Assembly (NCBI GenBank): GCA_027623555.1
Contig: JAQBSZ010000023.1
Location: forward strand, 1 to 64,000
DNA: 64,000 nucleotides
Origin: Pseudomonadota bacterium
GTDB lineage: Bacteria; Pseudomonadota; Gammaproteobacteria; Pseudomonadales; Pseudohongiellaceae
Reading direction: 5' to 3'
Below are positions 1-64,000 of the stretch, one piece after another; position 1 is the stretch's first letter, and the number at the start of each line of letters is the position of its first letter. Position numbers and translations under genes: made by a program. A model generated the notes under the pieces. The model searched no databases, had not been told where the DNA came from, and saw only the letters and a program-made list of their open reading frames with translations.

Positions 1-173
1 GAGAGCGGGGTATGCGAAAGTTCAAATCCATGGATCAGGCACAGAGATTCCTGGACGTGCATGCCGCGGTATACAACTTATTCAACCTTGGTCGTCATTT
101 GGTATCGGCAAAAACTTACAAATTATTTCGTCTACGTGCCTTTGCGTCTTGGGAAAAGGCAGCGGCAATATAG
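1..173 (+). mobile_element. C-terminal end of an IS6-like DDE transposase (5' end outside window)
   Basis: An open frame runs from base 3 to a TAG at 171-173, about 56 codons. It encodes a basic C-terminus with the motifs RGMRKFKS, YNLFNLGRHL and FRLRAFASWEKA. These resemble the tail of IS6-family-type DDE transposases, although I recognised this by eye and ran no search. The upstream catalytic part lies outside the window. The stop codon sits only about 35 bp from the truncated end of the neighbouring minus-strand gene, so the insertion sequence probably ends between 174 and 207. I could not identify its terminal inverted repeat with certainty. A decayed second copy of the same tail lies at 3426-3506. 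Confidence 0.6.
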
Positions 174-207
174 AACGCCAATTCCCAGGTTTTTTCAACT
201 TGGTTAG

Positions 208-1329
208 TTAATTTGACAATACCCGCTCCGGGCCTGTGGTCTGTAGACGCTCCGCGTCGAATGGAACCGCCCACAATGCGGCGGCGCGGACAAATACAAT
301 ATGGCCCGTTGGTACATAACGTGCGTTGTAGCCGTTCTGAATAATCGTTCTCACGTCGCCGGTTGATTGCACCCATAGATCAATGCGCCCGTTCTGCACA
401 CTGTTACCTGTAGCTACCGTATACAAAAGTGCATCGTCTCCCGGCAGTAAATGCGGCCATAATTGTGCGGAACCCGAATTTTCCTCATCAATGCCCAAGG
501 GCCTCGGTGCGCCACCATTTTCAGAAATTCGTCCAAGCCGGCCCAAGTTTGAGGTATGAAAAATAGTGCCGTCGACGCTCCAGAAGCCGCCGCCTGCCCG
601 GTTGTTTTCCGCGAGCAATTGGGGTGCCCCGCCGCTGATTGACACTTTGTGTAAGCTAGCTGCGCTTGGGCTACCTTGCGAAAATCCCACCCACTCACCA
701 TCAGGTGAGAAAAAAGGGCTGACGGCGCCGCCAGCAAACAGCTCCCGCTCCTGAAGTTGATCCAGATTTTTGAGATAAAGAGATCGTCTTCCAAGCTCTG
801 GCCTTAATACGCTATAGACCAGCTTGCTGCCGTCCGCTGAGAGAGCAATATCCGCATTAGGTAAACCCGGGAAAAATGGTATGGTATTGCCAATATTGAT
901 TGAGAATCGACGGGGCAGAGTGGAGTCTGAGGCCTCGGTTATTACTTCATTGCTTGCCGAGGAGGGCACAGACTGATCGACGCCGAGGAACCTGTCCGAC
1001 AATTGAAATCCGGCGACCAGCAATACAATGCCAAGGATGATGTAGTTAATGGGCTGTACGGCGGCGCTTTGGTTAGTCAGCAGTTGGGTCTGGACTCCCG
1101 AATCGGAGCGTATGCCATCAGGCGTGACTTCGTAGGCCCAGGCCATAATGATGGTGATGGGGAAGCCGATGAGCAACAGCAACACGATGAAGGAGTTAGT
1201 CCAGGCGGGTAACTGCAGGGCTGGCACCAAATTGTTTGCCACCTGAATAAGCACCCAGGCCACCACGGCATACACTCCGGCCACACGAAAGACCTTGCGG
1301 CGCTTCAATTCCTCGAACAGCTTGCCCAT
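208..1329 (-). CDS. Membrane-anchored PD40/TolB-like beta-propeller protein, probably truncated at its C-terminus
   Basis: The 373-residue protein begins with the sequence LKRRKVFRVAGVYAVVAWVL, which characterises a family with a short cytoplasmic tail and two N-terminal membrane segments (about residues 14-35 and 45-65). A third hydrophobic stretch lies at about 95-110. From about residue 145 it has repeats of the PD40/TolB beta-propeller type, for example LSADGSKLVYS and FSPDGEWVGFSQ. Relatives are usually much longer and continue with more propeller blades. This one stops abruptly after GPERVLSN, next to the end of an IS6-like element. I infer that the insertion removed the C-terminal half. 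The function of the family is unclear; a sensor or signalling role is possible. The remaining product may not be functional. Confidence 0.6.
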   Translation of the reverse strand: MGKLFEELKRRKVFRVAGVYAVVAWVLIQVANNLVPALQLPAWTNSFIVLLLLIGFPITIIMAWAYEVTPDGIRSDSGVQTQLLTNQSAAVQPINYIILGIVLLVAGFQLSDRFLGVDQSVPSSASNEVITEASDSTLPRRFSINIGNTIPFFPGLPNADIALSADGSKLVYSVLRPELGRRSLYLKNLDQLQERELFAGGAVSPFFSPDGEWVGFSQGSPSAASLHKVSISGGAPQLLAENNRAGGGFWSVDGTIFHTSNLGRLGRISENGGAPRPLGIDEENSGSAQLWPHLLPGDDALLYTVATGNSVQNGRIDLWVQSTGDVRTIIQNGYNARYVPTGHIVFVRAAALWAVPFDAERLQTTGPERVLSN

Positions 1330-1496
1330 GAAGGCTTCCTGCTTATTGTTGTTTATTGGCTGGGGAGTCTAGCACACATGAAATATCGGCCTAAACGGCT
1401 GCTTTAGGGAGTTGAAATTGAGAGGTTGCAAAGAAATCACTAACGGCAGCTTTGGGTCGGAAGCTGTCCTTGGTTGGAACTAAAAACTCGCTCTTG

Positions 1497-1553
1497 CAAC
1501 TGTCTGCTTTCGGCCAGAAAGCAGATAGTTGGCAACCTCAATTCGAGGTTGCC
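1497..1553. terminator. Tandem inverted repeats downstream of the recombinase gene
   Basis: Two adjacent hairpins fill the space beyond the recombinase stop codon. The first has arms 1497-1510 and 1518-1531 (14 positions with one mismatch, loop CGGCCAG). The second has perfect 9-bp arms at 1531-1539 and 1545-1553. Neither is followed by a clear T-run on either strand. They may act as a transcription terminator or as recombination-related secondary structure next to the integrase; both roles are inference. Confidence 0.4.
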
Positions 1554-1566
1554 AAAGTCCTAATCT

Positions 1567-2193
1567 TTATGACTCCGTTGCCTCAGCAATCTCTAAAGCG
1601 TCATCCACCTCAATCCCCAAATACCTCACCGTGCTTTCCAGCTTAGTGTGACCCAGCAGTAGCTGCACAGCTCGCAAATTCTTGGTTCTCCGATATATAA
1701 GCGACGCTTTCGTTCTGCGCATCGTATGCGTGCCATAGGCGGTTTGATCCAATCCCACGCTAGTTACCCAAGAGTTCACGATTCGGGCGTATTGCCTTGT
1801 GGAGAGGTGAGGGGATGATCGGATCCTACTGGGGAATAGGAAGTCAGAGTGTTTTAGACGTTCTCTAGTTATCCAATCCAGGAGGGTGTCTCTGGTCTGA
1901 CCCGTGATTTCAAATTGAACTGGTTGATTAGTCTTCTTCTGAGTGATCGTGGCTCTATGTGAAATGGCGCTGCCTTGCATTACGTTGGATACCTTCAGTT
2001 TGACCAGATCACATCCTCTTAACTTGCTGTCGATGGCCAGATTGAAGAGTGCGAGTTCTCGTACGTTTTGGCTCAGTTGGAGTCTGATTCTAATCGCCCA
2101 TATTTCTTTCAGTTTAAGAGGGGCTTTTTGTCCTACCAACTTACCTTTGTTCCAGGCGATTCTGGAACTGGCGAAATTGAAAAAAATATTCAT
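1567..2193 (-). CDS. Tyrosine-type site-specific recombinase (short integrase)
   Basis: This 208-residue protein contains the catalytic core of a tyrosine recombinase. The first Arg is R59 in SKLRGCD. The HxxR box is H156/R159 in THTMRR, the second His is H182 in LLGHTKLEST, and the nucleophile is Y191 in TVRYLGI. It lacks the usual N-terminal SAM-like DNA-arm domain of 300-400 residue phage integrases. Its size matches the compact solo integrases common in proteobacterial genomic islands and plasmids, so I do not read it as truncated. It could excise, integrate or invert an accessory segment. No matching partner site is evident, but strong inverted repeats lie directly downstream (1497-1553). 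It is the only integrase in the accessory zone ending at the tRNA scar at 12.1 kb. Confidence 0.85.
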   Translation of the reverse strand: MNIFFNFASSRIAWNKGKLVGQKAPLKLKEIWAIRIRLQLSQNVRELALFNLAIDSKLRGCDLVKLKVSNVMQGSAISHRATITQKKTNQPVQFEITGQTRDTLLDWITRERLKHSDFLFPSRIRSSPHLSTRQYARIVNSWVTSVGLDQTAYGTHTMRRTKASLIYRRTKNLRAVQLLLGHTKLESTVRYLGIEVDDALEIAEATES

Positions 2194-2394
2194 CTTTCAG
2201 ATCCTTGTCAAAAGTTGTGGAACTGAATCGTAAAACTGACGGAGCGTATAAATCGAATTTCTGACTTGGGGAGGTTGGAATGGCCGGGGTAGAAGTTGAA
2301 CCCGTGAGCTAAGTCATTCTTTTATCAAACTAAAGGCATAGCGGATAGAAAGAAATGTTACTCGCGGTGTTGCATAAATAGTGAGTCACACGCA

Positions 2395-2663
2395 TTACAT
2401 CTGTAACAGGGTGGTAGCTTGATCTGATGAGCCAAGATTCCTCTGGTTTCCAGAAGATAATTTTTTCAGTACCCTTTTCCAGGCAACCATCTCGCCGCTC
2501 CAGGAACCTCCACCGTCGTTGTCCGTCACCGCGATATAGATGGCTTTCTCGGCGTCCTGTCCGATTGAGTAACAGAGGGTGCTCTTCCCGATAGGTTCTT
2601 ACAGGTACCTTTTCTGATCACAGCAATTTTATCGGAGCGTGGCCCCGGTGCTTTCTTGGTCAT
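2395..2663 (-). pseudogene. Frameshifted small hypothetical gene
   Basis: An ATG at 2663, preceded by AAGGTCACC, opens a frame beginning MTKKAPGPRSDKIAVIRKG. About 23 codons later the protein-like sequence continues in another frame (IGKSTLCYSIGQDAEKAIY, then VTDNDGGGSW and VAWKRVLKKL) to a TAA at 2395-2397. Joined, the product would be close to 88 residues. The start and stop are out of register by 266 bases, which indicates a single-frame slip near 2590-2605. I do not recognise the family. It starts 9 bp after the stop of another small gene and appears to form a two-gene operon with it. It is either a pseudogene or a sequencing error. Confidence 0.5.
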
Positions 2664-2672
2664 GGTGACCTT

Positions 2673-2834
2673 TTACTTGGTTGTGTTGAGGGTGGATTTA
2701 GGGAAGTTCGATGAAAGTTCGTTCCAATCGCCGGAGCGAGTGAGTTTTTGGCCTGACGTCACGCACCATTCAATCGTGTTGGTTCTGAGGCAGAGCAGTG
2801 CCGTGATGCCCGACAGGGGTTTACGGTTATTCAT
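2673..2834 (-). CDS. Small hypothetical protein (53 aa)
   Basis: This short gene starts at an ATG (2832-2834) preceded by AAGGAACC at good ribosome-binding spacing and ends at TAA 2673-2675. The product starts MNNRKPLSGITALLCLRTN and contains the two Cys residues of LLCLR and EWCVTSG, followed by a hydrophilic, Ser/Thr-rich tail. I do not recognise it. The next reading frame (start 2663) follows after 9 bp and has its own AAGG-type site, so the two look like a co-translated pair of small accessory genes. Confidence 0.5.
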   Translation of the reverse strand: MNNRKPLSGITALLCLRTNTIEWCVTSGQKLTRSGDWNELSSNFPKSTLNTTK

Positions 2835-2927
2835 GGGGAAGGTTCCTTATAGAAGTTTGACTTCATATAAGATACGCGCTGAGCCTCGTTATGAATTTAG
2901 CGTGGGTTGTCTTAAAATGAATCCACT

Positions 2928-3377
2928 ATGGCCCTCAGCAAAGAATTGATAGCAAGACTGCGCAAAGACTTCTGCCTCGACTGGCACGGAGATCACGGTG
3001 CTTCCCATTGGGCTCGAGTGAAGCAAAATGGCCTGTTGCTGGCACAGGAAACCAACGCTGATTTTGAGGTGGTTGAGCTTTTTGCGTTTGTGCATGACTC
3101 TTGCCGGGTGAATGAATGGGAAGATCCCGATCATGGGCCCCGAGCGGCTGAGTATGTTGAGAGATTGCGATTCGAGAAGCTATTCACGCTGGGTGATGGT
3201 CAGTTTCGGCAACTGCAGAGAGCCTGTTCTGGACACACCCACGAAACTACCAATGCAGATATAACCATCGCCACCTGCTGGGACGCTGACAGGCTGGATC
3301 TGCCCAGGGTGGGCATTACCCCTGATCCACGTTATATGGCTACAGATGTCGGTGCGAAGATGGCTCGGGAGAAGTGA
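2928..3377 (+). CDS. HD-superfamily metal-dependent phosphohydrolase-like protein
   Basis: The 149-residue protein has a layout typical of small HD-domain hydrolases. A first His cluster lies at about residues 20-27 (WHGDHGASHWARV). The HD doublet is H56-D57 in AFVHDSCR, followed by DPDHGPRAA at about 67-75. A late pair occurs in GHTHETTNADI and CWDADRLDLPR, supplying the final metal-binding Asp. Such proteins hydrolyse phosphomonoesters or nucleotides in the cytoplasm; the substrate here is unknown. No strong ribosome-binding site precedes the ATG. It stands alone between the small-gene pair and an IS relic, so context gives no further clue. Confidence 0.7.
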   Translation: MALSKELIARLRKDFCLDWHGDHGASHWARVKQNGLLLAQETNADFEVVELFAFVHDSCRVNEWEDPDHGPRAAEYVERLRFEKLFTLGDGQFRQLQRACSGHTHETTNADITIATCWDADRLDLPRVGITPDPRYMATDVGAKMAREK

Positions 3378-3425
3378 GACCGGGAGGATGTGTGGGACGC
3401 CGGCGACTGGGGGCAAATACTGGGG

Positions 3426-3506
3426 CTGGATAGACATTAAATATCCGCAGAAAACCATCGGCATTTCCGTCTGCGTGCTTTTTCGACTTGGGAAAAGGCA
3501 TCAGCT
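3426..3506 (+). mobile_element. Degenerate relic of the IS6-like transposase C-terminus
   Basis: Translation in the frame of base 3426 gives LDRH, a stop codon (TAA 3438-3440), then ISAENHRHFRLRAFSTWEKA. This aligns with GRHLVSAKTYKLFRLRAFASWEKA of the element at 1-173, with the stop replacing a Leu codon. Upstream similarity ends abruptly at about 3426, and downstream the frame continues into unrelated sequence. It is therefore a dead fragment showing earlier insertion or recombination of the same IS family here. Confidence 0.65.
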
Positions 3507-3652
3507 TCCTTCAAAAAGCCTATAATCTGTTCTTATGAAATTCGTTTCTTCACGTCCAATCTCCTTTGCTAGGATACTGGACTCTAAATCGCAGTGCTAC
3601 TCAATCAGAGGGGCGTCGACAGGACACTTTTGGGTGAGTAAATTTTGTAATT

Positions 3653-4168
3653 TCACAAACTAGATATTTTAAGTTTCCACATCTGCTTCATTTCTTTTTT
3701 AAATCTGAAGTCAATATCCCAAATAATTACACGAATTGAAGATTGTAATTTTTCATCAAGTAAAACATCTAAAATTGACTGAATCTCAGTATTTTGTAGT
3801 CTGTTTTGGATGAATCCAAAATGGGTAAAGTTCAAGACATCAGCTGTAACAGCATTTGCAGCTTTTATAAGATCTTTGATGAGAAAATCTGTGTTGCCTC
3901 TACCTTTAGTAGAGGGCACAAGGAGAAGTGTAGGACTGAGCTCTTTGATAACAGCAATTTCATTGCGACTGTTGCACTGAGCTGATGCTGAAGTTAGCAG
4001 GTCGTTACTCCATCCATATCTTCTTGAAATTGCAGTCAGTGGTGTAAACCCATCAATATTTGCGGTTGCTGAGATCACATCGGATTCAATTGAATCAGGA
4101 AACCATAGCTTATGCCCCATTACAACTTCGTCGTATGTATGCGGCATTTCTCGAAAAATGATTTCCAT
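3653..4168 (-). CDS. Hypothetical protein, low GC
   Basis: I do not recognise this protein of about 171 residues. The ATG at 4168 follows AAGGAAC and is preferred over the TTG one codon upstream. Visible features are a central segment LLLVPSTKGRGNTDFLIKD followed by VLNFTHFGFIQNRL, an alternating beta/helix pattern, and a basic C-terminus (RFKKEMKQMWKLK). It has no signal peptide or membrane segment, so it is probably cytoplasmic. Base composition is clearly more AT-rich than the metabolic genes beyond 14 kb, consistent with recent acquisition. Confidence 0.55.
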   Translation of the reverse strand: MEIIFREMPHTYDEVVMGHKLWFPDSIESDVISATANIDGFTPLTAISRRYGWSNDLLTSASAQCNSRNEIAVIKELSPTLLLVPSTKGRGNTDFLIKDLIKAANAVTADVLNFTHFGFIQNRLQNTEIQSILDVLLDEKLQSSIRVIIWDIDFRFKKEMKQMWKLKISSL

Positions 4169-4351
4169 CAAAGTTCCTTAATATTCTGACGTGGTGTTGA
4201 AAAATGCCTAACAAACGGTACTAATGTTATGAACCATCCCCACCCCTGCTTGGCAGTTGCATTTTTGCTGCCAGCGTTAGAAGTATTATTGTTTCCCATA
4301 GAATAGAACCAGAAAATATTATTTTTATACACCGCCTTCATTTCTTAGGAC

Positions 4352-4792
4352 TCAATACAGATCCAATGCTCCTAGAAATATAACGCGAATAGGCGATTGC
4401 AATGTAAAAATTCCTATGCCTCCAGACTGTGCGAAACCTCCGCCGCTTGCGAACAATACCCAACGTATTTTGATCTCAGCACCATCTATTTCAATGAGCT
4501 CTATGGACAGTTCCTTAGAGGCAGTCTCTTGAATATCGTCTATCGTTTCAAAGATCTCTATTTCAAGCTCTTCCCAAACAATGTTAGCCTCTTCCACGCC
4601 GTAAGTAGTTGCGATTATGCACGCCGCTATTTCCTGAGGCAGCCCTGGCTTGGCGTTACATATAGACTCGGCTTCTGCGTTCGTAGGTTCCTTTGGGTAG
4701 AGTAAAAAAGGATCTTTATTCCGCTGCGTATAAAAAATCGAAAGTGCCGATAATACAGCAAGTAGTGGAATGGCTGTTTTATAAATCTGCAT
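4352..4792 (-). CDS. Hypothetical protein with N-terminal membrane anchor
   Basis: The 146-residue product begins with a basic-hydrophobic segment (MQIYKTAIPLLAVLSALSIF), likely a signal anchor or uncleaved signal peptide. A very acidic middle part follows (VEEANIVWEELEIEIFETID), and then a Gly-rich C-terminal stretch (FASGGGFAQSGGIGI). Two Cys residues at about 45 and 58 could pair in the periplasm. I do not recognise a family. GGTGA lies 6 bp before the ATG. It is isolated among low-GC orphan genes. Confidence 0.5.
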   Translation of the reverse strand: MQIYKTAIPLLAVLSALSIFYTQRNKDPFLLYPKEPTNAEAESICNAKPGLPQEIAACIIATTYGVEEANIVWEELEIEIFETIDDIQETASKELSIELIEIDGAEIKIRWVLFASGGGFAQSGGIGIFTLQSPIRVIFLGALDLY

Positions 4793-5071
4793 ATATTCAC
4801 CGCCGGTTGACTGAGGCCCAAATGAAAGGGGATAAAGTAGGTATTGAAAATATCTTCACCAGCTTAAGTACAGTAGTAATCGCAGTCATCTGTGTTCACC
4901 AATGAATCATCAGTAAAGTTATTACTTATTTGGTAATTCAACGCTAATTTCTTCGATTCTGACACTTTTCGTCGATTCTGAGTGACAGTAATCATCTTTT
5001 CCCTGTGAAACTCTGCTCCATACGCTCCTTCGACGCTGTTTCTCAGCGTACCTCCCGAAAATCTATTGATG

Positions 5072-5180
5072 TGTTGAATTGCGCCGAAACTTGATCCAGA
5101 AACCTCACATTTTTGTATGGAATATTGACTCATGCATGATGGCGTAAATCCCCGCATTGACTCATTCTAACTCGGTCGGG
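5072..5180 (+). repeat. IS21-like terminal repeat, copy A
   Basis: This stretch starts TGTTGAATTGCGCCG and shares most of its 109 bp with the left part of the MITE at 7814-7965, including TTGATCCA, ATATTGACTCATGCATG and the CCCCGCATTGACTC block. The right end of the element is missing, so it is a solo left end. Repeated TTGAYCC words inside the end suggest derivation from an IS21-family element, which is inference. It lies in direct orientation with copy B (5579), with the Sel1 gene between them. Confidence 0.6.
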
Positions 5181-5212
5181 CATTATCCTGTAGTGACTGA
5201 AAGAGGCTCCAA

Positions 5213-5542
5213 ATGAATAAACTCCTAACCCCTACAGCCTTCTTGTTAATGGTACTAGCCAGTGTTTCCTATGCGCAGTCATTTGAAGAAACTAAGGAAC
5301 GTGCAGAACAAGGAAACGCACGTGCCCAGTACAATCTGGCGCTTATGTATGTCGGCGGCAGAGGTGTGCCGCAAAATAATGCCAGAGCGTATGTTTGGTG
5401 GTCAGTGGCTGCTGCACAAGGAGACAATGACGCAAGAGGCAATAGAGACATTGTTTCCGCAACTCTAACCCCCGAACAACTCGCCAGAGGACAAGAATTG
5501 GCTACAAGATGCCTTGAGTCTGACTATCAAGATTGTGAATGA
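5213..5542 (+). CDS. Secreted Sel1-repeat protein
   Basis: This 109-residue protein has a signal peptide (cleavage probably after SVSYAQ, about residue 22). At about residues 30-75 it carries one or two Sel1-like repeats, with the signatures AEQGNARAQYNLALMY, GRGVPQNNARAYVWW and AAAQGDNDARG. Sel1 repeats form helical solenoids used for protein-protein contacts, often in the periplasm. The C-terminus holds the pair C102 and C108. Copies A and B of the IS21-like repeat bracket the gene, so it may have moved as a unit; that is inference. AGAGGC precedes the ATG. Confidence 0.85.
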   Translation: MNKLLTPTAFLLMVLASVSYAQSFEETKERAEQGNARAQYNLALMYVGGRGVPQNNARAYVWWSVAAAQGDNDARGNRDIVSATLTPEQLARGQELATRCLESDYQDCE

Positions 5543-5578
5543 AAAAACTACTAGCGCGTTAGAGCCAAAAACATGAGC

Positions 5579-5646
5579 TGTTGAATTGCACCGAAATTGA
5601 TCCAATAACCGCACATTTTTGTACTGAATATTGACCCATGCTTCCA
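5579..5646 (+). repeat. IS21-like terminal repeat, copy B
   Basis: Starting TGTTGAATTGCACCG, this copy follows the MITE consensus through TTGATCCA, ACATTTTTGTA and ATATTGACCCATGC, then loses similarity near 5646. It is in the same orientation as copies A (5072) and C (7814) and represents a solo or truncated left end. Confidence 0.6.
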
Positions 5647-5701
5647 AGCGTAAACTACCCACCTGAAACGGTGAAGCCCCAAAATATTAAAGGTTTTTTA
5701 T

Positions 5702-6157
5702 ATGAAAATTGAACATATATCAGCAAATTTAAAAGAAAATTTGCAAACATTTAGTCGTGACACAGTATCGATGTGTCCTAACCAGACTGCAAATTTCTTA
5801 TTGCTGTGCGGAGAGATACTTTTAAAATATGTAGAGTATTCAAACAGACAACTTGAGCCAGATTCAGAAGCATTATTAAGCGGGAGTGACGTAGAAAAAA
5901 TTCGTATTTTATTTTCAACGTTAGGTACCAGTTTTTTTCCTATGGCACACACAGCAGCGCCATTAAGGGATCTTAAAATTGTGAACGCGTTGCAGTATGA
6001 AGATCTAAACAACCGAGTAGAAAATTTATTAACACGTTTTGTGCATAATTACGAAACTAGCATTGAGACAAATTTCCATAATATGAAATTGCTCCATGAA
6101 CGTATCGGCGAACTACAAGACTTAAGAAGAGAAATTAGAACTGTATTAAATCCATAA
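5702..6157 (+). CDS. Hypothetical protein, mostly helical
   Basis: I do not recognise this 151-residue protein. It has no signal peptide, is rich in Leu, Glu and Asn, and its last third (about residues 100-148, with LLTRFVHNYETSIETN and LHERIGELQDLRREI) looks like a long amphipathic helix or coiled coil. Base composition is strongly AT-rich. It is followed after about 65 bp by another low-GC gene on the same strand, possibly co-transcribed. No function can be proposed. Confidence 0.5.
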   Translation: MKIEHISANLKENLQTFSRDTVSMCPNQTANFLLLCGEILLKYVEYSNRQLEPDSEALLSGSDVEKIRILFSTLGTSFFPMAHTAAPLRDLKIVNALQYEDLNNRVENLLTRFVHNYETSIETNFHNMKLLHERIGELQDLRREIRTVLNP

Positions 6158-6221
6158 AGTAGTTTTAGTAAGTAATGTGTTAGCTGACTACATTCAAACT
6201 ACATTTCATTGGAGCAAAATA

Positions 6222-6902
6222 ATGTTAAAGAAACAGGTGGAGCCATTTCTAAAAATCGTATCGTCACCAGATAATCGGACCGAGATGGCTCTAAAAGAAG
6301 AAAGCGGCGAATGGGCCGCAAACTATTTCTATGCCCCCTGGTTTGATTCTTTGGTACGAGAGCCAGGAATGAAAAGGGTTTTACTGGGTTGCCCAAAATT
6401 TTCCGAAAAGTCGAACCCCCTTGTAAGTTGTTTAAAGCAAATTATAGAGGGCCAGAGTTTGCTGGATGATTTGACGGATGGCCCGCATAAAAACAGGTTA
6501 TCAAAATGGGAGGCCGACTTCCCGGCATCAATAGCTGCTGTATTTTCCGCAACTCTTTACAACAATTGCTATGTGTCCTTCGTAGCAGGATTTGGCGATG
6601 TAAGAAATATTCCCTTTGATGGTGCTAAGTTGACGGATGTCTATTGGGTTATAACAGGTAACAAGCTTTATTTCAAATGGCCTTGGCGAGAGTTAGGGTT
6701 GCTTAGTATTTTTGTATTACCGTTGGTATTCATTTGGAGGATTATTACGTGGGCTGTTTTTAGTGGCCTACCACTCGAGAAGAGAAGATATTTAATATTT
6801 CATAATGAAAAAGATTTTATAAAGTATCTAGGCTCAATTTATAGAAACCAAATAAGACAAAATCTTTCGCATTTTCATCCAGAATGGGAACCGACATCTT
6901 AG
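6222..6902 (+). CDS. Hypothetical protein with one membrane segment
   Basis: I prefer the ATG at 6222, giving 226 residues, because GGAG lies 7 bp upstream; a GTG frame opening at 6177 lacks such a site. The product has a soluble N-terminal region of about 155 residues, one strongly hydrophobic segment (LLSIFVLPLVFIWRIITWAV), and a basic C-terminal tail rich in Arg, Tyr and His. No known motif is visible. It may form an operon with the upstream helical protein. The stop codon coincides with a sharp change from AT-rich to GC-rich sequence at 6902, a likely insertion boundary. Confidence 0.5.
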   Translation: MLKKQVEPFLKIVSSPDNRTEMALKEESGEWAANYFYAPWFDSLVREPGMKRVLLGCPKFSEKSNPLVSCLKQIIEGQSLLDDLTDGPHKNRLSKWEADFPASIAAVFSATLYNNCYVSFVAGFGDVRNIPFDGAKLTDVYWVITGNKLYFKWPWRELGLLSIFVLPLVFIWRIITWAVFSGLPLEKRRYLIFHNEKDFIKYLGSIYRNQIRQNLSHFHPEWEPTS

Positions 6903-7002
6903 GCGCGGCTTTGTGACCGGCCACGATCTCCACGGCCAGTGTATCCACTTCGGGGTCTTCGCTGATGAGCTCAGCTTCCATCCCGCAGACTGGCAATGGC
7001 GG
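6903..7002 (-). pseudogene. Short GC-rich coding relic
   Basis: Read on the minus strand, this 100-bp patch gives a protein-like segment (PPLPVCGMEAELISEDPEVD, then TLAVEIVAGHKAAP) with neither start nor stop of its own. Its composition differs from the AT-rich gene that ends at 6902 and from the sequence beyond 7010. I read it as a fragment of an unidentified gene left by rearrangement. The remainder of the gap to 7204 shows nothing I can name. Confidence 0.3.
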
Positions 7003-7204
7003 CTTAGGAAGAGAATAAGAGATTAGAAGAATTGCTAATAGCCTGTATCGCTAGGTTGGTCTGAGTGGTTGAAATTGAGGATTTATCAAATTTGCAGAAC
7101 ATTCCTGTCAACCACTTGTAAACTTGCCGCCCGCTCGTCAGCTAAAGGTCAATCATTTGTCACCTAGAAATTCCCAGGGAAGGTGCTAATTGGCCACTTG
7201 TTGG

Positions 7205-7765
7205 CTACTTTGAATTTTCCATATCAAGGCGCTTTTGATCATCCGGGTGTAGCTCTTTATGGATAATTATAGAGAAAGCTCCGCCCTCATCGGCCTTGCG
7301 AGCTATTACGTCACGCCAGATATTCTTTTGTCTGTTCTTCAGCCAGAATATGCATGCCTTCACATCGGGAGGTAGCTCTTCGTAGTGATCGACAGCAGTC
7401 ACTTCATTCAGGTAACTGCTGAAATGAGTCTTCTTGATGAACATCCCTACTGCTCTGTTATACAAGCTGGCAGCTACATTCATATCTGCTATCAGTTTTC
7501 CTTCCCTTATGGACTGACAAAACTCAGGGTGTGCCTTCTTCCATCGGTTAACAGTTCGCTCACTCACATCAAATATTACGGCCAAATGCTTGTCCTCTGC
7601 ACTCAGCAACAGACACAGTTTTCGAGCTTGGTCTGCGTACTCTTTTCTGTAACTACTAGGCCTGCCTCCAGAGCGGTTGTCATCACTCTTTATTGAAAGT
7701 TTACTGCCGGTCAAAAGCGAATGAGTTATGCCAGCCTTGGTTTGATTAATAGTGAATTTTGCCAT
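7205..7765 (-). CDS. Phage terminase small-subunit-like DNA-binding protein
   Basis: The 186-residue protein has a helix-turn-helix at about residues 50-82 (LLLSAEDKHLAVIFDVSERT, then VNRWKKAHPEF). This is the usual arrangement in small terminase subunits, which recognise packaging sites on phage DNA. A region with INRAVG-like spacing follows (SLYNRAVGMF), then a conserved-type AVDHYEELPPDVKACIFWLK and WLKNRQKNIWRD close to the C-terminus. The ATG is well served by GGGAAGAG. No large terminase subunit follows, so the gene belongs to a prophage remnant or a satellite that hijacks packaging. Strand and location match the replication genes at 8.7-11.3 kb. Confidence 0.7.
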   Translation of the reverse strand: MAKFTINQTKAGITHSLLTGSKLSIKSDDNRSGGRPSSYRKEYADQARKLCLLLSAEDKHLAVIFDVSERTVNRWKKAHPEFCQSIREGKLIADMNVAASLYNRAVGMFIKKTHFSSYLNEVTAVDHYEELPPDVKACIFWLKNRQKNIWRDVIARKADEGGAFSIIIHKELHPDDQKRLDMENSK

Positions 7766-7813
7766 ATGTCTCTTCCCCTAAAGGCTACATTCGAAATTCT
7801 TCGCTTCACGGTA

Positions 7814-7965
7814 TGTTTAATTGCACCGAAAATTGATCCAAAAACCAAACACTTTTGTAATTGGATATTGACCCATGCATGATGGCGTAAAGCCCCGCAT
7901 TGACTCTTTCTAACTGGGTCAGATTTTACTGCAAATCCAGGGTCAATATCGGATGCAATTCAACA
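7814..7965. mobile_element. 152-bp MITE with IS21-like ends (copy C)
   Basis: The left end reads TGTTTAATTGCACCG and the right end is its imperfect inverse (GGATGCAATTCAACA on the plus strand). Both ends contain an internal TTGACCC or TTGATCC word. The element has no coding capacity and would be moved in trans. Its left 110 bp match copies A and B. No clear target duplication flanks it. It separates the terminase gene from the plus-strand phage-like genes and may have removed the start of the frame that follows. Confidence 0.7.
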
Positions 7966-8170
7966 AACTACACTCATATTAGGTATAATGATGTTGAACG
8001 GTTGGAGTCTGATTTAAGGGCCGTTCTGGAGAAGGAGTACGCAGAGGGACGAGTAAGCAAAAAGGTATATGAAGCGTTTAGCGCAAGGAGTGGAGCAAAT
8101 GAGCAACAGAAGAGTACCAATACCAGCACCAGCACCGAAGGTCTACAAGGCCAATTACCCGTCAAAAATG
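7966..8170 (+). pseudogene. Possible 5'-truncated phage-like gene abutting the MITE
   Basis: The frame following the MITE gives a convincing helical stretch (YNDVERLESDLRAVLEKEYA, then EGRVSKKVYEAF) with no start codon of its own before the MITE border. After about 8100 it overlaps a better supported gene in another frame (start 8099). The frame stays open to 8652, but the later part looks like a shadow of the overlapping genes. I infer that an original gene lost its beginning to the MITE insertion. Confidence is low. Confidence 0.3.
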
Positions 8171-8275
8171 ACTCCGGAAGAGGCGGAGGTGTTCAAGAGG
8201 GAGTCGAGGGAGCTGTTCCTGGAGTCAGTGAAGACTCTGAACAAGAACGTCCTGGAGGGCAAACTGACCAGTTAG
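8099..8275 (+). CDS. Small hypothetical phage-like protein (58 aa)
   Basis: Starting at the ATG at 8099 (AAGGAG 7 bp upstream), the product begins MSNRRVPIPAPAPKVYKANY. It then forms a charged helix (TPEEAEVFKRESRELFLESV) and ends EGKLTS. Pro-rich starts with a following charged helix are common in small virion-associated or packaging-region proteins, but I do not recognise the family. It lies in the same frame as the next gene, separated by several stop codons and 54 bp. Confidence 0.5.
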   Translation: MSNRRVPIPAPAPKVYKANYPSKMTPEEAEVFKRESRELFLESVKTLNKNVLEGKLTS

Positions 8276-8329
8276 TTGCTGCCATACAGGCATTGACTGA
8301 TGTAGTCAAAAAGCAAACCGAGGCAACCA

Positions 8330-8683
8330 ATGAGCAACTTTCTAACAACAATCAAAGAGCAGATCAAGGACCTGGTGGGGCCGCAGGAGTATCGGCGGTT
8401 GAAGGAGAGCCAGGAACTGGGGATAGCTCTGGACGAGTACCGAGAACGGATAGCACCGCTCAAGAGCCGAGCGGCCAGCCTGGCGCGGGAGGAGTCGATA
8501 CGCCTGGGTCTAAGCGACGAGCAAATGGTACAGCAGATGAACCTGGCAGCGAGGACAGCGCAGGAGATAGAGATGGCCGAAGTGATGATCGAGTTGGAAC
8601 ACACTTACGGGCCAACTATCGAATCACCGATGGAGATCAGCTTTGCTCATAACTCCTCTGTTCTGGATACCCCAGCTTCCTAG
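8330..8683 (+). CDS. Hypothetical phage-like helical protein (117 aa)
   Basis: The ATG follows CCGAGGCAACCA. The protein is almost entirely helical and charged (IKEQIKDLVGPQEYRRLKES, then LDEYRERIAPLKSRAASLAR), with LGLSDEQMVQQMN at about residues 60-72. No membrane segment or catalytic motif is visible. It lies with two other short plus-strand frames between the terminase small subunit and the primase module, all of which appear to be phage- or satellite-derived. A scaffold, portal-adjacent or regulatory role is possible but cannot be shown. Confidence 0.5.
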   Translation: MSNFLTTIKEQIKDLVGPQEYRRLKESQELGIALDEYRERIAPLKSRAASLAREESIRLGLSDEQMVQQMNLAARTAQEIEMAEVMIELEHTYGPTIESPMEISFAHNSSVLDTPAS

Positions 8684-8734
8684 TTGCTCATTCTATCTCT
8701 CTGCTCTAGCAGCTATAGGCGTGTCATAGCGTCA

Positions 8735-10015
8735 CTAGAAATCGGTTACATCAGTTACAGAAGTAACACCTGCTCTGCTGCTTGACTGCTCTGTAACCTT
8801 TGTAACTCTTGTAACTGATTCCTCAGTTGTTAGCGGGGGTAAGTACCGAGTCCAGGCTTCATGGAATCCGACTGCTTTGTATCCTTTGGCTACACCAGCG
8901 TTTGTACGTACCGTGGTAGACTTAATATCATATGGACGAAGTAGCCTACCTAAACCGCGTGCATCAAGAGGCTGGCCTCGTAAGTTGCCCCAGGGTGACT
9001 CATCTTTACTATTCAACTTGTTTACAATGTCTGCTGTAAATAGCATTGGATGATCTATAAATATTTCACGCAAGTCTGAAAGTAATTGAATCCCCAGGCT
9101 TGGTGTTTTCTCTTTAGCTTGCGTTACAAGCGTTACAGCAGTTACACGGGATCTGCTAGGCCACTCGCCGCCAGCAGCATCGGCTATTGCCAGCAGGGGT
9201 TCCCACATGTCTGCATTACGGTCAGTTATCTCTTCAGGCATATCTGGGAAAACGTCTCTAACATCATTGACAATACTCTCGCACCAAAGAGCGAGTTGTT
9301 CTCTGAGCTTGTCTCCTTCTGGCACATGGATTCGCCGACGGAATTGTTCTACTTCTTCGTCAGGTGCCCTTCTTCTCATATTGATGATAATTGAACGAGT
9401 TAAAATCGTATCAGGTAGACCCCCTAAGCCAGCTAATGCCACAGCGCTGTACGCGGGGCTTTCTTCGGTGCTAACCGTGGTTCCTCTGACTACACAGCGA
9501 CCCGCAACCGCACCTTTTCTGTGGCCCGCATTGAGCAAGCCCCGGATCTCTTCATTGGCCTTAGCTTTCGGGCCAAAAATGGTATCTATTTCGTCGTACA
9601 AGATGGTTGGCTTGGATCCCTCGTCACCAACTTTCCTAAATAAGTAGGCCGGGGTTACATTGACAGCTATCACAGGATTAGGAACTAGCATCTCTGTTAT
9701 TTCGAGCGCTCTCGTCTTACCACTGGCCGGCTCCGGTGATAGAAACGCGAGTCTGGGGGTTGACTCAAATGATTCAATCAGGTGTGTATGAGCTATCCAT
9801 AATGTATGGGCTAGGAGACAATGTTCATCAGGGTAAGAAACAAATCGGCGCAAGAACTCCTGTATCTTTAGCAGAATCTCGCTGCCTTCAATCGGATCAG
9901 CCATGCGGGTGGCGTTACCACTGTTGATTTCCACGGAAGAATACGTTCCGTCCGGGTCTGGTAGTCTGTCAATTTCACTTTTGACTCGATCGGCAAACGA
10001 TTGTTGATTATTCAT
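8735..10015 (-). CDS. DUF3631-type phage/plasmid replication ATPase
   Basis: The 426-residue product (ATG at 10015 preferred over a TTG at 10033) has a Walker A motif SPEPASGKT at about residues 93-101 and a Walker B ILYDEID some 40 residues later. The C-terminal third carries the RGQPLDARGLGRLLRPYDI block typical of DUF3631 proteins. These are P-loop ATPases found beside truncated primases in phages, satellites and islands, and probably serve as helicase or replication initiator. The start codon overlaps the stop of the upstream CHC2 gene by 8 bp, indicating translational coupling. The C-terminus is Thr/Val-rich (VTRVTKVTE, VTSVTDVTDF), and the matching DNA at 8738-8830 is full of short GTTAC words. 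Confidence 0.85.
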   Translation of the reverse strand: MNNQQSFADRVKSEIDRLPDPDGTYSSVEINSGNATRMADPIEGSEILLKIQEFLRRFVSYPDEHCLLAHTLWIAHTHLIESFESTPRLAFLSPEPASGKTRALEITEMLVPNPVIAVNVTPAYLFRKVGDEGSKPTILYDEIDTIFGPKAKANEEIRGLLNAGHRKGAVAGRCVVRGTTVSTEESPAYSAVALAGLGGLPDTILTRSIIINMRRRAPDEEVEQFRRRIHVPEGDKLREQLALWCESIVNDVRDVFPDMPEEITDRNADMWEPLLAIADAAGGEWPSRSRVTAVTLVTQAKEKTPSLGIQLLSDLREIFIDHPMLFTADIVNKLNSKDESPWGNLRGQPLDARGLGRLLRPYDIKSTTVRTNAGVAKGYKAVGFHEAWTRYLPPLTTEESVTRVTKVTEQSSSRAGVTSVTDVTDF

Positions 10016-10430
10016 CACCGAGTATCCTTTCAATTTTCTGAATCCGCACCCTTGCCAGTGCTACCCGTTTCACTTCCAGTTCAGTTGCCGATTTTCCCGC
10101 CGCAACATGAGCGTTAAAAATTAGGACGTACATTTTTTCTTCGGAAAGTAGCTCCTTGATAAGTTCGTGCTTTTTTGCCCATATTTTTCTCCGATCTATT
10201 GCCCTCTGATTGTCTGGAAACAGATTGCGCATACTAAGACCAACCGATTCGAGCACCTCCTGGGTCTCACAACCTGCATGGCATTTAACTAGCACATGTC
10301 CGTCAGCAAGTTCCCTAACCGAAAGGCTTGGTGAGTGGTCGTCATGGGACGGGCATCTTGCAATCCACTTTCGCGGTGATGTTTCTTTGCAATGTGAGAG
10401 CTGACCAACAAGCAATTCTGCATTACTCAT
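10008..10430 (-). CDS. CHC2 zinc-finger primase-like protein
   Basis: This 140-residue protein contains the zinc-binding domain of DnaG-like primases near its N-terminus: C26-x2-H29 in ARCPSHDDHSPSLSV and C50/C54 in VLVKCHAGCETQEVL. In primases this domain reads template DNA for primer initiation. The TOPRIM catalytic domain is absent, and the remaining 80 residues are basic and helical. Such stand-alone CHC2 proteins are usually paired with DUF3631 ATPases, exactly as here (8-bp overlap downstream). Its own start overlaps the end of the upstream HTH gene by 8 bp, so the three genes form one coupled unit. Confidence 0.85.
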   Translation of the reverse strand: MSNAELLVGQLSHCKETSPRKWIARCPSHDDHSPSLSVRELADGHVLVKCHAGCETQEVLESVGLSMRNLFPDNQRAIDRRKIWAKKHELIKELLSEEKMYVLIFNAHVAAGKSATELEVKRVALARVRIQKIERILGDE

Positions 10431-10965
10431 GACTCACCCCTACTCGGGCAATATTTGCCCCCTGCAACGCGGCTATATCCGTGGCCTCAAGTGCCTCTGA
10501 ATCGCTACCCCTTACCTTCGGTACATTTCGATGCTTCGAAGCCTCAAGACGGTGAATAAATGACTTGCTGACCCTATATTTATCAGCGATATGATTTTGA
10601 CTAACGTCTTTGATCAACAACTCCTGGATCTCCGCCAATTCTGCTTCACTGAGATTCAGTGCGCGAGCTCGCTTCGCATTTGCTGTTTTTTGTTTGGCTT
10701 CCTTCTCACGTAGCTTTTTCAATCGCAGAGCCGAGTCTTCAGCAGGTCCCAATTCATCTATCCATTCCCCGACAATTCCATGATAAGGTTTGTCAGTTAA
10801 CAGATCGAAATACCATGATTCTGAGATTAACGAGTTGGGTGTGCCACCCTCAAACCCCTTTAAGGCAAGATTACTTCCAGCGATAACAACGGCGGTATTT
10901 TCAGTTACTTTTACCAGAGCGAGAGGCCCCTTGTTGTCATCATTTACCAACCAGTAAATGCTCAT
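10423..10965 (-). CDS. HTH-domain protein of the satellite/prophage module
   Basis: I do not recognise the 180-residue protein as a named family. Its N-terminal 70 residues are beta-rich (MSIYWLVNDDNKGPLALVKV). A basic helical linker follows (LRLKKLREKEAKQ, NAKRARALN), then a resolvase-type helix-turn-helix at about residues 115-140 (LLIKDVSQNHIADKYRVSKS, FIHRLE). A role in replication control or DNA recognition for the downstream primase-ATPase pair is likely but inferred. Start and stop overlap the neighbouring frames (ATGA with the 22-codon frame upstream, 8 bp with the CHC2 gene downstream), showing a tightly packed operon. Confidence 0.65.
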   Translation of the reverse strand: MSIYWLVNDDNKGPLALVKVTENTAVVIAGSNLALKGFEGGTPNSLISESWYFDLLTDKPYHGIVGEWIDELGPAEDSALRLKKLREKEAKQKTANAKRARALNLSEAELAEIQELLIKDVSQNHIADKYRVSKSFIHRLEASKHRNVPKVRGSDSEALEATDIAALQGANIARVGVSHE

Positions 10966-11030
10966 AAGGAAACCTCCGCGAGTCCGACATAAAATTGGGG
11001 ATTTGTCAGTTCATCATTGCGATTGCCCAT
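10962..11030 (-). CDS. 22-codon frame translationally coupled on both sides
   Basis: An ATG at 11028-11030 overlaps the stop of the excisionase-like gene as TAATG, and the frame ends at TGA 10962-10964, overlapping the next ATG as ATGA. The peptide starts MGNRNDELTNPQFYVGLAEV. The exact tiling suggests that it is translated, either as a coupling leader or as a functional micropeptide. No family can be assigned. Confidence 0.4.
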   Translation of the reverse strand: MGNRNDELTNPQFYVGLAEVSL

Positions 11031-11293
11031 TATTCAGCCTCCTCTGATACCGGAAACTCTGAAGTGTTTTGATATTCTGGAAATTGGTCTCGAAAGCGCA
11101 AAAGTACGGAGAGTCTATATCTTGCACTTCTTCCCATTTTCATGAATCGGGGCGCAGGTTTGCCAAAAAGTTGTCCTGTATATCGGGATTGCTTGAGAGA
11201 GGCGCTGGTCGTTCCCAAGACTTGAGCCGCTTCTTGGTCGCATAGCAGTGGATCAATATTGGGAAGTGAGTTTGGATAAGACTGGTCGTTCAT
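11030..11293 (-). CDS. AlpA/excisionase-like helix-turn-helix protein
   Basis: The 87-residue product starts at the ATG at 11293 behind a strong AGGAGAGG; a TTG two codons upstream is less likely. It has the winged-HTH layout of AlpA/Xis-type proteins: DPLLCDQEAAQVLGTTSASL (first helices), then KQSRYTGQLFGKPAPRFMKM and ARYRLSVLLRFRDQ. Such proteins activate island integrase transcription or bend att DNA during excision. It is the first gene of the tightly coupled minus-strand unit and lies within 1.1 kb of the tRNA scar, as expected for a mobile island control gene. No integrase lies next to it. Confidence 0.75.
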   Translation of the reverse strand: MNDQSYPNSLPNIDPLLCDQEAAQVLGTTSASLKQSRYTGQLFGKPAPRFMKMGRSARYRLSVLLRFRDQFPEYQNTSEFPVSEEAE

Positions 11294-11368
11294 GGTCAAC
11301 CTCTCCTAATGTTGGTTCAAGGAGAGAAGACTGATTCAATCAATTCCGAATGTCGTGAGAAAAGTTAC

Positions 11369-11989
11369 TCAGAACTCACTGAGCGTAGCTTTGGGATTTG
11401 AATACCGCTTCCAGATCGACTTTGCCAGTCGATAATTCATTGGGTTCCTGGTAACCTCAATGTACGCGTCGGTTACAAGGTCACAACCACAGATACTGAT
11501 TGACGCATCATTTCTAGTCGGACTCAATCCGCCAAGTTCCAATGCATAAATAGACCAAGCGATGTGAATATCTCGCCCCCAATTGGAATACTTCGACGGC
11601 CCATGTTGCCGCGGCCGCTGACATTGGGCTGAGTCATACTTTTCCTTCCATGTTGCAATTGAAGATGGAAGCGGGATATTTCGCTCTGTGTACAGTTCAA
11701 TCACTTGTAACAGAGCATCAAACGCCTCACGTGCTCTTTCAGCGCTTAGTGCTAATAGTTGGATTCTAAAATTGAGGCTTTGATTGATGTTAGAGTTTGT
11801 TTGTGGATATGAGCCGGTGCCAACTTTGTATAGCCAAAGCTTTTGGAGTTCTTCCTCGATCAGTAGAACCCATTTCTTAACGCCTAATTCTGCATCGTTG
11901 GTAGTGAGGGAGATACGATGCTGCTGAAAATAGTTCTCTAAGTCCTTTTTCCAGATTTCTAGAATCTCTAAGTCACTGATCGCTGGCAT
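11369..11989 (-). CDS. Hypothetical protein at island boundary
   Basis: I do not recognise this 206-residue protein. It is helical and acidic in its N-terminal half (LEILEIWKKDLENYFQQH, LGVKKWVLLIEEELQKLW). A conserved-looking C-terminal part follows (SNWGRDIHIAWSIYALELGG, SICGCDLVTDAYIEVTRN) with a Cys-Gly-Cys. It has no signal or membrane segment and no tyrosine-recombinase residues, although it occupies the slot between the tRNA att site and the excisionase gene where an integrase is usual. It could be an accessory, cargo-type gene of the satellite. Confidence 0.5.
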   Translation of the reverse strand: MPAISDLEILEIWKKDLENYFQQHRISLTTNDAELGVKKWVLLIEEELQKLWLYKVGTGSYPQTNSNINQSLNFRIQLLALSAERAREAFDALLQVIELYTERNIPLPSSIATWKEKYDSAQCQRPRQHGPSKYSNWGRDIHIAWSIYALELGGLSPTRNDASISICGCDLVTDAYIEVTRNPMNYRLAKSIWKRYSNPKATLSEF

Positions 11990-12086
11990 CAGGAAGAAAA
12001 TTCCTTGTAGTGGACTTATCGTGGACTTAACTGTCTTTAGAGCAACTGAGAATGAGTCAGAATTTCTCCTAACCCTTTGATATATA

Positions 12087-12131
12087 TGGTAGCAATGAGT
12101 GGACTTGAACCACCGACCCCAGCATTATGAA
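12087..12131 (-). other. 3' half of a CAU-anticodon tRNA gene (integration scar)
   Basis: Read on the minus strand, this 45-bp segment holds the anticodon loop TTCATAA, variable loop GGGTC, a complete T arm (GGTGG-TTCAAGT-CCACT), the acceptor 3' strand CATTGCT, discriminator A and an encoded CCA. The 5' half of the tRNA is absent: the sequence preceding the anticodon loop cannot pair. This is the classic footprint of integration by a tyrosine recombinase at the anticodon loop. Elongator Met or lysidine-type Ile2 tRNA are both possible. It marks the right border of the accessory region; the matching copy must lie outside the window. Confidence 0.75.
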
Positions 12132-12599
12132 AATGCGTGAGCGTAATTAAACTTTAACTAAAACAATTACCTACGACGTTTGCACAAGCTATACCGTACT
12201 TCACTTGTAGTTGAGTGATATAGGGCTTATGTTTCAATTACGTACAATAAGGGCACAATACTAATACTTTATATCTTGTAGTTGAGCTCTATCAATGAGC
12301 AAGCTTGCCACTTTTCAGCTCAATCACCTGTGGTATGCGAATTCCTATAGTTACGCAGCCATCGGCAATTTTACGTCGCTTGCCTAAATATACAATCCAG
12401 GATAACCCGCTGTTTTACCTAAATAATTAACAAATCGCATAGGACAGGTATTACGAATTAGTGGAATATTAATTCATACACCTCAAAATAGTATGCCTGA
12501 GTTAAAAAGAACTCTTAAAATTAGCTCTTATATCCTATGCAATTAGGGAAATGGATTTCCTTGCCTTAAATAAACCATTTTTGGTATTAGCCTTGGACG
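12132..12599. other. AT-rich gap without recognisable genes
   Basis: I see no convincing frame here. A 12-bp word CTTGTAGTTGAG occurs twice, near 12204 and 12279, the first within a small inverted repeat (TCACT/AGTGA). Nothing else stands out. Confidence 0.5.
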
Positions 12600-12959
12600 T
12601 CCGAGCGCGCGTTTACGGGTTTCACTTCGTTTTATCCCTTCGGGAGAATTGCCCTTTTTCTTACTGATGCAGCGCTATCGCTTTCATTGAAAATAGCCTT
12701 AACTACGGGCTATTTGCTCAGGCCGGTGTTAACGTTAATATGGCTTTATGTTGAGGGGCAGCCGCACCAAAGAATTTCCGATCATGCCTGGTACACGCTG
12801 TGGTATGTAATTCCAACGTTACCGATGTTCCTGGCGTTTCCAATTCTTTTTTAGCGTTTTAGTTTTTGGGTGACTTTACTATTGTCTGCGATTATTACTC
12901 TAGTCTGCTTTGCTCTATTTGCATTTCTGGTACGTCGATTTGGTATTGGGCTGTTATAA
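12600..12959 (+). pseudogene. Decayed integral membrane protein gene
   Basis: In one frame up to the TAA at 12957-12959 the translation is clearly a membrane protein tail: TTGYLLRPVLTLIWLYVEG, DHAWYTLWYVIPTLPMFLAF, then VTLLLSAIITLVCFALFAFL and VRRFGIGLL. An in-frame TAG at 12852-12854 interrupts it, and no start codon with a ribosome site is present. Upstream of about 12660 protein-like sequence appears in another frame (LDVRARVYGFHFVLSL). It is therefore a multi-lesion pseudogene of an unidentified 2- or 3-TM protein, lying on the chromosomal side of the tRNA scar. Confidence 0.5.
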
Positions 12960-13018
12960 AAAGGACGACGCAGAACCTAGTACTGGCAAGTATCTTGTCA
13001 ATCCCTTCTTGACTTCGG

Positions 13019-13684
13019 TCAGAGACGTGACAGCCTGTATTTACGCGCCTTGGTAATGTGCTTGGCAATCACTTTTTCGGCTAGGTCTGGATCGTGTGAT
13101 TCGAGAGCTTTGAAAATAGCTAAGTGTTCGTTGTAAGCTTCATTGATACGAACACTTTCATCAAATGGTCGTACTTTAAGCAGTCCAATTCTTATGCGTA
13201 AGCGACTTAATGTTTGTGATAAATAATCGTTATTACAAGCATCGTAAATCACATTATGAAACTGGCTGTCTATTTGAGAAAGCTTCTCGGGATCAGTTCG
13301 TGCGTTGTCAAACAGCGACAAATTAGTCCTGAGCATTTCGATTTCTAACTCTGAAATATGCACAGCGGCAGCGCGAACCGCATTAATTTCAAGTTCACAA
13401 AGAACATCATAAAAACCTGCTGCATCCTCAGCTGATAATTGAGTAACGCACACTGTACCGCCGGGTAACAGTTCAAGTAGACCCTCAGTCAATAGCTCGC
13501 GTATCGATTCGCGAATAGGTGTGCGGCTCATGCCCAGCTCTTTGGCCAGTGCAGCAAAATCGATTTCTTGACCAGGACTGATTTTCCCAGTCCGGATTGC
13601 ATTACGGAGATAGACCAGGGACTGATCCGTCAGTGGCATATTTTGTGGAGTATTTGTTGGCTTGGGTTGGTTAGATTTTTTCAT
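13019..13684 (-). CDS. GntR-family transcriptional regulator, FCD subfamily
   Basis: The 221-residue protein has a winged HTH at about residues 20-85 (LRNAIRTGKISPGQEI, then LAKELGMSRTPIRESIRELL). A helical FCD ligand-binding domain follows (about 95-215) with metal-type residues in DSQFHNVIYDAC, NEAYNEHLAIF and AEKVIAKHI. FCD regulators usually repress catabolic operons until a carboxylate or amino-acid-like ligand binds. It is divergent from the cytochrome/PQQ dehydrogenase pair at 14.2 kb, with a palindromic operator (13979-13994) between them. A strong minus-strand terminator lies inside its long 5' leader, so expression may also be attenuated. Confidence 0.9.
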   Translation of the reverse strand: MKKSNQPKPTNTPQNMPLTDQSLVYLRNAIRTGKISPGQEIDFAALAKELGMSRTPIRESIRELLTEGLLELLPGGTVCVTQLSAEDAAGFYDVLCELEINAVRAAAVHISELEIEMLRTNLSLFDNARTDPEKLSQIDSQFHNVIYDACNNDYLSQTLSRLRIRIGLLKVRPFDESVRINEAYNEHLAIFKALESHDPDLAEKVIAKHITKARKYRLSRL

Positions 13685-13742
13685 TGAGCCTAAGTGTAAA
13701 GAATCTTTTATCGAAGGGAAAGCACTGGTTGTGCATTGACGA

Positions 13743-13964
13743 TCAAGCAGCCTGGCTTATATTTCCGATCTGGCCCAGCCCGCCAGCATCGCGCTTGCTT
13801 CCTTCGCAAAACTCCTGCTGGTATAGGAGGAAAAAAAAGCCCAACAACCAGGGTTGTTGGGCTAAATCCACTATCTCGGAGGAGAGAGATAAATGCAACA
13901 CAACGCACAATGTTGTATGACATATACCAGTGTTATACACGATTTGAAACCTTATTCTAATCAT
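13743..13964 (-). other. Possible leader ORF reading through a terminator (73 codons)
   Basis: An ATG at 13964, preceded by GTGAGGAT at good spacing and lying just downstream of the operator, opens a frame starting MIRIRFQIVYNTGICHTTLC. It runs through the perfect hairpin at 13838-13863 (codons for QQPWLLG) to 13743, about 60 bp before the gntR start. It may be a regulatory leader peptide, or chance in a leader RNA. Confidence 0.25.
13831..13863 (-). terminator. Rho-independent terminator in the gntR leader
   Basis: A perfect 12-bp inverted repeat (AGCCCAACAACC, 2-nt loop, GGTTGTTGGGCT) is followed on the minus strand by eight Ts. It can only end minus-strand transcripts, yet no confident minus-strand gene lies upstream before 14178. 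It sits about 150 bp ahead of the gntR start codon, consistent with transcription attenuation or with a small RNA ending here. Confidence 0.75.
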
Positions 13965-13978
13965 GTATAATCCTCACG

Positions 13979-13994
13979 TTATACAATTGAATAC
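13979..13994. promoter_or_regulatory. Putative operator a (gntR / cytochrome-PQQ divergent region)
   Basis: TTATACAATTGAATAC, an imperfect palindrome close to the shared 16-bp consensus, lies between the divergent gntR gene and the diheme cytochrome gene. An additional inverted repeat TGTATAA...TTATACA spans 13965-13984. GntR/FCD proteins bind sites of this type. Confidence 0.55.
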
Positions 13995-14178
13995 AAGTTG
14001 TCAAGACAAGAATGCACCAAGATTCCTCGTTCGGCTAAATCGTCACAACATCGAGCGATTTGGGAAAATTCCAGTACCTTTATGTGATAGCAGGTCTGTG
14101 ATTACTAGCGATATTTTTTCCTCACTGATAATGGTTAAAGTGCAGATGCCATGAAATTCAAATCGGACTGATAAGACT

Positions 14179-14979
14179 ATGAAGCTACTATTCTTAAAAC
14201 CACGCAGTCGATTGTCCATCCTGCTGTCCATTATTGTGACTGGGCCGTTAGTTATCCAGCCATCTATGGCACAAGATACAGGCGATCACACCTATTCTTC
14301 CGAAGCAATTTTGGCCGGTTTGGGCGTTTATAACCGACAGTGCGCACTGTGCCATGGACCGAACGGGTCATCGATAGATGGAATCAATTTGAGCCAGGGG
14401 GTTTTTCGTACTGTAGTTACAGATGATGATCTTCGTGCCGTCATTGCTGACGGGTCGGCAGCAGGGCGCATGCCTTCCTTTTTACTCAGTACCGATGAAA
14501 TGATTGGCATTGTCGCTTATATCAGAGCCGGATTTGATCCTGAAGGCATTGGCGCTAGTGGGATTGGAGACCCTGCTCGCGGGAAGTTGCTATTTGAAGG
14601 CAAAGGGGAATGTGCGGATTGTCATCGAGTGAATGGAGTGGGTCCAAGAACTGCTCCCGACCTCAGTAATATTGGCGCCATCCGCTCACCGACCTCACTG
14701 CAACGTAATATTGTTGACCCTGCGACAGCGTTATTGCCTATAAATCGACCCGTGCGACTGGTCACTAGAAATGAAGAGACAATATTAGGTCGTAGGCTCA
14801 ATGAGGACAGCTATTCTGTACAGATAATCGATTCTAACGAGAAACTAAGATCTGTGCGCAAGTCTGATCTGGTGACCTACGAGATCGGTGATGCTCCTTC
14901 CAAGCAACCCACAACACTTGCCAGCGATGAAGTAGCGGATGTGGTTGCTTACCTGCTTACGCTGCGAGGTCTGCAATGA
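14179..14979 (+). CDS. Secreted diheme c-type cytochrome
   Basis: The 266-residue protein has a signal peptide (cleavage about residue 31, PSMAQ) and two CxxCH haem sites, C55/C58-H59 (CALCHG) and C145/C148-H149 (CADCHR). The C-terminal part after the second haem (ILGRRLNEDSYSVQIID, then KSDLVTYE) resembles the haem-binding tail of large planctomycete-type membrane dehydrogenases. Axial Met candidates occur in GRMPSF and nearby. It overlaps the start of the PQQ dehydrogenase by 4 bp (ATGA) and most likely accepts electrons from it in the periplasm. It is expressed from the operator region shared with the divergent gntR. Confidence 0.88.
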   Translation: MKLLFLKPRSRLSILLSIIVTGPLVIQPSMAQDTGDHTYSSEAILAGLGVYNRQCALCHGPNGSSIDGINLSQGVFRTVVTDDDLRAVIADGSAAGRMPSFLLSTDEMIGIVAYIRAGFDPEGIGASGIGDPARGKLLFEGKGECADCHRVNGVGPRTAPDLSNIGAIRSPTSLQRNIVDPATALLPINRPVRLVTRNEETILGRRLNEDSYSVQIIDSNEKLRSVRKSDLVTYEIGDAPSKQPTTLASDEVADVVAYLLTLRGLQ

Positions 14980-16637
14980 AAATTTTCAATTCTCTAGTTC
15001 TTTCCGCAAGCTCTGCGCTTGTTGTGTTTCTAGGTGCGTCTTCCAGTGCGCAGGTTTCCTATGAGCAGATTCTCAACGCCGCCAATGCTCCAGAAAACTG
15101 GCTAACCTATAACGGGGGTTATTCTGCTCAGCGCTACAGTGCGCTGGACCAGATAACTACAACCAACGTCGATAATCTTCAATTGAAGTGGACTCTACAA
15201 AATCAAGTATTTGGAGCATGGCAATCCAATCCAATTATCGTTGATGGCGTCATGTATGTTACTGAACGGCCCAATACTGTGATGGCAGTAGACGCTGTTG
15301 ATGGTCGGGTTTTCTGGAAATATCGGCATATCCCTGCGGAAAATGCGGTTGTATGTTGCGGCGCTAACAATCGCGGCGTAGCCATATTGGGCGACATGGT
15401 GTACATGGGCACTCTGGATGCGAGACTGATAGCTATAGACCGCGTCAATGGGCAACCACTGTGGAATGTAGAAGTGGGCGATGTGGATCTAGCCTATTCA
15501 GTGACCATGGCGCCCTTAGTAGTGAAAGATAAAGTAATTGTTGGAGTTGGCGGTGGTGAGTATGGAATTCGCGGGTATGTTATTGCATTCGATGCCCTCA
15601 CTGGTGAGGAAGTCTGGAAAACCTATACCATTCCTGGCCCCGGTGAAGCTAATCATGACTCCTGGGAAGGTGACGATTGGGAACATGGTGGTGCACCGGT
15701 CTGGATTACCGGATCGTTCGATCCAGAACTCAATCTGACCTATTGGGGAGTAGGAAATCCCGGTCCAGACTGGAATGCAGGTCAAAGGCCGGGAGACAAT
15801 CTCTATTCCGATTCAGCCATTGCGCTGGACGCTGATACTGGAGAGCTTAAATGGTATTTCCAGTTCACGCCTAACGATGCTTATGACTACGACTCAGTTC
15901 AAGTTCCTGTGCTGGCAGATATGGTTTGGCGCGGGACTCCGAAAAAAGTAATGATGTGGGCCAATCGAAACGGCTATTTTTATGTATTGGATCGCGTAAA
16001 TGGTGAATTTTTAGAGGGCAAACCCTACGTGACTGTTAACTGGTCTAGTGGCCTTGACGAAAACGGCCGGCCTATTCAAACACCGCAGCCAGAAGGTATG
16101 CCTACCTATCCTGGAAATCAGGGTGGTACTAACTGGTATCCGCCCTCCTATAGTCCGCGTACCGGTCTGTTTTATTTTACGGCCTGGGAAGGTTATGCAT
16201 CTATCTATCGTCCGGAGGAATCTGAGTATGTACCTGGCCAGGCTTTCTACGGTGGTGGCTTCTCGGTGCTGGCGCCAGCACCAGATGCGCCAACAATTCG
16301 TATCGGTCGTACCAATCCAATTAACGCCTGGACCAACGAAGTAGGCTACACCTCAGTTAAGGCAATGGACCCACAAACCGGTGAGGCTGTTTGGTCTTTT
16401 GAACAGTTTGATGTTAGTGATAGCGGCATCTTAACTACAGGGTCTGATCTGTTATTCACAGGAGGGCGAGAAGGCCATTTTCACGCCATCGATGCGAGAA
16501 ATGGAGATCTGCTATGGAAGTTAGGTCTAGGCGGACAGATCGTCATGGCACCGGTGACTTATATGGTAGATGGGATTCAATACGTATCTGTTATTTCTGG
16601 AAACTCACTTTCAACTTTTGCGTTGCGAAACCAGTAG
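14976..16637 (+). CDS. PQQ-dependent alcohol dehydrogenase with Asp-Tyr-Asp (lanthanide-type) signature
   Basis: The 553-residue periplasmic quinoprotein has a signal peptide (about residues 1-25) and the eight-bladed propeller with tryptophan-docking repeats (for example GEEVWKTYTIPG, GDLLWKLGLGG). It shows the vicinal disulfide C127-C128 that stacks on PQQ, and DYWGVGNP-like blades (TYWGVGNPGPDW). The catalytic region NDAYDYDSVQVPVL carries the base Asp at D304 and a second Asp two residues later (D306). In XoxF and PedH enzymes this extra Asp coordinates a lanthanide, whereas calcium enzymes have Ala or Ser there. The metal preference is therefore inferred to be lanthanide. Electrons probably pass to the diheme cytochrome encoded 4 bp upstream. 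The substrate is unknown. Confidence 0.9.
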   Translation: MKIFNSLVLSASSALVVFLGASSSAQVSYEQILNAANAPENWLTYNGGYSAQRYSALDQITTTNVDNLQLKWTLQNQVFGAWQSNPIIVDGVMYVTERPNTVMAVDAVDGRVFWKYRHIPAENAVVCCGANNRGVAILGDMVYMGTLDARLIAIDRVNGQPLWNVEVGDVDLAYSVTMAPLVVKDKVIVGVGGGEYGIRGYVIAFDALTGEEVWKTYTIPGPGEANHDSWEGDDWEHGGAPVWITGSFDPELNLTYWGVGNPGPDWNAGQRPGDNLYSDSAIALDADTGELKWYFQFTPNDAYDYDSVQVPVLADMVWRGTPKKVMMWANRNGYFYVLDRVNGEFLEGKPYVTVNWSSGLDENGRPIQTPQPEGMPTYPGNQGGTNWYPPSYSPRTGLFYFTAWEGYASIYRPEESEYVPGQAFYGGGFSVLAPAPDAPTIRIGRTNPINAWTNEVGYTSVKAMDPQTGEAVWSFEQFDVSDSGILTTGSDLLFTGGREGHFHAIDARNGDLLWKLGLGGQIVMAPVTYMVDGIQYVSVISGNSLSTFALRNQ

Positions 16638-16914
16638 CGCAGCTTGGTTACAATGAATTCAAATTAGAATTGCTGATCAACTATTTGATTTTTTCGGAAG
16701 CGTCTTGCCTTCGCTTTTATGGCAATTAACTTGTCAGCATCCACTTAGTGATTTTGACATTCTGCTCCTCACACAATAGCTTGAAAGACCATGGTTTTGA
16801 ATTGTAGTGGGATGTCAGGTTGGCTTGGACAGACCTGAGACATTTATGAAGTCCCTCTTGGGTCTTGTTCAAACTTTTAGTTCGAAAAACAGTGTGATCC
16901 GGCCAATCTGGAAT

Positions 16915-17952
16915 TTAGTTGTTATTGCCGGACTCCAGACGTTCCCGTTCCCTTCGTTCCTCTTCCCGCGCACCTCGCAACATATTAGCCATGGCATAAT
17001 TGCCTTCGTGACAGGCAACTTCGTAAATAGCTGCGTTGCTATAATCGAAAATAAGCTCCAGTGTAAAAGGGGCCGTGTAAGTTTTGGGCTGGTGTGAAGT
17101 TAGCAGATAACGCAACTGTCTCTCACCGATGCGGGTAAAGCGTTCAACATTTAGCTCGGCGGTGTTCACGCTACGGTTATGCTTTTCCGAATAATTGCGC
17201 GTTTCCACCACCAGGGTGTCACCGTCCCAGTAGCCGCGGGAATCGCCGTGCCAAAGCTCAATAGCCTCGGGCACATGGGGCATGTCGATGAGGGGAATTA
17301 TTCGGGCGTCATGAAACATCTCCTGCACGATCACCACGTAGTCCCTGGATTGTACGATTTGCCAGTAGCTGTTGTAGCCGGAATCCAGATAGGGTGCGCC
17401 ATTGCTGATGCAACGGTCATCAGTTTGCAGATCCAACCAGGAGTCAAGGGTCTCAAACCGCTCTCCATTGGCGGCATTTTTGTTTCTTATTTGGGCAACT
17501 CTCGCCCGTTCAGCGATACCCTCCTCGCTAAGCGGTGGATATTTGCCATTGGGTGGGTCGATAATCTGGGAAGTGCGGTTGCCCACACTCCGTGCCACCA
17601 ACCAGGAGTTATCGTAGTTACCGGTGGTAGGATCATTGGAGTTAATTTCTCCAGACAAGGCCGCTGTATAAACTTCGTCGCCAAATAGGGCGGCCCCCGA
17701 GTCTGATTCAATTTCGCTGACTCGTCCCTCCAATCGCTGCATTTCTTCTGCGGAGAGAAATTCCCGCCCTTCGACTATGTCGGGTCGCTCCACAGGAGTA
17801 ATGGTGTTGTTGGCCCACACGGCCTGGAGATCGGGCTGTCCGTCGCTAGTTAGTGGTACCTGGTAGCCAGATTGAGCGCACGCGGCGCTAGCGGTGACGA
17901 GTGTAAAAACACAGAGCATGAAATGCGGGATTCGGCTCACATTGGTTTTCAT
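16915..17952 (-). CDS. Secreted protein of an unnamed multi-copy family, paralogue 1
   Basis: The 345-residue protein has a signal peptide (VTASAACAQ, about residue 27) and the family hallmarks. These are a start of the type SDGQPDLQAVWANN, the block RTSQIIDPPNGKYPPL, a central DDRCISNGAPYLDSGYNSYW, the HGDSRGYWDGDTLVVETRN segment, and a terminal ACHEGNYAMANMLRGAREE. It looks beta-rich. No haem, metal or known catalytic motif is evident; the paired Cys in DRC and ACHEG could form a disulfide. It is nearly identical in plan to 33575-34612 and related to three other genes here. A good GGAGAT site precedes the ATG. The function is unknown, but consistent co-location with quinoproteins suggests a role in the same periplasmic oxidation. 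Confidence 0.8.
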   Translation of the reverse strand: MKTNVSRIPHFMLCVFTLVTASAACAQSGYQVPLTSDGQPDLQAVWANNTITPVERPDIVEGREFLSAEEMQRLEGRVSEIESDSGAALFGDEVYTAALSGEINSNDPTTGNYDNSWLVARSVGNRTSQIIDPPNGKYPPLSEEGIAERARVAQIRNKNAANGERFETLDSWLDLQTDDRCISNGAPYLDSGYNSYWQIVQSRDYVVIVQEMFHDARIIPLIDMPHVPEAIELWHGDSRGYWDGDTLVVETRNYSEKHNRSVNTAELNVERFTRIGERQLRYLLTSHQPKTYTAPFTLELIFDYSNAAIYEVACHEGNYAMANMLRGAREEERRERERLESGNNN

Positions 17953-18066
17953 GGCATTATCTCCTATCTAATGAACTACCTTTATGAACTCCGTTAATTT
18001 GGCTGATTTTCGAGATAGACATAATCGATGTACAACTCTGACTCTTAATTGATTCGAATCAGCGCG

Positions 18067-18885
18067 TCAGGGTGTCTCAGCACCCTTGCGCAGATGGCCA
18101 TACATCAGTTCTTCTGCAAACTCTACACATTTGAATTCAAGTAACTGCATATTCGTATCGAGTCGTCTGTACAGTGGCAGTCGAATAGTCCAGGGTCTGG
18201 TGTAGACATTGGGATCTTCCAGGGTTGCTTCGTACATTAATACATTAGGGCCCATGTGGGTATAACGTTCTGTCACCCGCAGTGCATCGGTATGGTGATT
18301 GCCCGCATGATCAAACCAGGTATCCGGCATCTGATCTGTCACATCGATAACAAGCGTGTCGCCTTCAAAATGACCTCGACTGTGACCCATCCAACTAAAA
18401 ACCGGTGCCTCAAAATCCGGTCGATTCATATAGACAATGCGACTCGCACTGGCGAATTCGTACGCCACCACAATGTGATCTAATGACTGAATAATCTGAA
18501 ACGGGAACGGCATGTAGTTGGCGCGGGGAACACCGGGCATATAACACTTAACAACAGGGTCCAGGGCCAACCAATCGCCCCTGTTTGCTTGTTGTTGCGT
18601 ACGGGCAGCGGCAGTGTAGGGTATCGTTTCACCCTCGACCACGCCAAGGCCCGCGGGTATCGCACCAACCGCCCCGAGCACGGGCAGTGGTGGAAAATCT
18701 GCGGCATGAGGTTCGAGGTTGTAATGCGTACTACCCATTGCTTGCCAGATACCACCGAAATCTGGATTGCCGTCAGCAGTCCGTGGAATCGTGAAGTCTT
18801 CTGCCGCCTGAACACTCGTCAAACCTGCAAGAAAAATTACCAGGAAGGGGATGATGCTACGGCAGGTCTTTGCCAGATTATTCAT
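18067..18885 (-). CDS. Secreted protein of the same unnamed family, shorter paralogue 2
   Basis: I start at the ATG at 18885 (GGAG 6 bp upstream) rather than the TTG at 18915, giving 272 residues with a signal peptide ending near VQAAED. It shares family features: PRTADGNPDFGGIWQA at the mature N-terminus, a central VKCYMPGVPRANYMPFPFQI, then GHSRGHFEGDTLVIDVTD and ERYTHMGPNVLMYEATLEDP. The C-terminal CHEGNY box of the other members is replaced by ECK-like FKCVEFAEELM. A palindromic operator lies about 80 bp upstream (18967-18982). It may be co-transcribed with the 16915-17952 paralogue downstream. Function unknown. Confidence 0.75.
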   Translation of the reverse strand: MNNLAKTCRSIIPFLVIFLAGLTSVQAAEDFTIPRTADGNPDFGGIWQAMGSTHYNLEPHAADFPPLPVLGAVGAIPAGLGVVEGETIPYTAAARTQQQANRGDWLALDPVVKCYMPGVPRANYMPFPFQIIQSLDHIVVAYEFASASRIVYMNRPDFEAPVFSWMGHSRGHFEGDTLVIDVTDQMPDTWFDHAGNHHTDALRVTERYTHMGPNVLMYEATLEDPNVYTRPWTIRLPLYRRLDTNMQLLEFKCVEFAEELMYGHLRKGAETP

Positions 18886-18966
18886 GCTGGGCTCCATCGT
18901 TTCTATTGTAGTCAATTCGTAGTCAAGGCCGCCTTACCATGACCGGCGGGTAGATTATAATTAATT

Positions 18967-18982
18967 TTATACAGTTGAATAA
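18967..18982. promoter_or_regulatory. Putative operator b
   Basis: TTATACAGTTGAATAA is one mismatch from operator g. It lies upstream of the minus-strand secreted-protein gene starting at 18885 and just beyond the stop codon of the FAD enzyme gene. Confidence 0.55.
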
Positions 18983-19006
18983 TATAATCCGTGGTTTTTT
19001 AACTGT

Positions 19007-20311
19007 CTACTTATTCTTTTCAGCCATATAGTCTTGGAAGGCATACCAGCGAATCAACATTGCGGCCCCCAGGGGCGAAAATCGGTGAAACGGTACGCGA
19101 GGGTTTTTTTCCACTGGCAGCATCAAATCTTCACGCTCAGAACTACCGTTGCATAAGCTGAGCTCTCTGCCGAGTAAAGTAGCCATCGCAAGACCACGAC
19201 CACTGTAGCCTTGAGCGGCCCAAGCGCCATCGGCGAGATGCAGAATTCGTGGAAATTGATCGGTACTGATTGCAATCCAGCCACTCCAGCTTTCTTGCCA
19301 CTCGAACTCAATAGAGGGGAATACCTGCTTGAGACGCTTACTAGCGGTTTTTAAATCGGCTCTTCCATTGGCGCCCATTGCAGGGCCGCCGACACCCAGG
19401 TGTATTTGCCCACTGGGGAGCTTTCTGATGCCAGACCAGAGTTGCCGGGTATCGGTGATGAAATGGTTCTGGGGGAGAACCTCCGCTAATTGAGCTGGAT
19501 CTATAACAGCGGTGGTTGCCCCAAAGCCTCGAACAGGGACAAAGCCTTTCTCAAGTCCGGGCCAAATACCCTTTGTGTAAGCATTCGTGCAAAAGTATAT
19601 ATTCTCGCATTCGACACTGCCCTGGGGAGTCGTGACCCGCCAGTTTCCATCGGGCTTTTGCTTTACATCAACAGCGGGGGTATTGGTGTATTGCTTGGCT
19701 CCCAGTTGATGAGCGGCCCTGAATAGCCCTTGAGCATACGCCAATGGGTTAATCGATAATGCGCGCCTATCAACTAGACCGGCACGATAGTATTCACTTC
19801 CAATGAGTTGGCTGAATTCCGTGGCATTGAGATACTCGACGTCGGCACCACGTGATTGCCAGTATTCGGCGCGTTTTTGCAGTATTTTTTCGAATGCCTT
19901 TGTGTGAGCACCAAAAGCCCATCCACCACTATCAAAAGCGGCGTCTATTTTGTAGCGATTGAGTAATTCTGCAACCAGCGCGGGCCCCTGCGCCAGGGCA
20001 TCGATTACCGCAGTGCCTCGTTGCTGGCCATAGTGATGGATTATCGCTTCTTCGTTGTTTTTATGGCAGGGCACAACTGATCCAAAAGCACGTCCAGACC
20101 CCCCCCAGCCAGGTACCTTGGCTTCAAGTTGTACGACAGATTTTCCCGCGTCCGCAAGGTGTATCGATAAGGTATTACCTGTAATTCCTGCGCCAATCAC
20201 TACGGCATCTGCTTGAATAGGAGTAAGCAATGCCTCCCTTTCGAACTCCCTAGAATCTTGGACTTGATAACTTGCCGGTATGCTGTAAGGCTCGTGAACG
20301 GCGAATGACAT
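19007..20311 (-). CDS. FAD-dependent amine/amino-acid oxidoreductase (DAO family)
   Basis: The product (434 residues from the ATG at 20311, GGGAAG upstream; a GTG start at 20344 is possible) has the dinucleotide-binding VVIGAGITGNTLSIHLADAG near residue 35. It also has the DAO-type WGGSGRAFGSVVPC FAD loop and a C-terminal FAD-closing segment AAQGYSGRGLAMATLLGREL. The overall plan matches gamma-glutamylputrescine oxidase and glycine/sarcosine oxidase relatives, which oxidise secondary or primary amines to imines in the cytoplasm. It is divergent from a GntR/FCD regulator and preceded by a palindromic operator at 20367-20382. It probably feeds the adjacent aldehyde dehydrogenase or aminotransferase pathway. 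A decayed copy of its 3' end survives at 34731-34813. Confidence 0.85.
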   Translation of the reverse strand: MSFAVHEPYSIPASYQVQDSREFEREALLTPIQADAVVIGAGITGNTLSIHLADAGKSVVQLEAKVPGWGGSGRAFGSVVPCHKNNEEAIIHHYGQQRGTAVIDALAQGPALVAELLNRYKIDAAFDSGGWAFGAHTKAFEKILQKRAEYWQSRGADVEYLNATEFSQLIGSEYYRAGLVDRRALSINPLAYAQGLFRAAHQLGAKQYTNTPAVDVKQKPDGNWRVTTPQGSVECENIYFCTNAYTKGIWPGLEKGFVPVRGFGATTAVIDPAQLAEVLPQNHFITDTRQLWSGIRKLPSGQIHLGVGGPAMGANGRADLKTASKRLKQVFPSIEFEWQESWSGWIAISTDQFPRILHLADGAWAAQGYSGRGLAMATLLGRELSLCNGSSEREDLMLPVEKNPRVPFHRFSPLGAAMLIRWYAFQDYMAEKNK

Positions 20312-20366
20312 GTAATTCTTCCCACTGCTGGAATTATGATTCACATTCCTAAAAAGTATCTATTTA

Positions 20367-20382
20367 TTATTCATATGTATAA
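20367..20382. promoter_or_regulatory. Putative operator c
   Basis: TTATTCATATGTATAA lies between the divergent FAD oxidase and GntR/FCD genes and fits the shared palindrome. A half-site TGTATAATA occurs near 20545, closer to the regulator start, suggesting autoregulation. Confidence 0.55.
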
Positions 20383-20458
20383 AATAGCTTTTTGAATAGG
20401 AAACTACAAGGGGGCAAGGGCATAATTTATACCTTGTGCATCGACTTAAATCACCCTT

Positions 20459-20496
20459 ATTGGTATCAGGTCTCAAAATTGGTATCAGGTCTCAAA
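20459..20496. repeat. Perfect 19-bp tandem duplication
   Basis: ATTGGTATCAGGTCTCAAA occurs twice head to tail (20459-20477 and 20478-20496) in the intergenic region between operator c and the second gntR start. It may be a recent slippage duplication, or may change regulator spacing. Confidence 0.8.
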
Positions 20497-20586
20497 ACAC
20501 TCTAGGGAAGAGTTTCGATGGTCGCCGACTTTATGAGCCATTTATGTATAATAGGCTCGAACTTTTTCATGGGTTGAGTTTTCAGT

Positions 20587-21273
20587 ATGACAACACGTAC
20601 ATCAAAACCGCTAAAGCGCTCATTGACTGATGAGGTGAGGAATCATATCCGAAATGGAATTGCAGAGGGTCGATACCTACCTGGTGAGCGGCTGCGAGAA
20701 AGCACAATAGCTGAAGAGGCTAAAGTTAGTCGTACCCCGATCAGAGAAGCGATTCGAATTCTGGAGGCTGAAGGATTAATCGTGATTGAGCCATGGAAAG
20801 GCATGACGGTAGCAGCTCTGAATCATAAACAGGTATCGAACTTCTATGCATATCGAGAAATGATTGAGGGTCTTGCCGCCGAGATGGCTGCCAGGGTGAT
20901 TACTGACTTTGATATTGAGCGCTTAGACCTTAGTCTTTTGCAATTAGAGGACGGGCGTGAAAAAACCGGGAGCGAACTGGGCGAAGGCAATGAGCAATTT
21001 CATGAAATGATATTTGATATTTCCGGAAATCGGTTTCTTAAGCAGGCAGAAGAAGTGATTAATACTGCGAAAATATTAATATGGAAGCCTGTCTATCGTA
21101 GCCATAAGCGCTGGAAGTTGGCTCAACAAGAACACCGCAAATTGTTTGATGCTTTGCGAACACGTGACCCAATAGCTGCCAAGGCGGCGGCGGAAGAACA
21201 TGTGCGCAATTCCGGACGGACCCGTGTGGCAGCCATTGTGAAAGAAGAATTAGAGACTGATAAACTCAAATAA
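20587..21273 (+). CDS. GntR-family transcriptional regulator, FCD subfamily (second)
   Basis: This 228-residue protein has the winged HTH at about residues 12-75 (NHIRNGIAEGRYLPGERLRE, then EEAKVSRTPIREAIRILEAE). The FCD domain shows the usual metal-site pattern in EGNEQFHEMIFDISGN, QQEHRKLFDAL and AAAEEHVRNSGRT. It is divergent from the FAD oxidase and adjacent to the aldehyde dehydrogenase and hydantoinase operon, and so is the most likely local repressor. Shared operators across the window suggest that this protein and the 13.0-kb regulator recognise similar DNA; the recognition-helix core RTPIRE is identical in both. The ligand is unknown. Confidence 0.9.
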   Translation: MTTRTSKPLKRSLTDEVRNHIRNGIAEGRYLPGERLRESTIAEEAKVSRTPIREAIRILEAEGLIVIEPWKGMTVAALNHKQVSNFYAYREMIEGLAAEMAARVITDFDIERLDLSLLQLEDGREKTGSELGEGNEQFHEMIFDISGNRFLKQAEEVINTAKILIWKPVYRSHKRWKLAQQEHRKLFDALRTRDPIAAKAAAEEHVRNSGRTRVAAIVKEELETDKLK

Positions 21274-21307
21274 CAAAATCGTTCATGGTGATGGCATTCT
21301 CATCTCT

Positions 21308-21385
21308 GAAGATCCCTAGGTATAGTCATCCCCGAAGATTCCTTAGCATAGTCAACCCTGATGCTTCCTTGGTTTAGTCAGCCCA
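21308..21385. repeat. Three 26-bp tandem units spanning the aldehyde dehydrogenase stop codon
   Basis: Units at 21308-21333, 21334-21359 and 21360-21385 share the pattern GAAGATTCCTTGGTATAGTC with drift. The third includes the last codons and TAA of the aldehyde dehydrogenase gene, so the 3' end of the gene has been duplicated twice outward. Each unit repeats the Ala-Asp-stop sequence on the minus strand. Confidence 0.75.
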
Positions 21386-22816
21386 TACGATTGCTTTGGT
21401 TTGCATATAAATGCGGATGCCTTGCGTGCCTTTTTCTCGTCCCAGGCCACTCTCTTTATAACCACCAAAAGGTGTCGAGATCGATTGTTGTTTATAAGTA
21501 TTGATCCAAACCGTGCCCGCTTGTAATCCTCGCGCAATTCGCCAGGATCGTTTTTGATCGTTTGTCCAAATTCCGGCGGCTAAGCCATGGACACTATCAT
21601 TGGCTTGACTGAGCAAATCTTGCTCGTCGTCAAAAGGCAATACCACAACTACAGGGCCAAACACTTCTTCCTTACAGATACTGGACTGATTGGTGACGTT
21701 GCTTATTACCGTTGCGGGATAATAGGCACCTGATTTGAGCTCACTAGTTTTGGGAATTTTCCCACCACAGAGTAGTTCTGCTCCTTGCTCAATTGCACGC
21801 GTCACATGACTATGTACCAAGTCTCGGTGCTGGAAGTTGGCCAGAGGACCTATATCCGTAGATTCTGCATCAGGCGGACCTAAGACTAATTCATCGGCGC
21901 GTTTTACCAATGCAGATACAAAACGGTTGTATATAGCGCGCTCCAAGAAAACTCTAGAACCCGCAACACAGGATTGCCCGGCGCCAGAAAATATTCCTTT
22001 TACTACACCTTTCAATGCTGCATCGAAGTCGGCGTCGGCAAAGACGATGTTCGGTGATTTGCCACCCAATTCTAATACTACGGGTTTCAATAATGCGCCA
22101 GCACTTGCAGCGATCCGTTTCCCTGCCACTGGACCACCGGTGAAGCTAATCATACCTATTTCCGGATGCTCGACTATCGCTCGGCCAATGTCGGAGGCAC
22201 CTGTGATGACCGACAAAACGCCGGGGGGTAAGCCGGCTCGTTCGCCAATGCGCGCATATTCAAGTGCGATCAGTGGTGTGACTTCGGAGGGCTTAAGTAT
22301 CACGCAATTACCCGCAGCAAGGGCCGGCGCAAGTTTGTTTGCTTCAAGCAGGGCTGGTGAATTCCAGGGAGTGATCAAGCCGACTATACCGATGGGTTCG
22401 CTCACCGCGATTGACATATAGTCTCCGCGAGACGGAGTGACAAGATCTTCTAAGGTTTCGCAAATCCCAGCATAGTAACGAAAGCAGTTTGCCGCATCGG
22501 CAATCATTCCACGGCATTCGCCTATGGTTTTGCCGTTGTCGGTCATTTGAATTTGACTGAGGTTGTCGGCATCTACATCAATCAGCTCACCCATTCGGTA
22601 GAGAATTCGAGCACGCAAATGCGGTTTTAAATCACGCCAGCGAGGATTGTTGAATGCTTGCTGAGCGCCCTTAACAGCACTGTTGACATCAGATGTAGAA
22701 GCACCGCCAATCATCGCAATTTCACTACCATTTGCAGGATTTATCGAGGCAAATGGTTCGCCACCCCCAGTGGTCCATTCTCCTGCTATATAAAATTTTA
22801 GTGTCTCGCTCACCAA
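21374..22816 (-). CDS. NAD(P)-dependent aldehyde dehydrogenase
   Basis: The 480-residue protein is a complete ALDH-superfamily enzyme. It has N152 in ITPWNSP, K175 in ILKPSE, the general base E249 in LELGGKSP, and the nucleophile C283 in GAGQSCVAGSR. The C-terminal PFGGYKESGLGREKG is also typical. It oxidises an aldehyde to the acid in the cytoplasm. Neither possible start is ATG (TTG 22816 or GTG 22813), both behind AGGAG. It is divergent from the hyu operon with an operator between them (22967-22982), so it probably oxidises the aldehyde made by the ThDP decarboxylase-like enzyme or the FAD amine oxidase of the cluster. The stop codon lies in a 26-bp tandem repeat. Confidence 0.93.
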   Translation of the reverse strand: MVSETLKFYIAGEWTTGGGEPFASINPANGSEIAMIGGASTSDVNSAVKGAQQAFNNPRWRDLKPHLRARILYRMGELIDVDADNLSQIQMTDNGKTIGECRGMIADAANCFRYYAGICETLEDLVTPSRGDYMSIAVSEPIGIVGLITPWNSPALLEANKLAPALAAGNCVILKPSEVTPLIALEYARIGERAGLPPGVLSVITGASDIGRAIVEHPEIGMISFTGGPVAGKRIAASAGALLKPVVLELGGKSPNIVFADADFDAALKGVVKGIFSGAGQSCVAGSRVFLERAIYNRFVSALVKRADELVLGPPDAESTDIGPLANFQHRDLVHSHVTRAIEQGAELLCGGKIPKTSELKSGAYYPATVISNVTNQSSICKEEVFGPVVVVLPFDDEQDLLSQANDSVHGLAAGIWTNDQKRSWRIARGLQAGTVWINTYKQQSISTPFGGYKESGLGREKGTQGIRIYMQTKAIVWAD

Positions 22817-22956
22817 ATGCTCTCCTGTTGGGTAAGTGGTGTTGTTAATGGGAGCTACTTAACAATTAAGTAAAATCATAACCCTAAACCACTAGCAGTC
22901 ATCATTTCATAGAAAATCAAGATCAATCAAATCAAGCATTTTAATACAATCTTATC

Positions 22957-22983
22957 TTGACTGTGATTATTCAAATGTATAAA
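22957..22983 (+). promoter_or_regulatory. Putative promoter with embedded operator d
   Basis: TTGACT (22957-22962), a 15-bp spacer and TATAAA (22978-22983) frame the operator TTATTCAAATGTATAA (22967-22982). The same 25-bp arrangement recurs at 55032-55058. It faces the hydantoinase operon, whose start is 86 bp downstream. An overlapping palindrome implies repression by steric exclusion. The 15-bp spacing is short for a sigma-70 promoter, so the exact -10 box may lie 1 bp on. Confidence 0.6.
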
Positions 22984-23068
22984 TTAACGTTTCTGCAAGA
23001 TGAATACAAGCTTTTGATGTGCGCATCAAGTAAGACGACGTTATCAAGAATATAAGGATATACCGCCA

Positions 23069-24745
23069 TTGAGCGAGCAAGCTAAGAATGATTTTGATCC
23101 GGTTACCTTGGAGATCCTCTGGTCGAGACTAATCTGTATTGCAGATGAATCCGCTGCAGCGTTATTACGCACAGCATTTTCGACCTTGGTTCGTGAATCC
23201 AACGATTTTGCCACAGTATTGATGGATGCTGACTGTAATTGTCTGGCGGAAAATACAGGTGGCATTCCCTCCTTTGTTGGCATGCTGCCTAGCGCTGTAC
23301 GAGATTTTATTGTCCGCATACCGATTGATCAGTGGCATCCGGGTGATTGCATTATTACTAACGATCCGTGGATTGGCTCTGGGCATTTGCCAGACATTAC
23401 GATGGCGGCACCAATCTTCTACAAAGATAAGCTGGTGGCATTCTCCGGTTCGATTGCCCATCTTCCGGATATTGGTGGAGCAGGCTGGGGTTCTGATTGT
23501 CGCGAACTGGTCGAAGAAGGTTTGCGCATCATGCCGGTGAAATTCCTTCGTGAAAATGTAGAGGACCCATTTGTGGGCGAAACGATTCGCTCGAATGTTC
23601 GTGTCCCTGATCAAGTAATCGGTGATATCTATGCCCAGGTAGCTGCGCAACGAGTTTGTGCTAAAGGCGTCCAGCAATTTCTTGAAGATACCGGCCGGGA
23701 TGAACTCACTTCTTTATCCGCAGCATTACGTAGTCGAGCCGAGCAGGCAATGAGAGCGGCGATTGAAGCCGTACCTGACGGTAGTTGGCATGCCTCGGTA
23801 GATGCTGACGGTTTTGATGATGAAGAGACGCATATTGAATGTGAACTAACAATTAAAGGTTCCGACCTTCATCTCGATTTTGCAGGCACCTCGCCGCAGA
23901 TAGCCCGCGGAATTAACTCAGTCTTAAAGTACACCTATTCCTATGCAACCTATCCCATCAAGTGCGCGCTCGACCCCGATAGCCCGCGTAATGAGGGTTC
24001 GTTTTTACCAGTTACCATATCAGCTCCTGAAGGATGCATACTTAATCCGACTTCACCCGCGCCAACCGCGGCGCGGCATTTAACCGGGCATTTTTTGCCT
24101 GGTGTTATCTACAGATGCCTGGCCCAAGTTGTTCCCGAAAAAGTGAGTGCGGACTCGGGCAGTTCACCGACATTACGTACGGTCTATGGTGGTGTTGATC
24201 TCCAAGGTAATCGATTCAATCAAGTTTTGTTTGCCTGCGGCGGGTTGGGTGCGAATCATCGCATGGACGGCTATGCCTGTACGGCTTTTCCTTCGAATAC
24301 GGGTGTCGGTAGCATCGAGGCGCTGGAAAGTGCGTCGCCCTTGCGTGTATGGAAAAAAGAATTGACGACGGACTCCGGTGGTGCTGGCGAATTCCGCGGT
24401 GGTTTAGGACAGGACATTGAAATCGAAGTGTTATCTAGATCCCCTGTCAATTTGTCTACATTAGCTGACCGCGGGAAATATCCTCCAATGGGTATTCTCG
24501 GGGGTAAAAATGGCTCCCTCTCGAAAGTCGAACTAAGCGATGGATCCCATGCCCACCTAAAGTCCCGCGAGATTTTGAAACCAGGTGAGGTGCTAAAGCT
24601 GCACTTTCCTGGAGGTGGTGGATTTGGGAAACCAGAAAAACGTGATCCCGCTGCTATCCAGCGAGATATTGATGCTGGTTATATTTCAATAGCAGCAGCG
24701 AAAGCTGAATATGGGTATGAATCGTCGAAGGCGTCAACATCCTAG
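23069..24745 (+). CDS. hyuB: Hydantoinase/oxoprolinase B subunit (HyuB family)
   Basis: The 558-residue protein belongs to the HyuB/acetone-carboxylase-alpha family. Evidence is the opening DPVTLEILWSRLICIADE, the ESNDFATVLMDADCN block, the metal-region motif ITNDPWIGSGHLPDITM, HLPDIGGAGWGSD, and the Gly-rich GGGGFGKPEKRDP near the end. HyuB pairs with HyuA in ATP-dependent cleavage of cyclic imides or lactams (hydantoins, 5-oxoproline) or in carboxylation of ketones. The start is a TTG with AAGGAT upstream. It is the first gene of a six- or seven-gene operon and is followed after about 40 bp by hyuA. The substrate cannot be deduced from sequence alone. Confidence 0.9.
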   Translation: MSEQAKNDFDPVTLEILWSRLICIADESAAALLRTAFSTLVRESNDFATVLMDADCNCLAENTGGIPSFVGMLPSAVRDFIVRIPIDQWHPGDCIITNDPWIGSGHLPDITMAAPIFYKDKLVAFSGSIAHLPDIGGAGWGSDCRELVEEGLRIMPVKFLRENVEDPFVGETIRSNVRVPDQVIGDIYAQVAAQRVCAKGVQQFLEDTGRDELTSLSAALRSRAEQAMRAAIEAVPDGSWHASVDADGFDDEETHIECELTIKGSDLHLDFAGTSPQIARGINSVLKYTYSYATYPIKCALDPDSPRNEGSFLPVTISAPEGCILNPTSPAPTAARHLTGHFLPGVIYRCLAQVVPEKVSADSGSSPTLRTVYGGVDLQGNRFNQVLFACGGLGANHRMDGYACTAFPSNTGVGSIEALESASPLRVWKKELTTDSGGAGEFRGGLGQDIEIEVLSRSPVNLSTLADRGKYPPMGILGGKNGSLSKVELSDGSHAHLKSREILKPGEVLKLHFPGGGGFGKPEKRDPAAIQRDIDAGYISIAAAKAEYGYESSKASTS

Positions 24746-24782
24746 TAGTCATCTGAACATTTATAATAGAGCAATTCTTAAA

Positions 24783-26882
24783 ATGCAGAAAAGAATTAGA
24801 GTAGGTGTCGATGTTGGTGGTACCTTTACAGACTTTGTATTGGTCGACGAATACCGGGATATGATATTTACCGGTAAACAGTTAACGACGCCAACTGATC
24901 CCGGTAAAGCTATCTGTGAAGGGGTAGCGCGTATCGCCCGTGAAGCAGCAGTCGAGATGTCATCGCTTGATGGTATCGTACATGGTACGACCCTGGTAAC
25001 TAACGCGGTTATCGAACGCCTTGGTGCAAAGGTTGGGTTAATTACTACCAGCGGTTTTCGTGACGTATTGGAAGTGGGGCATGAAATGCGCTACGACCTG
25101 TATGATTTATTCCTCGAAAAGCCTGAACCATTAGTACCTCGTAATCGGCGTCTTACAGTAAACGAGCGTGTTGGTTCGCGTGGTGAAATTCTAGTCGAAC
25201 TGGATGAGGCTGGATTGAAGGCAGCAAGTGATGAACTGGTTGCCCAGGGAGTCGAGGCGATAGCGGTTTGTTTCATTAATGCCTATATCAATGCAGAGCA
25301 TGAGAAACGTGCGAGTGACATAATCCTTTCTAATCATCCTGATTTACCCGTGACAATATCAACCGTAGTAGCTCCCGAAATTCGGGAATACGAGCGTACC
25401 TGTACTGCTGTTGCGAATGCCTATGTATTACCATTGATGCGGCGTTATATTAATGATCTGCAAGATAAGTTAACGGCCTTGGGGCTCACGGGACCGTTGA
25501 ATGTGATGCTTTCTGGCGGTGGTATTGCGGCACTTCGCGTGGCTCAGGAGGCACCGATTCAAATGATCGAATCGGGTCCGGCTGCAGGTGCTATTTCGGG
25601 CGCTTACTACGGCAAACTAACAAATACCGAATCGCTGATTGCGTTTGATATGGGAGGCACGACAGCGAAAATGTGCCTCATTGAAAACTTCAAACCAGAA
25701 CATGCCAATACTTTTGAGGCAGGTCGAGTGCGTCGCTTTAAAAAGGGATCAGGTATTCCACTTAAAGTTCCAGTTATTGATTTAATTGAGATTGGCGCCG
25801 GCGGTGGTTCGATATCTCGCCTTGATGCCATGGGGCTGTTAAAAGTAGGGCCCGATAGTGCCGGCTCTGAACCTGGCCCTGTTTGTTATGGTTTAGGTGG
25901 CGAAGATCCCACAGTTACCGATGCCGATTTGTTGTTGGGTTATTTGTCACCGGACTATTTTCTCGGTGGTGAAATGTCACTCAATGTCGATGTAGTACGC
26001 GACGCGATTGCCATCAAACTAGCAGAGCCTTCCGGCTTGGATGTGACTGCTATTGCTGCGGGAATTCATGCCATTGTGAATAACAATATGGCGGCGGCAA
26101 CACGTTCACATATAGCAGAAAAAGGTCGCGATCCACGCCGTTATACTTTGGTTGCCACCGGTGGAGCTGGACCTGTCCATGCTTATGGCGTGGCCAAGCA
26201 GCTCAAACTGAGTCGTTTCATTTGCCCTCTGGGTGCCGGTGTTTCTTCTGCGCTTGGTTTTTTAATTGCCGCACCTGCCACAGATGGGGTTAGTAGTTAT
26301 GTGTCGCGTATCGATCAGATTGATTTAGACAAAGTGCTTAAGATTTACCGTGATATGTCCGGAACTGCTATTCAATCGTTGGTAGAAGCTGGCGGTGATG
26401 TTAATACGATCACCATCAAGCGACGTGTTGAAATGCGATATTTGGGTCAGGGTTTTGAGATTGCAGTGGATCTGCCAGATGATTTAGACGGTGTTAACCT
26501 CCCGAAACTGCTTAAGGATGGTTTCCTGGAGCGTTATACCGAATTGTTCGGACGTAGCATTTCTGACGTTGCCATAGAAACCGTGACATGGCGTATTACA
26601 GCTTCTGGCCCAACGCCGAATATTCAGCTGAATTTTGAAGGTCAACAAATTGACCGCGGCGCAGCTGAGAAAGGTGAACGTCAGGTTTACTTCCCGGAGA
26701 CGGGTTACGCACCTTGCAAAATTTACAATCGATATGGCCTTGCAGCGGGCACCCGTTTTGCTGGGCCAGCGGTGATAGAAGAGCGTGAATCAACTGTGGT
26801 TGCAGGACCGGATACGACTATATCAGTTGATAATCACTTGAATCTGATTATCGATATCCAATATCCACAAGATAAGGCTTAG
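24783..26882 (+). CDS. hyuA: Hydantoinase/oxoprolinase A subunit (HyuA family)
   Basis: From the ATG at 24783 the product is 699 residues. It has the ASKHA-type phosphate-1 motif VGVDVGGTFTDFVLVD at the N-terminus, the second phosphate motif LIAFDMGGTTAKM near residue 285, GAGGGSISRLD near 335, and GGAGPVHAYGVAK near 465. It supplies the ATP-binding half of the hydantoinase/oxoprolinase complex with the upstream HyuB. The frame is open earlier (from 24711), but that part overlaps hyuB and carries no family sequence. The product is the usual length for the family. A ThDP enzyme follows 9 bp after its stop. Confidence 0.92.
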   Translation: MQKRIRVGVDVGGTFTDFVLVDEYRDMIFTGKQLTTPTDPGKAICEGVARIAREAAVEMSSLDGIVHGTTLVTNAVIERLGAKVGLITTSGFRDVLEVGHEMRYDLYDLFLEKPEPLVPRNRRLTVNERVGSRGEILVELDEAGLKAASDELVAQGVEAIAVCFINAYINAEHEKRASDIILSNHPDLPVTISTVVAPEIREYERTCTAVANAYVLPLMRRYINDLQDKLTALGLTGPLNVMLSGGGIAALRVAQEAPIQMIESGPAAGAISGAYYGKLTNTESLIAFDMGGTTAKMCLIENFKPEHANTFEAGRVRRFKKGSGIPLKVPVIDLIEIGAGGGSISRLDAMGLLKVGPDSAGSEPGPVCYGLGGEDPTVTDADLLLGYLSPDYFLGGEMSLNVDVVRDAIAIKLAEPSGLDVTAIAAGIHAIVNNNMAAATRSHIAEKGRDPRRYTLVATGGAGPVHAYGVAKQLKLSRFICPLGAGVSSALGFLIAAPATDGVSSYVSRIDQIDLDKVLKIYRDMSGTAIQSLVEAGGDVNTITIKRRVEMRYLGQGFEIAVDLPDDLDGVNLPKLLKDGFLERYTELFGRSISDVAIETVTWRITASGPTPNIQLNFEGQQIDRGAAEKGERQVYFPETGYAPCKIYNRYGLAAGTRFAGPAVIEERESTVVAGPDTTISVDNHLNLIIDIQYPQDKA

Positions 26883-26891
26883 GAATAATAC

Positions 26892-28505
26892 ATGAGTAAA
26901 ACTACTGTAGAAGTGCTGGCGGAAGCTTTTCGGGATATGGGGACTCCTTTTATTGTGGGTCATCCAGGTGGTGACACCGTTCACTTAATGGAGGCTGCTC
27001 GTGTGCGTGATATGCGCTATATCTTAATGAAGCAGGAAGTTGCGGGGGCGATGCTGGCTGCAACCTGGGGTGAGATTACCGGCAGTCCTGGTGTTTGTAC
27101 TTCGACCCGTGGGCCAGGGGCGACAAATATGGTGAACGGTGTTGCCTATGCCTGGGCAGACCGCGCGCCACTGATTGCGCTCACTGACCAATACCCAACA
27201 GATATATTCGAGACACGATTACGACAGACGATCGACCATCAAAAGATTTTCTCGCCGATTACAAAATGGAATACAACGTTGCAGGCGAATACTACCAGAC
27301 TGCAAATTCACCATGCGATTCAGGTTGCCACTGCACCGACACCTGGTCCTGTACATATTGACCTTCCGTCACCAGAACTTACCAAAGAAGTGCCTCCTCT
27401 GATGGGTGAGCCGACGTTATTGCCAGAGCGGGTATCTATCGAACCGGATAAGAAAGCATTGCGCAAGCCAATGGAAATGATCTCCAAGGCAAGTAAGCCG
27501 ATTATATTGGCTGGCCTTGGTATTTATTGGGATAAGGCTTCTGCTGAGTTGGTTGCATTGGCTGAACGATTGGGCGCACCAGTACTAACCACCACTAAGT
27601 GTAAAGGTGTGATTCCAGAAGATCACGAATTGAGTGCAGGTTGTATCATTGGTGGCACTATTGAGCGCGAACTGGTGAATCAATCTGATCTAATCATTAC
27701 CGTCGGGCTGGATATAGTTGAACTGCAACCTAAACCTTGGCCGTACAATATTCCAGTGTTGTCACTGGCGAATGTACCAACACTCAATGGCTTAATCCCT
27801 TTCAATTTAGAAATGGTGGGCGATCTGAAGTTAATACTTCACGGCTTGTCTGAATTTTGTGATGGCGGCCAGGGCTGGGGAGTCGAAGCAGCGAGCCAAT
27901 TTCGTATTGCCGTTTCCAATGCACTAAATACACCATCTAATGGCCTGTCACCGCAGGCGGCGATGGAAGCGGCGGTTGATGTTTTGCCGCGCGATACCGT
28001 GGCTACCTGCGATGCGGGCGCGAGTCGTTTACTTGTTGTTCAAAAATGGAAATCTTATGGTGAGCGCAATTTCCTTACCTCAAATGGACTGGGCTCCATG
28101 GGTTATGCGATACCAGGTGCCTTAGCGGCTCGTTTGGCGCGACCTAAAAGCCCGGTTGTTGCCTTTGCTGGCGATGGTGGATTCATGATGGCCGTTGCCG
28201 AGCTGCAAACCTCCGTTAAGGAAAACTTACCCATTATTGTTGTCGTATTCGATGATGAAGAAATAGCACTAATCCGTATTAAACAGGCAATCAAAGGTAT
28301 TCCAAGGTACGGCGTTGGTATCGGCGGTTTAAACTGGGAAGCGCTCGCGCAAGGCTTTGGTGCCGATGGTGTGGTAGTCGATACGGCACATAAACTCGGT
28401 GATGCCCTGCAGGCAGCTCTTAAAACAGGACGCACAACGTTAATCGCTGCCCGTATTGATGGTTCAGGCTATATCGAGCAATTTAACGCACTTCGTGAGG
28501 TGTAG
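26892..28505 (+). CDS. Thiamine-diphosphate-dependent enzyme (acetolactate synthase/decarboxylase family)
   Basis: The 537-residue enzyme has all three domains of the family. The PYR domain includes catalytic E49 in MKQEVAGAML and the STRGPGATNMVNG loop. The central domain is around residues 190-320. The PP domain has G427-D428-G429 in FAGDGGFMMA. The ThDP motif normally ends in Asn-Asn; here D454-D455 in VVFDDEEIAL occupies that place, a conservative change that may alter metal or diphosphate contacts. It could decarboxylate or carboligate a 2-oxo acid, which the aminotransferase gene downstream would provide. It has no regulatory subunit partner, so biosynthetic acetolactate synthase is unlikely. 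Confidence 0.85.
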   Translation: MSKTTVEVLAEAFRDMGTPFIVGHPGGDTVHLMEAARVRDMRYILMKQEVAGAMLAATWGEITGSPGVCTSTRGPGATNMVNGVAYAWADRAPLIALTDQYPTDIFETRLRQTIDHQKIFSPITKWNTTLQANTTRLQIHHAIQVATAPTPGPVHIDLPSPELTKEVPPLMGEPTLLPERVSIEPDKKALRKPMEMISKASKPIILAGLGIYWDKASAELVALAERLGAPVLTTTKCKGVIPEDHELSAGCIIGGTIERELVNQSDLIITVGLDIVELQPKPWPYNIPVLSLANVPTLNGLIPFNLEMVGDLKLILHGLSEFCDGGQGWGVEAASQFRIAVSNALNTPSNGLSPQAAMEAAVDVLPRDTVATCDAGASRLLVVQKWKSYGERNFLTSNGLGSMGYAIPGALAARLARPKSPVVAFAGDGGFMMAVAELQTSVKENLPIIVVVFDDEEIALIRIKQAIKGIPRYGVGIGGLNWEALAQGFGADGVVVDTAHKLGDALQAALKTGRTTLIAARIDGSGYIEQFNALREV

Positions 28506-28517
28506 GAGAAAATAATC

Positions 28518-29318
28518 ATGCGCATGCAAAATAAAAATATTTTAATTACTGGTGCAGCTCGTTCAATCGGACGTGCCTGCGCAGAACGCTTCGCAGAAGA
28601 AGGCGGTAATGTCGCGATTGTTGATATGCTCGAAGAAGTGGGACATAAAACAGCCGCTGAGATTGCTGAGAAGTATGGCGTTAAAACCGCATTCTATAAA
28701 TGTGATGTCGGAATTAAGGCAGAAGTAGATGAGACCGTCGATAAGGTGGTTGCAGATTTCGGCCATATCGATGTATTAGTTTCCAATGCAGGTATACAAC
28801 GCCGCGGCGATTTTCTTGATGTTCCTGAAGAAGTGTTTGACGAAGTTATCCGAACCAATTTGAAATCAATCTTCTTGTTCGGCCAGAAAGTTGGCAAGCA
28901 CATGGTTGCAAGGGGTAAAGGAGGCGCGATAGTCAATATGTCTTCAACCAGTGTGCGTATGACGATGCCGGGTATTTCCCCTTATGCTACTTCAAAAGGC
29001 GGCGTTAAAACTTTGACCAATGCAATGGCTTTATCACTGGCTCCACATGGTATTCGCGTGAATGCAGTCGGTCCTGGTACGATTTTGACCGATTTAAGTC
29101 GTGACGGTCTATTTAGCGATCAAGAAGCACGTCGAAAAGTTTTAACTCGTATTCCAATGCGTCGATTAGGCGAAGGGCGAGACGTTGCTGGCCCAGTACT
29201 ATTCCTTGCCAGTGACGATTCTGCATATATTACAGGAGAAACGATTTATGTAGATGGTGGACGTTCTGGCTTAAATTACAATGTTGAAATCCCTGATGAC
29301 ATTCTTGAAAAGGTTTAA
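28518..29318 (+). CDS. Short-chain dehydrogenase/reductase
   Basis: The 266-residue protein is a classical SDR. It has the cofactor motif TGAARSIGRA (residues 11-20), the NAG motif in VLVSNAGIQRRG, catalytic S142/S143, and Y156-x3-K160 in SPYATSKGG. D36 in AIVDMLEE suggests NAD preference. It reduces or oxidises an alcohol/carbonyl intermediate in the cytoplasm. It is 12 bp downstream of the ThDP enzyme and 5 bp upstream of the aminotransferase, and so is clearly co-transcribed. Confidence 0.92.
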   Translation: MRMQNKNILITGAARSIGRACAERFAEEGGNVAIVDMLEEVGHKTAAEIAEKYGVKTAFYKCDVGIKAEVDETVDKVVADFGHIDVLVSNAGIQRRGDFLDVPEEVFDEVIRTNLKSIFLFGQKVGKHMVARGKGGAIVNMSSTSVRMTMPGISPYATSKGGVKTLTNAMALSLAPHGIRVNAVGPGTILTDLSRDGLFSDQEARRKVLTRIPMRRLGEGRDVAGPVLFLASDDSAYITGETIYVDGGRSGLNYNVEIPDDILEKV

Positions 29319-29323
29319 ACGCG

Positions 29324-30244
29324 ATGAGTAATGATAAATTTGAAGATTTGATCGTCTATTTAAATGGTGAGTTTGTACCCTGGGATCAAGCCAATGTGCA
29401 TGTATTTTCGCCGGCGGTTAAATATGGTGCATCAGTGTTTGAAGGTATTCGCGGTTACTGGAATGGGGGTAAAGAAAAACTGTTTTTATTCCGGCTGCAA
29501 GATCATATGGCGCGTATCGAATTATCACAACGCATAATGCGGTTCGGTGAAATTGCGCCAGCAGGTCCGCTGTGTGAGGCAACGGTTGAATTAATGCGGC
29601 GCAATAATTTCAAAGCGTCTGTGCACATTCGACCAACGGTTTATCTCGATGAATACGGTGAGTCATCTGCGCGCGGGCCTATTGGTCAATTTATTACTGC
29701 AATTCCACGCGGTACACCGAAGAAAGTCGAGGATGGTGTGCGCGCACAAGTTTCATCCTGGGAGCGAATTTCTGATCGCTCTATGCCAGCACGAGCAAAG
29801 TCGAACGCTAATTATAATAACTCTCGATATGCCGGTATTCAGGCCAAGATCGATGGTTACGATGCGGCCATCATGCTGAACAGTCGAGGCAAGGTATCTG
29901 AAGGCCAAGGCATGTGCATCTTCATCATTCGTAATGGCGTTGCTATTACACCGTCGGTTACCAGCGATATTCTCGAGAGTATTACGCGTGATACGGTAAT
30001 TGTTCTATTGAAGGAAATGGGTGTCGAAGTGCAAGAGCGCGATATGGATCGAAGTGAGTTCTATGACGCTTCGGAAGCATTTTTCTGTGGGACGGGTTGG
30101 GAAGTTACGCCAGTCAATGACGTTGATGGTTCGCCTATTGGAGAAGGAAAGCCAGGTGACTTAACCAGGACACTGCAAAACACATATTTCGATCTGGTCA
30201 ACGGCGTTACCGAAGATACACGTGGCTGGTTAACGGAAATTTAA
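29324..30244 (+). CDS. Class IV PLP aminotransferase (branched-chain type)
   Basis: The 306-residue enzyme matches fold-type IV branched-chain aminotransferases: VYLNGEFVPWDQANVHVFSP at the start, KYGASVFEGIRGY, the PLP lysine K159 in PARAKSNANYNNS, and GKVSEGQGMCIFI. It exchanges an amino group between an aliphatic amino acid and 2-oxoglutarate. Because it lies inside a catabolic operon rather than an ilv cluster, I infer a degradative role, feeding a 2-oxo acid to the ThDP enzyme. A symbol such as ilvE would overstate the evidence. Confidence 0.9.
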   Translation: MSNDKFEDLIVYLNGEFVPWDQANVHVFSPAVKYGASVFEGIRGYWNGGKEKLFLFRLQDHMARIELSQRIMRFGEIAPAGPLCEATVELMRRNNFKASVHIRPTVYLDEYGESSARGPIGQFITAIPRGTPKKVEDGVRAQVSSWERISDRSMPARAKSNANYNNSRYAGIQAKIDGYDAAIMLNSRGKVSEGQGMCIFIIRNGVAITPSVTSDILESITRDTVIVLLKEMGVEVQERDMDRSEFYDASEAFFCGTGWEVTPVNDVDGSPIGEGKPGDLTRTLQNTYFDLVNGVTEDTRGWLTEI

Positions 30245-30315
30245 CATCGTTGAGCGTAACTCTTGCGAGCTGATGGACGGATTCTATAGCGCTTGAATAA
30301 ACTGAAGGCTGCTAG

Positions 30316-31605
30316 ATGGAAGCAAGTATCAAAATAAAGTACCAGCAATGGGAAACCCTCGGGTTAATATTTCTGGCCTATGGCGGAACAATGCTATGTC
30401 GTACTGCGATTGGCGCGTTAAGTCCTGCTATGGCCGAAGACCCGGAAATTATGTTGACTGCATCTCAACTTGGCGAAATATTGGCCTGGGGCGCAGTGGG
30501 CTCAATAGTTGGAAAGATATTTTCAGGCATTGTTGCTGACATTATTGGTGGAAGGCGTGCTTTATTTGCCTGTGTATTTACGGTGGCGTTATCAACAATG
30601 GCCTTCTCGCTGCCATCATCGGTTTTCTTTTTTAGTTTAATCCATTTTGTTCTGCGCATATCGCAGACCATCGGTTGGCCCGCTGCGGGCTTGTTAATTA
30701 ATCAATGGTTTCCGAAGCAGCATTATGGAAAAGCCTGGGGGATTACAGCAACGAGCTCTCGTGTTCATACCGCGGTAGCAGCAGTATTATTAGGGGTTTT
30801 AGTTGCCGCTTTTGGTTGGAGATCTTCATTTGTGATAGTGGGGTCCTTTTACTTGGTGGCCTCATTTATATTGTTGTACTTGATTGAATCATCTCCCACA
30901 AAAGTAGGTCTTAAAGATCTGAGTGACGGCGTTGAGCATAAAAGTTTGTCTGAAACACTAAAAGGTATTTTTAAGTGGCTCATAATTTTGAAAAAGGATT
31001 TATGTTTCGTTTACATATCACTCACGATGATGATGCTATATGTTTTGTACGATTTTTTAGGTTACGCGCCTCTTTACCTGAACCAAGCTACGGGTTTAAG
31101 CGCTGCAGATGCCGCAACAGCATCGGCATTTTTCCCACTTGGCGCTTTCTTTTCTCTGGTGATTTTTGGTTATCTTTACGACAAATTAAAGTTTGGAAAC
31201 GTTAGAGTATTAGTCATCGGTTGCCTCAGTTTAAGCACCTTGTGTGTTGGTTTACTCTGGTCTTTAAGTTCGTTTGGGCTCAGCACAGATGCAACACAAA
31301 ATCTGAGTTTCTTTTTGATTTTTATGTTTGGTTTTACCTTCGCACCAGCCTATTGGTTGCCGGTTAATGTTTATATTACTGGCTTGGGCGGATACCACAT
31401 TGGCTTTACACTCGGTCTAGTAGATGTGTTCGGTTATATTTCGTCAGCTATTTTTAATGTTGTCGCAGGAAGACTGGCAGAGTCCAGTTGGGATAGTTAT
31501 TTATTATTTGTAATGGCCTTTTGTGTTTTTTCCACAGCTTTTCTATTTATGTTTTTCAGGGAAATGAAAAAGAGGATCGGGCATACGCCTGTCTCTCAGG
31601 CTTGA
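30316..31605 (+). CDS. MFS transporter
   Basis: The 429-residue protein has about 12 membrane segments split by a cytoplasmic loop (around residues 190-225) rich in Lys, Ser and Glu. The MFS signature region between helices 2 and 3 is GIVADIIGGRRALF. Helix 4 carries the Arg in HFVLRISQTIGWPAAG. It resembles the organophosphate/anion-type sugar and carboxylate importers rather than drug exporters. As last gene of the hydantoinase operon (71 bp after the aminotransferase, AAGG before its ATG), it probably imports the substrate. It converges with the next gene, with only one base between the stop codons. Confidence 0.88.
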   Translation: MEASIKIKYQQWETLGLIFLAYGGTMLCRTAIGALSPAMAEDPEIMLTASQLGEILAWGAVGSIVGKIFSGIVADIIGGRRALFACVFTVALSTMAFSLPSSVFFFSLIHFVLRISQTIGWPAAGLLINQWFPKQHYGKAWGITATSSRVHTAVAAVLLGVLVAAFGWRSSFVIVGSFYLVASFILLYLIESSPTKVGLKDLSDGVEHKSLSETLKGIFKWLIILKKDLCFVYISLTMMMLYVLYDFLGYAPLYLNQATGLSAADAATASAFFPLGAFFSLVIFGYLYDKLKFGNVRVLVIGCLSLSTLCVGLLWSLSSFGLSTDATQNLSFFLIFMFGFTFAPAYWLPVNVYITGLGGYHIGFTLGLVDVFGYISSAIFNVVAGRLAESSWDSYLLFVMAFCVFSTAFLFMFFREMKKRIGHTPVSQA

Positions 31606-31606
31606 C

Positions 31607-33529
31607 TTACAATTGCCGCTCACCGGGCGCCACAAATCGCTTGGCTCCCGCGGCTATTGAAACCACGATCCGACCTTGCTGATAGTGGTCGAGCTGGCGC
31701 TGTATGATGGGACCCAGTAATCTCTCCTCATCGGGTGTGGCTCGATTCAGAGCCAGACTTGCAGTCGTGGCGGCCTGCTCGAAGTCACCTGATGAAGCCT
31801 GAGCAGTCGCTAGTGTACTCAGTGACATGGCGTCGGGTTTGGGGAGAAGTTTCAATGCTAGGTTTGCCAGTTCGAGGGCTTCGCTGGGTCTGCGCTTGCT
31901 GGAATCAGGATGAGTTGCCAGTAGGTGCGCCGTGTCTTGAAGGACTAACGGTTCATTGGGGTTGAGAACTAAGGCGGAGCGGAAACTTACTAGCGCGTCG
32001 TCGAAATTACCCAGGTAGGACTGAGCGCGGCCCAATCGAAAAAATGCCGGTCCAAAACTTGGATCCAGCTCCGTGGCGCGTTTCAAATGAGGCACGGCTT
32101 CCGCGACCTGACTCGAGAAACCGAGGGCCGTGCCCAGATTGAGATGCCCGCGCGAATCATTCGGTGCGAGTTGGACATAGCGCCTCCAGTAAACGAGCGC
32201 CTCGTTATGTCGTCCCACATCCGTCAACGCGATGGCAAGCTTCTCCAGCAATGTGGTTTGCTCGGGCGAGAGCTCCAGCGCTTTCTGGAGTTGAGTCACT
32301 GCCTCGGGCAGCCGGCTAGCACGCCGATAATACTGCGCCAGGTCGATGTAGCCGTTGACGTCGGGCTCGAGTTCGACCAGCCGTTCCTGCCGTTCGATCA
32401 TCTTCAGCTCCAGGTGACGAGCAGTGCTCCGCCTAAGGCCTTTACTCTCAAGATCATTGCGGGGCATGACCTGGACCCACAAGTCTGCCATTTCGTTGGA
32501 TGACAGGGGGCCGAAGTTGATGTCTTGCGGTGGATCGTTGGGATTGTGCGGGTTGTCGGCGGAGTTGTCGTAGCTGAACTCCATCGACACGGTCGTGCCA
32601 CGGGGCAGGCTTAGCGGTTGCTTGAAGTGGAACTTTTCCTGCCGGTAGAAGTCCCATTTCTCGATCCTCACGAGCCACTGCTGGCTGCCGTCTGGCAGCG
32701 TGGCCCACGCCTTGATGTCCTTGCAGATGAAGTGGCAGTGAGGCAGGACGCTCAGAATTTCGATATCGTAGGGTAACTCGTAGCTGTCACTAGTCGTGAA
32801 CTTGGGATCACCCGCTCTGATGGGCAGCCAGCGCGAGCCGAGCCAGATCATCTGGGGACTCAGTTCGGGAGGCTCGTCGGCAAAGTAGAGCCCGATCTGG
32901 GGATCGATGACCTCCTCCAAACCCGATGGCATCAGGTGCAGCTGGACCACAAGATCGGCTTGGGCCGGGAGTCGCCAGGCGAGCCCTTCGGGTAACTCGG
33001 AGGCTCGCTTTCCTGGAACCCAATTTACGAAATGTCCGTCGGGATGAAACGCCGTTGTGTTGTCCATGCCCCCGAAGCCGGTTTCAGGTTTCTCCTGATC
33101 GCGTTGCCATGAGGCGTCACTCTCGTCAAGTAGAAACTCGGCGTGGTGGACTACTTCGCGGTTGTCTAGCCGCAGCTCGAGCGCGCGCACATAGCGATCG
33201 GACGCGGTCACGTTCGGAATCACGAAATTGCGGAATACGTCGGAACCCTCCGGCGGGAGCGAGTACGGCGTCGAGAGTTTCACGATCAGATCGGGCTCGC
33301 CGAGTTGCCAGCCGAGCGTCCGCTGAGGAGTTGGAGGATGCTGCAAAGCAGCGCCTGGTGATGTATCCTTCGCTTCTACCAACAAGGGGTCGCCGTCGAA
33401 CTTGAATATGTGATCTACCGAATTGGAGTTAGACAGACCTGCGCCGGTGATGATATTGCCGGTAGTTGCACATCCGGCCAGGATTATAGAAGTGCCAAGA
33501 GCGGTAATGAGTGGCCGAGTGGCTGACAT
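31607..33529 (-). CDS. Lipoprotein with PHM-like copper monooxygenase fold and TPR repeats
   Basis: The 640-residue protein has a lipobox (IILAGC, Cys20). A central region (about 75-340) resembles the copper type II ascorbate-dependent monooxygenase fold: the vicinal HH in VVHHAEFLLD, VVQLHLMPSGLEEV, and the H-x-H of LPHCHFICKD. From about residue 385 TPR repeats follow (YIDLAQYYRRASRLPEAVTQ, LEKLAIALTDVGRHNEALVY, AFFRLGRAQSYLGNFDDALV and more). Relatives often carry a cytochrome c domain first; here it is absent. Several predicted copper ligands differ from PHM, so activity is uncertain. The gene is visibly more GC-rich than its neighbours and follows an unrelated operon, suggesting lateral acquisition. 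Confidence 0.7.
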   Translation of the reverse strand: MSATRPLITALGTSIILAGCATTGNIITGAGLSNSNSVDHIFKFDGDPLLVEAKDTSPGAALQHPPTPQRTLGWQLGEPDLIVKLSTPYSLPPEGSDVFRNFVIPNVTASDRYVRALELRLDNREVVHHAEFLLDESDASWQRDQEKPETGFGGMDNTTAFHPDGHFVNWVPGKRASELPEGLAWRLPAQADLVVQLHLMPSGLEEVIDPQIGLYFADEPPELSPQMIWLGSRWLPIRAGDPKFTTSDSYELPYDIEILSVLPHCHFICKDIKAWATLPDGSQQWLVRIEKWDFYRQEKFHFKQPLSLPRGTTVSMEFSYDNSADNPHNPNDPPQDINFGPLSSNEMADLWVQVMPRNDLESKGLRRSTARHLELKMIERQERLVELEPDVNGYIDLAQYYRRASRLPEAVTQLQKALELSPEQTTLLEKLAIALTDVGRHNEALVYWRRYVQLAPNDSRGHLNLGTALGFSSQVAEAVPHLKRATELDPSFGPAFFRLGRAQSYLGNFDDALVSFRSALVLNPNEPLVLQDTAHLLATHPDSSKRRPSEALELANLALKLLPKPDAMSLSTLATAQASSGDFEQAATTASLALNRATPDEERLLGPIIQRQLDHYQQGRIVVSIAAGAKRFVAPGERQL

Positions 33530-33574
33530 GATTCGCTCCCCCTCATTGTTGGTATAATCAAGCCAAATTGTAAA

Positions 33575-34612
33575 TTAATTCCCGTCGCGAGACGACTGAC
33601 TCTCCCGTTCCCGCCGTTCCTCTTCCCGCGCACCCTGCAACATATTAGCCAGCGCATAATTGCCCTCGTGACAGGCAAACTCGTAAATCTCTCCGTCGGA
33701 ATAGTCGAAAATAATTTCCCGAGTGTAAGGGGCAGAGTACGTACCGGGATCATGCGAAGTGATCTGATAACGCAACTGTCTCTCACCGATGCGAGTAATG
33801 CGCTCAACATTTAGCTCGGCGCGGTTGTGGCTATACTCACTCCTGTCTGAAAAATTGCGCGTTTCTACTACCAGGGTGTCGCCGTCCCAGTAGCCGCGGG
33901 AATCGCCATGCCACAGCTCGATAGCCTCGGGCGCATGGGGCATGTCGGTGATGGGGATGATTCGAGCGTTATGCATCATTTCCTGCATGATCACGACATA
34001 GTCGCTGGACTGTATGATTTGCCAGTAGCTGTTGTAGCCGGAATCAAGATAGGGCACGCCGTTGCTGATGCAACGGTCATCCAAGCTCAGAGTGTCGTAG
34101 GAGTCTAGAGTCTCAAAACGCTCACCAGCGGCGGCCGAGTTATTTCTCAGTTGGGCCATGCGCTCGCGTCTGGCAATGCCCTCATCGGTAAGTGGAGGAT
34201 ATTTGCCATTGGGCGGATCGATAATCTGCGAAGTGCGGTTATGTATACTGCGTTCCGCCATCCAGAACTGATCGTAGTTACCGGTGGTGGGATCATTGGA
34301 TTTAACATCTCCGGATAAGGCTGATGTAATCACTGATTCGCCAAACAGGGCGTCATCGGTCTCTGCCGTAATTTCGCCAGCTCGCTGCGCAATAATCTGT
34401 ATTTCTTCCGCGGTGAGAAATTCCCGGCCTTCGAACAGGTCGGGTCGCTCCACAGGAGTGACGGTGTTGTTGGCCCACACGCCTTGGAAATCGGGCTGTC
34501 CGTCGCTAGTTCGTGATACCTGGTAACCAGATTGAGCGCACGCGGCGCTAGCGGTTACGAGCGTAAAAATACAGAGTATATAATGCGGGATTCGGCTCAC
34601 ATTGATTTTCAT
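33575..34612 (-). CDS. Secreted protein of the unnamed multi-copy family, paralogue 3
   Basis: This 345-residue protein is a recent paralogue of 16915-17952, with the same length, signal peptide and blocks: SDGQPDFQGVWANN, RTSQIIDPPNGKYPPL, DDRCISNGVPYLDSGYNSYW, HGDSRGYWDGDTLVVETRN and ACHEGNYALANMLQGAREE. Divergence is concentrated between residues 60 and 100 and at about 165-175, hinting that this part faces a ligand or partner. Its promoter region holds operator e (34676-34691) and a 23-bp block that recurs upstream of 44018. Function unknown; probably periplasmic. Confidence 0.8.
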   Translation of the reverse strand: MKINVSRIPHYILCIFTLVTASAACAQSGYQVSRTSDGQPDFQGVWANNTVTPVERPDLFEGREFLTAEEIQIIAQRAGEITAETDDALFGESVITSALSGDVKSNDPTTGNYDQFWMAERSIHNRTSQIIDPPNGKYPPLTDEGIARRERMAQLRNNSAAAGERFETLDSYDTLSLDDRCISNGVPYLDSGYNSYWQIIQSSDYVVIMQEMMHNARIIPITDMPHAPEAIELWHGDSRGYWDGDTLVVETRNFSDRSEYSHNRAELNVERITRIGERQLRYQITSHDPGTYSAPYTREIIFDYSDGEIYEFACHEGNYALANMLQGAREEERRERESQSSRDGN

Positions 34613-34675
34613 GGTGTTGTCTCATTGTCTAATTAGCTACGCTAATTTGGTTGATTTCGAGATGAAAATAACTTT

Positions 34676-34720
34676 GTATTCAATTGTATAAATAACTTGT
34701 AAAAATGTACATGTTTATTT
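34676..34720 (-). promoter_or_regulatory. Conserved promoter block with operator e
   Basis: The operator GTATTCAATTGTATAA (34676-34691) is followed by the 23-bp block TGTAAAAATGTACATGTTTATTT (34698-34720). On the minus strand the whole block matches 43809-43853 with the same spacing. It faces the secreted-protein gene starting at 34612 and may also influence the plus-strand gene at 34932. Confidence 0.6.
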
Positions 34721-34730
34721 AGTCTGTAGT

Positions 34731-34813
34731 TTAGCCAACTAGTCTTGTAAGGCATATCAGCGAATTATTACTGCGGCCTCTAATGTGGAAAACTGGTGAA
34801 AAAGAACCTGACG
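34731..34813 (-). pseudogene. Decayed 3' fragment of the FAD oxidoreductase gene
   Basis: Minus-strand translation gives RQVLFHQFSTLEAAVIIR, stop, YALQD, stop. This aligns with the C-terminus of the FAD enzyme at 19007-20311 (RVPFHRFSPLGAAMLIRW, YAFQD), with Trp and Tyr codons turned into stops. As in the first locus, it lies directly upstream of a secreted-family gene and an operator, so both loci descend from one duplicated segment. Only the tail survives here. Confidence 0.7.
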
Positions 34814-34931
34814 TATAGAAAGTAAATATACTGACCATTATAGATATCAGCATTAGCCGCAATGGACAAGCACAGCAGCACAATTGTTGTTAGTGAGTTG
34901 CTCAAAACCCTAGAAGTCAAGAGAGGTCAAA

Positions 34932-36125
34932 ATGATTAAAGGCAATAGCTCCCTGGTAGGACTCATAGCAAAGGCTGGATTGGCGGGGCTCATATTTTCA
35001 TTGTCATCTACAGGTGCAATGGCGCAAACCAATCCAATGGCACAGACTGAAGGGTCAATGGCAGAGACAGGCAAGCCAGCTGCGCATGCGGGTCAGCGGC
35101 CTATCAATAACTTACCGAATCCTTATGCCACACAGCGTGATTTTGGCACTTTGCCGGATGGTCGTGCCTGGGGTTCGGTCAGCGCGGTAGATATCGATAT
35201 TGACGGCGTGCACGTGTGGGCAGGAGATCGCTGCGGTACAAATCAATGTGCCACGACTCCGGATATCAAGCCTATTGTTAAACTCGACCCGAATGGGCGT
35301 GTTGTTGAGCAGTTCGGTGCCGGTCTAATGGTTTGGCCACATGGCATGGATGTGGATCATGAAGGCAATGTCTGGATTGCTGATGCGCGCGTTGCGAACC
35401 AAGATGAAATCAACGAAAACCCTGCGGCGGCGAATTTAGGCAGTGCAGTACTGAAGTTTAGTCCTGACGGTGAACTGCTGATGACCATCGGTACGCCAGG
35501 CGAGGTGGGTGATCCACCTACTCATCTTACTGACCCAAACGATGTTTTGATCGCGCCGAATGGCCGTATTTATATTGCTGAAACTCACAATTCTCAGTTT
35601 ACAAATGAACCTGGTCCTGATCCCAAGGATCGAATAACCATGTGGGAGCCAGATGGCACTTATATAGGTCACTTCGGTGAGTATGGTTGGGATGATGGCC
35701 AGTTCCGTACGCCACACGGTTTTGCAATGGATTCGCAGGGTCGTTTATTTGTTGCAGATCGTGGCAACAATCGTATTCAGATCTTTACCCAAGACGGAGA
35801 GTGGTTAGACACTTGGTACCAATTCAGTCGACCTTCTGGAATCTACATAGATCCTACTAATGACTTACTTTACGCCATTGATTCTGAATCTGATGAAAAC
35901 TACAACCCGGGAGGATGGAGAAAAGGACTGCGTGTGGGCAATGCGCGCAACGGCGAAGTCTTGTATTTTGTTTCCCCACATGAGTCCACAATTCGGCCGT
36001 CTGGTATGGGTGGTATTGGTGCTATGGGTGAAGGAGTTACTGCAGACAAAGATGGCAATGTTTATGCTGGAGATCTCGGAGTGTTTAAGGGCATGACCCG
36101 TTTCGTTCCAGTCTTGATCCCATAA
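34932..36125 (+). CDS. Secreted NHL-repeat beta-propeller, PAL-like
   Basis: The 397-residue protein has a signal peptide (STGAMAQ, about residue 32) and a six-bladed NHL propeller. Blades are visible in WPHGMDVDHEGNVWIADARV, DPNDVLIAPNGRIYIAETH, FRTPHGFAMDSQGRLFVADR (then GNNRIQIF) and RPSGIYIDPTNDLLYAID. This layout is that of peptidyl-hydroxyglycine amidating lyase (PAL) and related bacterial proteins. A catalytic role is possible but metal ligands cannot be assigned by eye. It is a close architectural relative of 55224-56417. It lies downstream of operator e and upstream of a serine hydrolase. Confidence 0.8.
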   Translation: MIKGNSSLVGLIAKAGLAGLIFSLSSTGAMAQTNPMAQTEGSMAETGKPAAHAGQRPINNLPNPYATQRDFGTLPDGRAWGSVSAVDIDIDGVHVWAGDRCGTNQCATTPDIKPIVKLDPNGRVVEQFGAGLMVWPHGMDVDHEGNVWIADARVANQDEINENPAAANLGSAVLKFSPDGELLMTIGTPGEVGDPPTHLTDPNDVLIAPNGRIYIAETHNSQFTNEPGPDPKDRITMWEPDGTYIGHFGEYGWDDGQFRTPHGFAMDSQGRLFVADRGNNRIQIFTQDGEWLDTWYQFSRPSGIYIDPTNDLLYAIDSESDENYNPGGWRKGLRVGNARNGEVLYFVSPHESTIRPSGMGGIGAMGEGVTADKDGNVYAGDLGVFKGMTRFVPVLIP

Positions 36126-36153
36126 CACTTAATCTTGTCATAAGAACGCGCAC

Positions 36154-36173
36154 GCCGGAGGATTTTGCCCGGC
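36154..36173 (+). terminator. Weak hairpin after the NHL gene
   Basis: GCCGG and CCGGC arms (5 bp, 10-nt loop) are followed by TTATTTC. The stem is short; it may serve as a weak terminator for the 34932-36125 gene. Confidence 0.3.
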
Positions 36174-36267
36174 TTATTTCTGTTTATGAGAATGTACAGA
36201 AGTTCTCTATTTTCAGATTTAAATTTAAGACGAACCCAAAAATGAAGAACTGCTTAGTGGAGAAAAA

Positions 36268-37539
36268 ATGAGAAATGCGAATTGTGTAATCGTCCTGTTG
36301 CTGCTTGCAACTAATACCGCATGGGCGCAATTTACAGAATCTGACTCACCCGACAGCACTGGCTTCGTGCTGGAACGTCTGGGCAGAATCGATGCGGTAA
36401 TCAATGCCGAAATTGCCAGCGGCAAGATTCCGGGTGCGGTTGCCCTGGTTGCCAGAAACGGCAAAATCGCTTATTTCAAAAGTTTCGGTTTTGCCGATAT
36501 CGAATCGCAAACACCGATGCAAAAAGACAACATGTTTCGCATTGCATCGATGACCAAGGCAATCACATCAGTGGGGGTGATGATCCTCTACGAGCGTGGA
36601 CTTTTCCAGCTGAACGACCCGGTTTCGAAGTACATTCCCGAGTATGCCGATATGAGGGTGGTATCGGAGGTGGATGCCAATGGTAACGTGTCTGCCACAG
36701 TCCCCGCAACTGCCGAAATCAAGATCATTGATCTGCTTACTCACTCATCTGGAATCAGTTATCCGTTTTATTCCACCAGTTTACAGAAGTCCTATGTAGA
36801 TGCCGGAATAATCGATGGAATGACCAGCAAGGACATTACCCTCGCTGCGCAGATGAGGCTACTGGCCGCGCAACCGCTGCTGTTCGAACCCGGTTCAGAA
36901 TACTCTTATGGCCTCAGTGTCGATCTGCTTGGATACCTGATCGAAGTGGTCAGCGGCAAACCACTGGACCAATTTTTTAACGAGGAAATATTCACTCAAT
37001 TGGGCATGCAGGACAGTTATTTTTACCTACCGAAAGCCAAGTTCGACCGTCTTGTCACACTCTATGCCGAGGTCGATGAAGCAGGACTGATCGTCTCGCG
37101 GGGAGATGAATCCAATATCATTCTCGACAACCCACGTTATCCGGTCGGAAATGGACAGACTTATTTTTCCGGTGGTGCAGGCCTGTCTTCCACGGCCTAT
37201 GATTACGCACGTTTTCTGCAAATGCTGCTGAACAACGGAGAACTGGATGGCTCGCGAATATTGAGTCGCAAGTCTGTGGAACTTATGCAAAGTGCTCGCA
37301 TCGATTCGGACGGCGATCAAATTCCTGATTTCGGTTTAGGTTTTGAAGTTATTAATGATCTTGGGAAGTCCGGTGAATTGGGCTCGATTGGCTCCTATTC
37401 CTGGGGTGGTGCATTCCTTACTGATTACTGGATCGATCCAAGCGAAAACCTGATCGCAGTATTTATGTCCCAGGTCCGCCCTAGCCAATCTGACATCCGC
37501 GTGAAATTCAACACGATGGTCTACCAGGCACTTGAGTGA
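36268..37539 (+). CDS. Secreted class C beta-lactamase-fold serine hydrolase
   Basis: The 423-residue protein has a signal peptide (NTAWAQ, about residue 21) and the fold of the beta-lactamase/EstB/DD-peptidase group. The nucleophile is S94 with K97 in ASMTKAIT, LLTHSSGISYP follows, and the C-terminal GSYSWGGAFLTDYWIDP replaces the KTG box. The YxN motif position reads EYSYGLS, with Tyr present but the Asn changed. An esterase or amidase acting on small molecules is more likely than true beta-lactamase activity. Its stop is immediately followed by the hydrolase gene at 37559, so the two are co-transcribed. Confidence 0.85.
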   Translation: MRNANCVIVLLLLATNTAWAQFTESDSPDSTGFVLERLGRIDAVINAEIASGKIPGAVALVARNGKIAYFKSFGFADIESQTPMQKDNMFRIASMTKAITSVGVMILYERGLFQLNDPVSKYIPEYADMRVVSEVDANGNVSATVPATAEIKIIDLLTHSSGISYPFYSTSLQKSYVDAGIIDGMTSKDITLAAQMRLLAAQPLLFEPGSEYSYGLSVDLLGYLIEVVSGKPLDQFFNEEIFTQLGMQDSYFYLPKAKFDRLVTLYAEVDEAGLIVSRGDESNIILDNPRYPVGNGQTYFSGGAGLSSTAYDYARFLQMLLNNGELDGSRILSRKSVELMQSARIDSDGDQIPDFGLGFEVINDLGKSGELGSIGSYSWGGAFLTDYWIDPSENLIAVFMSQVRPSQSDIRVKFNTMVYQALE

Positions 37540-37558
37540 GTTTGCAAAGGAATTACTC

Positions 37559-38536
37559 ATGTTCTTTCGAATACACAACTTTTCCCTCTTAGCGGTCGCG
37601 TTGCTTGTTACCGGCCTGATAAATGCACAGGACATCACCGAACGGGTTGACCATCGCTATGTTGACAACGACGGTGTGCGTATTCATTACGTCGTCATGG
37701 GCGACGGTCCGCTCATGGTCATGGTGCACGGTTATCCTGATTACTGGTACACCTGGCGCCATCAGATGGAAGCGCTGGCAGGTGATTATACCGTCGTCGC
37801 CATGGACACACGCGGCTACAATCTGAGTGACCAGCCGACCGAGGTGGAGAACTACGAACTGGAAATACTGGGAAACGATGTCGCGGCGGTTATTGAAGCC
37901 GAAGGCGAGGACAGCGCCATCATCGTTGGTCATGACTGGGGCGGCGGCATTGCCTGGTTTTTTGCCGCTCACCGGCCGGAGATGACCAATCAGCTTATCA
38001 TCTTCAACCTGCTTCACCCCAGGAACGTGGTGCGAGAGCTGGCCCGTCTCGAACAACAGCACGAGGCCTCGGCGTACGCGCGGGATTATCAGCAACCGAA
38101 CTCTGAAACACAGTGGAGGGGGGGCGAGCATTATGCCGCCAGGCTTGTATTAGACAAACAGACCTTTCAGGGCATATACCCGCTGACCTATCAGGACGTG
38201 CAGGACGCAGGCGAGGAGGAGGCGTATGCGCATTATTTCGAGGCCTTCAGTCGCAGCAGTGTCGAGGCCATGATGAACTACTACCGAGCGAACTGGCCCC
38301 GCCCACCCTATGATTCGGGCGCCTTCTTTGAGCTGTCCGAGGTGCAGGCACCGGTGCTGCAGTTTCACGGCTTGGCGGATGATGCCTTGTTGCCGGAAGG
38401 ACTTAACAACACCTGGGATCATCTGGCACAGGACTGGACGCTGGTCACCATGCCAGGCGTCAGCCACTGGCCACATCATGACAAACCCGACTTCGTCAGT
38501 GACATGATGAAAGCCTGGCTGAGCGTGTATCGGTGA
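37559..38536 (+). CDS. Secreted alpha/beta hydrolase, epoxide-hydrolase-like
   Basis: I take the ATG at 37559 (AAGGAA upstream), giving 325 residues with a signal peptide ending at LINAQD. The oxyanion motif is VHGYPDYWYTWRHQM. The nucleophile elbow GHDWGGGIAWFFA has Asp instead of Ser, as in epoxide hydrolases and haloalkane dehalogenases. The catalytic His is in GVSHWPHHDKPDF. A cap domain lies at about residues 165-260. The product would open epoxides (or dehalogenate) in the periplasm, unusual because most relatives are cytoplasmic. It follows the serine hydrolase by 20 bp. Confidence 0.88.
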   Translation: MFFRIHNFSLLAVALLVTGLINAQDITERVDHRYVDNDGVRIHYVVMGDGPLMVMVHGYPDYWYTWRHQMEALAGDYTVVAMDTRGYNLSDQPTEVENYELEILGNDVAAVIEAEGEDSAIIVGHDWGGGIAWFFAAHRPEMTNQLIIFNLLHPRNVVRELARLEQQHEASAYARDYQQPNSETQWRGGEHYAARLVLDKQTFQGIYPLTYQDVQDAGEEEAYAHYFEAFSRSSVEAMMNYYRANWPRPPYDSGAFFELSEVQAPVLQFHGLADDALLPEGLNNTWDHLAQDWTLVTMPGVSHWPHHDKPDFVSDMMKAWLSVYR

Positions 38537-38616
38537 TAACCCGAGTAGTCGTCATCTGATAGCAAATCACTATCAAACAAACGAAGCATTTTAGTGCAAT
38601 GTTGCATTTACATTGT

Positions 38617-38632
38617 TTATTCAGTTATATAA
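38617..38632. promoter_or_regulatory. Putative operator f
   Basis: TTATTCAGTTATATAA lies 226 bp upstream of the quinoprotein-cytochrome gene. The preceding 30 bases (AAGCATTTTA followed by CAAT) also resemble the sequence before operator d at 22936, extending the similarity to about 50 bp. Confidence 0.5.
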
Positions 38633-38857
38633 TGCCGTTCAAGGCAAAGTTATTCCAAAATTCTCGAATGGCAGGAACTGCTTGCAGCCTCCAATGCCAA
38701 TGGAAATATAGTTAGTAGTAGCGAACGACGCTATATGGTCGTTACAGACTACTCGCCGTTACGCTAGCATTTAGAAAGACTCCAGGCACAAAAAAGCTGG
38801 CTGCATCAGCGCAGAATATTAGTTCTTCAATTTATACTCACTGCAAGCGATACCTAA

Positions 38858-40971
38858 ATGAATAAGTACCAGGCCCTATTTGTAATTCTTTATGCATTTG
38901 CAAATTGCGTTTTTTCAGCTGCCTATGCTCAGAACACCTCAGCGGTAGCATTGCCTAGCTATACAAGTAGCCAGGCTCAACAAGGCGAGATTCTTTATCA
39001 ACAGACGTGTATCGCATGTCATGGCACCAACCTTGATAACGGCTCGTTCGCACCACCGATTACAGGTGATCTTTTTTATGGTGTATGGGGTGGGCGCTCT
39101 GTGGCTGAGCTGCTCCAATATATCAAGGAAAGTATGCCGCCAGGTTCACCGGAAAAATTGAGTGATTCAGCTTCGCTTGAACTTGTTTCATATATGTTTC
39201 AGGAGCATGGGATACCAGCGGGGCAGCAGGCTCTTTCTCTGGATTCAAATACACAGCTGTTGCCGATTCCAGCCAGTGGTTTGGTTGTCATAGAAACGAT
39301 TGAGATTCCACCGCCGCCAACAACAGTCGCTAATCCGCTTGACAACATTACCACAGTCACTGATGACACCTTGTCTGCTCCTCCCGCCGCCGACTGGCTA
39401 ATGTGGCGCCGCACCTATGATTCGCAGGGTTATAGTCCAGTAAATCAAATCTCCCGCAATAATGTGAAAGATTTACAAATGGTCTGGAGTTGGACCATGC
39501 CTGCCGGGCGCAATATCACCACGCCGTTAGTACGCGATGGTGTCATGTTTATGTACGGTGCTGGCAGCAATGTTTATGCCTTTGATGCGCAAACAGGTGA
39601 TGTGCTTTGGCGTTATCAGCTGGCATTGCAACCCCGTCCTTTTGGACCTCGCGCCATCTCAATTTACAAAGAAACAATCATTCTAACAACCGATCTCGGG
39701 CAGGTTATCGCACTGGCTATAAAAACCGGAGAAGTTGTGTGGAACAGTCTGGTTTTGAAGTCAGAAGAGTCAGAAGAGTCAGATGGAAGTTCTGCGTTTC
39801 CAATTTACTTCTCGGCTGGAACTTTAGTTGCAGATGGCAAGGTATTGGTAAGCACCTCAACGGCTGAGCGTTTTGAGAAAAATTTTATTGCTGCCCTTGA
39901 TGCAAATACTGGGGAGGAAATCTGGCGCTTTTACACAGTTGAGTCGCCGGGTGGAGAACGTGATACCTGGAACCGTGCCAGCGAAGATCAGCGCCAAGGA
40001 GCAGGCATGTACGTTCCTGCCAGCTATGATCCAGAGTTAAAGCTGATACTTTTGGCACCGGCAACTCATACAACGCGCCAGTATTGCGTGAATCCCAATA
40101 CGGCGCGACCAGCAATGATGGGCTGCACACAAATTCTACACTTGCTCTTGATATAGATACGGGAGAGCTGGTCTGGAGTTTTCAGCATTTCCCTAACGAC
40201 CAGTGGAACTACGATTGGGCCTATGAGCGAATTATTACCAGTGTTCCTGGTATGGGCTCGAGTCATAAAATGGTTGTTGCATCCGGCAAGCAAGCCATTT
40301 TTGAGACATTGAACATCGATGATGGTGACTATCAATTTTCCATCGACCCGGGTCTGCAGAATGTGATTAAGGCGATAGACCCGATAACCGGGGATAAGGA
40401 AATAGCCCAGGAGACATTCCCCACAGTCGATGAATTGCGCCTTGCCTGCCCCGATACCAACGGGGCCAGAACCTGGCGTCCTGCTGCACTCGACCCTGAT
40501 GTAAACATACTTTACATACCCTACAGGGAAGCCTGCATGAACATAGGCCCGCACCTACCCGGTTATGATGTATACAGTGGTTATGGTCGAAAAACTGTGC
40601 CACGGCCAGACAGTGACGGAAATTTTGGCGGTTTGCTTGCTCTGGATTTAAAAACCCGAGAGCCCTTGTGGACCCATCGCAAGCGAGCTATACCGAGTAC
40701 TGGTGTATTGGCAACTGCTGGTAATCTTTTATTTTATGGATCAACAGACCGTGTATTTACTGCTCACGATATTGCAGATGGCAATGAACTGTGGCGGGCT
40801 CGCCTCAACGGTATCCCTAGTGGCGCACCCATCAGTTTTTCAATCGCGGGCAAACAATATATCGGGGTTACTACCGGTGATAGAAATGAAGTTTACCGGC
40901 TGGATCCGAATGAAGAGCATAAAAACCCAAAGAATATCTCCGCGACAATTTGGGTGTTCGCCCTCCCATGA
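38858..40971 (+). pseudogene. Cytochrome c-PQQ dehydrogenase fusion, frameshifted
   Basis: The two frames together form one protein of about 704 residues. It has a signal peptide (SAAYAQ), a cytochrome c domain with C51/C54-H55 (TCIACHG), a linker, and a PQQ propeller starting WLMWRRTYDSQGYSPVNQ. The propeller breaks near 40050, where the frame shifts from KLILLAP to GTGNSYNAPVLRESQYG. It resumes to 40971 with WNYDWAYERI in the active-site region. Length and plan match the intact lipoprotein at 61530-63641. The shift may be a real inactivating mutation or a sequence error in a run of Ts. Many substitutions elsewhere are conservative, arguing for recent loss or error. If intact it would pass electrons intramolecularly to haem. 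Confidence 0.75.
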
Positions 40972-41103
40972 GGGGAGTTGTCTTTTATTTTTGTTGCCTC
41001 TGCTACGAGGTTAAGGGTGCTTAAGCAGTTTAGGCCACATTGAGAGTATGCAACAAGAAAATTGAATGATAGTTTAACAATCCAACACCGCAGGAGTATC
41101 GCT

Positions 41104-42438
41104 ATGACAGCTGTTACGAGTCGCAAAATGAAAGCGCGGGGGGGTATTTCGTGGGCAGTGCTGGGAATGATGTTTTTATTGCCACCAACACTGACATCAG
41201 CCCAGAGCGCCGACCAGGATATTACCTTTGCCCGGGATATCTTTCCCATACTGCAAGAAAATTGTCAGAACTGCCATCGCGACGCGGGTATCGCCCCCAT
41301 GTCGCTGATGACTTATGAAGAAGTCAGGCCCTGGGCACCACTGATTCAGTACAAAGTTGTCAACCGGGAAATGCCACCTTGGCATATCGATCGCGCTATT
41401 GGCTTGCAGAAGTTCAAAAACGACCTCGCGCTGAGTGATGAAGAAGTCACGATGATTTCTGCATGGGCCAACGCCGGTGCACCTCTAGGTAATGTCGCCG
41501 ACATGCCGTCGCCAATAGAATTCTCCGACGCGAGCGAATGGAGCTACGGGGAGCCTGATGTAATCATTGAATGGAACTACAGGGTACGTGCGACTGGGTC
41601 GGACGAGTGGGGCGAACTTTATTCCCAGGATCTGTTCGACCAAATGGACAAACCCCGTTACATTAAAGCCATTCAGATCCGCGCCGTGGACGATGCTTCA
41701 CGTCGAGTTGTGCACCATGCCATGTCCTACACTTCCCAAGGCAGTGCCAACCCGGACAACGACCAGTTCCTGATCGATTATGCCTCGGGTAAAAGCGCAG
41801 AAATCTACCCCGATAACTCGGGCGTTTTGCTTAATCCCGACAACCTAGTGCGCCTGTCCTACCACACGCATTCTATAGGCGAAGTGGTTGACGCCAAAAT
41901 TCAAATGGGTATCGTTTTCTATCCCGAGGATGTTGTACCTGAACATCGCCGCTGGACCAAGTTACTGGGGTACAGTGGGTCTCTGCTCGATATTCCGGCT
42001 GGCGAGATCGTTCGCACCGACGGTTATGTGTACTTCCACGACAATGCCACCATTACCTCATTCCAGCCACACATGCATGGTATGGGGTCATACCAGTGCC
42101 TGGAGCTGATTTATCCGTCTTCAGGAACCTCTGCCCAGACAGAAATGATCAGCTGCACCAACTGGGATTACAACTGGCACACTATCTACAACTACGCTGA
42201 CGATGTTGCCCCGCTGGTTCCAGCCGGCACCGTGGCGCATATCATCAGCTATTTTGATAATACCGACTCCAACCCGGGCAACATGGATGCCAGGAACTGG
42301 GCCGGGGACGGCCGTCGCACGATAGACGAAATGGCTTTCGCCTTTCTTGGGTGGTACGCGATGACCGATGAAGAGTATCTTGCGGAGATGGAGCGCCGCA
42401 ATGCGCTCAACAGAGGGCTTGCCTCATCGAATGATTGA
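41104..42438 (+). CDS. Secreted cytochrome c fused to a PHM-like copper monooxygenase domain
   Basis: From the ATG at 41104 (AGGAG upstream) the product is 444 residues. After a signal peptide (LTSAQS) it has a haem site C54/C57-H58 (CQNCHRD) followed by APMSLMTYEEVRPW, the usual start of cytochrome-linked copper monooxygenase proteins. The monooxygenase part shows VVHHAMSYTS, RLSYHTHSIGE, FQPHMHGMGSYQ and WDYNWHTIYNY, which supply candidate ligands for two copper centres. PHM enzymes hydroxylate C-H bonds next to amide nitrogen. Redox input could come from the attached haem. It lies about 130 bp after the quinoprotein gene and before a secreted protein at 42587. Confidence 0.82.
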   Translation: MTAVTSRKMKARGGISWAVLGMMFLLPPTLTSAQSADQDITFARDIFPILQENCQNCHRDAGIAPMSLMTYEEVRPWAPLIQYKVVNREMPPWHIDRAIGLQKFKNDLALSDEEVTMISAWANAGAPLGNVADMPSPIEFSDASEWSYGEPDVIIEWNYRVRATGSDEWGELYSQDLFDQMDKPRYIKAIQIRAVDDASRRVVHHAMSYTSQGSANPDNDQFLIDYASGKSAEIYPDNSGVLLNPDNLVRLSYHTHSIGEVVDAKIQMGIVFYPEDVVPEHRRWTKLLGYSGSLLDIPAGEIVRTDGYVYFHDNATITSFQPHMHGMGSYQCLELIYPSSGTSAQTEMISCTNWDYNWHTIYNYADDVAPLVPAGTVAHIISYFDNTDSNPGNMDARNWAGDGRRTIDEMAFAFLGWYAMTDEEYLAEMERRNALNRGLASSND

Positions 42439-42586
42439 CCGAGCAGGCAATAGCGGATAGCTGGCCATTGGTGTTCAGCATAATTAAAACAAACGAAATA
42501 GAAATAGTAGAACATTGGGGGCTGGATACCTTTTACGCGGTGAAGAAGCACCCTAAGGATCCTGCTCTAATGCCGGAGAAAATGAC

Positions 42587-43528
42587 ATGTTAACGCGCAC
42601 GATTAATGGTTTGTTCGGTTTTTTTGTCCTGGTAATCCTCGTCAGCTCCTTTCAGGTGGCGATGGCACAACCGCCTCAATTTGCTTATCAGCATAAATAC
42701 GTCTCGGGCCAGACTATCCAGCCCATTTATCAGGGCTGGACAGCAAATGAAGACGGAACTTTCAATCTGCATTTCGGCTACCTAAACCGGAATTATTCAG
42801 AGGAGTTGCACATCCCCATCGGTGCGGATAACGAATTTGATATGGCCGGGCTAGACATCATCCCGAACCAGCCAACCTATTTTTATACCCGCGTCAATCG
42901 GGATATTTTTACAGTGACAGTACCAGCGGACTTCGGTGATCGAGAAATCGTCTGGCGACTGACCAGTCAAGGTCATACCCTGGAAGCCGTTGGCTGGTTG
43001 CAGCCGGAGTGGGAGTGGGAAGCTACGGGATTAAGTAGGCCGGATGCTGATGAGATGACGCTCGACCTGGAAAGGCCACCAAACGACCCACCCGAATTAA
43101 CCGTCGTGAGCGCCGCTTCAGTCAGATTGCCTGCCAAATTGACATTGATTGCCTCTGCGACAGACGATGGTATGCCGGAACCCGCGCCGGCGCGGACGCA
43201 GGAAAGCATTCCTAGCGCATGGGACAGTACGCCGCTACTGACTAGGCCAGAAAGCGCAGTACCAATCCCTACGAATGTTCCGCGTTTGAATACTAATGTG
43301 AGGGGAACCCAATTAACTCCCTTGCCTCCGCAGTACAAGCTTACGGTTTCCTATATAGTTTGGCGAGGGCCGGCAGACATTAGCACTGAGCCGATGTTTT
43401 CCGAAGTGGTTAATGGTAGCGCTACTTCCGAAATTACCTTCACCGAGCCGGGTGAATATCAAATTCGAGTTCAAGCCTCCGACGGTAACAAAGCCACTGA
43501 TGCATTCGTTACTGTAAACGTACAGTAA
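42587..43528 (+). CDS. Secreted hypothetical protein with Ig-like C-terminal region
   Basis: The 313-residue product has a signal peptide ending at QVAMAQP (about residue 28). The N-terminal part (FAYQHKYVSGQTIQPIYQGW, FNLHFGYLNRNYSEELHIPI) recurs in secreted proteins of acidobacteria-type oxidation clusters. The C-terminal 60 residues (TEPGEYQIRVQASDGNKATD) resemble a PKD/cadherin-like beta-sandwich. No catalytic motif is visible. It follows the copper monooxygenase by about 150 bp and is followed by a strong terminator, so it ends that operon. Possibly a binding or structural partner; function unknown. Confidence 0.65.
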   Translation: MLTRTINGLFGFFVLVILVSSFQVAMAQPPQFAYQHKYVSGQTIQPIYQGWTANEDGTFNLHFGYLNRNYSEELHIPIGADNEFDMAGLDIIPNQPTYFYTRVNRDIFTVTVPADFGDREIVWRLTSQGHTLEAVGWLQPEWEWEATGLSRPDADEMTLDLERPPNDPPELTVVSAASVRLPAKLTLIASATDDGMPEPAPARTQESIPSAWDSTPLLTRPESAVPIPTNVPRLNTNVRGTQLTPLPPQYKLTVSYIVWRGPADISTEPMFSEVVNGSATSEITFTEPGEYQIRVQASDGNKATDAFVTVNVQ

Positions 43529-43540
43529 GTTTTTGCAGTG

Positions 43541-43573
43541 TAGATAACCGCGCCGAGCAGACGCGGTTATCTA
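43541..43573 (+). terminator. Perfect 12-bp stem-loop after the operon
   Basis: TAGATAACCGCG and CGCGGTTATCTA flank a 9-nt loop, 12 bp after the stop codon at 43528, with a pyrimidine-rich tail (CTCCCTTTTTT) further on. It is a likely rho-independent terminator, possibly bidirectional. Confidence 0.75.
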
Positions 43574-43736
43574 CAAATCTCTTTCTCCCTTTTTTACAGC
43601 CTTCAAAACCATGCATGACGTGAGCCCAAACAGTATCGTGCACTGCACAGCCAAAAATCCTGATTTATTACCCCAGGTGTGACCTCTTAATCACCCAAGA
43701 ATCCGGTATCAGCCTCATTATTCCGGCTTTTTTAGT

Positions 43737-43814
43737 TTGAATTTCGAAACAACGAAGCTTCTGGCAATTTCACTCCTTATATTCGCAGGCTGCTTAGCTG
43801 AGCAGAATAAATAA
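43737..43814 (+). other. Possible tiny lipoprotein-like frame (25 codons)
   Basis: A TTG-initiated frame encodes KLLAISLLIFAGCLAEQNK before TAA 43812-43814, with a good lipobox (FAGC). No ribosome site is clear and its end overlaps the conserved promoter block starting at 43809, so it may be a remnant or chance. The rest of 43574-43808 shows nothing I can name. Confidence 0.25.
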
Positions 43815-43853
43815 ACATGTACATTTTTACAGGCTCATTATACAATTGAATAA
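43809..43853 (+). promoter_or_regulatory. Conserved promoter block with operator g
   Basis: A 23-bp block AAATAAACATGTACATTTTTACA (43809-43831) is followed by operator TTATACAATTGAATAA (43838-43853). It matches the block at 34676-34720 in opposite orientation. TTTACA at its end may be a -35 element. It lies 165 bp upstream of the gene at 44018. Confidence 0.6.
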
Positions 43854-44017
43854 CTCGCTAGGGGCTGTTCTAAGCCGTAGCTGCAATTTAATTCGAAGCC
43901 CTGCTGCGGTGCCACCCTTTGGGTAAAAGGGAAGCAAGGGAGCACAAGTAAGCAAGCCAGCTAATCTGGCAACTCGACTAGGGGTTTAAAAATCACTTAA
44001 AACAAAGGGTTGGATTC

Positions 44018-46264
44018 ATGTTTGTTAGCATTCGCTCTATTTTTTATCAGACTTCGTGCCGCTGGTTACGGACTCACAGCCTGATGTCATTATTTTTCGC
44101 CGCTTTTACGGTATGCCTGTCACTGCCAGCCTCGGCCCAGCAGGATATTAACTCCGGAGTGATTTCCGGCAGTGTTGTGAGTGGCCATGGCGCTGAAGCC
44201 GGGGTCTGGGTCATTGCTGAAACCGATGATTTGCCCACGCATTTCACGAAAATCGTGGTGACCGATGAGCAAGGCCGCTTCGTATTGCCTGAATTGCCTG
44301 ATGCCCTGTTTAAGGTTTGGGTGCGAGGCTATGGCCTGGTGGATTCCGACCCGGTGCCACTAAGAATCGGGGCCGATAATGTGAAGCTGCGTACGTTCGT
44401 TGCAGACGATCCTTTGCTGGCCGCACAGGTCTATCCGGCCAACTATTGGTACTCGCTGATGGAAGTTCCCGCTGAGGATGAGTTTCCTGGTACCGGGCGT
44501 GATGGCAACGGCATCGGTGAAATGATGAACAGCCAGGACCGCTGGCTCGATCTAACCAAGCAAGGTTGTCAGCTGTGTCATCAATTAGGTAACAAAGCGA
44601 CCCGCACTCTGGATCACCTGAGCCACATTGACTTCGAGTCCAGTGTACAAGCCTGGCAATACAGAACCGCAATGGGTATCCGTGGTCCATTCATGACGCG
44701 TTATGCCAATCGCTTTGGTCCTCGGGGTATGGAGGTGTATGCCGATTGGACCGATCGTATTGCGGCAGGCGAACTTCCTCCCATACCACCACGTCCCAGC
44801 GGTACCGAGCGCAATGTGGTGATTACCCAGTGGGACTGGGGCAACGAGTCTTCTTATATTCATGACGAAATCACCACCGACAAGCGCAATGCCTCTCTGA
44901 ACGCCGGGGGCAAAGTGTATGGCGTCGATGCCGGACACGGGGCACTGTTGGAACTGGATCCGGTTACCCATGAGTGGGAAGAAATAGTCATCGCCGTAAA
45001 GGACAATCCCGACACCCCGGCGGAAACTCGCTTTGCCCAACAGTTTGCAGTGCCTTCTGCCTACTACGGTAATGAGGCCTTGTGGCAACGACCGGCGGAT
45101 CCACACAATCCCATGTTCGACGAACTGGGCCGGGTGTGGATGACTACCAAGGTGCAGGGCAACAATGTGCCGCAATGGTGCCAATCCGATTCCGACAACA
45201 AATTCGCTCAGTACTATCAAACACGTGGCAGCGAACGTCAGGCTTCTTACTATGATCCCTCTACCGAAGAGTTCAGTCTCATCGCTACTTGTTTCGGTAC
45301 CCACCATCTGCAGTTCGGCTGGGGTGAAAACCGCATGCTTTATTTCAGTGGTGGAGGAGACGTGATTGGTTTTATCAATACCCGAACCTGGGATCGAACA
45401 CAGGACGAGCAATTGTCCCAGGGTTGGTGCCCCATGGTGGTAGACACCAATGGCGATGGCCGCATCAGCAAACCCTGGAATCAACCGGTTGGCCCCATGC
45501 GAGATCAGAGTGAAGGTGGTGGTGGCGGTCGCCTCGTTGATGTGGATTTAGCACTGGATACCCGCATGAATCCCGGCAGTTACGGCATTATCGCCGACAC
45601 TCTCGAAGAAGGTGTGGCCTGGGGAGTGGGTACTGAATTTCCAGGTCGCATATACCGTCTCGACATCGGCAACAATCCGCCGGAGACCTGCATCACTGAG
45701 GTGTACGAACTGCCTGTGGTCGATGGCAAGCCCTTGGGTTTCGGACCGCGTGGCATCGACATGGACAGCAATGGAATTATCTGGTCTGCCTTGTCTGGCA
45801 GCAGCCACATCGCCAGTTTCGATCGCAGCAAATGCGACATTCTGAACGGTCCCACTGTGATCGACTCTCAGCATTGCCAGCAAGGCTGGACGTTGCATGA
45901 AATACCCGGCCCGAATATGCAAGGTACTGACCGCAAAGCTGACTTTCACTATTACAACTGGGTGGACATCTTTAACACCCTTGGCCTGGGTGAGAATGTG
46001 CCCATCGCCAACGGCTCTGGCTCTGACTCCCTCGTCGCCCTGTTACCGGAGACTGAAGAATTTGTACGCATGCGCGTCCCCTATCCATTGGGATTTTACT
46101 CCCGCGGACTGGACGGTCGCATCGATGATCCTGACGCTGGCTGGAAGGGTCGAGGCGTATGGGCCAATTATGGTACTAATTTCAACTGGCACACAGAAGG
46201 TGGCAAAGGCACAACCAGCAAGATGGTTAAGTTTCAGATTAGACCTGACCCCTTGGCAAATTAA
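44018..46264 (+). CDS. Secreted monohaem protein with carboxypeptidase-regulatory-like and propeller domains
   Basis: The 748-residue protein has a signal peptide (LPASAQQ, about residue 41). A carboxypeptidase-regulatory-like beta-sandwich follows (about 48-125, GSVVSGHGAEAGVWVIAETD). A single haem site C184/C187-H188 (CQLCHQLG) comes next, then a long region with propeller-like strands (VYGVDAGHGALLELDPVTHE, GPRGIDMDSNGIIWSALSGS) similar to virginiamycin-B-lyase-type blades. Such proteins occur beside quinoproteins in acidobacteria and marine gammaproteobacteria. The role is unassigned; an electron-transfer or lyase function is possible. It is the first gene of a long operon-like run reaching 54867 and is preceded by operator g. 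Confidence 0.75.
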   Translation: MFVSIRSIFYQTSCRWLRTHSLMSLFFAAFTVCLSLPASAQQDINSGVISGSVVSGHGAEAGVWVIAETDDLPTHFTKIVVTDEQGRFVLPELPDALFKVWVRGYGLVDSDPVPLRIGADNVKLRTFVADDPLLAAQVYPANYWYSLMEVPAEDEFPGTGRDGNGIGEMMNSQDRWLDLTKQGCQLCHQLGNKATRTLDHLSHIDFESSVQAWQYRTAMGIRGPFMTRYANRFGPRGMEVYADWTDRIAAGELPPIPPRPSGTERNVVITQWDWGNESSYIHDEITTDKRNASLNAGGKVYGVDAGHGALLELDPVTHEWEEIVIAVKDNPDTPAETRFAQQFAVPSAYYGNEALWQRPADPHNPMFDELGRVWMTTKVQGNNVPQWCQSDSDNKFAQYYQTRGSERQASYYDPSTEEFSLIATCFGTHHLQFGWGENRMLYFSGGGDVIGFINTRTWDRTQDEQLSQGWCPMVVDTNGDGRISKPWNQPVGPMRDQSEGGGGGRLVDVDLALDTRMNPGSYGIIADTLEEGVAWGVGTEFPGRIYRLDIGNNPPETCITEVYELPVVDGKPLGFGPRGIDMDSNGIIWSALSGSSHIASFDRSKCDILNGPTVIDSQHCQQGWTLHEIPGPNMQGTDRKADFHYYNWVDIFNTLGLGENVPIANGSGSDSLVALLPETEEFVRMRVPYPLGFYSRGLDGRIDDPDAGWKGRGVWANYGTNFNWHTEGGKGTTSKMVKFQIRPDPLAN

Positions 46265-46306
46265 AGGGCGCAAAGGTTCTTCCTCGAAATTAGTGAGAGA
46301 GAAAGA

Positions 46307-47392
46307 ATGAGCAATAAGGACGAAACCAAGAACCGCACTGAAAACGCAATTAGTCGGCGCACTTTTGTCAATTCGATGGCCACACTCGCGGCGGCGTTTG
46401 GTATGGGCGGCAAGACGGTGTTGGCAGCACAAAATTCGCCGGCGATACCAATAAGTGCTATCAATCACATGACCCTTGCTGTGTCTGACCCTGCGGCATC
46501 ACTTGCCTGGTATCAAGGTTTATTTGGACTGCCCATCGCAGCACGCCAAGGTGGAACGGTTGTTCTGCGGATTGGTGATGGTCCACAATTCATGGCTATC
46601 AGTAGTACTCCCAGCAATAACCCTGGCATTGATCATTATTGCCTGGCAGTGGACAATTTCGACCACACCGAAGCTGTGCGAATCCTTGCCGAAAATGGTG
46701 TTGAGGCAGCTAACGCATCTGGTCCTATGCAGTCGCGAGTGAGAATGCGGGGAGAGGAGTTTGGCGGCGCACCTGGCGGCACACCAGAGCTCTATTTTGG
46801 TGACCCCGATAGCATCGTGATTCAATTGCAAGACACAAATTACTGTGGCGGCGCCGGCTTGTTGGGTGAAAATTGTCTGTCCACACCAGAACCTGTGCCT
46901 ACCAAAGGCCTGCTATCAATTCGAGAATTCAATCACTTTACTTTATATGTCTCAGATCAGACTCGTTCCATCCAGTTTTATCAAGGCCTGTTCGGTATGC
47001 CTATTGATACCTACCAGGGTGCTTTGCCGGTATTGAGAGTTGGAAGTGGCAACCAGTTTTTAGCGCTGTCAAGCCAACCCGCTAGGGCAGGGCGCATAGA
47101 TCATGTGTCGCTAGCGGTAGATGATTTTGATGTTGATCGCCTATTTTCTTTATTGGAAAGCTATGGATTGACGATACTCGGAGAAGCTGGAGGATCGAGC
47201 TTGCCACTACAAGCATACGTAACAATGCGTGGAGCTGATCGCGGTGGTGCAGTTGAGGGTACTCCAGAGTTATATTTTACCGATCCAGATGGCATAAAAA
47301 TCCAACTGCAGGATAGTAGCTACTGCGGTGGCAATGGCTATCTTGGTGACGAGTGCGGCACCGTGGCTAATCCCACTGGACGTAACAATTAA
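46307..47392 (+). CDS. Tat-exported protein with two VOC (glyoxalase-fold) domains
   Basis: The 361-residue protein begins with a twin-arginine signal (R17-R18 in SRRTFVNSM, then AAFGMGGKTVLAAQN), so it is exported folded, often with metal bound. Two VOC modules follow, at about 45-175 (INHMTLAVSDPAASLAWYQG ... YFGDPDSIVIQLQD) and 200-340 (FNHFTLYVSDQTRSIQFYQG ... YFTDPDGIKIQLQD). Each carries a His near its first strand and a Glu in PELYF, consistent with metal ligands of glyoxalase or dioxygenase type. Both modules end with a Tyr-Cys-Gly-Gly motif. It probably acts on a small oxidised intermediate in the periplasm. Confidence 0.82.
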   Translation: MSNKDETKNRTENAISRRTFVNSMATLAAAFGMGGKTVLAAQNSPAIPISAINHMTLAVSDPAASLAWYQGLFGLPIAARQGGTVVLRIGDGPQFMAISSTPSNNPGIDHYCLAVDNFDHTEAVRILAENGVEAANASGPMQSRVRMRGEEFGGAPGGTPELYFGDPDSIVIQLQDTNYCGGAGLLGENCLSTPEPVPTKGLLSIREFNHFTLYVSDQTRSIQFYQGLFGMPIDTYQGALPVLRVGSGNQFLALSSQPARAGRIDHVSLAVDDFDVDRLFSLLESYGLTILGEAGGSSLPLQAYVTMRGADRGGAVEGTPELYFTDPDGIKIQLQDSSYCGGNGYLGDECGTVANPTGRNN

Positions 47393-47418
47393 TTCTCAGG
47401 TTTCGGCAGGCACATGAA

Positions 47419-49875
47419 ATGAAAAAAGTTCTCCTAATAACTTTATATATGGCGGTTCCATGCCTGCTCTTTGCGGCAGAATCGGTGAATCAGAGTGTCT
47501 CGGCGAGCAATCGTGCATTGTTGGATCAATACTGCGTCATCTGTCACAACCAGGCAGTGGTCAATTCAGCAGCCACGGCCAATGAAGGCCTTCAAACCAC
47601 ACAGCTGCGAAATCTTGGCCTGACTTTGGATACTGAGGATGTGACGAATTTGGCGGCAAACCCCGAAGTGTGGGAGAAGGTCATCAACAAACTTCGAGTG
47701 GGTGTTATGCCTCCTCCTAACTACCCTCGTCCAGACAAAGTAAGCTATGACGGTTTTCGTGCCTGGCTTGAGAACGAACTCGACCGCATAGCTGCAAGGC
47801 AGGTCAATCCAGGACGTACTCAGGCGTTTCATCGACTCAACCAAACTGAATATAGAAACTCTATCCGTGACCTGCTTGATCTCGACATCGATGTATCAGA
47901 TCTAATTCCAGCAGATGCACCAGACCAGTACGGCTTTGATAACAATGCTGAAGTATTGGCGCTGTCGCCGCTGAGTGTGGCGCGCTATGTCACTGCTGCA
48001 CATAAGGTGGCGGAACTAGCAGTTGGCGCATCACCACGCGGGGCTTCCATCCAGACTTACGACGTTCCGCTAAATCTGATTCAAGACGATCGACTCAGTG
48101 AGGAATTACCTTTCGGCTCACGCGGCGGAACTGCAATTGAGCACCTGTTTCCTGTGGACGGTGAGTATCGCATTACAGTGAAACTGCAGACCAACTATGT
48201 AGACTTCGTCCGTGGATACGATGAAGCCCACGAGATGGAACTTAGCCTCGACGGTGAGTATCTCCAGAAATATGCATTCGGTGGCGATGCTCCGGGCATG
48301 CCATCACCCTACGGTTATGCAGGAAATGTCCGCGGCAGCGACGACTGGGAAGAGTTTATGATGGCCTTCGCGGATAAAGGCTTCGAATTAGTGCTACCCA
48401 TTAAGGCTGGCCCGCGAGTTATTGGTGCCACTTTCCCGCGGGAGACGTGGGAAATCGAAGGTGTACAGCAACCCCGACTATTCGGCTATCACCTGGCAGT
48501 GAACGAAATGCCAGATGCTAATCCCAGTATTGGCAGCATAGCAATAGAAGGACCCTTATCAGTAACGGGGCCCGGCGATACCCCTAGCCGACAACGTATT
48601 TTCAGCTGCCAACCGGCGAGTGCTGATGAGGAACCTGCCTGTGCACGCGAGATACTGAGTTCGCTGGCGCGACGCGCGTATCGCCGCCCAATAGACGAGA
48701 GTGATGTACAAGGACTGATTGATTTCTACAACCAGGGTCACGTTGAAGGCGGTTTCGATACCGGTATTCAGTTTGCTCTGGAACGTTTGTTGGTTTCACC
48801 GGACTTTCTATTTCGTATCGAAGAGGATCCGCTTGATGCGGAGCCCGGAAGCGCGTACGCCATCACCGACACCGAGCTGGCCTCCCGCTTATCCTTCTTT
48901 CTTTGGAGTAGTCTGCCGGACGACGAATTGTTAGATCTGGTTGAGCGCGGCGCCTTAAGGAATCCCGGCGTGCTCGAGGCCCAGGTAAAAAGAATGATGA
49001 CCGATTCTCGCTCCTCAGGCTTCATCGAAAATTTCGTCGGTCAGTGGCTTTACTTACGTAATCTAGATGGCATCTATCCCGACCCCGCGGCTTTTCCTGA
49101 GTTTGATGAAAATTTGCGGGAAGCCTTCCAGAAGGAAACAGAGTTGTTCATTGATGATCAGATCCGTTCCGACAGAAGTATGCGCGAATTGTTGAGCGCC
49201 GATTACACCTATGTCAACGAACGTCTTGCTGAGCATTATGGTATCCCTAAAATTTATGGCAGTCGCTATCGAAAGGTAATGCTGGAAGGCGCCGAACGAG
49301 GCGGCCTGTTTGGCCACGGCAGCTTGATGATGGTGACCTCCTATCCCAATCGCACCTCACCGGTGCTACGCGGAAAGTTCGTGCTCGAGAATCTGCTTGG
49401 TGGGCCACCCCCGGAGCCACCACCCAATGTGCCAGCGCTGGAAACCAGCAGCGATGGCAGGCAACTCACTATGCGCGAAGCCATGGCAATGCATCGGGAA
49501 AATCCGGCGTGCCGGGTTTGTCACGCGGCGATGGACCCGATTGGTTTTTCATTAGAGAATTATGATGCGGTGGGTAAATGGCGTACTGAATTTGCCGGCC
49601 AAGCGATCGACGCGTCCGGACTACTTCCTGATGGCAACACCTTTGATGGCCCTGATGGTTTACGCGGGTTATTGCTCGAACGACCTGATGATTTTGTTGG
49701 CACCATTACAGAAAAGCTAATGCGATTCGCCCTCGGGCGCAGTCTCGAATACTACGATATGCCCGAGGTGCGTGAGATTGTTCGCGCCGCCGCGGAGGAC
49801 GACTATCGATGGTCGTCAGTGATTCTTGGCGTCATTGAAAGCGCCCCATTTCAAATGCGGAGAACTGAGCTATGA
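47419..49875 (+). CDS. DUF1592-type multidomain cytochrome (DUF1587/1595/1592/1588/1585)
   Basis: The 818-residue protein has a signal peptide (LLFAAES) and a haem motif at C39/C42-H43 (YCVICHN). Domains of the planctomycete-cytochrome group follow in the usual order: AFHRLNQTEYRNSIRDLLDL (DUF1587), ILSSLARRAYRRPIDESDVQ (DUF1595), ITDTELASRLSFFLWSSLPD (DUF1592), GLFGHGSLMMVTSYPNRTSP (DUF1588) and a C-terminal FVGTITEKLMRFALGRSLEY (DUF1585). A second CxxCH is at C698/C701-H702 (CRVCHAAMDPIG). A carbohydrate-binding-like insert lies at about 200-350. Its partner DUF1552 gene overlaps it by 4 bp. The biochemical role of the pair is not established. Confidence 0.92.
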   Translation: MKKVLLITLYMAVPCLLFAAESVNQSVSASNRALLDQYCVICHNQAVVNSAATANEGLQTTQLRNLGLTLDTEDVTNLAANPEVWEKVINKLRVGVMPPPNYPRPDKVSYDGFRAWLENELDRIAARQVNPGRTQAFHRLNQTEYRNSIRDLLDLDIDVSDLIPADAPDQYGFDNNAEVLALSPLSVARYVTAAHKVAELAVGASPRGASIQTYDVPLNLIQDDRLSEELPFGSRGGTAIEHLFPVDGEYRITVKLQTNYVDFVRGYDEAHEMELSLDGEYLQKYAFGGDAPGMPSPYGYAGNVRGSDDWEEFMMAFADKGFELVLPIKAGPRVIGATFPRETWEIEGVQQPRLFGYHLAVNEMPDANPSIGSIAIEGPLSVTGPGDTPSRQRIFSCQPASADEEPACAREILSSLARRAYRRPIDESDVQGLIDFYNQGHVEGGFDTGIQFALERLLVSPDFLFRIEEDPLDAEPGSAYAITDTELASRLSFFLWSSLPDDELLDLVERGALRNPGVLEAQVKRMMTDSRSSGFIENFVGQWLYLRNLDGIYPDPAAFPEFDENLREAFQKETELFIDDQIRSDRSMRELLSADYTYVNERLAEHYGIPKIYGSRYRKVMLEGAERGGLFGHGSLMMVTSYPNRTSPVLRGKFVLENLLGGPPPEPPPNVPALETSSDGRQLTMREAMAMHRENPACRVCHAAMDPIGFSLENYDAVGKWRTEFAGQAIDASGLLPDGNTFDGPDGLRGLLLERPDDFVGTITEKLMRFALGRSLEYYDMPEVREIVRAAAEDDYRWSSVILGVIESAPFQMRRTEL

Positions 49876-51206
49876 ATATTTTTAAAAAGACCCTGCCTCG
49901 ACGCACACTGCTGCGTGGAATAGGTGCGAGCCTGGCATTGCCGCTGCTCGACAGCATGATCCCGGCACTGTCCTCTGCTTCAGCACAAACAGCGCAACCG
50001 GCGAAACGACTCGGCGTGGTTTATGTGCCCAACGGTATGGCGATGAAGTCATGGACTCCAGCCACAGAAGGTACGGGCTTCGAAATTACCCGCATCCTGG
50101 AACCGATGGCTGCCTATCAGGATCGAATGCTGGTATTGACCGGGCTTAACGGCACTACCAGTAACGCCGGTGTACACGCCAGTGCATCAACCCGCTTTCT
50201 AACCGGAACAATTCCTGCTCGCACCGAGTCAGATCTACAGGCCGCAGTTTCAATAGATCAACTTGTTGCTCGAGAGCTTGGCCGGCAAACTCAACTTGGT
50301 TCCCTGGAGCTGGCGCTGGATCAAAGTGATGTGTTTGGTTCCTGTGACATCGGTTTCAGCTGCCAATACACCAGTACCATTGCCTGGCGAGATGCCAACA
50401 CACCACTACCAATGGAGACCAATCCGCGGGCAGTTTTTGAACGATTATTTGGCGACACCGGCACTACCGATCCAGCGGTGCGCTTACAACGGATTCGCAA
50501 AGATCAAAGCCTTTTGGATGCAGTATCAGATCGTGTGTCTGAGCTGAATCGAAAAGTCGGTGCTGGCGATCGCGCCAAGCTTGACCAGTATCTGGATGCG
50601 GTTCGTGACGTGGAACGACGGATTCAAATGGCAGAGGCACAAAGCAATCGTGAGTTACCAGAAGTAGAACAACCTGCTGGCGTGCCTGCCACTTACGAGG
50701 AACATGCCAAGCTTATGTTCGACATGCAGGTGCTCGCGTATCAAACTGATCTTACTCGAGTTATAACATTCATGATGGGGCGTGAACTAAGTGGTCGCAC
50801 CTATGCCGAGATCGGAGTGCCTGATTCTCACCATCCAACTTCCCATCACCGTGATGATCCCGGGCTCTACGAGAAGATCACCAAAATTAACGAATTCCAC
50901 ACCAGCCTTTTTGCCTACTACCTCGACAAGCTCGACGCTACGCCTGATGGTAATGGTTCGCTGCTGGACAATATGCTGATGCTCTATGGCGCTGGCATGT
51001 CTGACAGCAATCGACACGATAACACCGGACTGCCCTTAGTGCTGCTTGGTGGTGGCTCCGGCTCGGTTACGGGTGGGCGACACCTTCGCTATACCGAGGG
51101 CACACCCATTAGCAATCTGCATTTGACCATGCTCGATAAGATGGGTATTCCTCTGGATAAGATTGGTAACAGCACCGGTGCGCTCAATCTGTTAAGTGAT
51201 GTATAG
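49872..51206 (+). CDS. Tat-exported DUF1552 protein
   Basis: The 444-residue protein starts with a twin-arginine signal (R10-R11 in LPRRTLLRGIGASLALPLLD) and matches DUF1552: RLGVVYVPNGMAMKSWTPAT near residue 45, LTGLNGTTSNAGVHASASTR, and SDVFGSCDIGFSCQYTSTIA. The later blocks PDSHHPTSHHRDDP and MLYGAGMSDSNRHDNTGLPL are also typical. The fold is alkaline-phosphatase/sulfatase-like; clustered His and Asp could bind metal. It overlaps the DUF1592 gene by 4 bp (ATGA), and the two families are regularly adjacent, indicating a functional pair. Substrate unknown. Confidence 0.92.
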   Translation: MNIFKKTLPRRTLLRGIGASLALPLLDSMIPALSSASAQTAQPAKRLGVVYVPNGMAMKSWTPATEGTGFEITRILEPMAAYQDRMLVLTGLNGTTSNAGVHASASTRFLTGTIPARTESDLQAAVSIDQLVARELGRQTQLGSLELALDQSDVFGSCDIGFSCQYTSTIAWRDANTPLPMETNPRAVFERLFGDTGTTDPAVRLQRIRKDQSLLDAVSDRVSELNRKVGAGDRAKLDQYLDAVRDVERRIQMAEAQSNRELPEVEQPAGVPATYEEHAKLMFDMQVLAYQTDLTRVITFMMGRELSGRTYAEIGVPDSHHPTSHHRDDPGLYEKITKINEFHTSLFAYYLDKLDATPDGNGSLLDNMLMLYGAGMSDSNRHDNTGLPLVLLGGGSGSVTGGRHLRYTEGTPISNLHLTMLDKMGIPLDKIGNSTGALNLLSDV

Positions 51207-51216
51207 ATTGAGGTTA

Positions 51217-52809
51217 ATGATGAGAAAGCTTATCAATTCAGGTTTTTCAAATCGGTCGATTGTGAGGCAAGTGCTGACAGCCCTGGCATTAACAATCTCA
51301 TCTGCCATCGCCTTGGCCGAGAACCCTCCACTAATCGAAGCAGCAAGACATCAAGATGCAGCAGCTGTACGACTAGTATTAGCCTCAGGTGCGGACCCGG
51401 ACGTAAGTCAGTCCGACGGCGCCACAGCGTTACATTGGGCCGTGTATCAAGAAGACGTCGACATGCTAGCGGCGTTAATCCAAGCCGGAGCTAACGTCAA
51501 TATCACGAATCGGTTAGGCGCCTCGCCGCTGTACCTGGCCGCCAAGAATGGTAATGCCGAATTAATTGAGAATCTGCTAAGAGGCGGCGCCGATCCTAAT
51601 CTCGCTTTGCCAATTGGTGAAACACCTCTCATGACCGCGGCTCGATCAGGTACTGTAGAGGGCGTACAGCAGATGCTTGCAGCAGGAGCAGACGTCAATG
51701 CGAATGAAAAAACACGAGGGCAAACTGCACTAATGTGGGCCGTTGCTCAGGGCCATGTTGACGTTGCGCGGGCGCTGATCAATGCAGGCGCAAATTTAGA
51801 AGCCAGATCGAAAGTACGTCCTCGACTCATGTATGTCGAAGCTACTAACGGGTACTCGTTTGATCCAGGCATAGTTGAGCAACTGGGCGGTTATTCCCCG
51901 CTGCTTTTTGCAGCAGCACGAGGCCATGTCGAAGTAGGTCAACTGCTTATACGTTCAGAAGTTGACGTTAATGGTGTCGCTGGTAATGGAGCAAGCCCGT
52001 TAGTGGTTGCAACCCACAGTGGTCACCCTGACTTTGCGCGCCTATTACTCTCCGCTGGCGCCGACCCCGATGCAATTGGCGCCGGTTACAACGCGTTGCA
52101 TGCGGCCGCGTTGCGCGGTGATCTCGAAACAGTAGAAGCACTCCTCAAATATGGCGCTGATCCTGATGTCAGACTCAAACGACCCACTCCCGTGCAACGG
52201 GCAAGTGAAGATTGGGCACTAAAAACTCCCCTGGTCAGTGCAACGCCTTACTGGTTAGCCGCTAGTTTTCGCGAAGCAAAAATAATGAGTGCTCTCGAGC
52301 AAGGTGGGGCAAATCCCCTTTTGACCACAGAAGAAACTTTCTACAAAAAAGGAACATCCCGTGCAGATCGCCTGGATCCACCCGAACCAAAAGCAGTGGA
52401 CGGGTTTGCTAGTGCAGTGCAGGCAGCCATAAGAGGGGATAGTACCCGCCAACGGTTCAATACCATTCCAAATCCTGATCCGGTTGGCGAAGAACGCTTA
52501 ACCCTCGAAGCTGTCATTGTAGCGGCGGAACACGGCGTTAACCTAAATCACTTTGACTTCAACGAATCAACAGCACTGCATTACGCAGCAGAACGAAACC
52601 TACCGACCGTGGTGCGAGAATTAGCCGAACGAGGCACTGATATCAACGCGCTGAATGGCGAAGGCCAAACTCCGCTTGATGTCGCCATAATAATGGAAAA
52701 TACCACCGATTTTTTTAACTTTGATCTGAGACCTAAACCCGGACCAAAACCAAGCGAAGTGCTTGTGGAATTTGGCGCTGTCAGGTCTGATATCGAAGGT
52801 AATCCATGA
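51217..52809 (+). CDS. Secreted ankyrin-repeat protein
   Basis: From the ATG at 51217 (GAGG upstream) the product is 530 residues. The N-terminus is a signal peptide (ALTISSAIALAENP) and at least eight ankyrin repeats follow, for example DGATALHWAVYQEDVDMLAA, LGASPLYLAAKNGNAELIEN, GETPLMTAARSGTVEGVQQM, GQTALMWAVAQGHVDVARAL and STALHYAAERNLPTVVRELA. A non-repeat insert occurs at about residues 350-430. Such exported ankyrin proteins accompany DUF1592/DUF1552 genes and may assemble or protect the partners in the periplasm. It starts 10 bp after the DUF1552 stop and so is co-transcribed. Confidence 0.88.
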   Translation: MMRKLINSGFSNRSIVRQVLTALALTISSAIALAENPPLIEAARHQDAAAVRLVLASGADPDVSQSDGATALHWAVYQEDVDMLAALIQAGANVNITNRLGASPLYLAAKNGNAELIENLLRGGADPNLALPIGETPLMTAARSGTVEGVQQMLAAGADVNANEKTRGQTALMWAVAQGHVDVARALINAGANLEARSKVRPRLMYVEATNGYSFDPGIVEQLGGYSPLLFAAARGHVEVGQLLIRSEVDVNGVAGNGASPLVVATHSGHPDFARLLLSAGADPDAIGAGYNALHAAALRGDLETVEALLKYGADPDVRLKRPTPVQRASEDWALKTPLVSATPYWLAASFREAKIMSALEQGGANPLLTTEETFYKKGTSRADRLDPPEPKAVDGFASAVQAAIRGDSTRQRFNTIPNPDPVGEERLTLEAVIVAAEHGVNLNHFDFNESTALHYAAERNLPTVVRELAERGTDINALNGEGQTPLDVAIIMENTTDFFNFDLRPKPGPKPSEVLVEFGAVRSDIEGNP

Positions 52810-52869
52810 GGTCAATCTTCGCGGTAAACAAGTAGATAGACAAGGAATAAAAAAGATGGAGCAGCTAAT

Positions 52870-54867
52870 ATGCAACACAGCCGTCATTGGGCTTTTATTG
52901 AAATGTTAAGTTCAGCTGTAGTTTTTCCACGAATAATAGGGGCTCTATTTTTCTCTACAACCCTGATGGTTTTCGCGCAAAGCGGGAGCAGCGACGGGGA
53001 GTGGCCTAGTTATGCTGCCGACGCCGGCTCCACAAAGTACACCAATCTCAGCCAAATCAATGCCGACAATTTTGCTGAACTGGAAATTGCCTGGCGCTGG
53101 GCTTCCATCGATGCTGATATAGATTTCGAAGCATTGTTAGGCCCTGATGCTGATATTGGCTTCGGCCGCTTGCAGGCAACTCCGCTGATGATTGATGGTG
53201 TGGTCTATATGCTTACTGCTTTGAATCAAGTGGCAGCATTGGATGCGGCCAGCGGAGAAATGCTGTGGGCCTACGACCCAGAAGTTTACCTGTCCGGCGA
53301 GCCTATCAGCCCATTGGGTTTTCATCATCGGGGTGTGGCCTGGTGGAGTGATGGAGAAGACTCTAGAGTATTAGTTACCACCAATGATGGCTACATTATT
53401 TCATTGGTGGCGGAAACCGGTGAAGTCGATCCCGCTTTTGCCGGCGGTCGCGTGGATATGACAGTCGGCATTCCCAGGGCCGACCGCGATTCTTTCGACT
53501 ACGCGGGAGCGCAACCAGTAGGGGCAGTGTCTCCCCCGATAGTGGTAGGCGACATATTAGTAGTTCAACAAATCACTTCAAACCGGCCCCACTATAAAGA
53601 ACGTCCTCCCACCTGGATTCGAGGTTATAACATCCTTTCTGGGGAGCTGGTCTGGACCTTTCACACAATTCCCCAGGGTGGTGAGTTCGGCGTTGAAACC
53701 TGGCAGGAAGAGTCCTGGCGCTATACCGGCAACGGCGGTGTCTGGACTCAGATGAGTGCCGATCTCGAACTGGGCTACGTCTATCTGCCAACTGAAGCAC
53801 CAACTAATGATTTTTATGGTGGCCATCGCCCAGGTGATAACTTGTTTACTCAGAGTGTTGTCGCTCTTGATGCGAGCACTGGTGATCGGGTCTGGCATTT
53901 TCAAATGATTCACCATGGTATATGGGATTACGATACTCCAGCGGCGCCAAACTTGATTGATATTAATGTTGATGGAAGAGAAATTAAAGCCCTTGCTCAG
54001 GTCACTAAACAGGGGTTTACCTACGTATTCGATCGGGCTACTGGCGTACCGGTGTGGCCAATTATTGAACGATCGGTTCCTAAAGGTTTAATCCCGGGTG
54101 AGAGAACATCACCAACCCAACCGTTTCCGACTAAACCCCCACCGTTTGTTGTGCAAGGGTTAACCGAAGATGACCTGATCGATTTCACTCCGGAACTGCG
54201 AGCTGAAGCGCTAGAAATCCTGGAAGACTATACCTGGGGACCACTATACACGCCAGCAAGTTTGCCCGACAACGATGGTCACCGCGGTTCAATATTTGTT
54301 CCCGATATCGGCGGAGGTGCTAATTGGGAGGGTGCTGGAGTTGACCCTGAAAACAATATTTTGTTTGTTCCAGGATCTAATGCTGCCTCCTCACCTTTAA
54401 TGGGAACGCTGCCGGAGGATGAATCAAACTTCCGATTCTTTCGCTTGCTTAATCGAGGGGTTCTAGGGCCGCGACGCTTACCCCTATTAAAGCCGCCTTA
54501 TTCCACGATTACCGCCTACGACATGAATCGTGGCGAGATTTTGTGGCAGGTTGCCAATGGCGATGGGATGGCTCAAGTTGAGAACAATCCGGCAGTGGCA
54601 GGGATCGATTTGCCACCACTTGGCGGTGGCGGCAAGCATCCAGTGCTGGTGACATCCACACTCTTAGTGCATGCGCAAAACACCAGTGACGGGACTAAAT
54701 TGATCGCGCGAAATAAATTGACCGGGCAGGAGCTTGCGGCAATTGATCTTCCTGGCAACCCCAATGCCGCGCCTATGAGTTTCTCCGTCGACAATAAGCA
54801 ATACATAGCGGTCGCTGTTTCCGGTCAGCCAGCGCCAGAGCTTATTGTTTATGCTTTACCCAATTGA
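52870..54867 (+). CDS. PQQ-dependent dehydrogenase, glucose-dehydrogenase-like propeller
   Basis: The 665-residue periplasmic protein has a signal peptide (MVFAQS, about residue 38) and an eight-bladed PQQ propeller. It opens with WPSYAADAGSTKYTNLSQIN, the usual start of the membrane glucose dehydrogenase group. Active-site segments are PLGFHHRGVAWWSDGE, FHTIPQGGEFGVETWQEESW, and HHGIWDYDTPAAPNLIDINV, where the Asp after IW is the expected base. The N-terminal membrane domain of the classical enzyme is missing and no haem motif is present, so electrons must go to a separate carrier, for instance the cytochromes encoded nearby. It closes the operon beginning at 44 kb. Substrate could be a sugar, polyol or other alcohol. 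Confidence 0.9.
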   Translation: MQHSRHWAFIEMLSSAVVFPRIIGALFFSTTLMVFAQSGSSDGEWPSYAADAGSTKYTNLSQINADNFAELEIAWRWASIDADIDFEALLGPDADIGFGRLQATPLMIDGVVYMLTALNQVAALDAASGEMLWAYDPEVYLSGEPISPLGFHHRGVAWWSDGEDSRVLVTTNDGYIISLVAETGEVDPAFAGGRVDMTVGIPRADRDSFDYAGAQPVGAVSPPIVVGDILVVQQITSNRPHYKERPPTWIRGYNILSGELVWTFHTIPQGGEFGVETWQEESWRYTGNGGVWTQMSADLELGYVYLPTEAPTNDFYGGHRPGDNLFTQSVVALDASTGDRVWHFQMIHHGIWDYDTPAAPNLIDINVDGREIKALAQVTKQGFTYVFDRATGVPVWPIIERSVPKGLIPGERTSPTQPFPTKPPPFVVQGLTEDDLIDFTPELRAEALEILEDYTWGPLYTPASLPDNDGHRGSIFVPDIGGGANWEGAGVDPENNILFVPGSNAASSPLMGTLPEDESNFRFFRLLNRGVLGPRRLPLLKPPYSTITAYDMNRGEILWQVANGDGMAQVENNPAVAGIDLPPLGGGGKHPVLVTSTLLVHAQNTSDGTKLIARNKLTGQELAAIDLPGNPNAAPMSFSVDNKQYIAVAVSGQPAPELIVYALPN

Positions 54868-55031
54868 AGGGCCCATGTCGTGAAGAAGACTTGACGACGA
54901 TAGTTAGTTTGGAACTTATGCCGAAACCATGTTGTGAATACGACAACAAGCTGAGATGAATTAGCTATGGTTTTACGATATCCACAAACTTCTAATTGGA
55001 TAAATAGACGGAAATTCAGTCAACTTTTGCC

Positions 55032-55058
55032 TTGACTGAAATTATTCAAATGTATAAA
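55032..55058 (+). promoter_or_regulatory. Putative promoter with embedded operator h
   Basis: TTGACT (55032-55037) and TATAAA (55053-55058) enclose operator TTATTCAAATGTATAA (55042-55057), which is identical to operator d of the hydantoinase operon. The rest of the gap 54868-55223 shows no gene. It faces the NHL gene at 55224. Confidence 0.6.
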
Positions 55059-55223
55059 TTGATACACCATTGCTAGTTATCGTGGAGGGCAAGCTAAACA
55101 CAATATTAATCACTTTCTTTTGAAAGTAGATGTTCAGACAAAACAAGATAAGCAGAATTCTATCGCCCCCGATTTTCCCAGTGGTATATAGCTAATCAAC
55201 CGCATAATAATAAAGGTCAAATC

Positions 55224-56417
55224 ATGCAGCATAATAGGAGCTTCGTTATAACGGCTACTCTAGTCCTCTCGTTACTTGTAGTCCTTGGTGTTACTCAACA
55301 CTATTTGCAGAACTCGGTAACTGCCGCCAGCAATGGACGGATGGTGCCTCATTTTGAAGTGGATCCGTTCTGGCCCCAGCCCTTACCCAATAAATGGATA
55401 TTGGGAAGCGCTATTGGCGTAGCTGTAGATGCACGTGATCATGTTTACATCGTTCACCGAACTGATGAACCAAATTTTGGCGCAGCTGAAATCGGTATTG
55501 ATAGTGGTAGATCGGCATGCTGTACGCCAGCGCCACCGGTTCTGGAATTCCATCCAGATGGCTCACTTGTTAATGCATGGGGCGGCCCTGGGCAAGGGTA
55601 TACCTGGCCTGCTACAAATCATGGCATTGAAATCGCACCCAACGGCAACGTCTGGATAGGTGGTAATGGCGGTGGTGATTCCCATGTCGTGGTATTTACC
55701 AATGACGGCCAGTTTGTCCGTGAAATCGGTATACCCGGAGAGGATGTTGACAGTAACAGCACGACTCATTTCAACCAAGTAGCCGAAATAGCAATAGATC
55801 CGGGCGCAAACGAGGCCTACATTGCCGATGGCTACGGCAACAAGCGCGTGGCTGTTGTGGATGTCGCAACGGGCGCTTTCAAACGCTACTGGGGGGCCTA
55901 TGGTAATCGGCCTTCAGATGACCCAGTCAGATACACCCCTGGTGAACCATTGCCGCAGCAGTTCGTTGGCCCCGTGCATTGTGCCGAACCGTCGAATGAC
56001 GGGCTTTTATACGTGTGTGACAGGGGTGCGGACAGAATCCAGGTGTTTCGACCGGACGGTACCTACATAAAAGAAGCACAAATCGCCCCACTGACAGTCG
56101 GTGCCGGTGCTACTTGGGACATCGCTTTTTCCCAGGACGATGGTCAAGAGTTTATTTACGTCGCTGACGGATCCAATATGAAAGTGCATGTTGTGCACCG
56201 TGACACGTTAGAGGTCATGTATGCCATTGGTGAGGGTGGTCGGCAACCTGGCTTGTTTTACGGCACCCATAGCATTGACACCGATTCGCAGGGCAATTTT
56301 TACACAACTGAAACCTATGAAGGTAAACGCGTGCAGAAATTCGTATACCGAGGCTTGCGACCACTTGAACAACTACGATCTGGCCCCGCCTGGCCGGCAG
56401 ACACTTTGCTTGACTGA
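55224..56417 (+). CDS. Secreted NHL-repeat beta-propeller, PAL-like (second)
   Basis: The 397-residue protein has an N-terminal signal or anchor (LVLSLLVVLGVTQHYL) and a six-bladed propeller: GSAIGVAVDARDHVYIVHRT, TNHGIEIAPNGNVWIGGNGG, FNQVAEIAIDPGANEAYIAD (then GYGNKRVAV), DGLLYVCDRGADRIQVFRPD and GTHSIDTDSQGNFYTTETYE. The pair C98-C99 (SACCTP) is unusual. It resembles the peptidyl-hydroxyglycine amidating lyase group and the protein at 34932-36125. Such proteins may release or bind an oxidised product. It is preceded by operator h and GGTCA before the ATG. It likely starts the transcription unit continuing to 57.6 kb or further. Confidence 0.8.
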   Translation: MQHNRSFVITATLVLSLLVVLGVTQHYLQNSVTAASNGRMVPHFEVDPFWPQPLPNKWILGSAIGVAVDARDHVYIVHRTDEPNFGAAEIGIDSGRSACCTPAPPVLEFHPDGSLVNAWGGPGQGYTWPATNHGIEIAPNGNVWIGGNGGGDSHVVVFTNDGQFVREIGIPGEDVDSNSTTHFNQVAEIAIDPGANEAYIADGYGNKRVAVVDVATGAFKRYWGAYGNRPSDDPVRYTPGEPLPQQFVGPVHCAEPSNDGLLYVCDRGADRIQVFRPDGTYIKEAQIAPLTVGAGATWDIAFSQDDGQEFIYVADGSNMKVHVVHRDTLEVMYAIGEGGRQPGLFYGTHSIDTDSQGNFYTTETYEGKRVQKFVYRGLRPLEQLRSGPAWPADTLLD

Positions 56418-56420
56418 ATC

Positions 56421-56480
56421 AAAGGGGTCAGAGTACTTTGATTTTCTAAATCTTGTCGGGAAATTGGGGACAGACCAGGT
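56421..56480. repeat. REP/RAYT-like intergenic remnant
   Basis: The words AAAGGGGTCAGAGTACTTTG and TTGGGGACAGACC lie within 50 bp. Such GGGGTCAGAGTA and GGGGACAGA phrases flank REP-associated tyrosine transposase elements in gammaproteobacteria. A related phrase occurs at 60330-60372. No transposase is present here. Confidence 0.35.
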
Positions 56481-56687
56481 TTTTCCGTAGGTAACCAAAG
56501 ACAAAGGTAACCAGGACCGGCAAAACGTGGCCTATCCCAGATTGCATGGATTTTTAGACATCGAACCCAGGTTTACACCAGATTGAGGATGCAAAGTGGA
56601 AGGGCGGTCAGTGATCGCTCTCCTCTTTTAAACGACCTTTCGCGAACCTGAGCAGCCACTGGCTACTCCACTAATGAGACTCTTATT

Positions 56688-57608
56688 ATGATGCCCATAG
56701 AAAACATCAGGAATAAATTTCGATTGAGCCTGCTTGCCGTGCTGCTAATCCCTTCATTGGCAACGACACAGGATTTCACTAACGTTCAAATCACAACGAT
56801 ACCGGTGCGGGACAATATCTACATGCTGCAGGGTAGTGGTGGAAGTAGTGGTGGAAATATTGGTGTCTCTATTGGCGATGATGGCACATTCATTATTGAT
56901 GACAAGTTTGCGCCCTTGGTAGATAGAATCCAAGCGGCTATTGCCGAACTTACCGATAAGCCAGTGACCTTCGTAGCGAATTCACACTTTCACTACGATC
57001 ATGCCGATGGCAATGAAAGCTTCGGCCGCGCCGGTGCCTACATAGTTGCCCATGACAACGCCCGTCGTCGCATGGAATCTACCCAGGTGCTCTCCAATGG
57101 CTACGTGCAGGAAGCCTATGAAGATGTAGGTATGCCCAAGATTACCTTCTTCGACACCATGCGCTTTTATTTCAACGGCGATACGATTGATCTGGTAAAT
57201 ACAGGTGCCGGCCACACCGACGGCGATGTACAAATTTATTTCCGCGAAGACAACGTCATCCATACCGGTGACATGTTCGTACGCTATGCCGATGGTAGTT
57301 TGCCGTTCATCGATCATAACAATGGTGGCAGTCTGGACGGTATGATCGATGCACTTTCGAATCTAGCCGGCCTGATCAATGACGACACCATCATTATTCC
57401 TGGTCACGGACCGCTACTGGCTCGCAGTGACTTATTAGACTTTCGCGACATGATGGTTATCATCCGAGGCAATCTGGTGCGAGCGAAGGTGCAAGGCCTC
57501 AGCCCGGAGGCGATGGTGGCTACTGAACCGGCTGATGGATATGCAGCAGCGGATGCCAGTACTGCTGAATGGTTGTCGCGTGCTTATGTGGAATACACTA
57601 GGCAGTAA
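56688..57608 (+). CDS. Secreted metallo-beta-lactamase-fold hydrolase
   Basis: The 306-residue protein has a signal peptide (PSLATTQD, about residue 28) and the metal-binding HxHxDH motif H100/H102/D104/H105 in NSHFHYDHADGN. Further ligands are in GAGHTDGDVQIYF, VIHTGDMFVRY and IIPGHGPLLAR. It resembles periplasmic MBL proteins of the SoxH/quinoprotein-relay group often found in PQQ alcohol-oxidation clusters, rather than antibiotic-degrading enzymes. It could hydrolyse a lactone or thioester produced by the neighbouring dehydrogenases. It is followed after about 58 bp by a quinoprotein-cytochrome gene. Confidence 0.88.
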   Translation: MMPIENIRNKFRLSLLAVLLIPSLATTQDFTNVQITTIPVRDNIYMLQGSGGSSGGNIGVSIGDDGTFIIDDKFAPLVDRIQAAIAELTDKPVTFVANSHFHYDHADGNESFGRAGAYIVAHDNARRRMESTQVLSNGYVQEAYEDVGMPKITFFDTMRFYFNGDTIDLVNTGAGHTDGDVQIYFREDNVIHTGDMFVRYADGSLPFIDHNNGGSLDGMIDALSNLAGLINDDTIIIPGHGPLLARSDLLDFRDMMVIIRGNLVRAKVQGLSPEAMVATEPADGYAAADASTAEWLSRAYVEYTRQ

Positions 57609-57666
57609 GAAATCTGACAAAAAACTGTTGTAGAATTATCCGGTTCCTGGAGAAAGATATTTGAAA

Positions 57667-59211
57667 ATGAACCTGCGTTACAGAATATGCCTGCTTCTAT
57701 TTCTTTCAGGCAATATGTTTTTGACCACTGCCGCCTTCGGGCAAGCCCAGGCGTATTCCGGGGTCGTTGAGTCTATGCTGCGGTTCCAGGAGAACTGCGC
57801 GGTGTGCCATGGTGAAAACCTTGAAGGCGCAGCGCAGGGAACACCACTTCGAGGTGAATTGAACCATGGCGAATCCATGGCAGAGATTATCGCCAGTATC
57901 AGTAGTGGCTACGAAGCCTCGGGCATGCCTAATTGGCGTGACATCTTTAGCCCTATTCAAATTCGCGGCATCGCCATGTATGTTTTGGAGGCTCGCGCCA
58001 ACGTTGACTATGTGACGTCCAATTTTGACATGCCAGTTTCAATCCCCGCTGGTGAGCTCGAGAGTGAGTTACATAATTTCCGATTGGAAACGGTGGCGAG
58101 CAACTTGAACCCGCTCCCCTATTCGATTGCTCCTTTGCCCGATGGGCGGCTGTTACTAACCGAAAAAACACAAGGCGTCACCATCATCGGCACTGACGGC
58201 GAACAGTCACAGCTGATAGCCGGTACACCCAGAGTTTACGACGATATCTACAGAAATGACTTACGTCTGGACATAGAAAGAGGCATGGGATGGATGTTCG
58301 ATATCGTGCTGCATCCCAACTACGAGGAAAACGGTTGGATCTATCTGCAGTTCACTGATCGCTGTGAAGATTGCAATGACATCAGCCGGGAACAAGACCG
58401 CCCGGTATCCATGAACAAGTTGGTGCGCGGCAAGATCGAAGAGGGTGAATGGATTGAAGAGGAAACAATCTGGCAAGCCGATCGGGAACACTACAGCACA
58501 TCGAACGATGTGGCTGCTGGTGGCCGGGTTGCCTTCGATAACGCCGGGCATGTCTTTTTCAGTGTAGGGGAGAAAACCCAGCAGGCGAATTCTCGCGGCA
58601 TTCAGGATCTGTCCACGCCCTGGGGAAAGATTCATCGGATTAACGACGACGGCAGTATTCCGCAAGACAATCCTTTTGCCAATCGCGATGAGGTTTATCG
58701 CAGCATTTATACTTATGGCCATCGCAGTCCCCAGGGTCTGGAATTCGATCCGCGCAGCGGCGAGTTATGGGGCACCGAACACGGGCCGAGGGGTGGTGAT
58801 GAGGTGAACCGCTTGTTGCCCGGGCGTAATTACGGCTGGCCCTTGTATTCTCTGGGCATAAAATACGATGGCACACCGGTCGATTATGGCAGGGACCTGG
58901 GCATTGCTTTTGAATTATCTGATATCGAGCAGCCGATTGTGGATTTGACACCTTCACCAGCGGTTTCCAGTTTTATCATTTCCAGCAGTGATCAATTTCC
59001 CAAGTGGCGGGGGGACTTTCTTGTCGGTTCCCTGAAGGCGCGCACTCTATTCCGTTTTGATATTGAGAATAATGTACTGGTCAATCGAGAGACTCTTGTA
59101 GAAGGCCTCGGCCGAATTCGCGATATCGAAACCGGCGAGGATGGCAATATTTACCTGCTGTTGGAAAATAACTCCGGCGGCCGAATTCTCCGGCTTGTTC
59201 CTGCTGACTAG
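57667..59211 (+). CDS. Cytochrome c fused to a PQQ-dependent aldose-type sugar dehydrogenase (GSDH family)
   Basis: I prefer the ATG at 57667 (GGAG upstream) to a TTG two codons earlier, giving 514 residues. A signal peptide (TTAAFGQAQ) is followed by a cytochrome c domain with C44/C47-H48 (CAVCHGENL). From about residue 130 there is a six-bladed GSDH propeller: PYSIAPLPDGRLLLTEKTQG, GMGWMFDIVLHPNYEENGWI, YGHRSPQGLEFDPRSGELWG, TEHGPRGGDEVNRLLPGRNY and GEDGNIYLLLENNSGG. These match soluble aldose dehydrogenases that use PQQ and calcium. The haem allows direct intramolecular electron transfer, an arrangement known from pyranose-type quinohaemoproteins. The substrate may be an aldose or aldehyde. 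Confidence 0.9.
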   Translation: MNLRYRICLLLFLSGNMFLTTAAFGQAQAYSGVVESMLRFQENCAVCHGENLEGAAQGTPLRGELNHGESMAEIIASISSGYEASGMPNWRDIFSPIQIRGIAMYVLEARANVDYVTSNFDMPVSIPAGELESELHNFRLETVASNLNPLPYSIAPLPDGRLLLTEKTQGVTIIGTDGEQSQLIAGTPRVYDDIYRNDLRLDIERGMGWMFDIVLHPNYEENGWIYLQFTDRCEDCNDISREQDRPVSMNKLVRGKIEEGEWIEEETIWQADREHYSTSNDVAAGGRVAFDNAGHVFFSVGEKTQQANSRGIQDLSTPWGKIHRINDDGSIPQDNPFANRDEVYRSIYTYGHRSPQGLEFDPRSGELWGTEHGPRGGDEVNRLLPGRNYGWPLYSLGIKYDGTPVDYGRDLGIAFELSDIEQPIVDLTPSPAVSSFIISSSDQFPKWRGDFLVGSLKARTLFRFDIENNVLVNRETLVEGLGRIRDIETGEDGNIYLLLENNSGGRILRLVPAD

Positions 59212-59326
59212 ATTTAATAGTGACACGTGTAAATTATTAACTTATTTGTGCCTCCTTCTACGCATGACCGAAAGCGCACACATAAGATAGTAATAATAAG
59301 ACAACCAAAATGAATTGGGATGCGAA

Positions 59327-60319
59327 ATGCGCATTTTCTTAGTCATAGTCCTGAGTATAACGATTGCAACTGCATTCGCGGCGGATCAGGCCTGGGTAGT
59401 CCCGCGCACTGAATATGGTCATCCGAACCTGCAGGGATTATGGACCAATCCATCACAAACGCCGTTTCAACGGCCAGTGGCCCTGGGCAACAAAAGCACT
59501 TATACAGCCGCTGAGGCTGCACTGCTAGAGGAAAATGCACGCACGCTTGATAGTGCTCGTAAGCTACCGCTTGATCCTGACAGGTCTGCGCCTCAGATTG
59601 GCGCAGTGATTACTACCCAGGCTGATCAAAATTTTGACATCATGCCCATCGCTGTCGCCCGCGTGAATGAAGAATTTCGTACTTCGTTGATTGTCGATCC
59701 ACCCAATGGTCGTCTGCCTTCTCTTGAAGGCGCCAAGGACATCTATGCCGAATGGTCTGATCAGGGTTTTGGTCGTTATGATGGACCTGAGATAAGATCC
59801 GGACAGGAAAGGTGTTTAAATTCCGGCGGACAACTGCCCCTGCTTTTCACCTTCAATTCTATCGATGGCGATAATCCATTGCGCCATATTCAGATTGTTC
59901 AAACTGAGGGTTATGTGGTTATTCTGTCTGAGTACTTCAGTACCGTGCGCATTATTCGCCTGGATGCTGAACATATCGACAACCAGGGGAGCAAATGGTT
60001 AGGAGACTCAGTCGGCTGGTACGAGGGAGATTCGCTAAAAGTTCATACCAGGGGATTCAGACTACAACAGAGCAACTCTTTCTTGCGCTCGTCAGCCCAA
60101 ATGGAAATTACCGAAACATTCACCCGAAACGCCGTTGATGAATTGCTATTCAGTTACACCCTTAGTGACCCGAAGTTCTATAGCCGCTCGGTAACAGCCG
60201 AGGTGCCCTTAAAGAGAATGGAGCCTGACCAGAAACTCTATGAGTATGCATGCCATGAAGGCAATTACTCGCTGCCTTCGATACTGCGCGCTGCCCGGAT
60301 CGCAGAAGCTAAACCCTGA
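59327..60319 (+). CDS. Secreted protein of the unnamed multi-copy family, paralogue 4
   Basis: From the ATG at 59327 the protein has 330 residues with a short signal peptide (TIATAFAAD). Family blocks are PRTEYGHPNLQGLWTNPSQT, RTSLIVDPPNGRLPSLEGAK, a central RCLNSGGQLPLLFTFNSIDG, GDSVGWYEGDSLKVHTRGFR, ETFTRNAVDELLFSYTLSDP and YEYACHEGNYSLPSILRAAR. It is more divergent from paralogues 1 and 3 than they are from each other. It sits between two quinoprotein genes and is followed by another family member after about 145 bp. Function unknown. Confidence 0.78.
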   Translation: MRIFLVIVLSITIATAFAADQAWVVPRTEYGHPNLQGLWTNPSQTPFQRPVALGNKSTYTAAEAALLEENARTLDSARKLPLDPDRSAPQIGAVITTQADQNFDIMPIAVARVNEEFRTSLIVDPPNGRLPSLEGAKDIYAEWSDQGFGRYDGPEIRSGQERCLNSGGQLPLLFTFNSIDGDNPLRHIQIVQTEGYVVILSEYFSTVRIIRLDAEHIDNQGSKWLGDSVGWYEGDSLKVHTRGFRLQQSNSFLRSSAQMEITETFTRNAVDELLFSYTLSDPKFYSRSVTAEVPLKRMEPDQKLYEYACHEGNYSLPSILRAARIAEAKP

Positions 60320-60329
60320 CGCTGATCGG

Positions 60330-60372
60330 CAACAAAGGCAACAAAGGGGACGGAGGGACTAATATTTGATCA
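60330..60372. repeat. REP/RAYT-like intergenic remnant (second)
   Basis: AACAAAGGCAACAAAGGGGA followed by CGGAGGGACTAATATTTGAT resembles the phrase at 56421-56480. It lies in the gap between two secreted-family genes. Confidence 0.3.
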
Positions 60373-60464
60373 GGGTAAACGCTCGTTACAAAACAATCCC
60401 TACGCGCCGCCAGGGTAGTTCCATGCGATTGGCTCATTTAATATCCTGGTAGAAATAGAAAAAT

Positions 60465-61466
60465 ATGGGGTTTCAAATGAACAGCAGAATTCTAGTAAAA
60501 TCAATTCTGGCACTGGCCAGCATTTTGGTTGTTGCCTTGATTTCGGCACAAACTGTTGATTTTCCAAGGACCGAGTTCGGCCATCCTGATTTACAGGGCA
60601 CCTATACTTTTAGAACGCTTACTCCTCTGAATCGTCCTGAAGAGTTGAAAGACTTTGAAGTGCTCACCGCTGAGCAGGCCAGGGAGTGGGAGGCGTTCGA
60701 GAATCGCCGCCAGAACCGAGACCTGATTATTGACTCTGTTGGCGGTGCCGGATATCCGCCGGGAGTTATCTCCTACAACAATTTCTGGTATGAACGGGGC
60801 GTGCAAACTGTTGCCGATCGCCGAACCTCGCTTATTTATGATCCGCCCAATGGCAGACAACCGGTGAGAAACGCCGCGGGTAGAGAACGTGGCGCCGCCT
60901 TTGAACAGGCGGTGTTCGAAACTGCCGGTCCCGAAGGTCGGTCTGCCGATGACCGCTGCCTGGTTGGATTCAATGCCGGTCCGCCGATGATTCCCGCCGA
61001 ATATAACAATAATATGCAGCTCATCCAAACTGAAAACACTATCGTTATTGTGAATGAGATGGTTCATACAGCGCGAATAATAAGACTCGACAGTGAACAC
61101 CACACCAAACAGCTCAAGTGGGAAGGAGATTCTGTTGCGCACTGGGAAAATGACACTTTGGTTGTTCACACTCAGCATTACTATCACGATTATAATTACG
61201 CCGGGATGTCTGACCAGGCTCAGGTAACCGAACGTTTCAGAAGAATCGATGCGGATACTCTGGACTACGATTTTACAGTTGAAGATTCACTCACATGGGA
61301 CCAGACCTGGTCTGGAAAATTCCCATTGCGACGTACGGCTGATCCTTTGTATGAATATGCCTGTCACGAAGGTAATTACGGCCTGGTTGGCATTCTCGCC
61401 GGCTATAGACGTTTTGAATCCATGGGACTCAACAGTGACGGCTCGCCAGATCCAAATTCAAACTGA
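60465..61466 (+). CDS. Secreted protein of the unnamed multi-copy family, paralogue 5
   Basis: The 333-residue protein (ATG at 60465, with an in-frame ATG at 60477 equally possible) has a signal peptide ending near LISAQT. It shows PRTEFGHPDLQGTYTFRTLT, RTSLIYDPPNGRQPVRNAAG, DDRCLVGFNAGPPMIPAEYN, EGDSVAHWENDTLVVHTQHY, ERFRRIDADTLDYDFTVEDS and YEYACHEGNYGLVGILAGYR. The conserved DRC...CHEGNY pair of Cys and the HEGNY box recur in four of the five family members. It precedes a quinoprotein-cytochrome lipoprotein by about 60 bp, suggesting co-expression. Function unknown. Confidence 0.8.
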   Translation: MGFQMNSRILVKSILALASILVVALISAQTVDFPRTEFGHPDLQGTYTFRTLTPLNRPEELKDFEVLTAEQAREWEAFENRRQNRDLIIDSVGGAGYPPGVISYNNFWYERGVQTVADRRTSLIYDPPNGRQPVRNAAGRERGAAFEQAVFETAGPEGRSADDRCLVGFNAGPPMIPAEYNNNMQLIQTENTIVIVNEMVHTARIIRLDSEHHTKQLKWEGDSVAHWENDTLVVHTQHYYHDYNYAGMSDQAQVTERFRRIDADTLDYDFTVEDSLTWDQTWSGKFPLRRTADPLYEYACHEGNYGLVGILAGYRRFESMGLNSDGSPDPNSN

Positions 61467-61529
61467 AGCTAATCCTGCCGGCAAATCACGCGATTGGGTT
61501 TTTGCCAATAACTAGTCGAGGAAAACAAA

Positions 61530-63641
61530 ATGAAATTCCACTTTGGAAATACGGAAAAGGCTCTGCTCAGCCTGGCTGCGATTATTGGCCTCGTTGCTTG
61601 CGGAGGTGAACAGAGCCCCACGCCAATGGCAGAAACGGTAGAGACAGTAACCTTCAGTTCCCAAGCCGATGCTGGCGCACTGGCTTTTGGCAGCAATTGT
61701 GCGGCCTGCCATGGCGTTAACCTGGAAGGTACGACTTTGGGACCGCTGTTATCCGGTAATTTTTTTCTTCAGCGCTGGGGAACACAGACTCCGGCGCTGC
61801 TATTAAACAACATCCAGTCCAATATGCCGCCTGGTGGCAATGACGGCATCAGCGATGGAGATTATCTCAATATTGTTGCCCATATTCTCAATGTAAATGG
61901 TGTCGATGGTGCGATTACCGCGCTTACAGCAGAGACTGATTTCATTATCACAGAAAATATCTCAAGCATTGCCAATCGACAGCGCAGTGAGCCGGAACCT
62001 CCCTCAGGCGTGACTATAGCCGGGACGGTAGAAAATTTTGTACCGGTCACCGACGCCATGTTAGAAAATCCTGATCCGAGCGACTGGCCCATGCACCGCA
62101 GAGATTACTACGCCCATAGCTACAGCCCGCTCGATCAGATAAATACTGAAAACGTGGGTGGCATGACATTGGAATGGGTGTGGAGCATGCACGATGGCGA
62201 CTCGGAGCCGGCGCCGCTGGTTTATGACGGTATTATTTATATGATCAACCCCGGGAATGTCATCCAGGCACTTGGCGGCGCCACTGGCGAGCTGATTTGG
62301 GAGAATTGGACCGGGCCCGCCAACCGGGAGGATATGCGGAACATTGCAATTTATAATGACAAAATTATTCAGGCCACTACCGACGCTCGTTTAGTCGCCC
62401 TCGATGCGCGAACGGGTGAGCAGGTTTGGGAAGTAGCAGTGGCCGACCCCAGTAAAGGATTCGGCAACACCAGTGGTCCCATTATCGCTGACGGTAAGAT
62501 CATTCTGGGTTTGGCTGGATGTGGGCGCTATACTGAAGACGACTGTTATATCAGTGCGCACGATGCCAACACCGGCGAACTGGAATGGCGCTTCATCACC
62601 GTCGCCAAAGCGGGAGAACCCGGTGGTGACACTTGGGGAGATCTGACCGATACTTTTCGCGCTGGCACCGATACGTGGATTACCGGTAGCTATGACCCGG
62701 ACTTGAAAACCACCTATTGGGGAACTGCCCAGCAGAAACCTTGGGTACCAGTTAGTCGACATCTGACCATTAATGACGTTGGTTTGTATAGTAATTCCAC
62801 TGTTGCTGTCGACGTGGAAACGGGCGAGCTTAATTGGTACTTCCAGCATGTGCCTGCTGAAGCACTGGACCTTGATGAAGCGTTCGAACGGGTACTGGTG
62901 AATCGCGGTGATGATAAGTTCGTCTTCTCCATAGGCAAACACGGTATTCTCTGGAAGAATGACCGGGTTACCGGCGAGTTTTTAGACTTTACCGAAACCG
63001 TCTTTCAAAATACTTTCACCAATATCGATCCCGATACCGGCATGGTTACTTATCGTGAAGATATTCAAAATGCCGGGCTTGACGAGTGGATTTCTGCCTG
63101 CCCGAGCAGTGCCGGCGGCAAAGACTGGCACTCCATGACCTATCATGAACCAACCGGAACCTTGATCGCCCCGCTTAGTCAGACTTGCCTGGAAAATGCT
63201 GCGCGTGAAGTGGCATTGGTGCAAGGTTCCGGCACTGGTTCAGCCTCCCGTAGATTTTTCGAAATGCCTGGCTCCGATGGTAATCTGGGTAAATTGGGCG
63301 CGTACAACGTAGACACCCTTGAAGAAGTATGGAGCTATCAACAACGCGCCTCTTTCCATACCGGTACCATGTCCACTGCTGGCAACCTGGTTTTCGTTGG
63401 GGATTTGGATCGACGCTTCAGAGCATTTGATGTCACTAATGGCGAAATTCTCTGGGAGACTCGACTTGGTACTTCGGTTCAGGGTCACCCGGTTTCGTTT
63501 TCTGTCGCCGGCAAGCAATATATCGCCGTAAATTCTGCGCTCGGCGGCAGTAGCCCAAGAACCGTTCCCGGTGTGATAGCACCGGAAATTACTTATCCAC
63601 GTAACGGCAATGCACTGTATGTGTTTAGTTTGCCTGACTAG
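61530..63641 (+). CDS. Lipoprotein cytochrome c-PQQ dehydrogenase fusion
   Basis: The 703-residue protein has a lipobox (GLVAC, Cys24), so it is membrane-tethered. A cytochrome c domain with C57/C60-H61 ([11 protein letters not shown]) follows, with Met ligand candidates in NMPPGGNDG. After a linker the PQQ propeller begins [20 protein letters not shown]. Propeller repeats include [25 protein letters not shown] and [12 protein letters not shown]. The active-site region is [19 protein letters not shown]. It is the intact counterpart of the frameshifted gene at 38858-40971. It would oxidise an alcohol or aldehyde and pass electrons to its own haem, then to the respiratory chain. It is followed by another PQQ gene after 9 bp. 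Confidence 0.9.
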
Positions 63642-63650
63642 GTTTACACA

Positions 63651-64000
63651 ATGAAAATAAAAAGAACTGTTTTAAGCACTGCGGGCCTGGCCTTCCTTTT
63701 CATGTCGACAGCGCCAGCTCAAGCGCAGTCACTGCTGGACAATTACAGCCCGGTGACATTGGCTGAATTGCAGGAACCTCCACCAGGTGATTGGCTAATG
63801 TGGCGTCGTACCGCGAATAACTGGGGTTATAGCCCGCTGGATCAAATCAACACAGACAATGTCGGCAGTCTTCGCCTGGCCTGGTCCTGGACCATGGAGC
63901 CTGGCAAGCAGGAAACCACTCCGCTGGTACACGACGGTGTCATGTTTCTCCCACAGGCCTGTGACTTTATCGAGGCAGTGGACGCTACCGATGGCACGCC
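63651..64000 (+). CDS. PQQ-dependent dehydrogenase, N-terminal part (runs off window)
   Basis: An ATG at 63651 opens a frame that stays open to the window edge (about 116 codons). It has a signal peptide (MKIKRTVLSTAGLAFLFMST, then APAQAQ) followed directly by a PQQ propeller start [20 protein letters not shown] and SWTMEPGKQETTPLVHDGVM. It is most like the propeller half of 38858-40971 but lacks the cytochrome domain. It starts 9 bp after the upstream quinoprotein stop, so the two are co-transcribed and may work as a pair. Confidence 0.85.
   Translation, partial: MKIKRTVLSTAGLAFLFMSTAPAQAQSLLDNYSPVTLAELQEPPPGDWLMWRRTANNWGYSPLDQINTDNVGSLRLAWSWTMEPGKQETTPLVHDGVMFLPQACDFIEAVDATDGT

Follow-up and report, generated by a model that had tools for sequence, protein, structure and literature searches.

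The question raised by this locus was whether a short sequence repeated between its genes is the operator of one regulon, and which protein would bind it. The window was the whole stretch of DNA analysed, 64,000 nucleotides in length, from an uncultured bacterium. The sequence-only reading had described eight near-identical 16-mers between genes, and all eight were present at the coordinates that it had given and in intergenic DNA (Table 1). Scored against TTATWCAAWTGWATAA on the better of the two strands, the sites had no mismatch at 22967, 43838 and 55042, one mismatch at four sites and two at 38617. With up to three mismatches, the window held 18 strand-matches, vs an average of 3.9 and at most 13 in shuffles (n = 100); the sole additional place was 4082, with three mismatches, within a mechanically called ORF. 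As proposed, 22967 and 55042 had the same 16-mer, each preceded by TTGACT with N15 to TATAAA.

Table 1. Coordinates of the predicted operator sites, the regulators, the candidate RNA and the neighboring genes in the window.
Feature	Position	Strand	Description
Predicted operator site 1	13979–13994	-	Minus-strand reading GTATTCAATTGTATAA; TTGACA-N15-TATAAC (TTGACA at 13999–14004) toward leader RNA and gntR1
Predicted operator site 2	18967–18982	-	52 bp upstream of secreted-family gene 18067–18915
Predicted operator site 3	20367–20382	not set	Between DAO gene and gntR2; TTGTAG-N17-TATTTT toward DAO, TTG 27 bp from site
Predicted operator site 4	22967–22982	+	TTGACT (22957–22962)-N15-TATAAA toward hydantoinase operon; TTGTAT-N17-TAATTT toward ALDH
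Predicted operator site 5	34676–34691	not set	Between secreted-family gene 33575–34612 (-) and NHL gene 34932–36125 (+)
Predicted operator site 6	38617–38632	+	Upstream of cytochrome/PQQ gene 38858; weakest of the eight (arm TTATATA)
Predicted operator site 7	43838–43853	not set	Upstream of operon 44018–54867, oriented opposite to operon
Predicted operator site 8	55042–55057	+	TTGACT (55032–55037)-N15-TATAAA toward NHL gene 55224–56417
GntR1, GntR/FCD regulator (P0001)	13019–13684	-	Pfam PF00392 and PF07729; orthologues in exactly the 8 genomes with multiple exact sites
GntR2, GntR/FCD regulator (P0002)	20587–21273	+	Pfam PF00392 and PF07729
Candidate small RNA or terminated leader, ~142 nt	13829–13970	-	Three hairpins, CUCUCC stretch, intrinsic terminator ~13831–13863
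Cytochrome c (14179–14979) and PQQ dehydrogenase (14976–16637)	14179–16637	+	Divergent from 13979 site
DAO-type FAD oxidoreductase	19007–20344	-	In NCBIfam most similar to L-pipecolate oxidase, but far under cut-off
Aldehyde dehydrogenase (ALDH)	21374–22816	-	Predicted divergent target of site 4
Hydantoinase B/A, TPP enzyme, SDR, class IV aminotransferase, MFS	23069–31605	+	Nearest NCBIfam CapB/CapA
Predicted site-7 target operon	44018–54867	+	748-aa protein, glyoxalase-fold, PSD/PSCyt, HXXSHH, ankyrin, PQQ dehydrogenase

The 16-mer had been called a palindrome. Its 7-bp arms were indeed nearly two-fold symmetric, but a pure palindrome it was not, with A vs T at arm position 5 in 8/8 window sites. 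Positions 5 and 12 were A/T in 68 intergenic sites, of which 65 had one TTATACA-like and one TTATTCA-like arm, as did 19 of the 21 sites of the own genome. The near-invariant C and G were ordered C-N4-G, i.e., AC..GT across the TTATACA arm. The operator is most likely the island-specific 16-mer TTATTCA-NN-TGTATAA, a prediction from sequence; its unlike-arm form was written as TTATTCAATTGTATAA and the symmetric counterparts as TTATTCANNTGAATAA, TTATTCAATTGAATAA and TTATACAATTGTATAA.

The site set extended past the window borders. A motif scan of the 4.5-Mb genome placed 19 of the 20 places with at most one mismatch on contigs C2 (the window contig), C12 and C19, the lone place off these island contigs being C10:16376, and in a sister species one contig interleaved many genes of C2, C12 and C19. 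Allowing at most one mismatch in 12 fixed positions, 81 sites were computed on 14 contigs (519 kb, island and flanks) of eight genomes. With a plain ORF caller, 72/81 sites were intergenic and 9/81 were not. When ORFs were limited to those bearing homologues or of 200 aa, 74/81 were intergenic, and the remaining seven fell within about the first 22 codons of ORFs whose starts had been extended mechanically.

In a comparison of 84 genomes from the genus, those with at least two exact sites were exactly those with a gntR1 orthologue (8/8 vs 0/76; Fisher p 2.3e-11, for species that are related and not independent). Such co-occurrence of regulator and operator characterizes a local repressor regulon of the FCD type; the exceptions were G051 and G092, with one exact site each. 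No GntR1 or GntR2 orthologue was detected in these two genomes (90 and 87% complete), and their sites, which adjoin homologues of island genes, are read as genuine island remnants. The single sites of G070 and G045, which lay within ORFs or at an ORF edge, looked like chance and were rejected as island sites. In aligned orthologous promoters the site was kept in seven DAO/gntR2, six ALDH/hydantoinase and seven 33575/34932 regions and before 12 of 14 gntR1 copies, so that it adjoined both gntR genes, as in local repressor systems. The 12 aligned gntR1 promoters had the common block CTTGACx..TATTCANNTGTATAA; of the two copies without a site, one was at a contig start and that of G078 had none within 500 bp. 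Spread of a repeat or mobile element was rejected as the origin of the sites, because different promoters shared little beyond the 16-mer and the promoter boxes.

Many of the sites held fixed, promoter-like registers. In one direction the register was TTGACx-N15-TATAAA, and TTG lay 10 bp upstream of the site in 24/78 sites; in the opposite direction it was TTGnAn-N17-TAnnTT, and TTG lay at 27 bp in 31/78 sites. The -10 started with TA in 30 of the 31 sites having the 27-bp TTG vs 8 of the remaining 47. These registers were thinner when the own genome was taken by itself (6/19 at 10 bp and 3/19 at 27 bp). By its sequence, the site overlapped the core promoter, as expected for a local FCD-type repressor, and the many sites in fixed register on promoters suggest repression through promoter occlusion. 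These fixed -35-like and -10-like registers could also mean that the repeated element is no operator but itself a promoter class, e.g., one used by an alternative sigma factor. This is very improbable, given the nearly two-fold symmetric 7-bp arms, the ordinary TTGACx/TATAAA boxes at many sites and the occurrence of both orientations relative to unambiguous genes (7 forward and 3 reverse in the own genome). By the same count, the orientation of the unlike arms was rejected as a full account in terms of a plain transcription arrow.

Two GntR/FCD regulators with a common RTPIRE recognition core had been described. Both assignments stood on Pfam, since an N-terminal GntR wHTH and a C-terminal FCD domain were above cut-off in each protein; RTPIRE was not diagnostic, since a scan over bacteria and archaea in which MSRTPIRE was one of two peptide patterns gave many matches, those listed being a lower bound. 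The own genome had four FCD matches, one of them below cut-off, and two were in the island. The metal/ligand pocket of FCD domains follows the pattern D or N-x3-H, H, H. In sequence, D139, H143, H187 and H209 of GntR1 were invariant in 14 copies, and H139, H183 and H205 of GntR2 were invariant in a 6-sequence alignment. GntR2 orthologues (71–77%) were found in six further genomes of the 84, and so in seven of the eight island genomes; in the eighth, G087, the contig ends next to the expected gntR2 place. The absence of gntR2 from G087 was not accepted as proving GntR1 to be the binder, because G087 retains the DAO gene with its site and the contig ends ~260 bp beyond. The binder may be GntR1, GntR2 or both, neither being favored over the other.

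The fixed arm difference might be explained by a heterodimer of GntR1 and GntR2 (or of GntR1a and GntR1b) with one protein on each arm. The unlike arms counted above would agree with this, as would two FCD families in seven of eight island genomes and the four gntR1 copies of G087. However, GntR1 and GntR2 are ~30% identical, and promoter demands may explain the arms, since the TTATACA arm seems to carry or adjoin a -10-like hexamer in both registers. We know of no FCD heterodimer, and we consider this explanation quite improbable.

A binder other than the GntR proteins was also considered, i.e., a factor encoded elsewhere or in an unscanned small ORF, with the GntR proteins as passengers, regulated by it or using a different site. 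The FadR-subfamily operator consensus is the palindrome NyGT-Nx-ACNy (PMC4494728), and the island order AC-N4-GT is the reverse of its GT-Nx-AC; this difference in polarity favors another binder, as do the sites kept in G051 and G092. Against it, the genomes with multiple sites coincided exactly with gntR1 in the 84 genomes, and the sites flank the gntR genes in conserved synteny. Among the island proteins scanned in the own genome (ORFs of at least 120 aa on C12, on C19 and in the window, plus the shorter window ORFs given to Pfam; some island proteins were placed by homology only), no further HTH regulator was found, except an AbiEi antitoxin (C12:112633-113415) outside the site range. The island of G013 encodes an AraC regulator that has homologues in G085 and G043. 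At tblastn E 1e-5, no homologue was found in the fetched contigs, which are parts of the genomes, of G000, G088, G080, G078 and G087. AraC, confined among the fetched contigs to the island contigs of G013, G085 and G043, was rejected as the common regulator. Another binder is unlikely, and an island GntR protein is the preferred one.

The 13979 site had been placed upstream of the cytochrome/PQQ genes. Those genes do flank its other side, but its TTGACA orientation faces the leader RNA and gntR1, and the site seems to drive a small RNA, whose expression is predicted, and not a protein gene directly. The computed fold of this RNA had a z of -6.57, terminator-bearing copies were found in seven of the eight island genomes, and covariation was found. 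The RNA is a paralogue of a family-conserved, genus-wide RNA elsewhere in the genome, and that core copy has its own sigmaE-like promoter. Neither copy reached the gathering threshold of 50 bits for RF02278 (island copy 36.8 bits, E 4.7e-6; core copy 31.9). No small-RNA target is claimed, because a search of 108 start regions on own-genome contigs gave no duplex better than the best shuffled seed. The leader could instead be a cis attenuator of gntR1, acting by regulated terminator read-through, as it lies directly upstream of gntR1 in seven genomes and its terminator precedes the ORF. We regard this as rather doubtful, in view of the homologous RNA with its own promoter and of the five leaders before duplicate gntR1 copies, which were without a full terminator.

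A trans-acting small RNA would enter a wider proposal, which we offer tentatively: the island, which a minority of the genus has, would hold under its own operator an additional copy of the C/U-rich small RNA that is conserved in the host family and whose core copy lies behind a sigmaE-type promoter of envelope stress. Induction would free the catabolic operons together with an RNA silencing host mRNAs, and the FCD regulators would read a reversed AC..GT site with obligatory unlike arms.

For the substrate of the island, the nearest NCBIfam families of hydantoinase B/A were those of caprolactamase, and no Pfam match was found for the 748-aa protein of operon 44018–54867. That the substrate is a lactam or a cyclic amine can only be guessed, since the caprolactamase and pipecolate oxidase similarities were both far below cut-off. 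The proposal of one periplasmic oxidation programme spanning 13–56 kb was borne out in part, as one conserved island-specific operator set; its extent and label were too narrow, as the predicted regulon passes 13–56 kb and includes cytosolic enzymes and a TonB receptor and, it seems, a small RNA.

Taken as a mechanism, the 16-mer is probably the operator of one island-specific system, most likely of the FCD-type GntR1, GntR2 or both, repressing until ligand release. Without inducer, a dimer would occupy the site, which would cover the -10 and spacer of one promoter and the -10 end and start point of the divergent one, so that RNA polymerase would be blocked. A ligand made or imported with the island substrate would release the dimer and turn the island on, i.e., TonB uptake, PQQ/cytochrome periplasmic oxidation, the lactamase-like hydantoinase operon, gntR2 and the small RNA from the 13979 promoter.

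Four exact 16-mers were absent from the open literature searched, and nothing on the regulon was found in titles and abstract openings; most subscription journals lay outside both searches. Atu1419 of Agrobacterium fabrum (VanR group, PF07729) is an FCD repressor of a catabolic region that controls its own gene and whose palindromes overlap the -10 or fall between the -35 and the -10 (PMC7797058), and resembles the island system, in which repression is proposed. Its site ATGTATACAT is GT..AC, in three identical palindromes in one small region, whereas the island has AC..GT at 21 sites on three contigs (PMC7797058). GntR1 and GntR2 of Corynebacterium glutamicum share one common operator at several operons, as proposed here; however, they are functionally redundant and their operator agrees reasonably with TNGTNNNACNA, while the island pair is ~30% identical and its motif does not fit (PMC2230225). 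BioR and NanR are FadR-subfamily regulators with off-consensus operators, as here; BioR TTATMKATAA has the outer TTAT/ATAA in common with the island site but is 10 bp long, NanR uses direct repeats, unlike the island, and no fixed arm difference is described for either in the available part of PMC4494728. The toxic small RNA RF02278 of Betaproteobacteria and S17 of Bordetella have a C/U-rich stretch followed by a terminator hairpin, as the island RNA does; they belong to another bacterial class, and here the island copy has an operator promoter, the core copy a sigmaE-like promoter, and the scores are below gathering (PMC11722255).

With these results, a large and uncharacterized catabolic island becomes a single regulon that is defined and can be tested, with an exact predicted operator, two candidate regulators and a promoter geometry. 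The AC..GT operator polarity would widen the known range of sites of FCD regulators. If the small RNA is real, it would be a clear example of a conserved core regulatory RNA being rewired by an island that varies in presence.

Scanning of the window showed that the eight 16-bp near-palindromes proposed from the sequence alone stood at the positions claimed, and that all eight lay between genes (table). With up to 3 mismatches, the window gave 18 strand-matches, against a mean of 3.9 and a maximum of 13 in shuffled sequence. In the genome to which the window belongs (G000; 4,501,354 bases, 95 contigs), sites with at most 1 mismatch were found at 20 places: seven on C2 (the window being C2:1-64000), five on C12, seven on C19 and one on C10. 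At most 2 mismatches gave 26 forward and 25 reverse matches, compared with 5 and 9 for a reversed control. Equal density in coding DNA or genome-wide would have spoken against a regulon; the good matches were neither scattered over the genome nor coding. On both C12 and C19 the last site was about 1.3 kb from the contig end.

Coordinates of the sites, island features and RNA copies (own genome G000 unless another genome is named)
Feature	Location	Remark
Window sites	13979, 18967, 20367, 22967, 34676, 38617, 43838, 55042	16 bp
C12 sites	117.9-143.1 kb	5 places, at most 1 mismatch
C19 sites	10.5-45.0 kb	7 places, at most 1 mismatch
TonB receptor	C19:18803	site-bearing; via 58% G013 homologue
Structured leader RNA	window 13829-13970 (-)	between 13979 site and gntR1
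Second RNA copy (L212)	C10:33021-33143	82 bits
AbiEi/AbiEii-type toxin-antitoxin pair	C12:111750-113415	about 4.5 kb ahead of first site of C12 island part
IS200-like transposase	C19:32442-33155	within C19 island part
AraC-family regulator	G013:C8:100701-101804	homologues on G085:C3 and G043:C71
Tandem gntR1 duplication	G013:C8:74763-76514; G088:C6:177315-178951; G080:C35:3211-4834; G087:C120 and C134	four islands
Secreted-looking family	window 16915, 18067, 33575, 59315, 60465	eight further members on C12/C19
Cytochrome/PQQ gene	window 38858-40971	two overlapping ORFs, 38858-40156 and 40084-40971

In the sister species G013, many orthologues of the window, C12 and C19 genes were interleaved on one contig (C8, about 70-130 kb), with sites at promoters matching those of the own genome. 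Judged by this gene arrangement, C2, C12 and C19 look like pieces of a single island. Across 14 contigs of eight genomes (519 kb, island plus flanks), 81 sites had at most 1 mismatch in the 12 fixed positions. A plain ORF caller placed 72 of them in intergenic DNA and 9 in ORFs; when ORFs were restricted to those with homologue support or 200 aa, 74 were intergenic and 7 lay at the extreme 5' end of ORFs whose starts were mechanically extended. Sites with 2 mismatches on the same contigs (4 intergenic, 21 coding) are background. A toxin-antitoxin pair and a transposase were also found at the island parts (table). The AraC-family regulator, present in three islands, had no match in the fetched own-genome contigs.

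Among the 84 genomes of the genus, exact TTATWCANNTGWATAA occurred at least twice in eight (G000, 10; G013, 6; G043, 5; G078, 2; G080, 6; G085, 9; G087, 5; G088, 6); four others had it a single time and the remaining 72 lacked it. Its reversed control matched in two. Orthologues of the GntR/FCD regulator GntR1 (at least 67% identity, 14 copies) were present in exactly the eight multi-site genomes (Fisher p 2.3e-11, kinship uncorrected). Those of the second regulator, GntR2, were found in seven of the eight, with 71-77% identity besides the window's own. In G087, the neighbouring DAO gene (an FAD oxidoreductase) and its site were found and the contig stopped about 260 bp further; therefore, absence of GntR2 from this genome cannot be concluded. 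Other FCD proteins, with about 30% identity, occurred in many genomes of the genus. No GntR1/2 orthologue was detected in G051, an exact single-site genome with an island fragment and four sites of at most 1 mismatch, or in G092, whose one exact site lay between homologues of window genes 44018 and 46307; these are real exceptions, among single-site genomes. When 390 genomes of the order (142 genera) were searched for GntR1 at E 1e-30, two gave a match, and each of these belonged to the genus. In the named genome collection, the top 80 loci included five MAG records of uncultured Gammaproteobacteria as the 68-75% matches; the next best of these 80 was at 38%. Tandem duplication of gntR1 was seen in four islands.

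Both GntR1 and GntR2 carried GntR and FCD domains, and the nearest solved chains by sequence included 7xp0, 7u5q, 4p9f (McbR) and 6z74. The operator order here, AC-N4-GT, differed from the FadR-subfamily consensus GT-Nx-AC, to which PMC4494728 lists exceptions including BioR (TTATMKATAA) and NanR. RTPIRE, put forward as a recognition core shared by the two regulators, is a common motif and so not diagnostic: a scan with MSRTPIRE as one of two patterns gave at least 597 stretches, and the loci listed spanned many phyla. For the layout there are precedents in Atu1419, with palindromes located at the -10 or in the spacer that separates it from the -35 (PMC7797058), and in Corynebacterium, with two GntRs sharing one common site (PMC2230225).

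With positions 5 and 12 left free, 68 intergenic sites carried A or T at each of them: 65 had unlike arms (TTATACA-type plus TTATTCA-type) and 3 had symmetric arms; four further sites had another letter at position 5 or 12. In the own genome, arms were unlike in 19/21 (p 1e-4, related sites not being independent). In the reading TTATTCANNTGTATAA, TTG stood exactly 10 bp upstream in 24/78 sites (19 of these TTGAC), 15 bp from TATAAA, and one base closer in 7/78. In the opposite reading, TTG stood exactly 27 bp upstream in 31/78 sites, 17 bp from a -10-like hexamer that opened with TA in 30 of these 31, compared with 8/47 others. The own genome alone had the two registers in only 6/19 and 3/19 sites; therefore, orthologous promoters supply much of the 78-site counts. 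In-register promoters had the site over the -10 and spacer one way, and over the -10 end and start point the other way, where a repressor would act; the site may instead serve activation. In both registers the TTATACA arm carried or adjoined the -10-like hexamer, and this promoter role may explain the fixed arm difference. Sites 34676, 43838 and G000:C12:131396 had in common a flank containing ATGTACAT. This is a GT..AC palindrome closer to the usual FCD operator. In the reverse reading, TGTAC lay at a distance of 20 bp at three own sites (7/78 in all); this flank may represent either a second operator or a -35 box.

The block CTTGACx...TATTCANNTGTATAA was located upstream of 12 of the 14 gntR1 copies. 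Seven of the genomes, all but G078, had one copy in which a stretch of about 140 nt, containing hairpins and a terminator, separated the block from the gntR1 ORF. The fold z was -6.57 for the window RNA and -2.1 to -6.8 for the six others. Both-side changes occurred in 5 of 18 consensus pairs; for four of five covariation measures, no more than one of 500 shuffles reached the observed value, and the fifth, with further pair types, did not stand out (235 of 500). In duplicated islands, the leader of one copy had lost the full terminator; two of the five such leaders were folded, without significant structure (z about -1).

A model built from seven leader copies matched in 59/84 genomes of the genus, mostly once each. 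Fifteen core loci were fetched and 14 aligned (L222, which the terminator pattern failed to pick up, was left out), with a mean column identity of 92% and an invariant C/U-rich TCATTTATCTCTCCCTTGATAG stretch. GGAACTT-N16-TCNNA, which agrees with the sigmaE consensus, lay upstream in 12/14. The core-copy model matched 9 of 293 genomes of the order, all in the host's family. The leader RNA is a paralogue of this small RNA, which is conserved throughout the family and has a sigmaE-like promoter. Rfam gave no family at threshold in the window or seven core loci; the best sub-threshold match was RF02278 (window copy 36.8 bits of 50, own core copy 31.9), whose relative S17 of Bordetella also has a conserved C/U-rich stretch (PMC11722255). 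A small screen for small-RNA targets was negative. The island therefore appears to carry a second copy of this core small RNA, with the operator of the island in front of it.

The 13-member secreted-looking family had a GQPDLQGVW-like motif, and Pfam gave no match for the six members scanned. One cytochrome/PQQ gene was split as if by a frameshift or sequencing error. Site-bearing units included PQQ dehydrogenases, cytochromes, secreted-family members, NHL propellers, the TonB receptor, a hydantoinase operon closest to caprolactamase and the DAO oxidase closest to pipecolate oxidase, the last two both far below cut-off. The putative regulon spans periplasmic and cytosolic steps.
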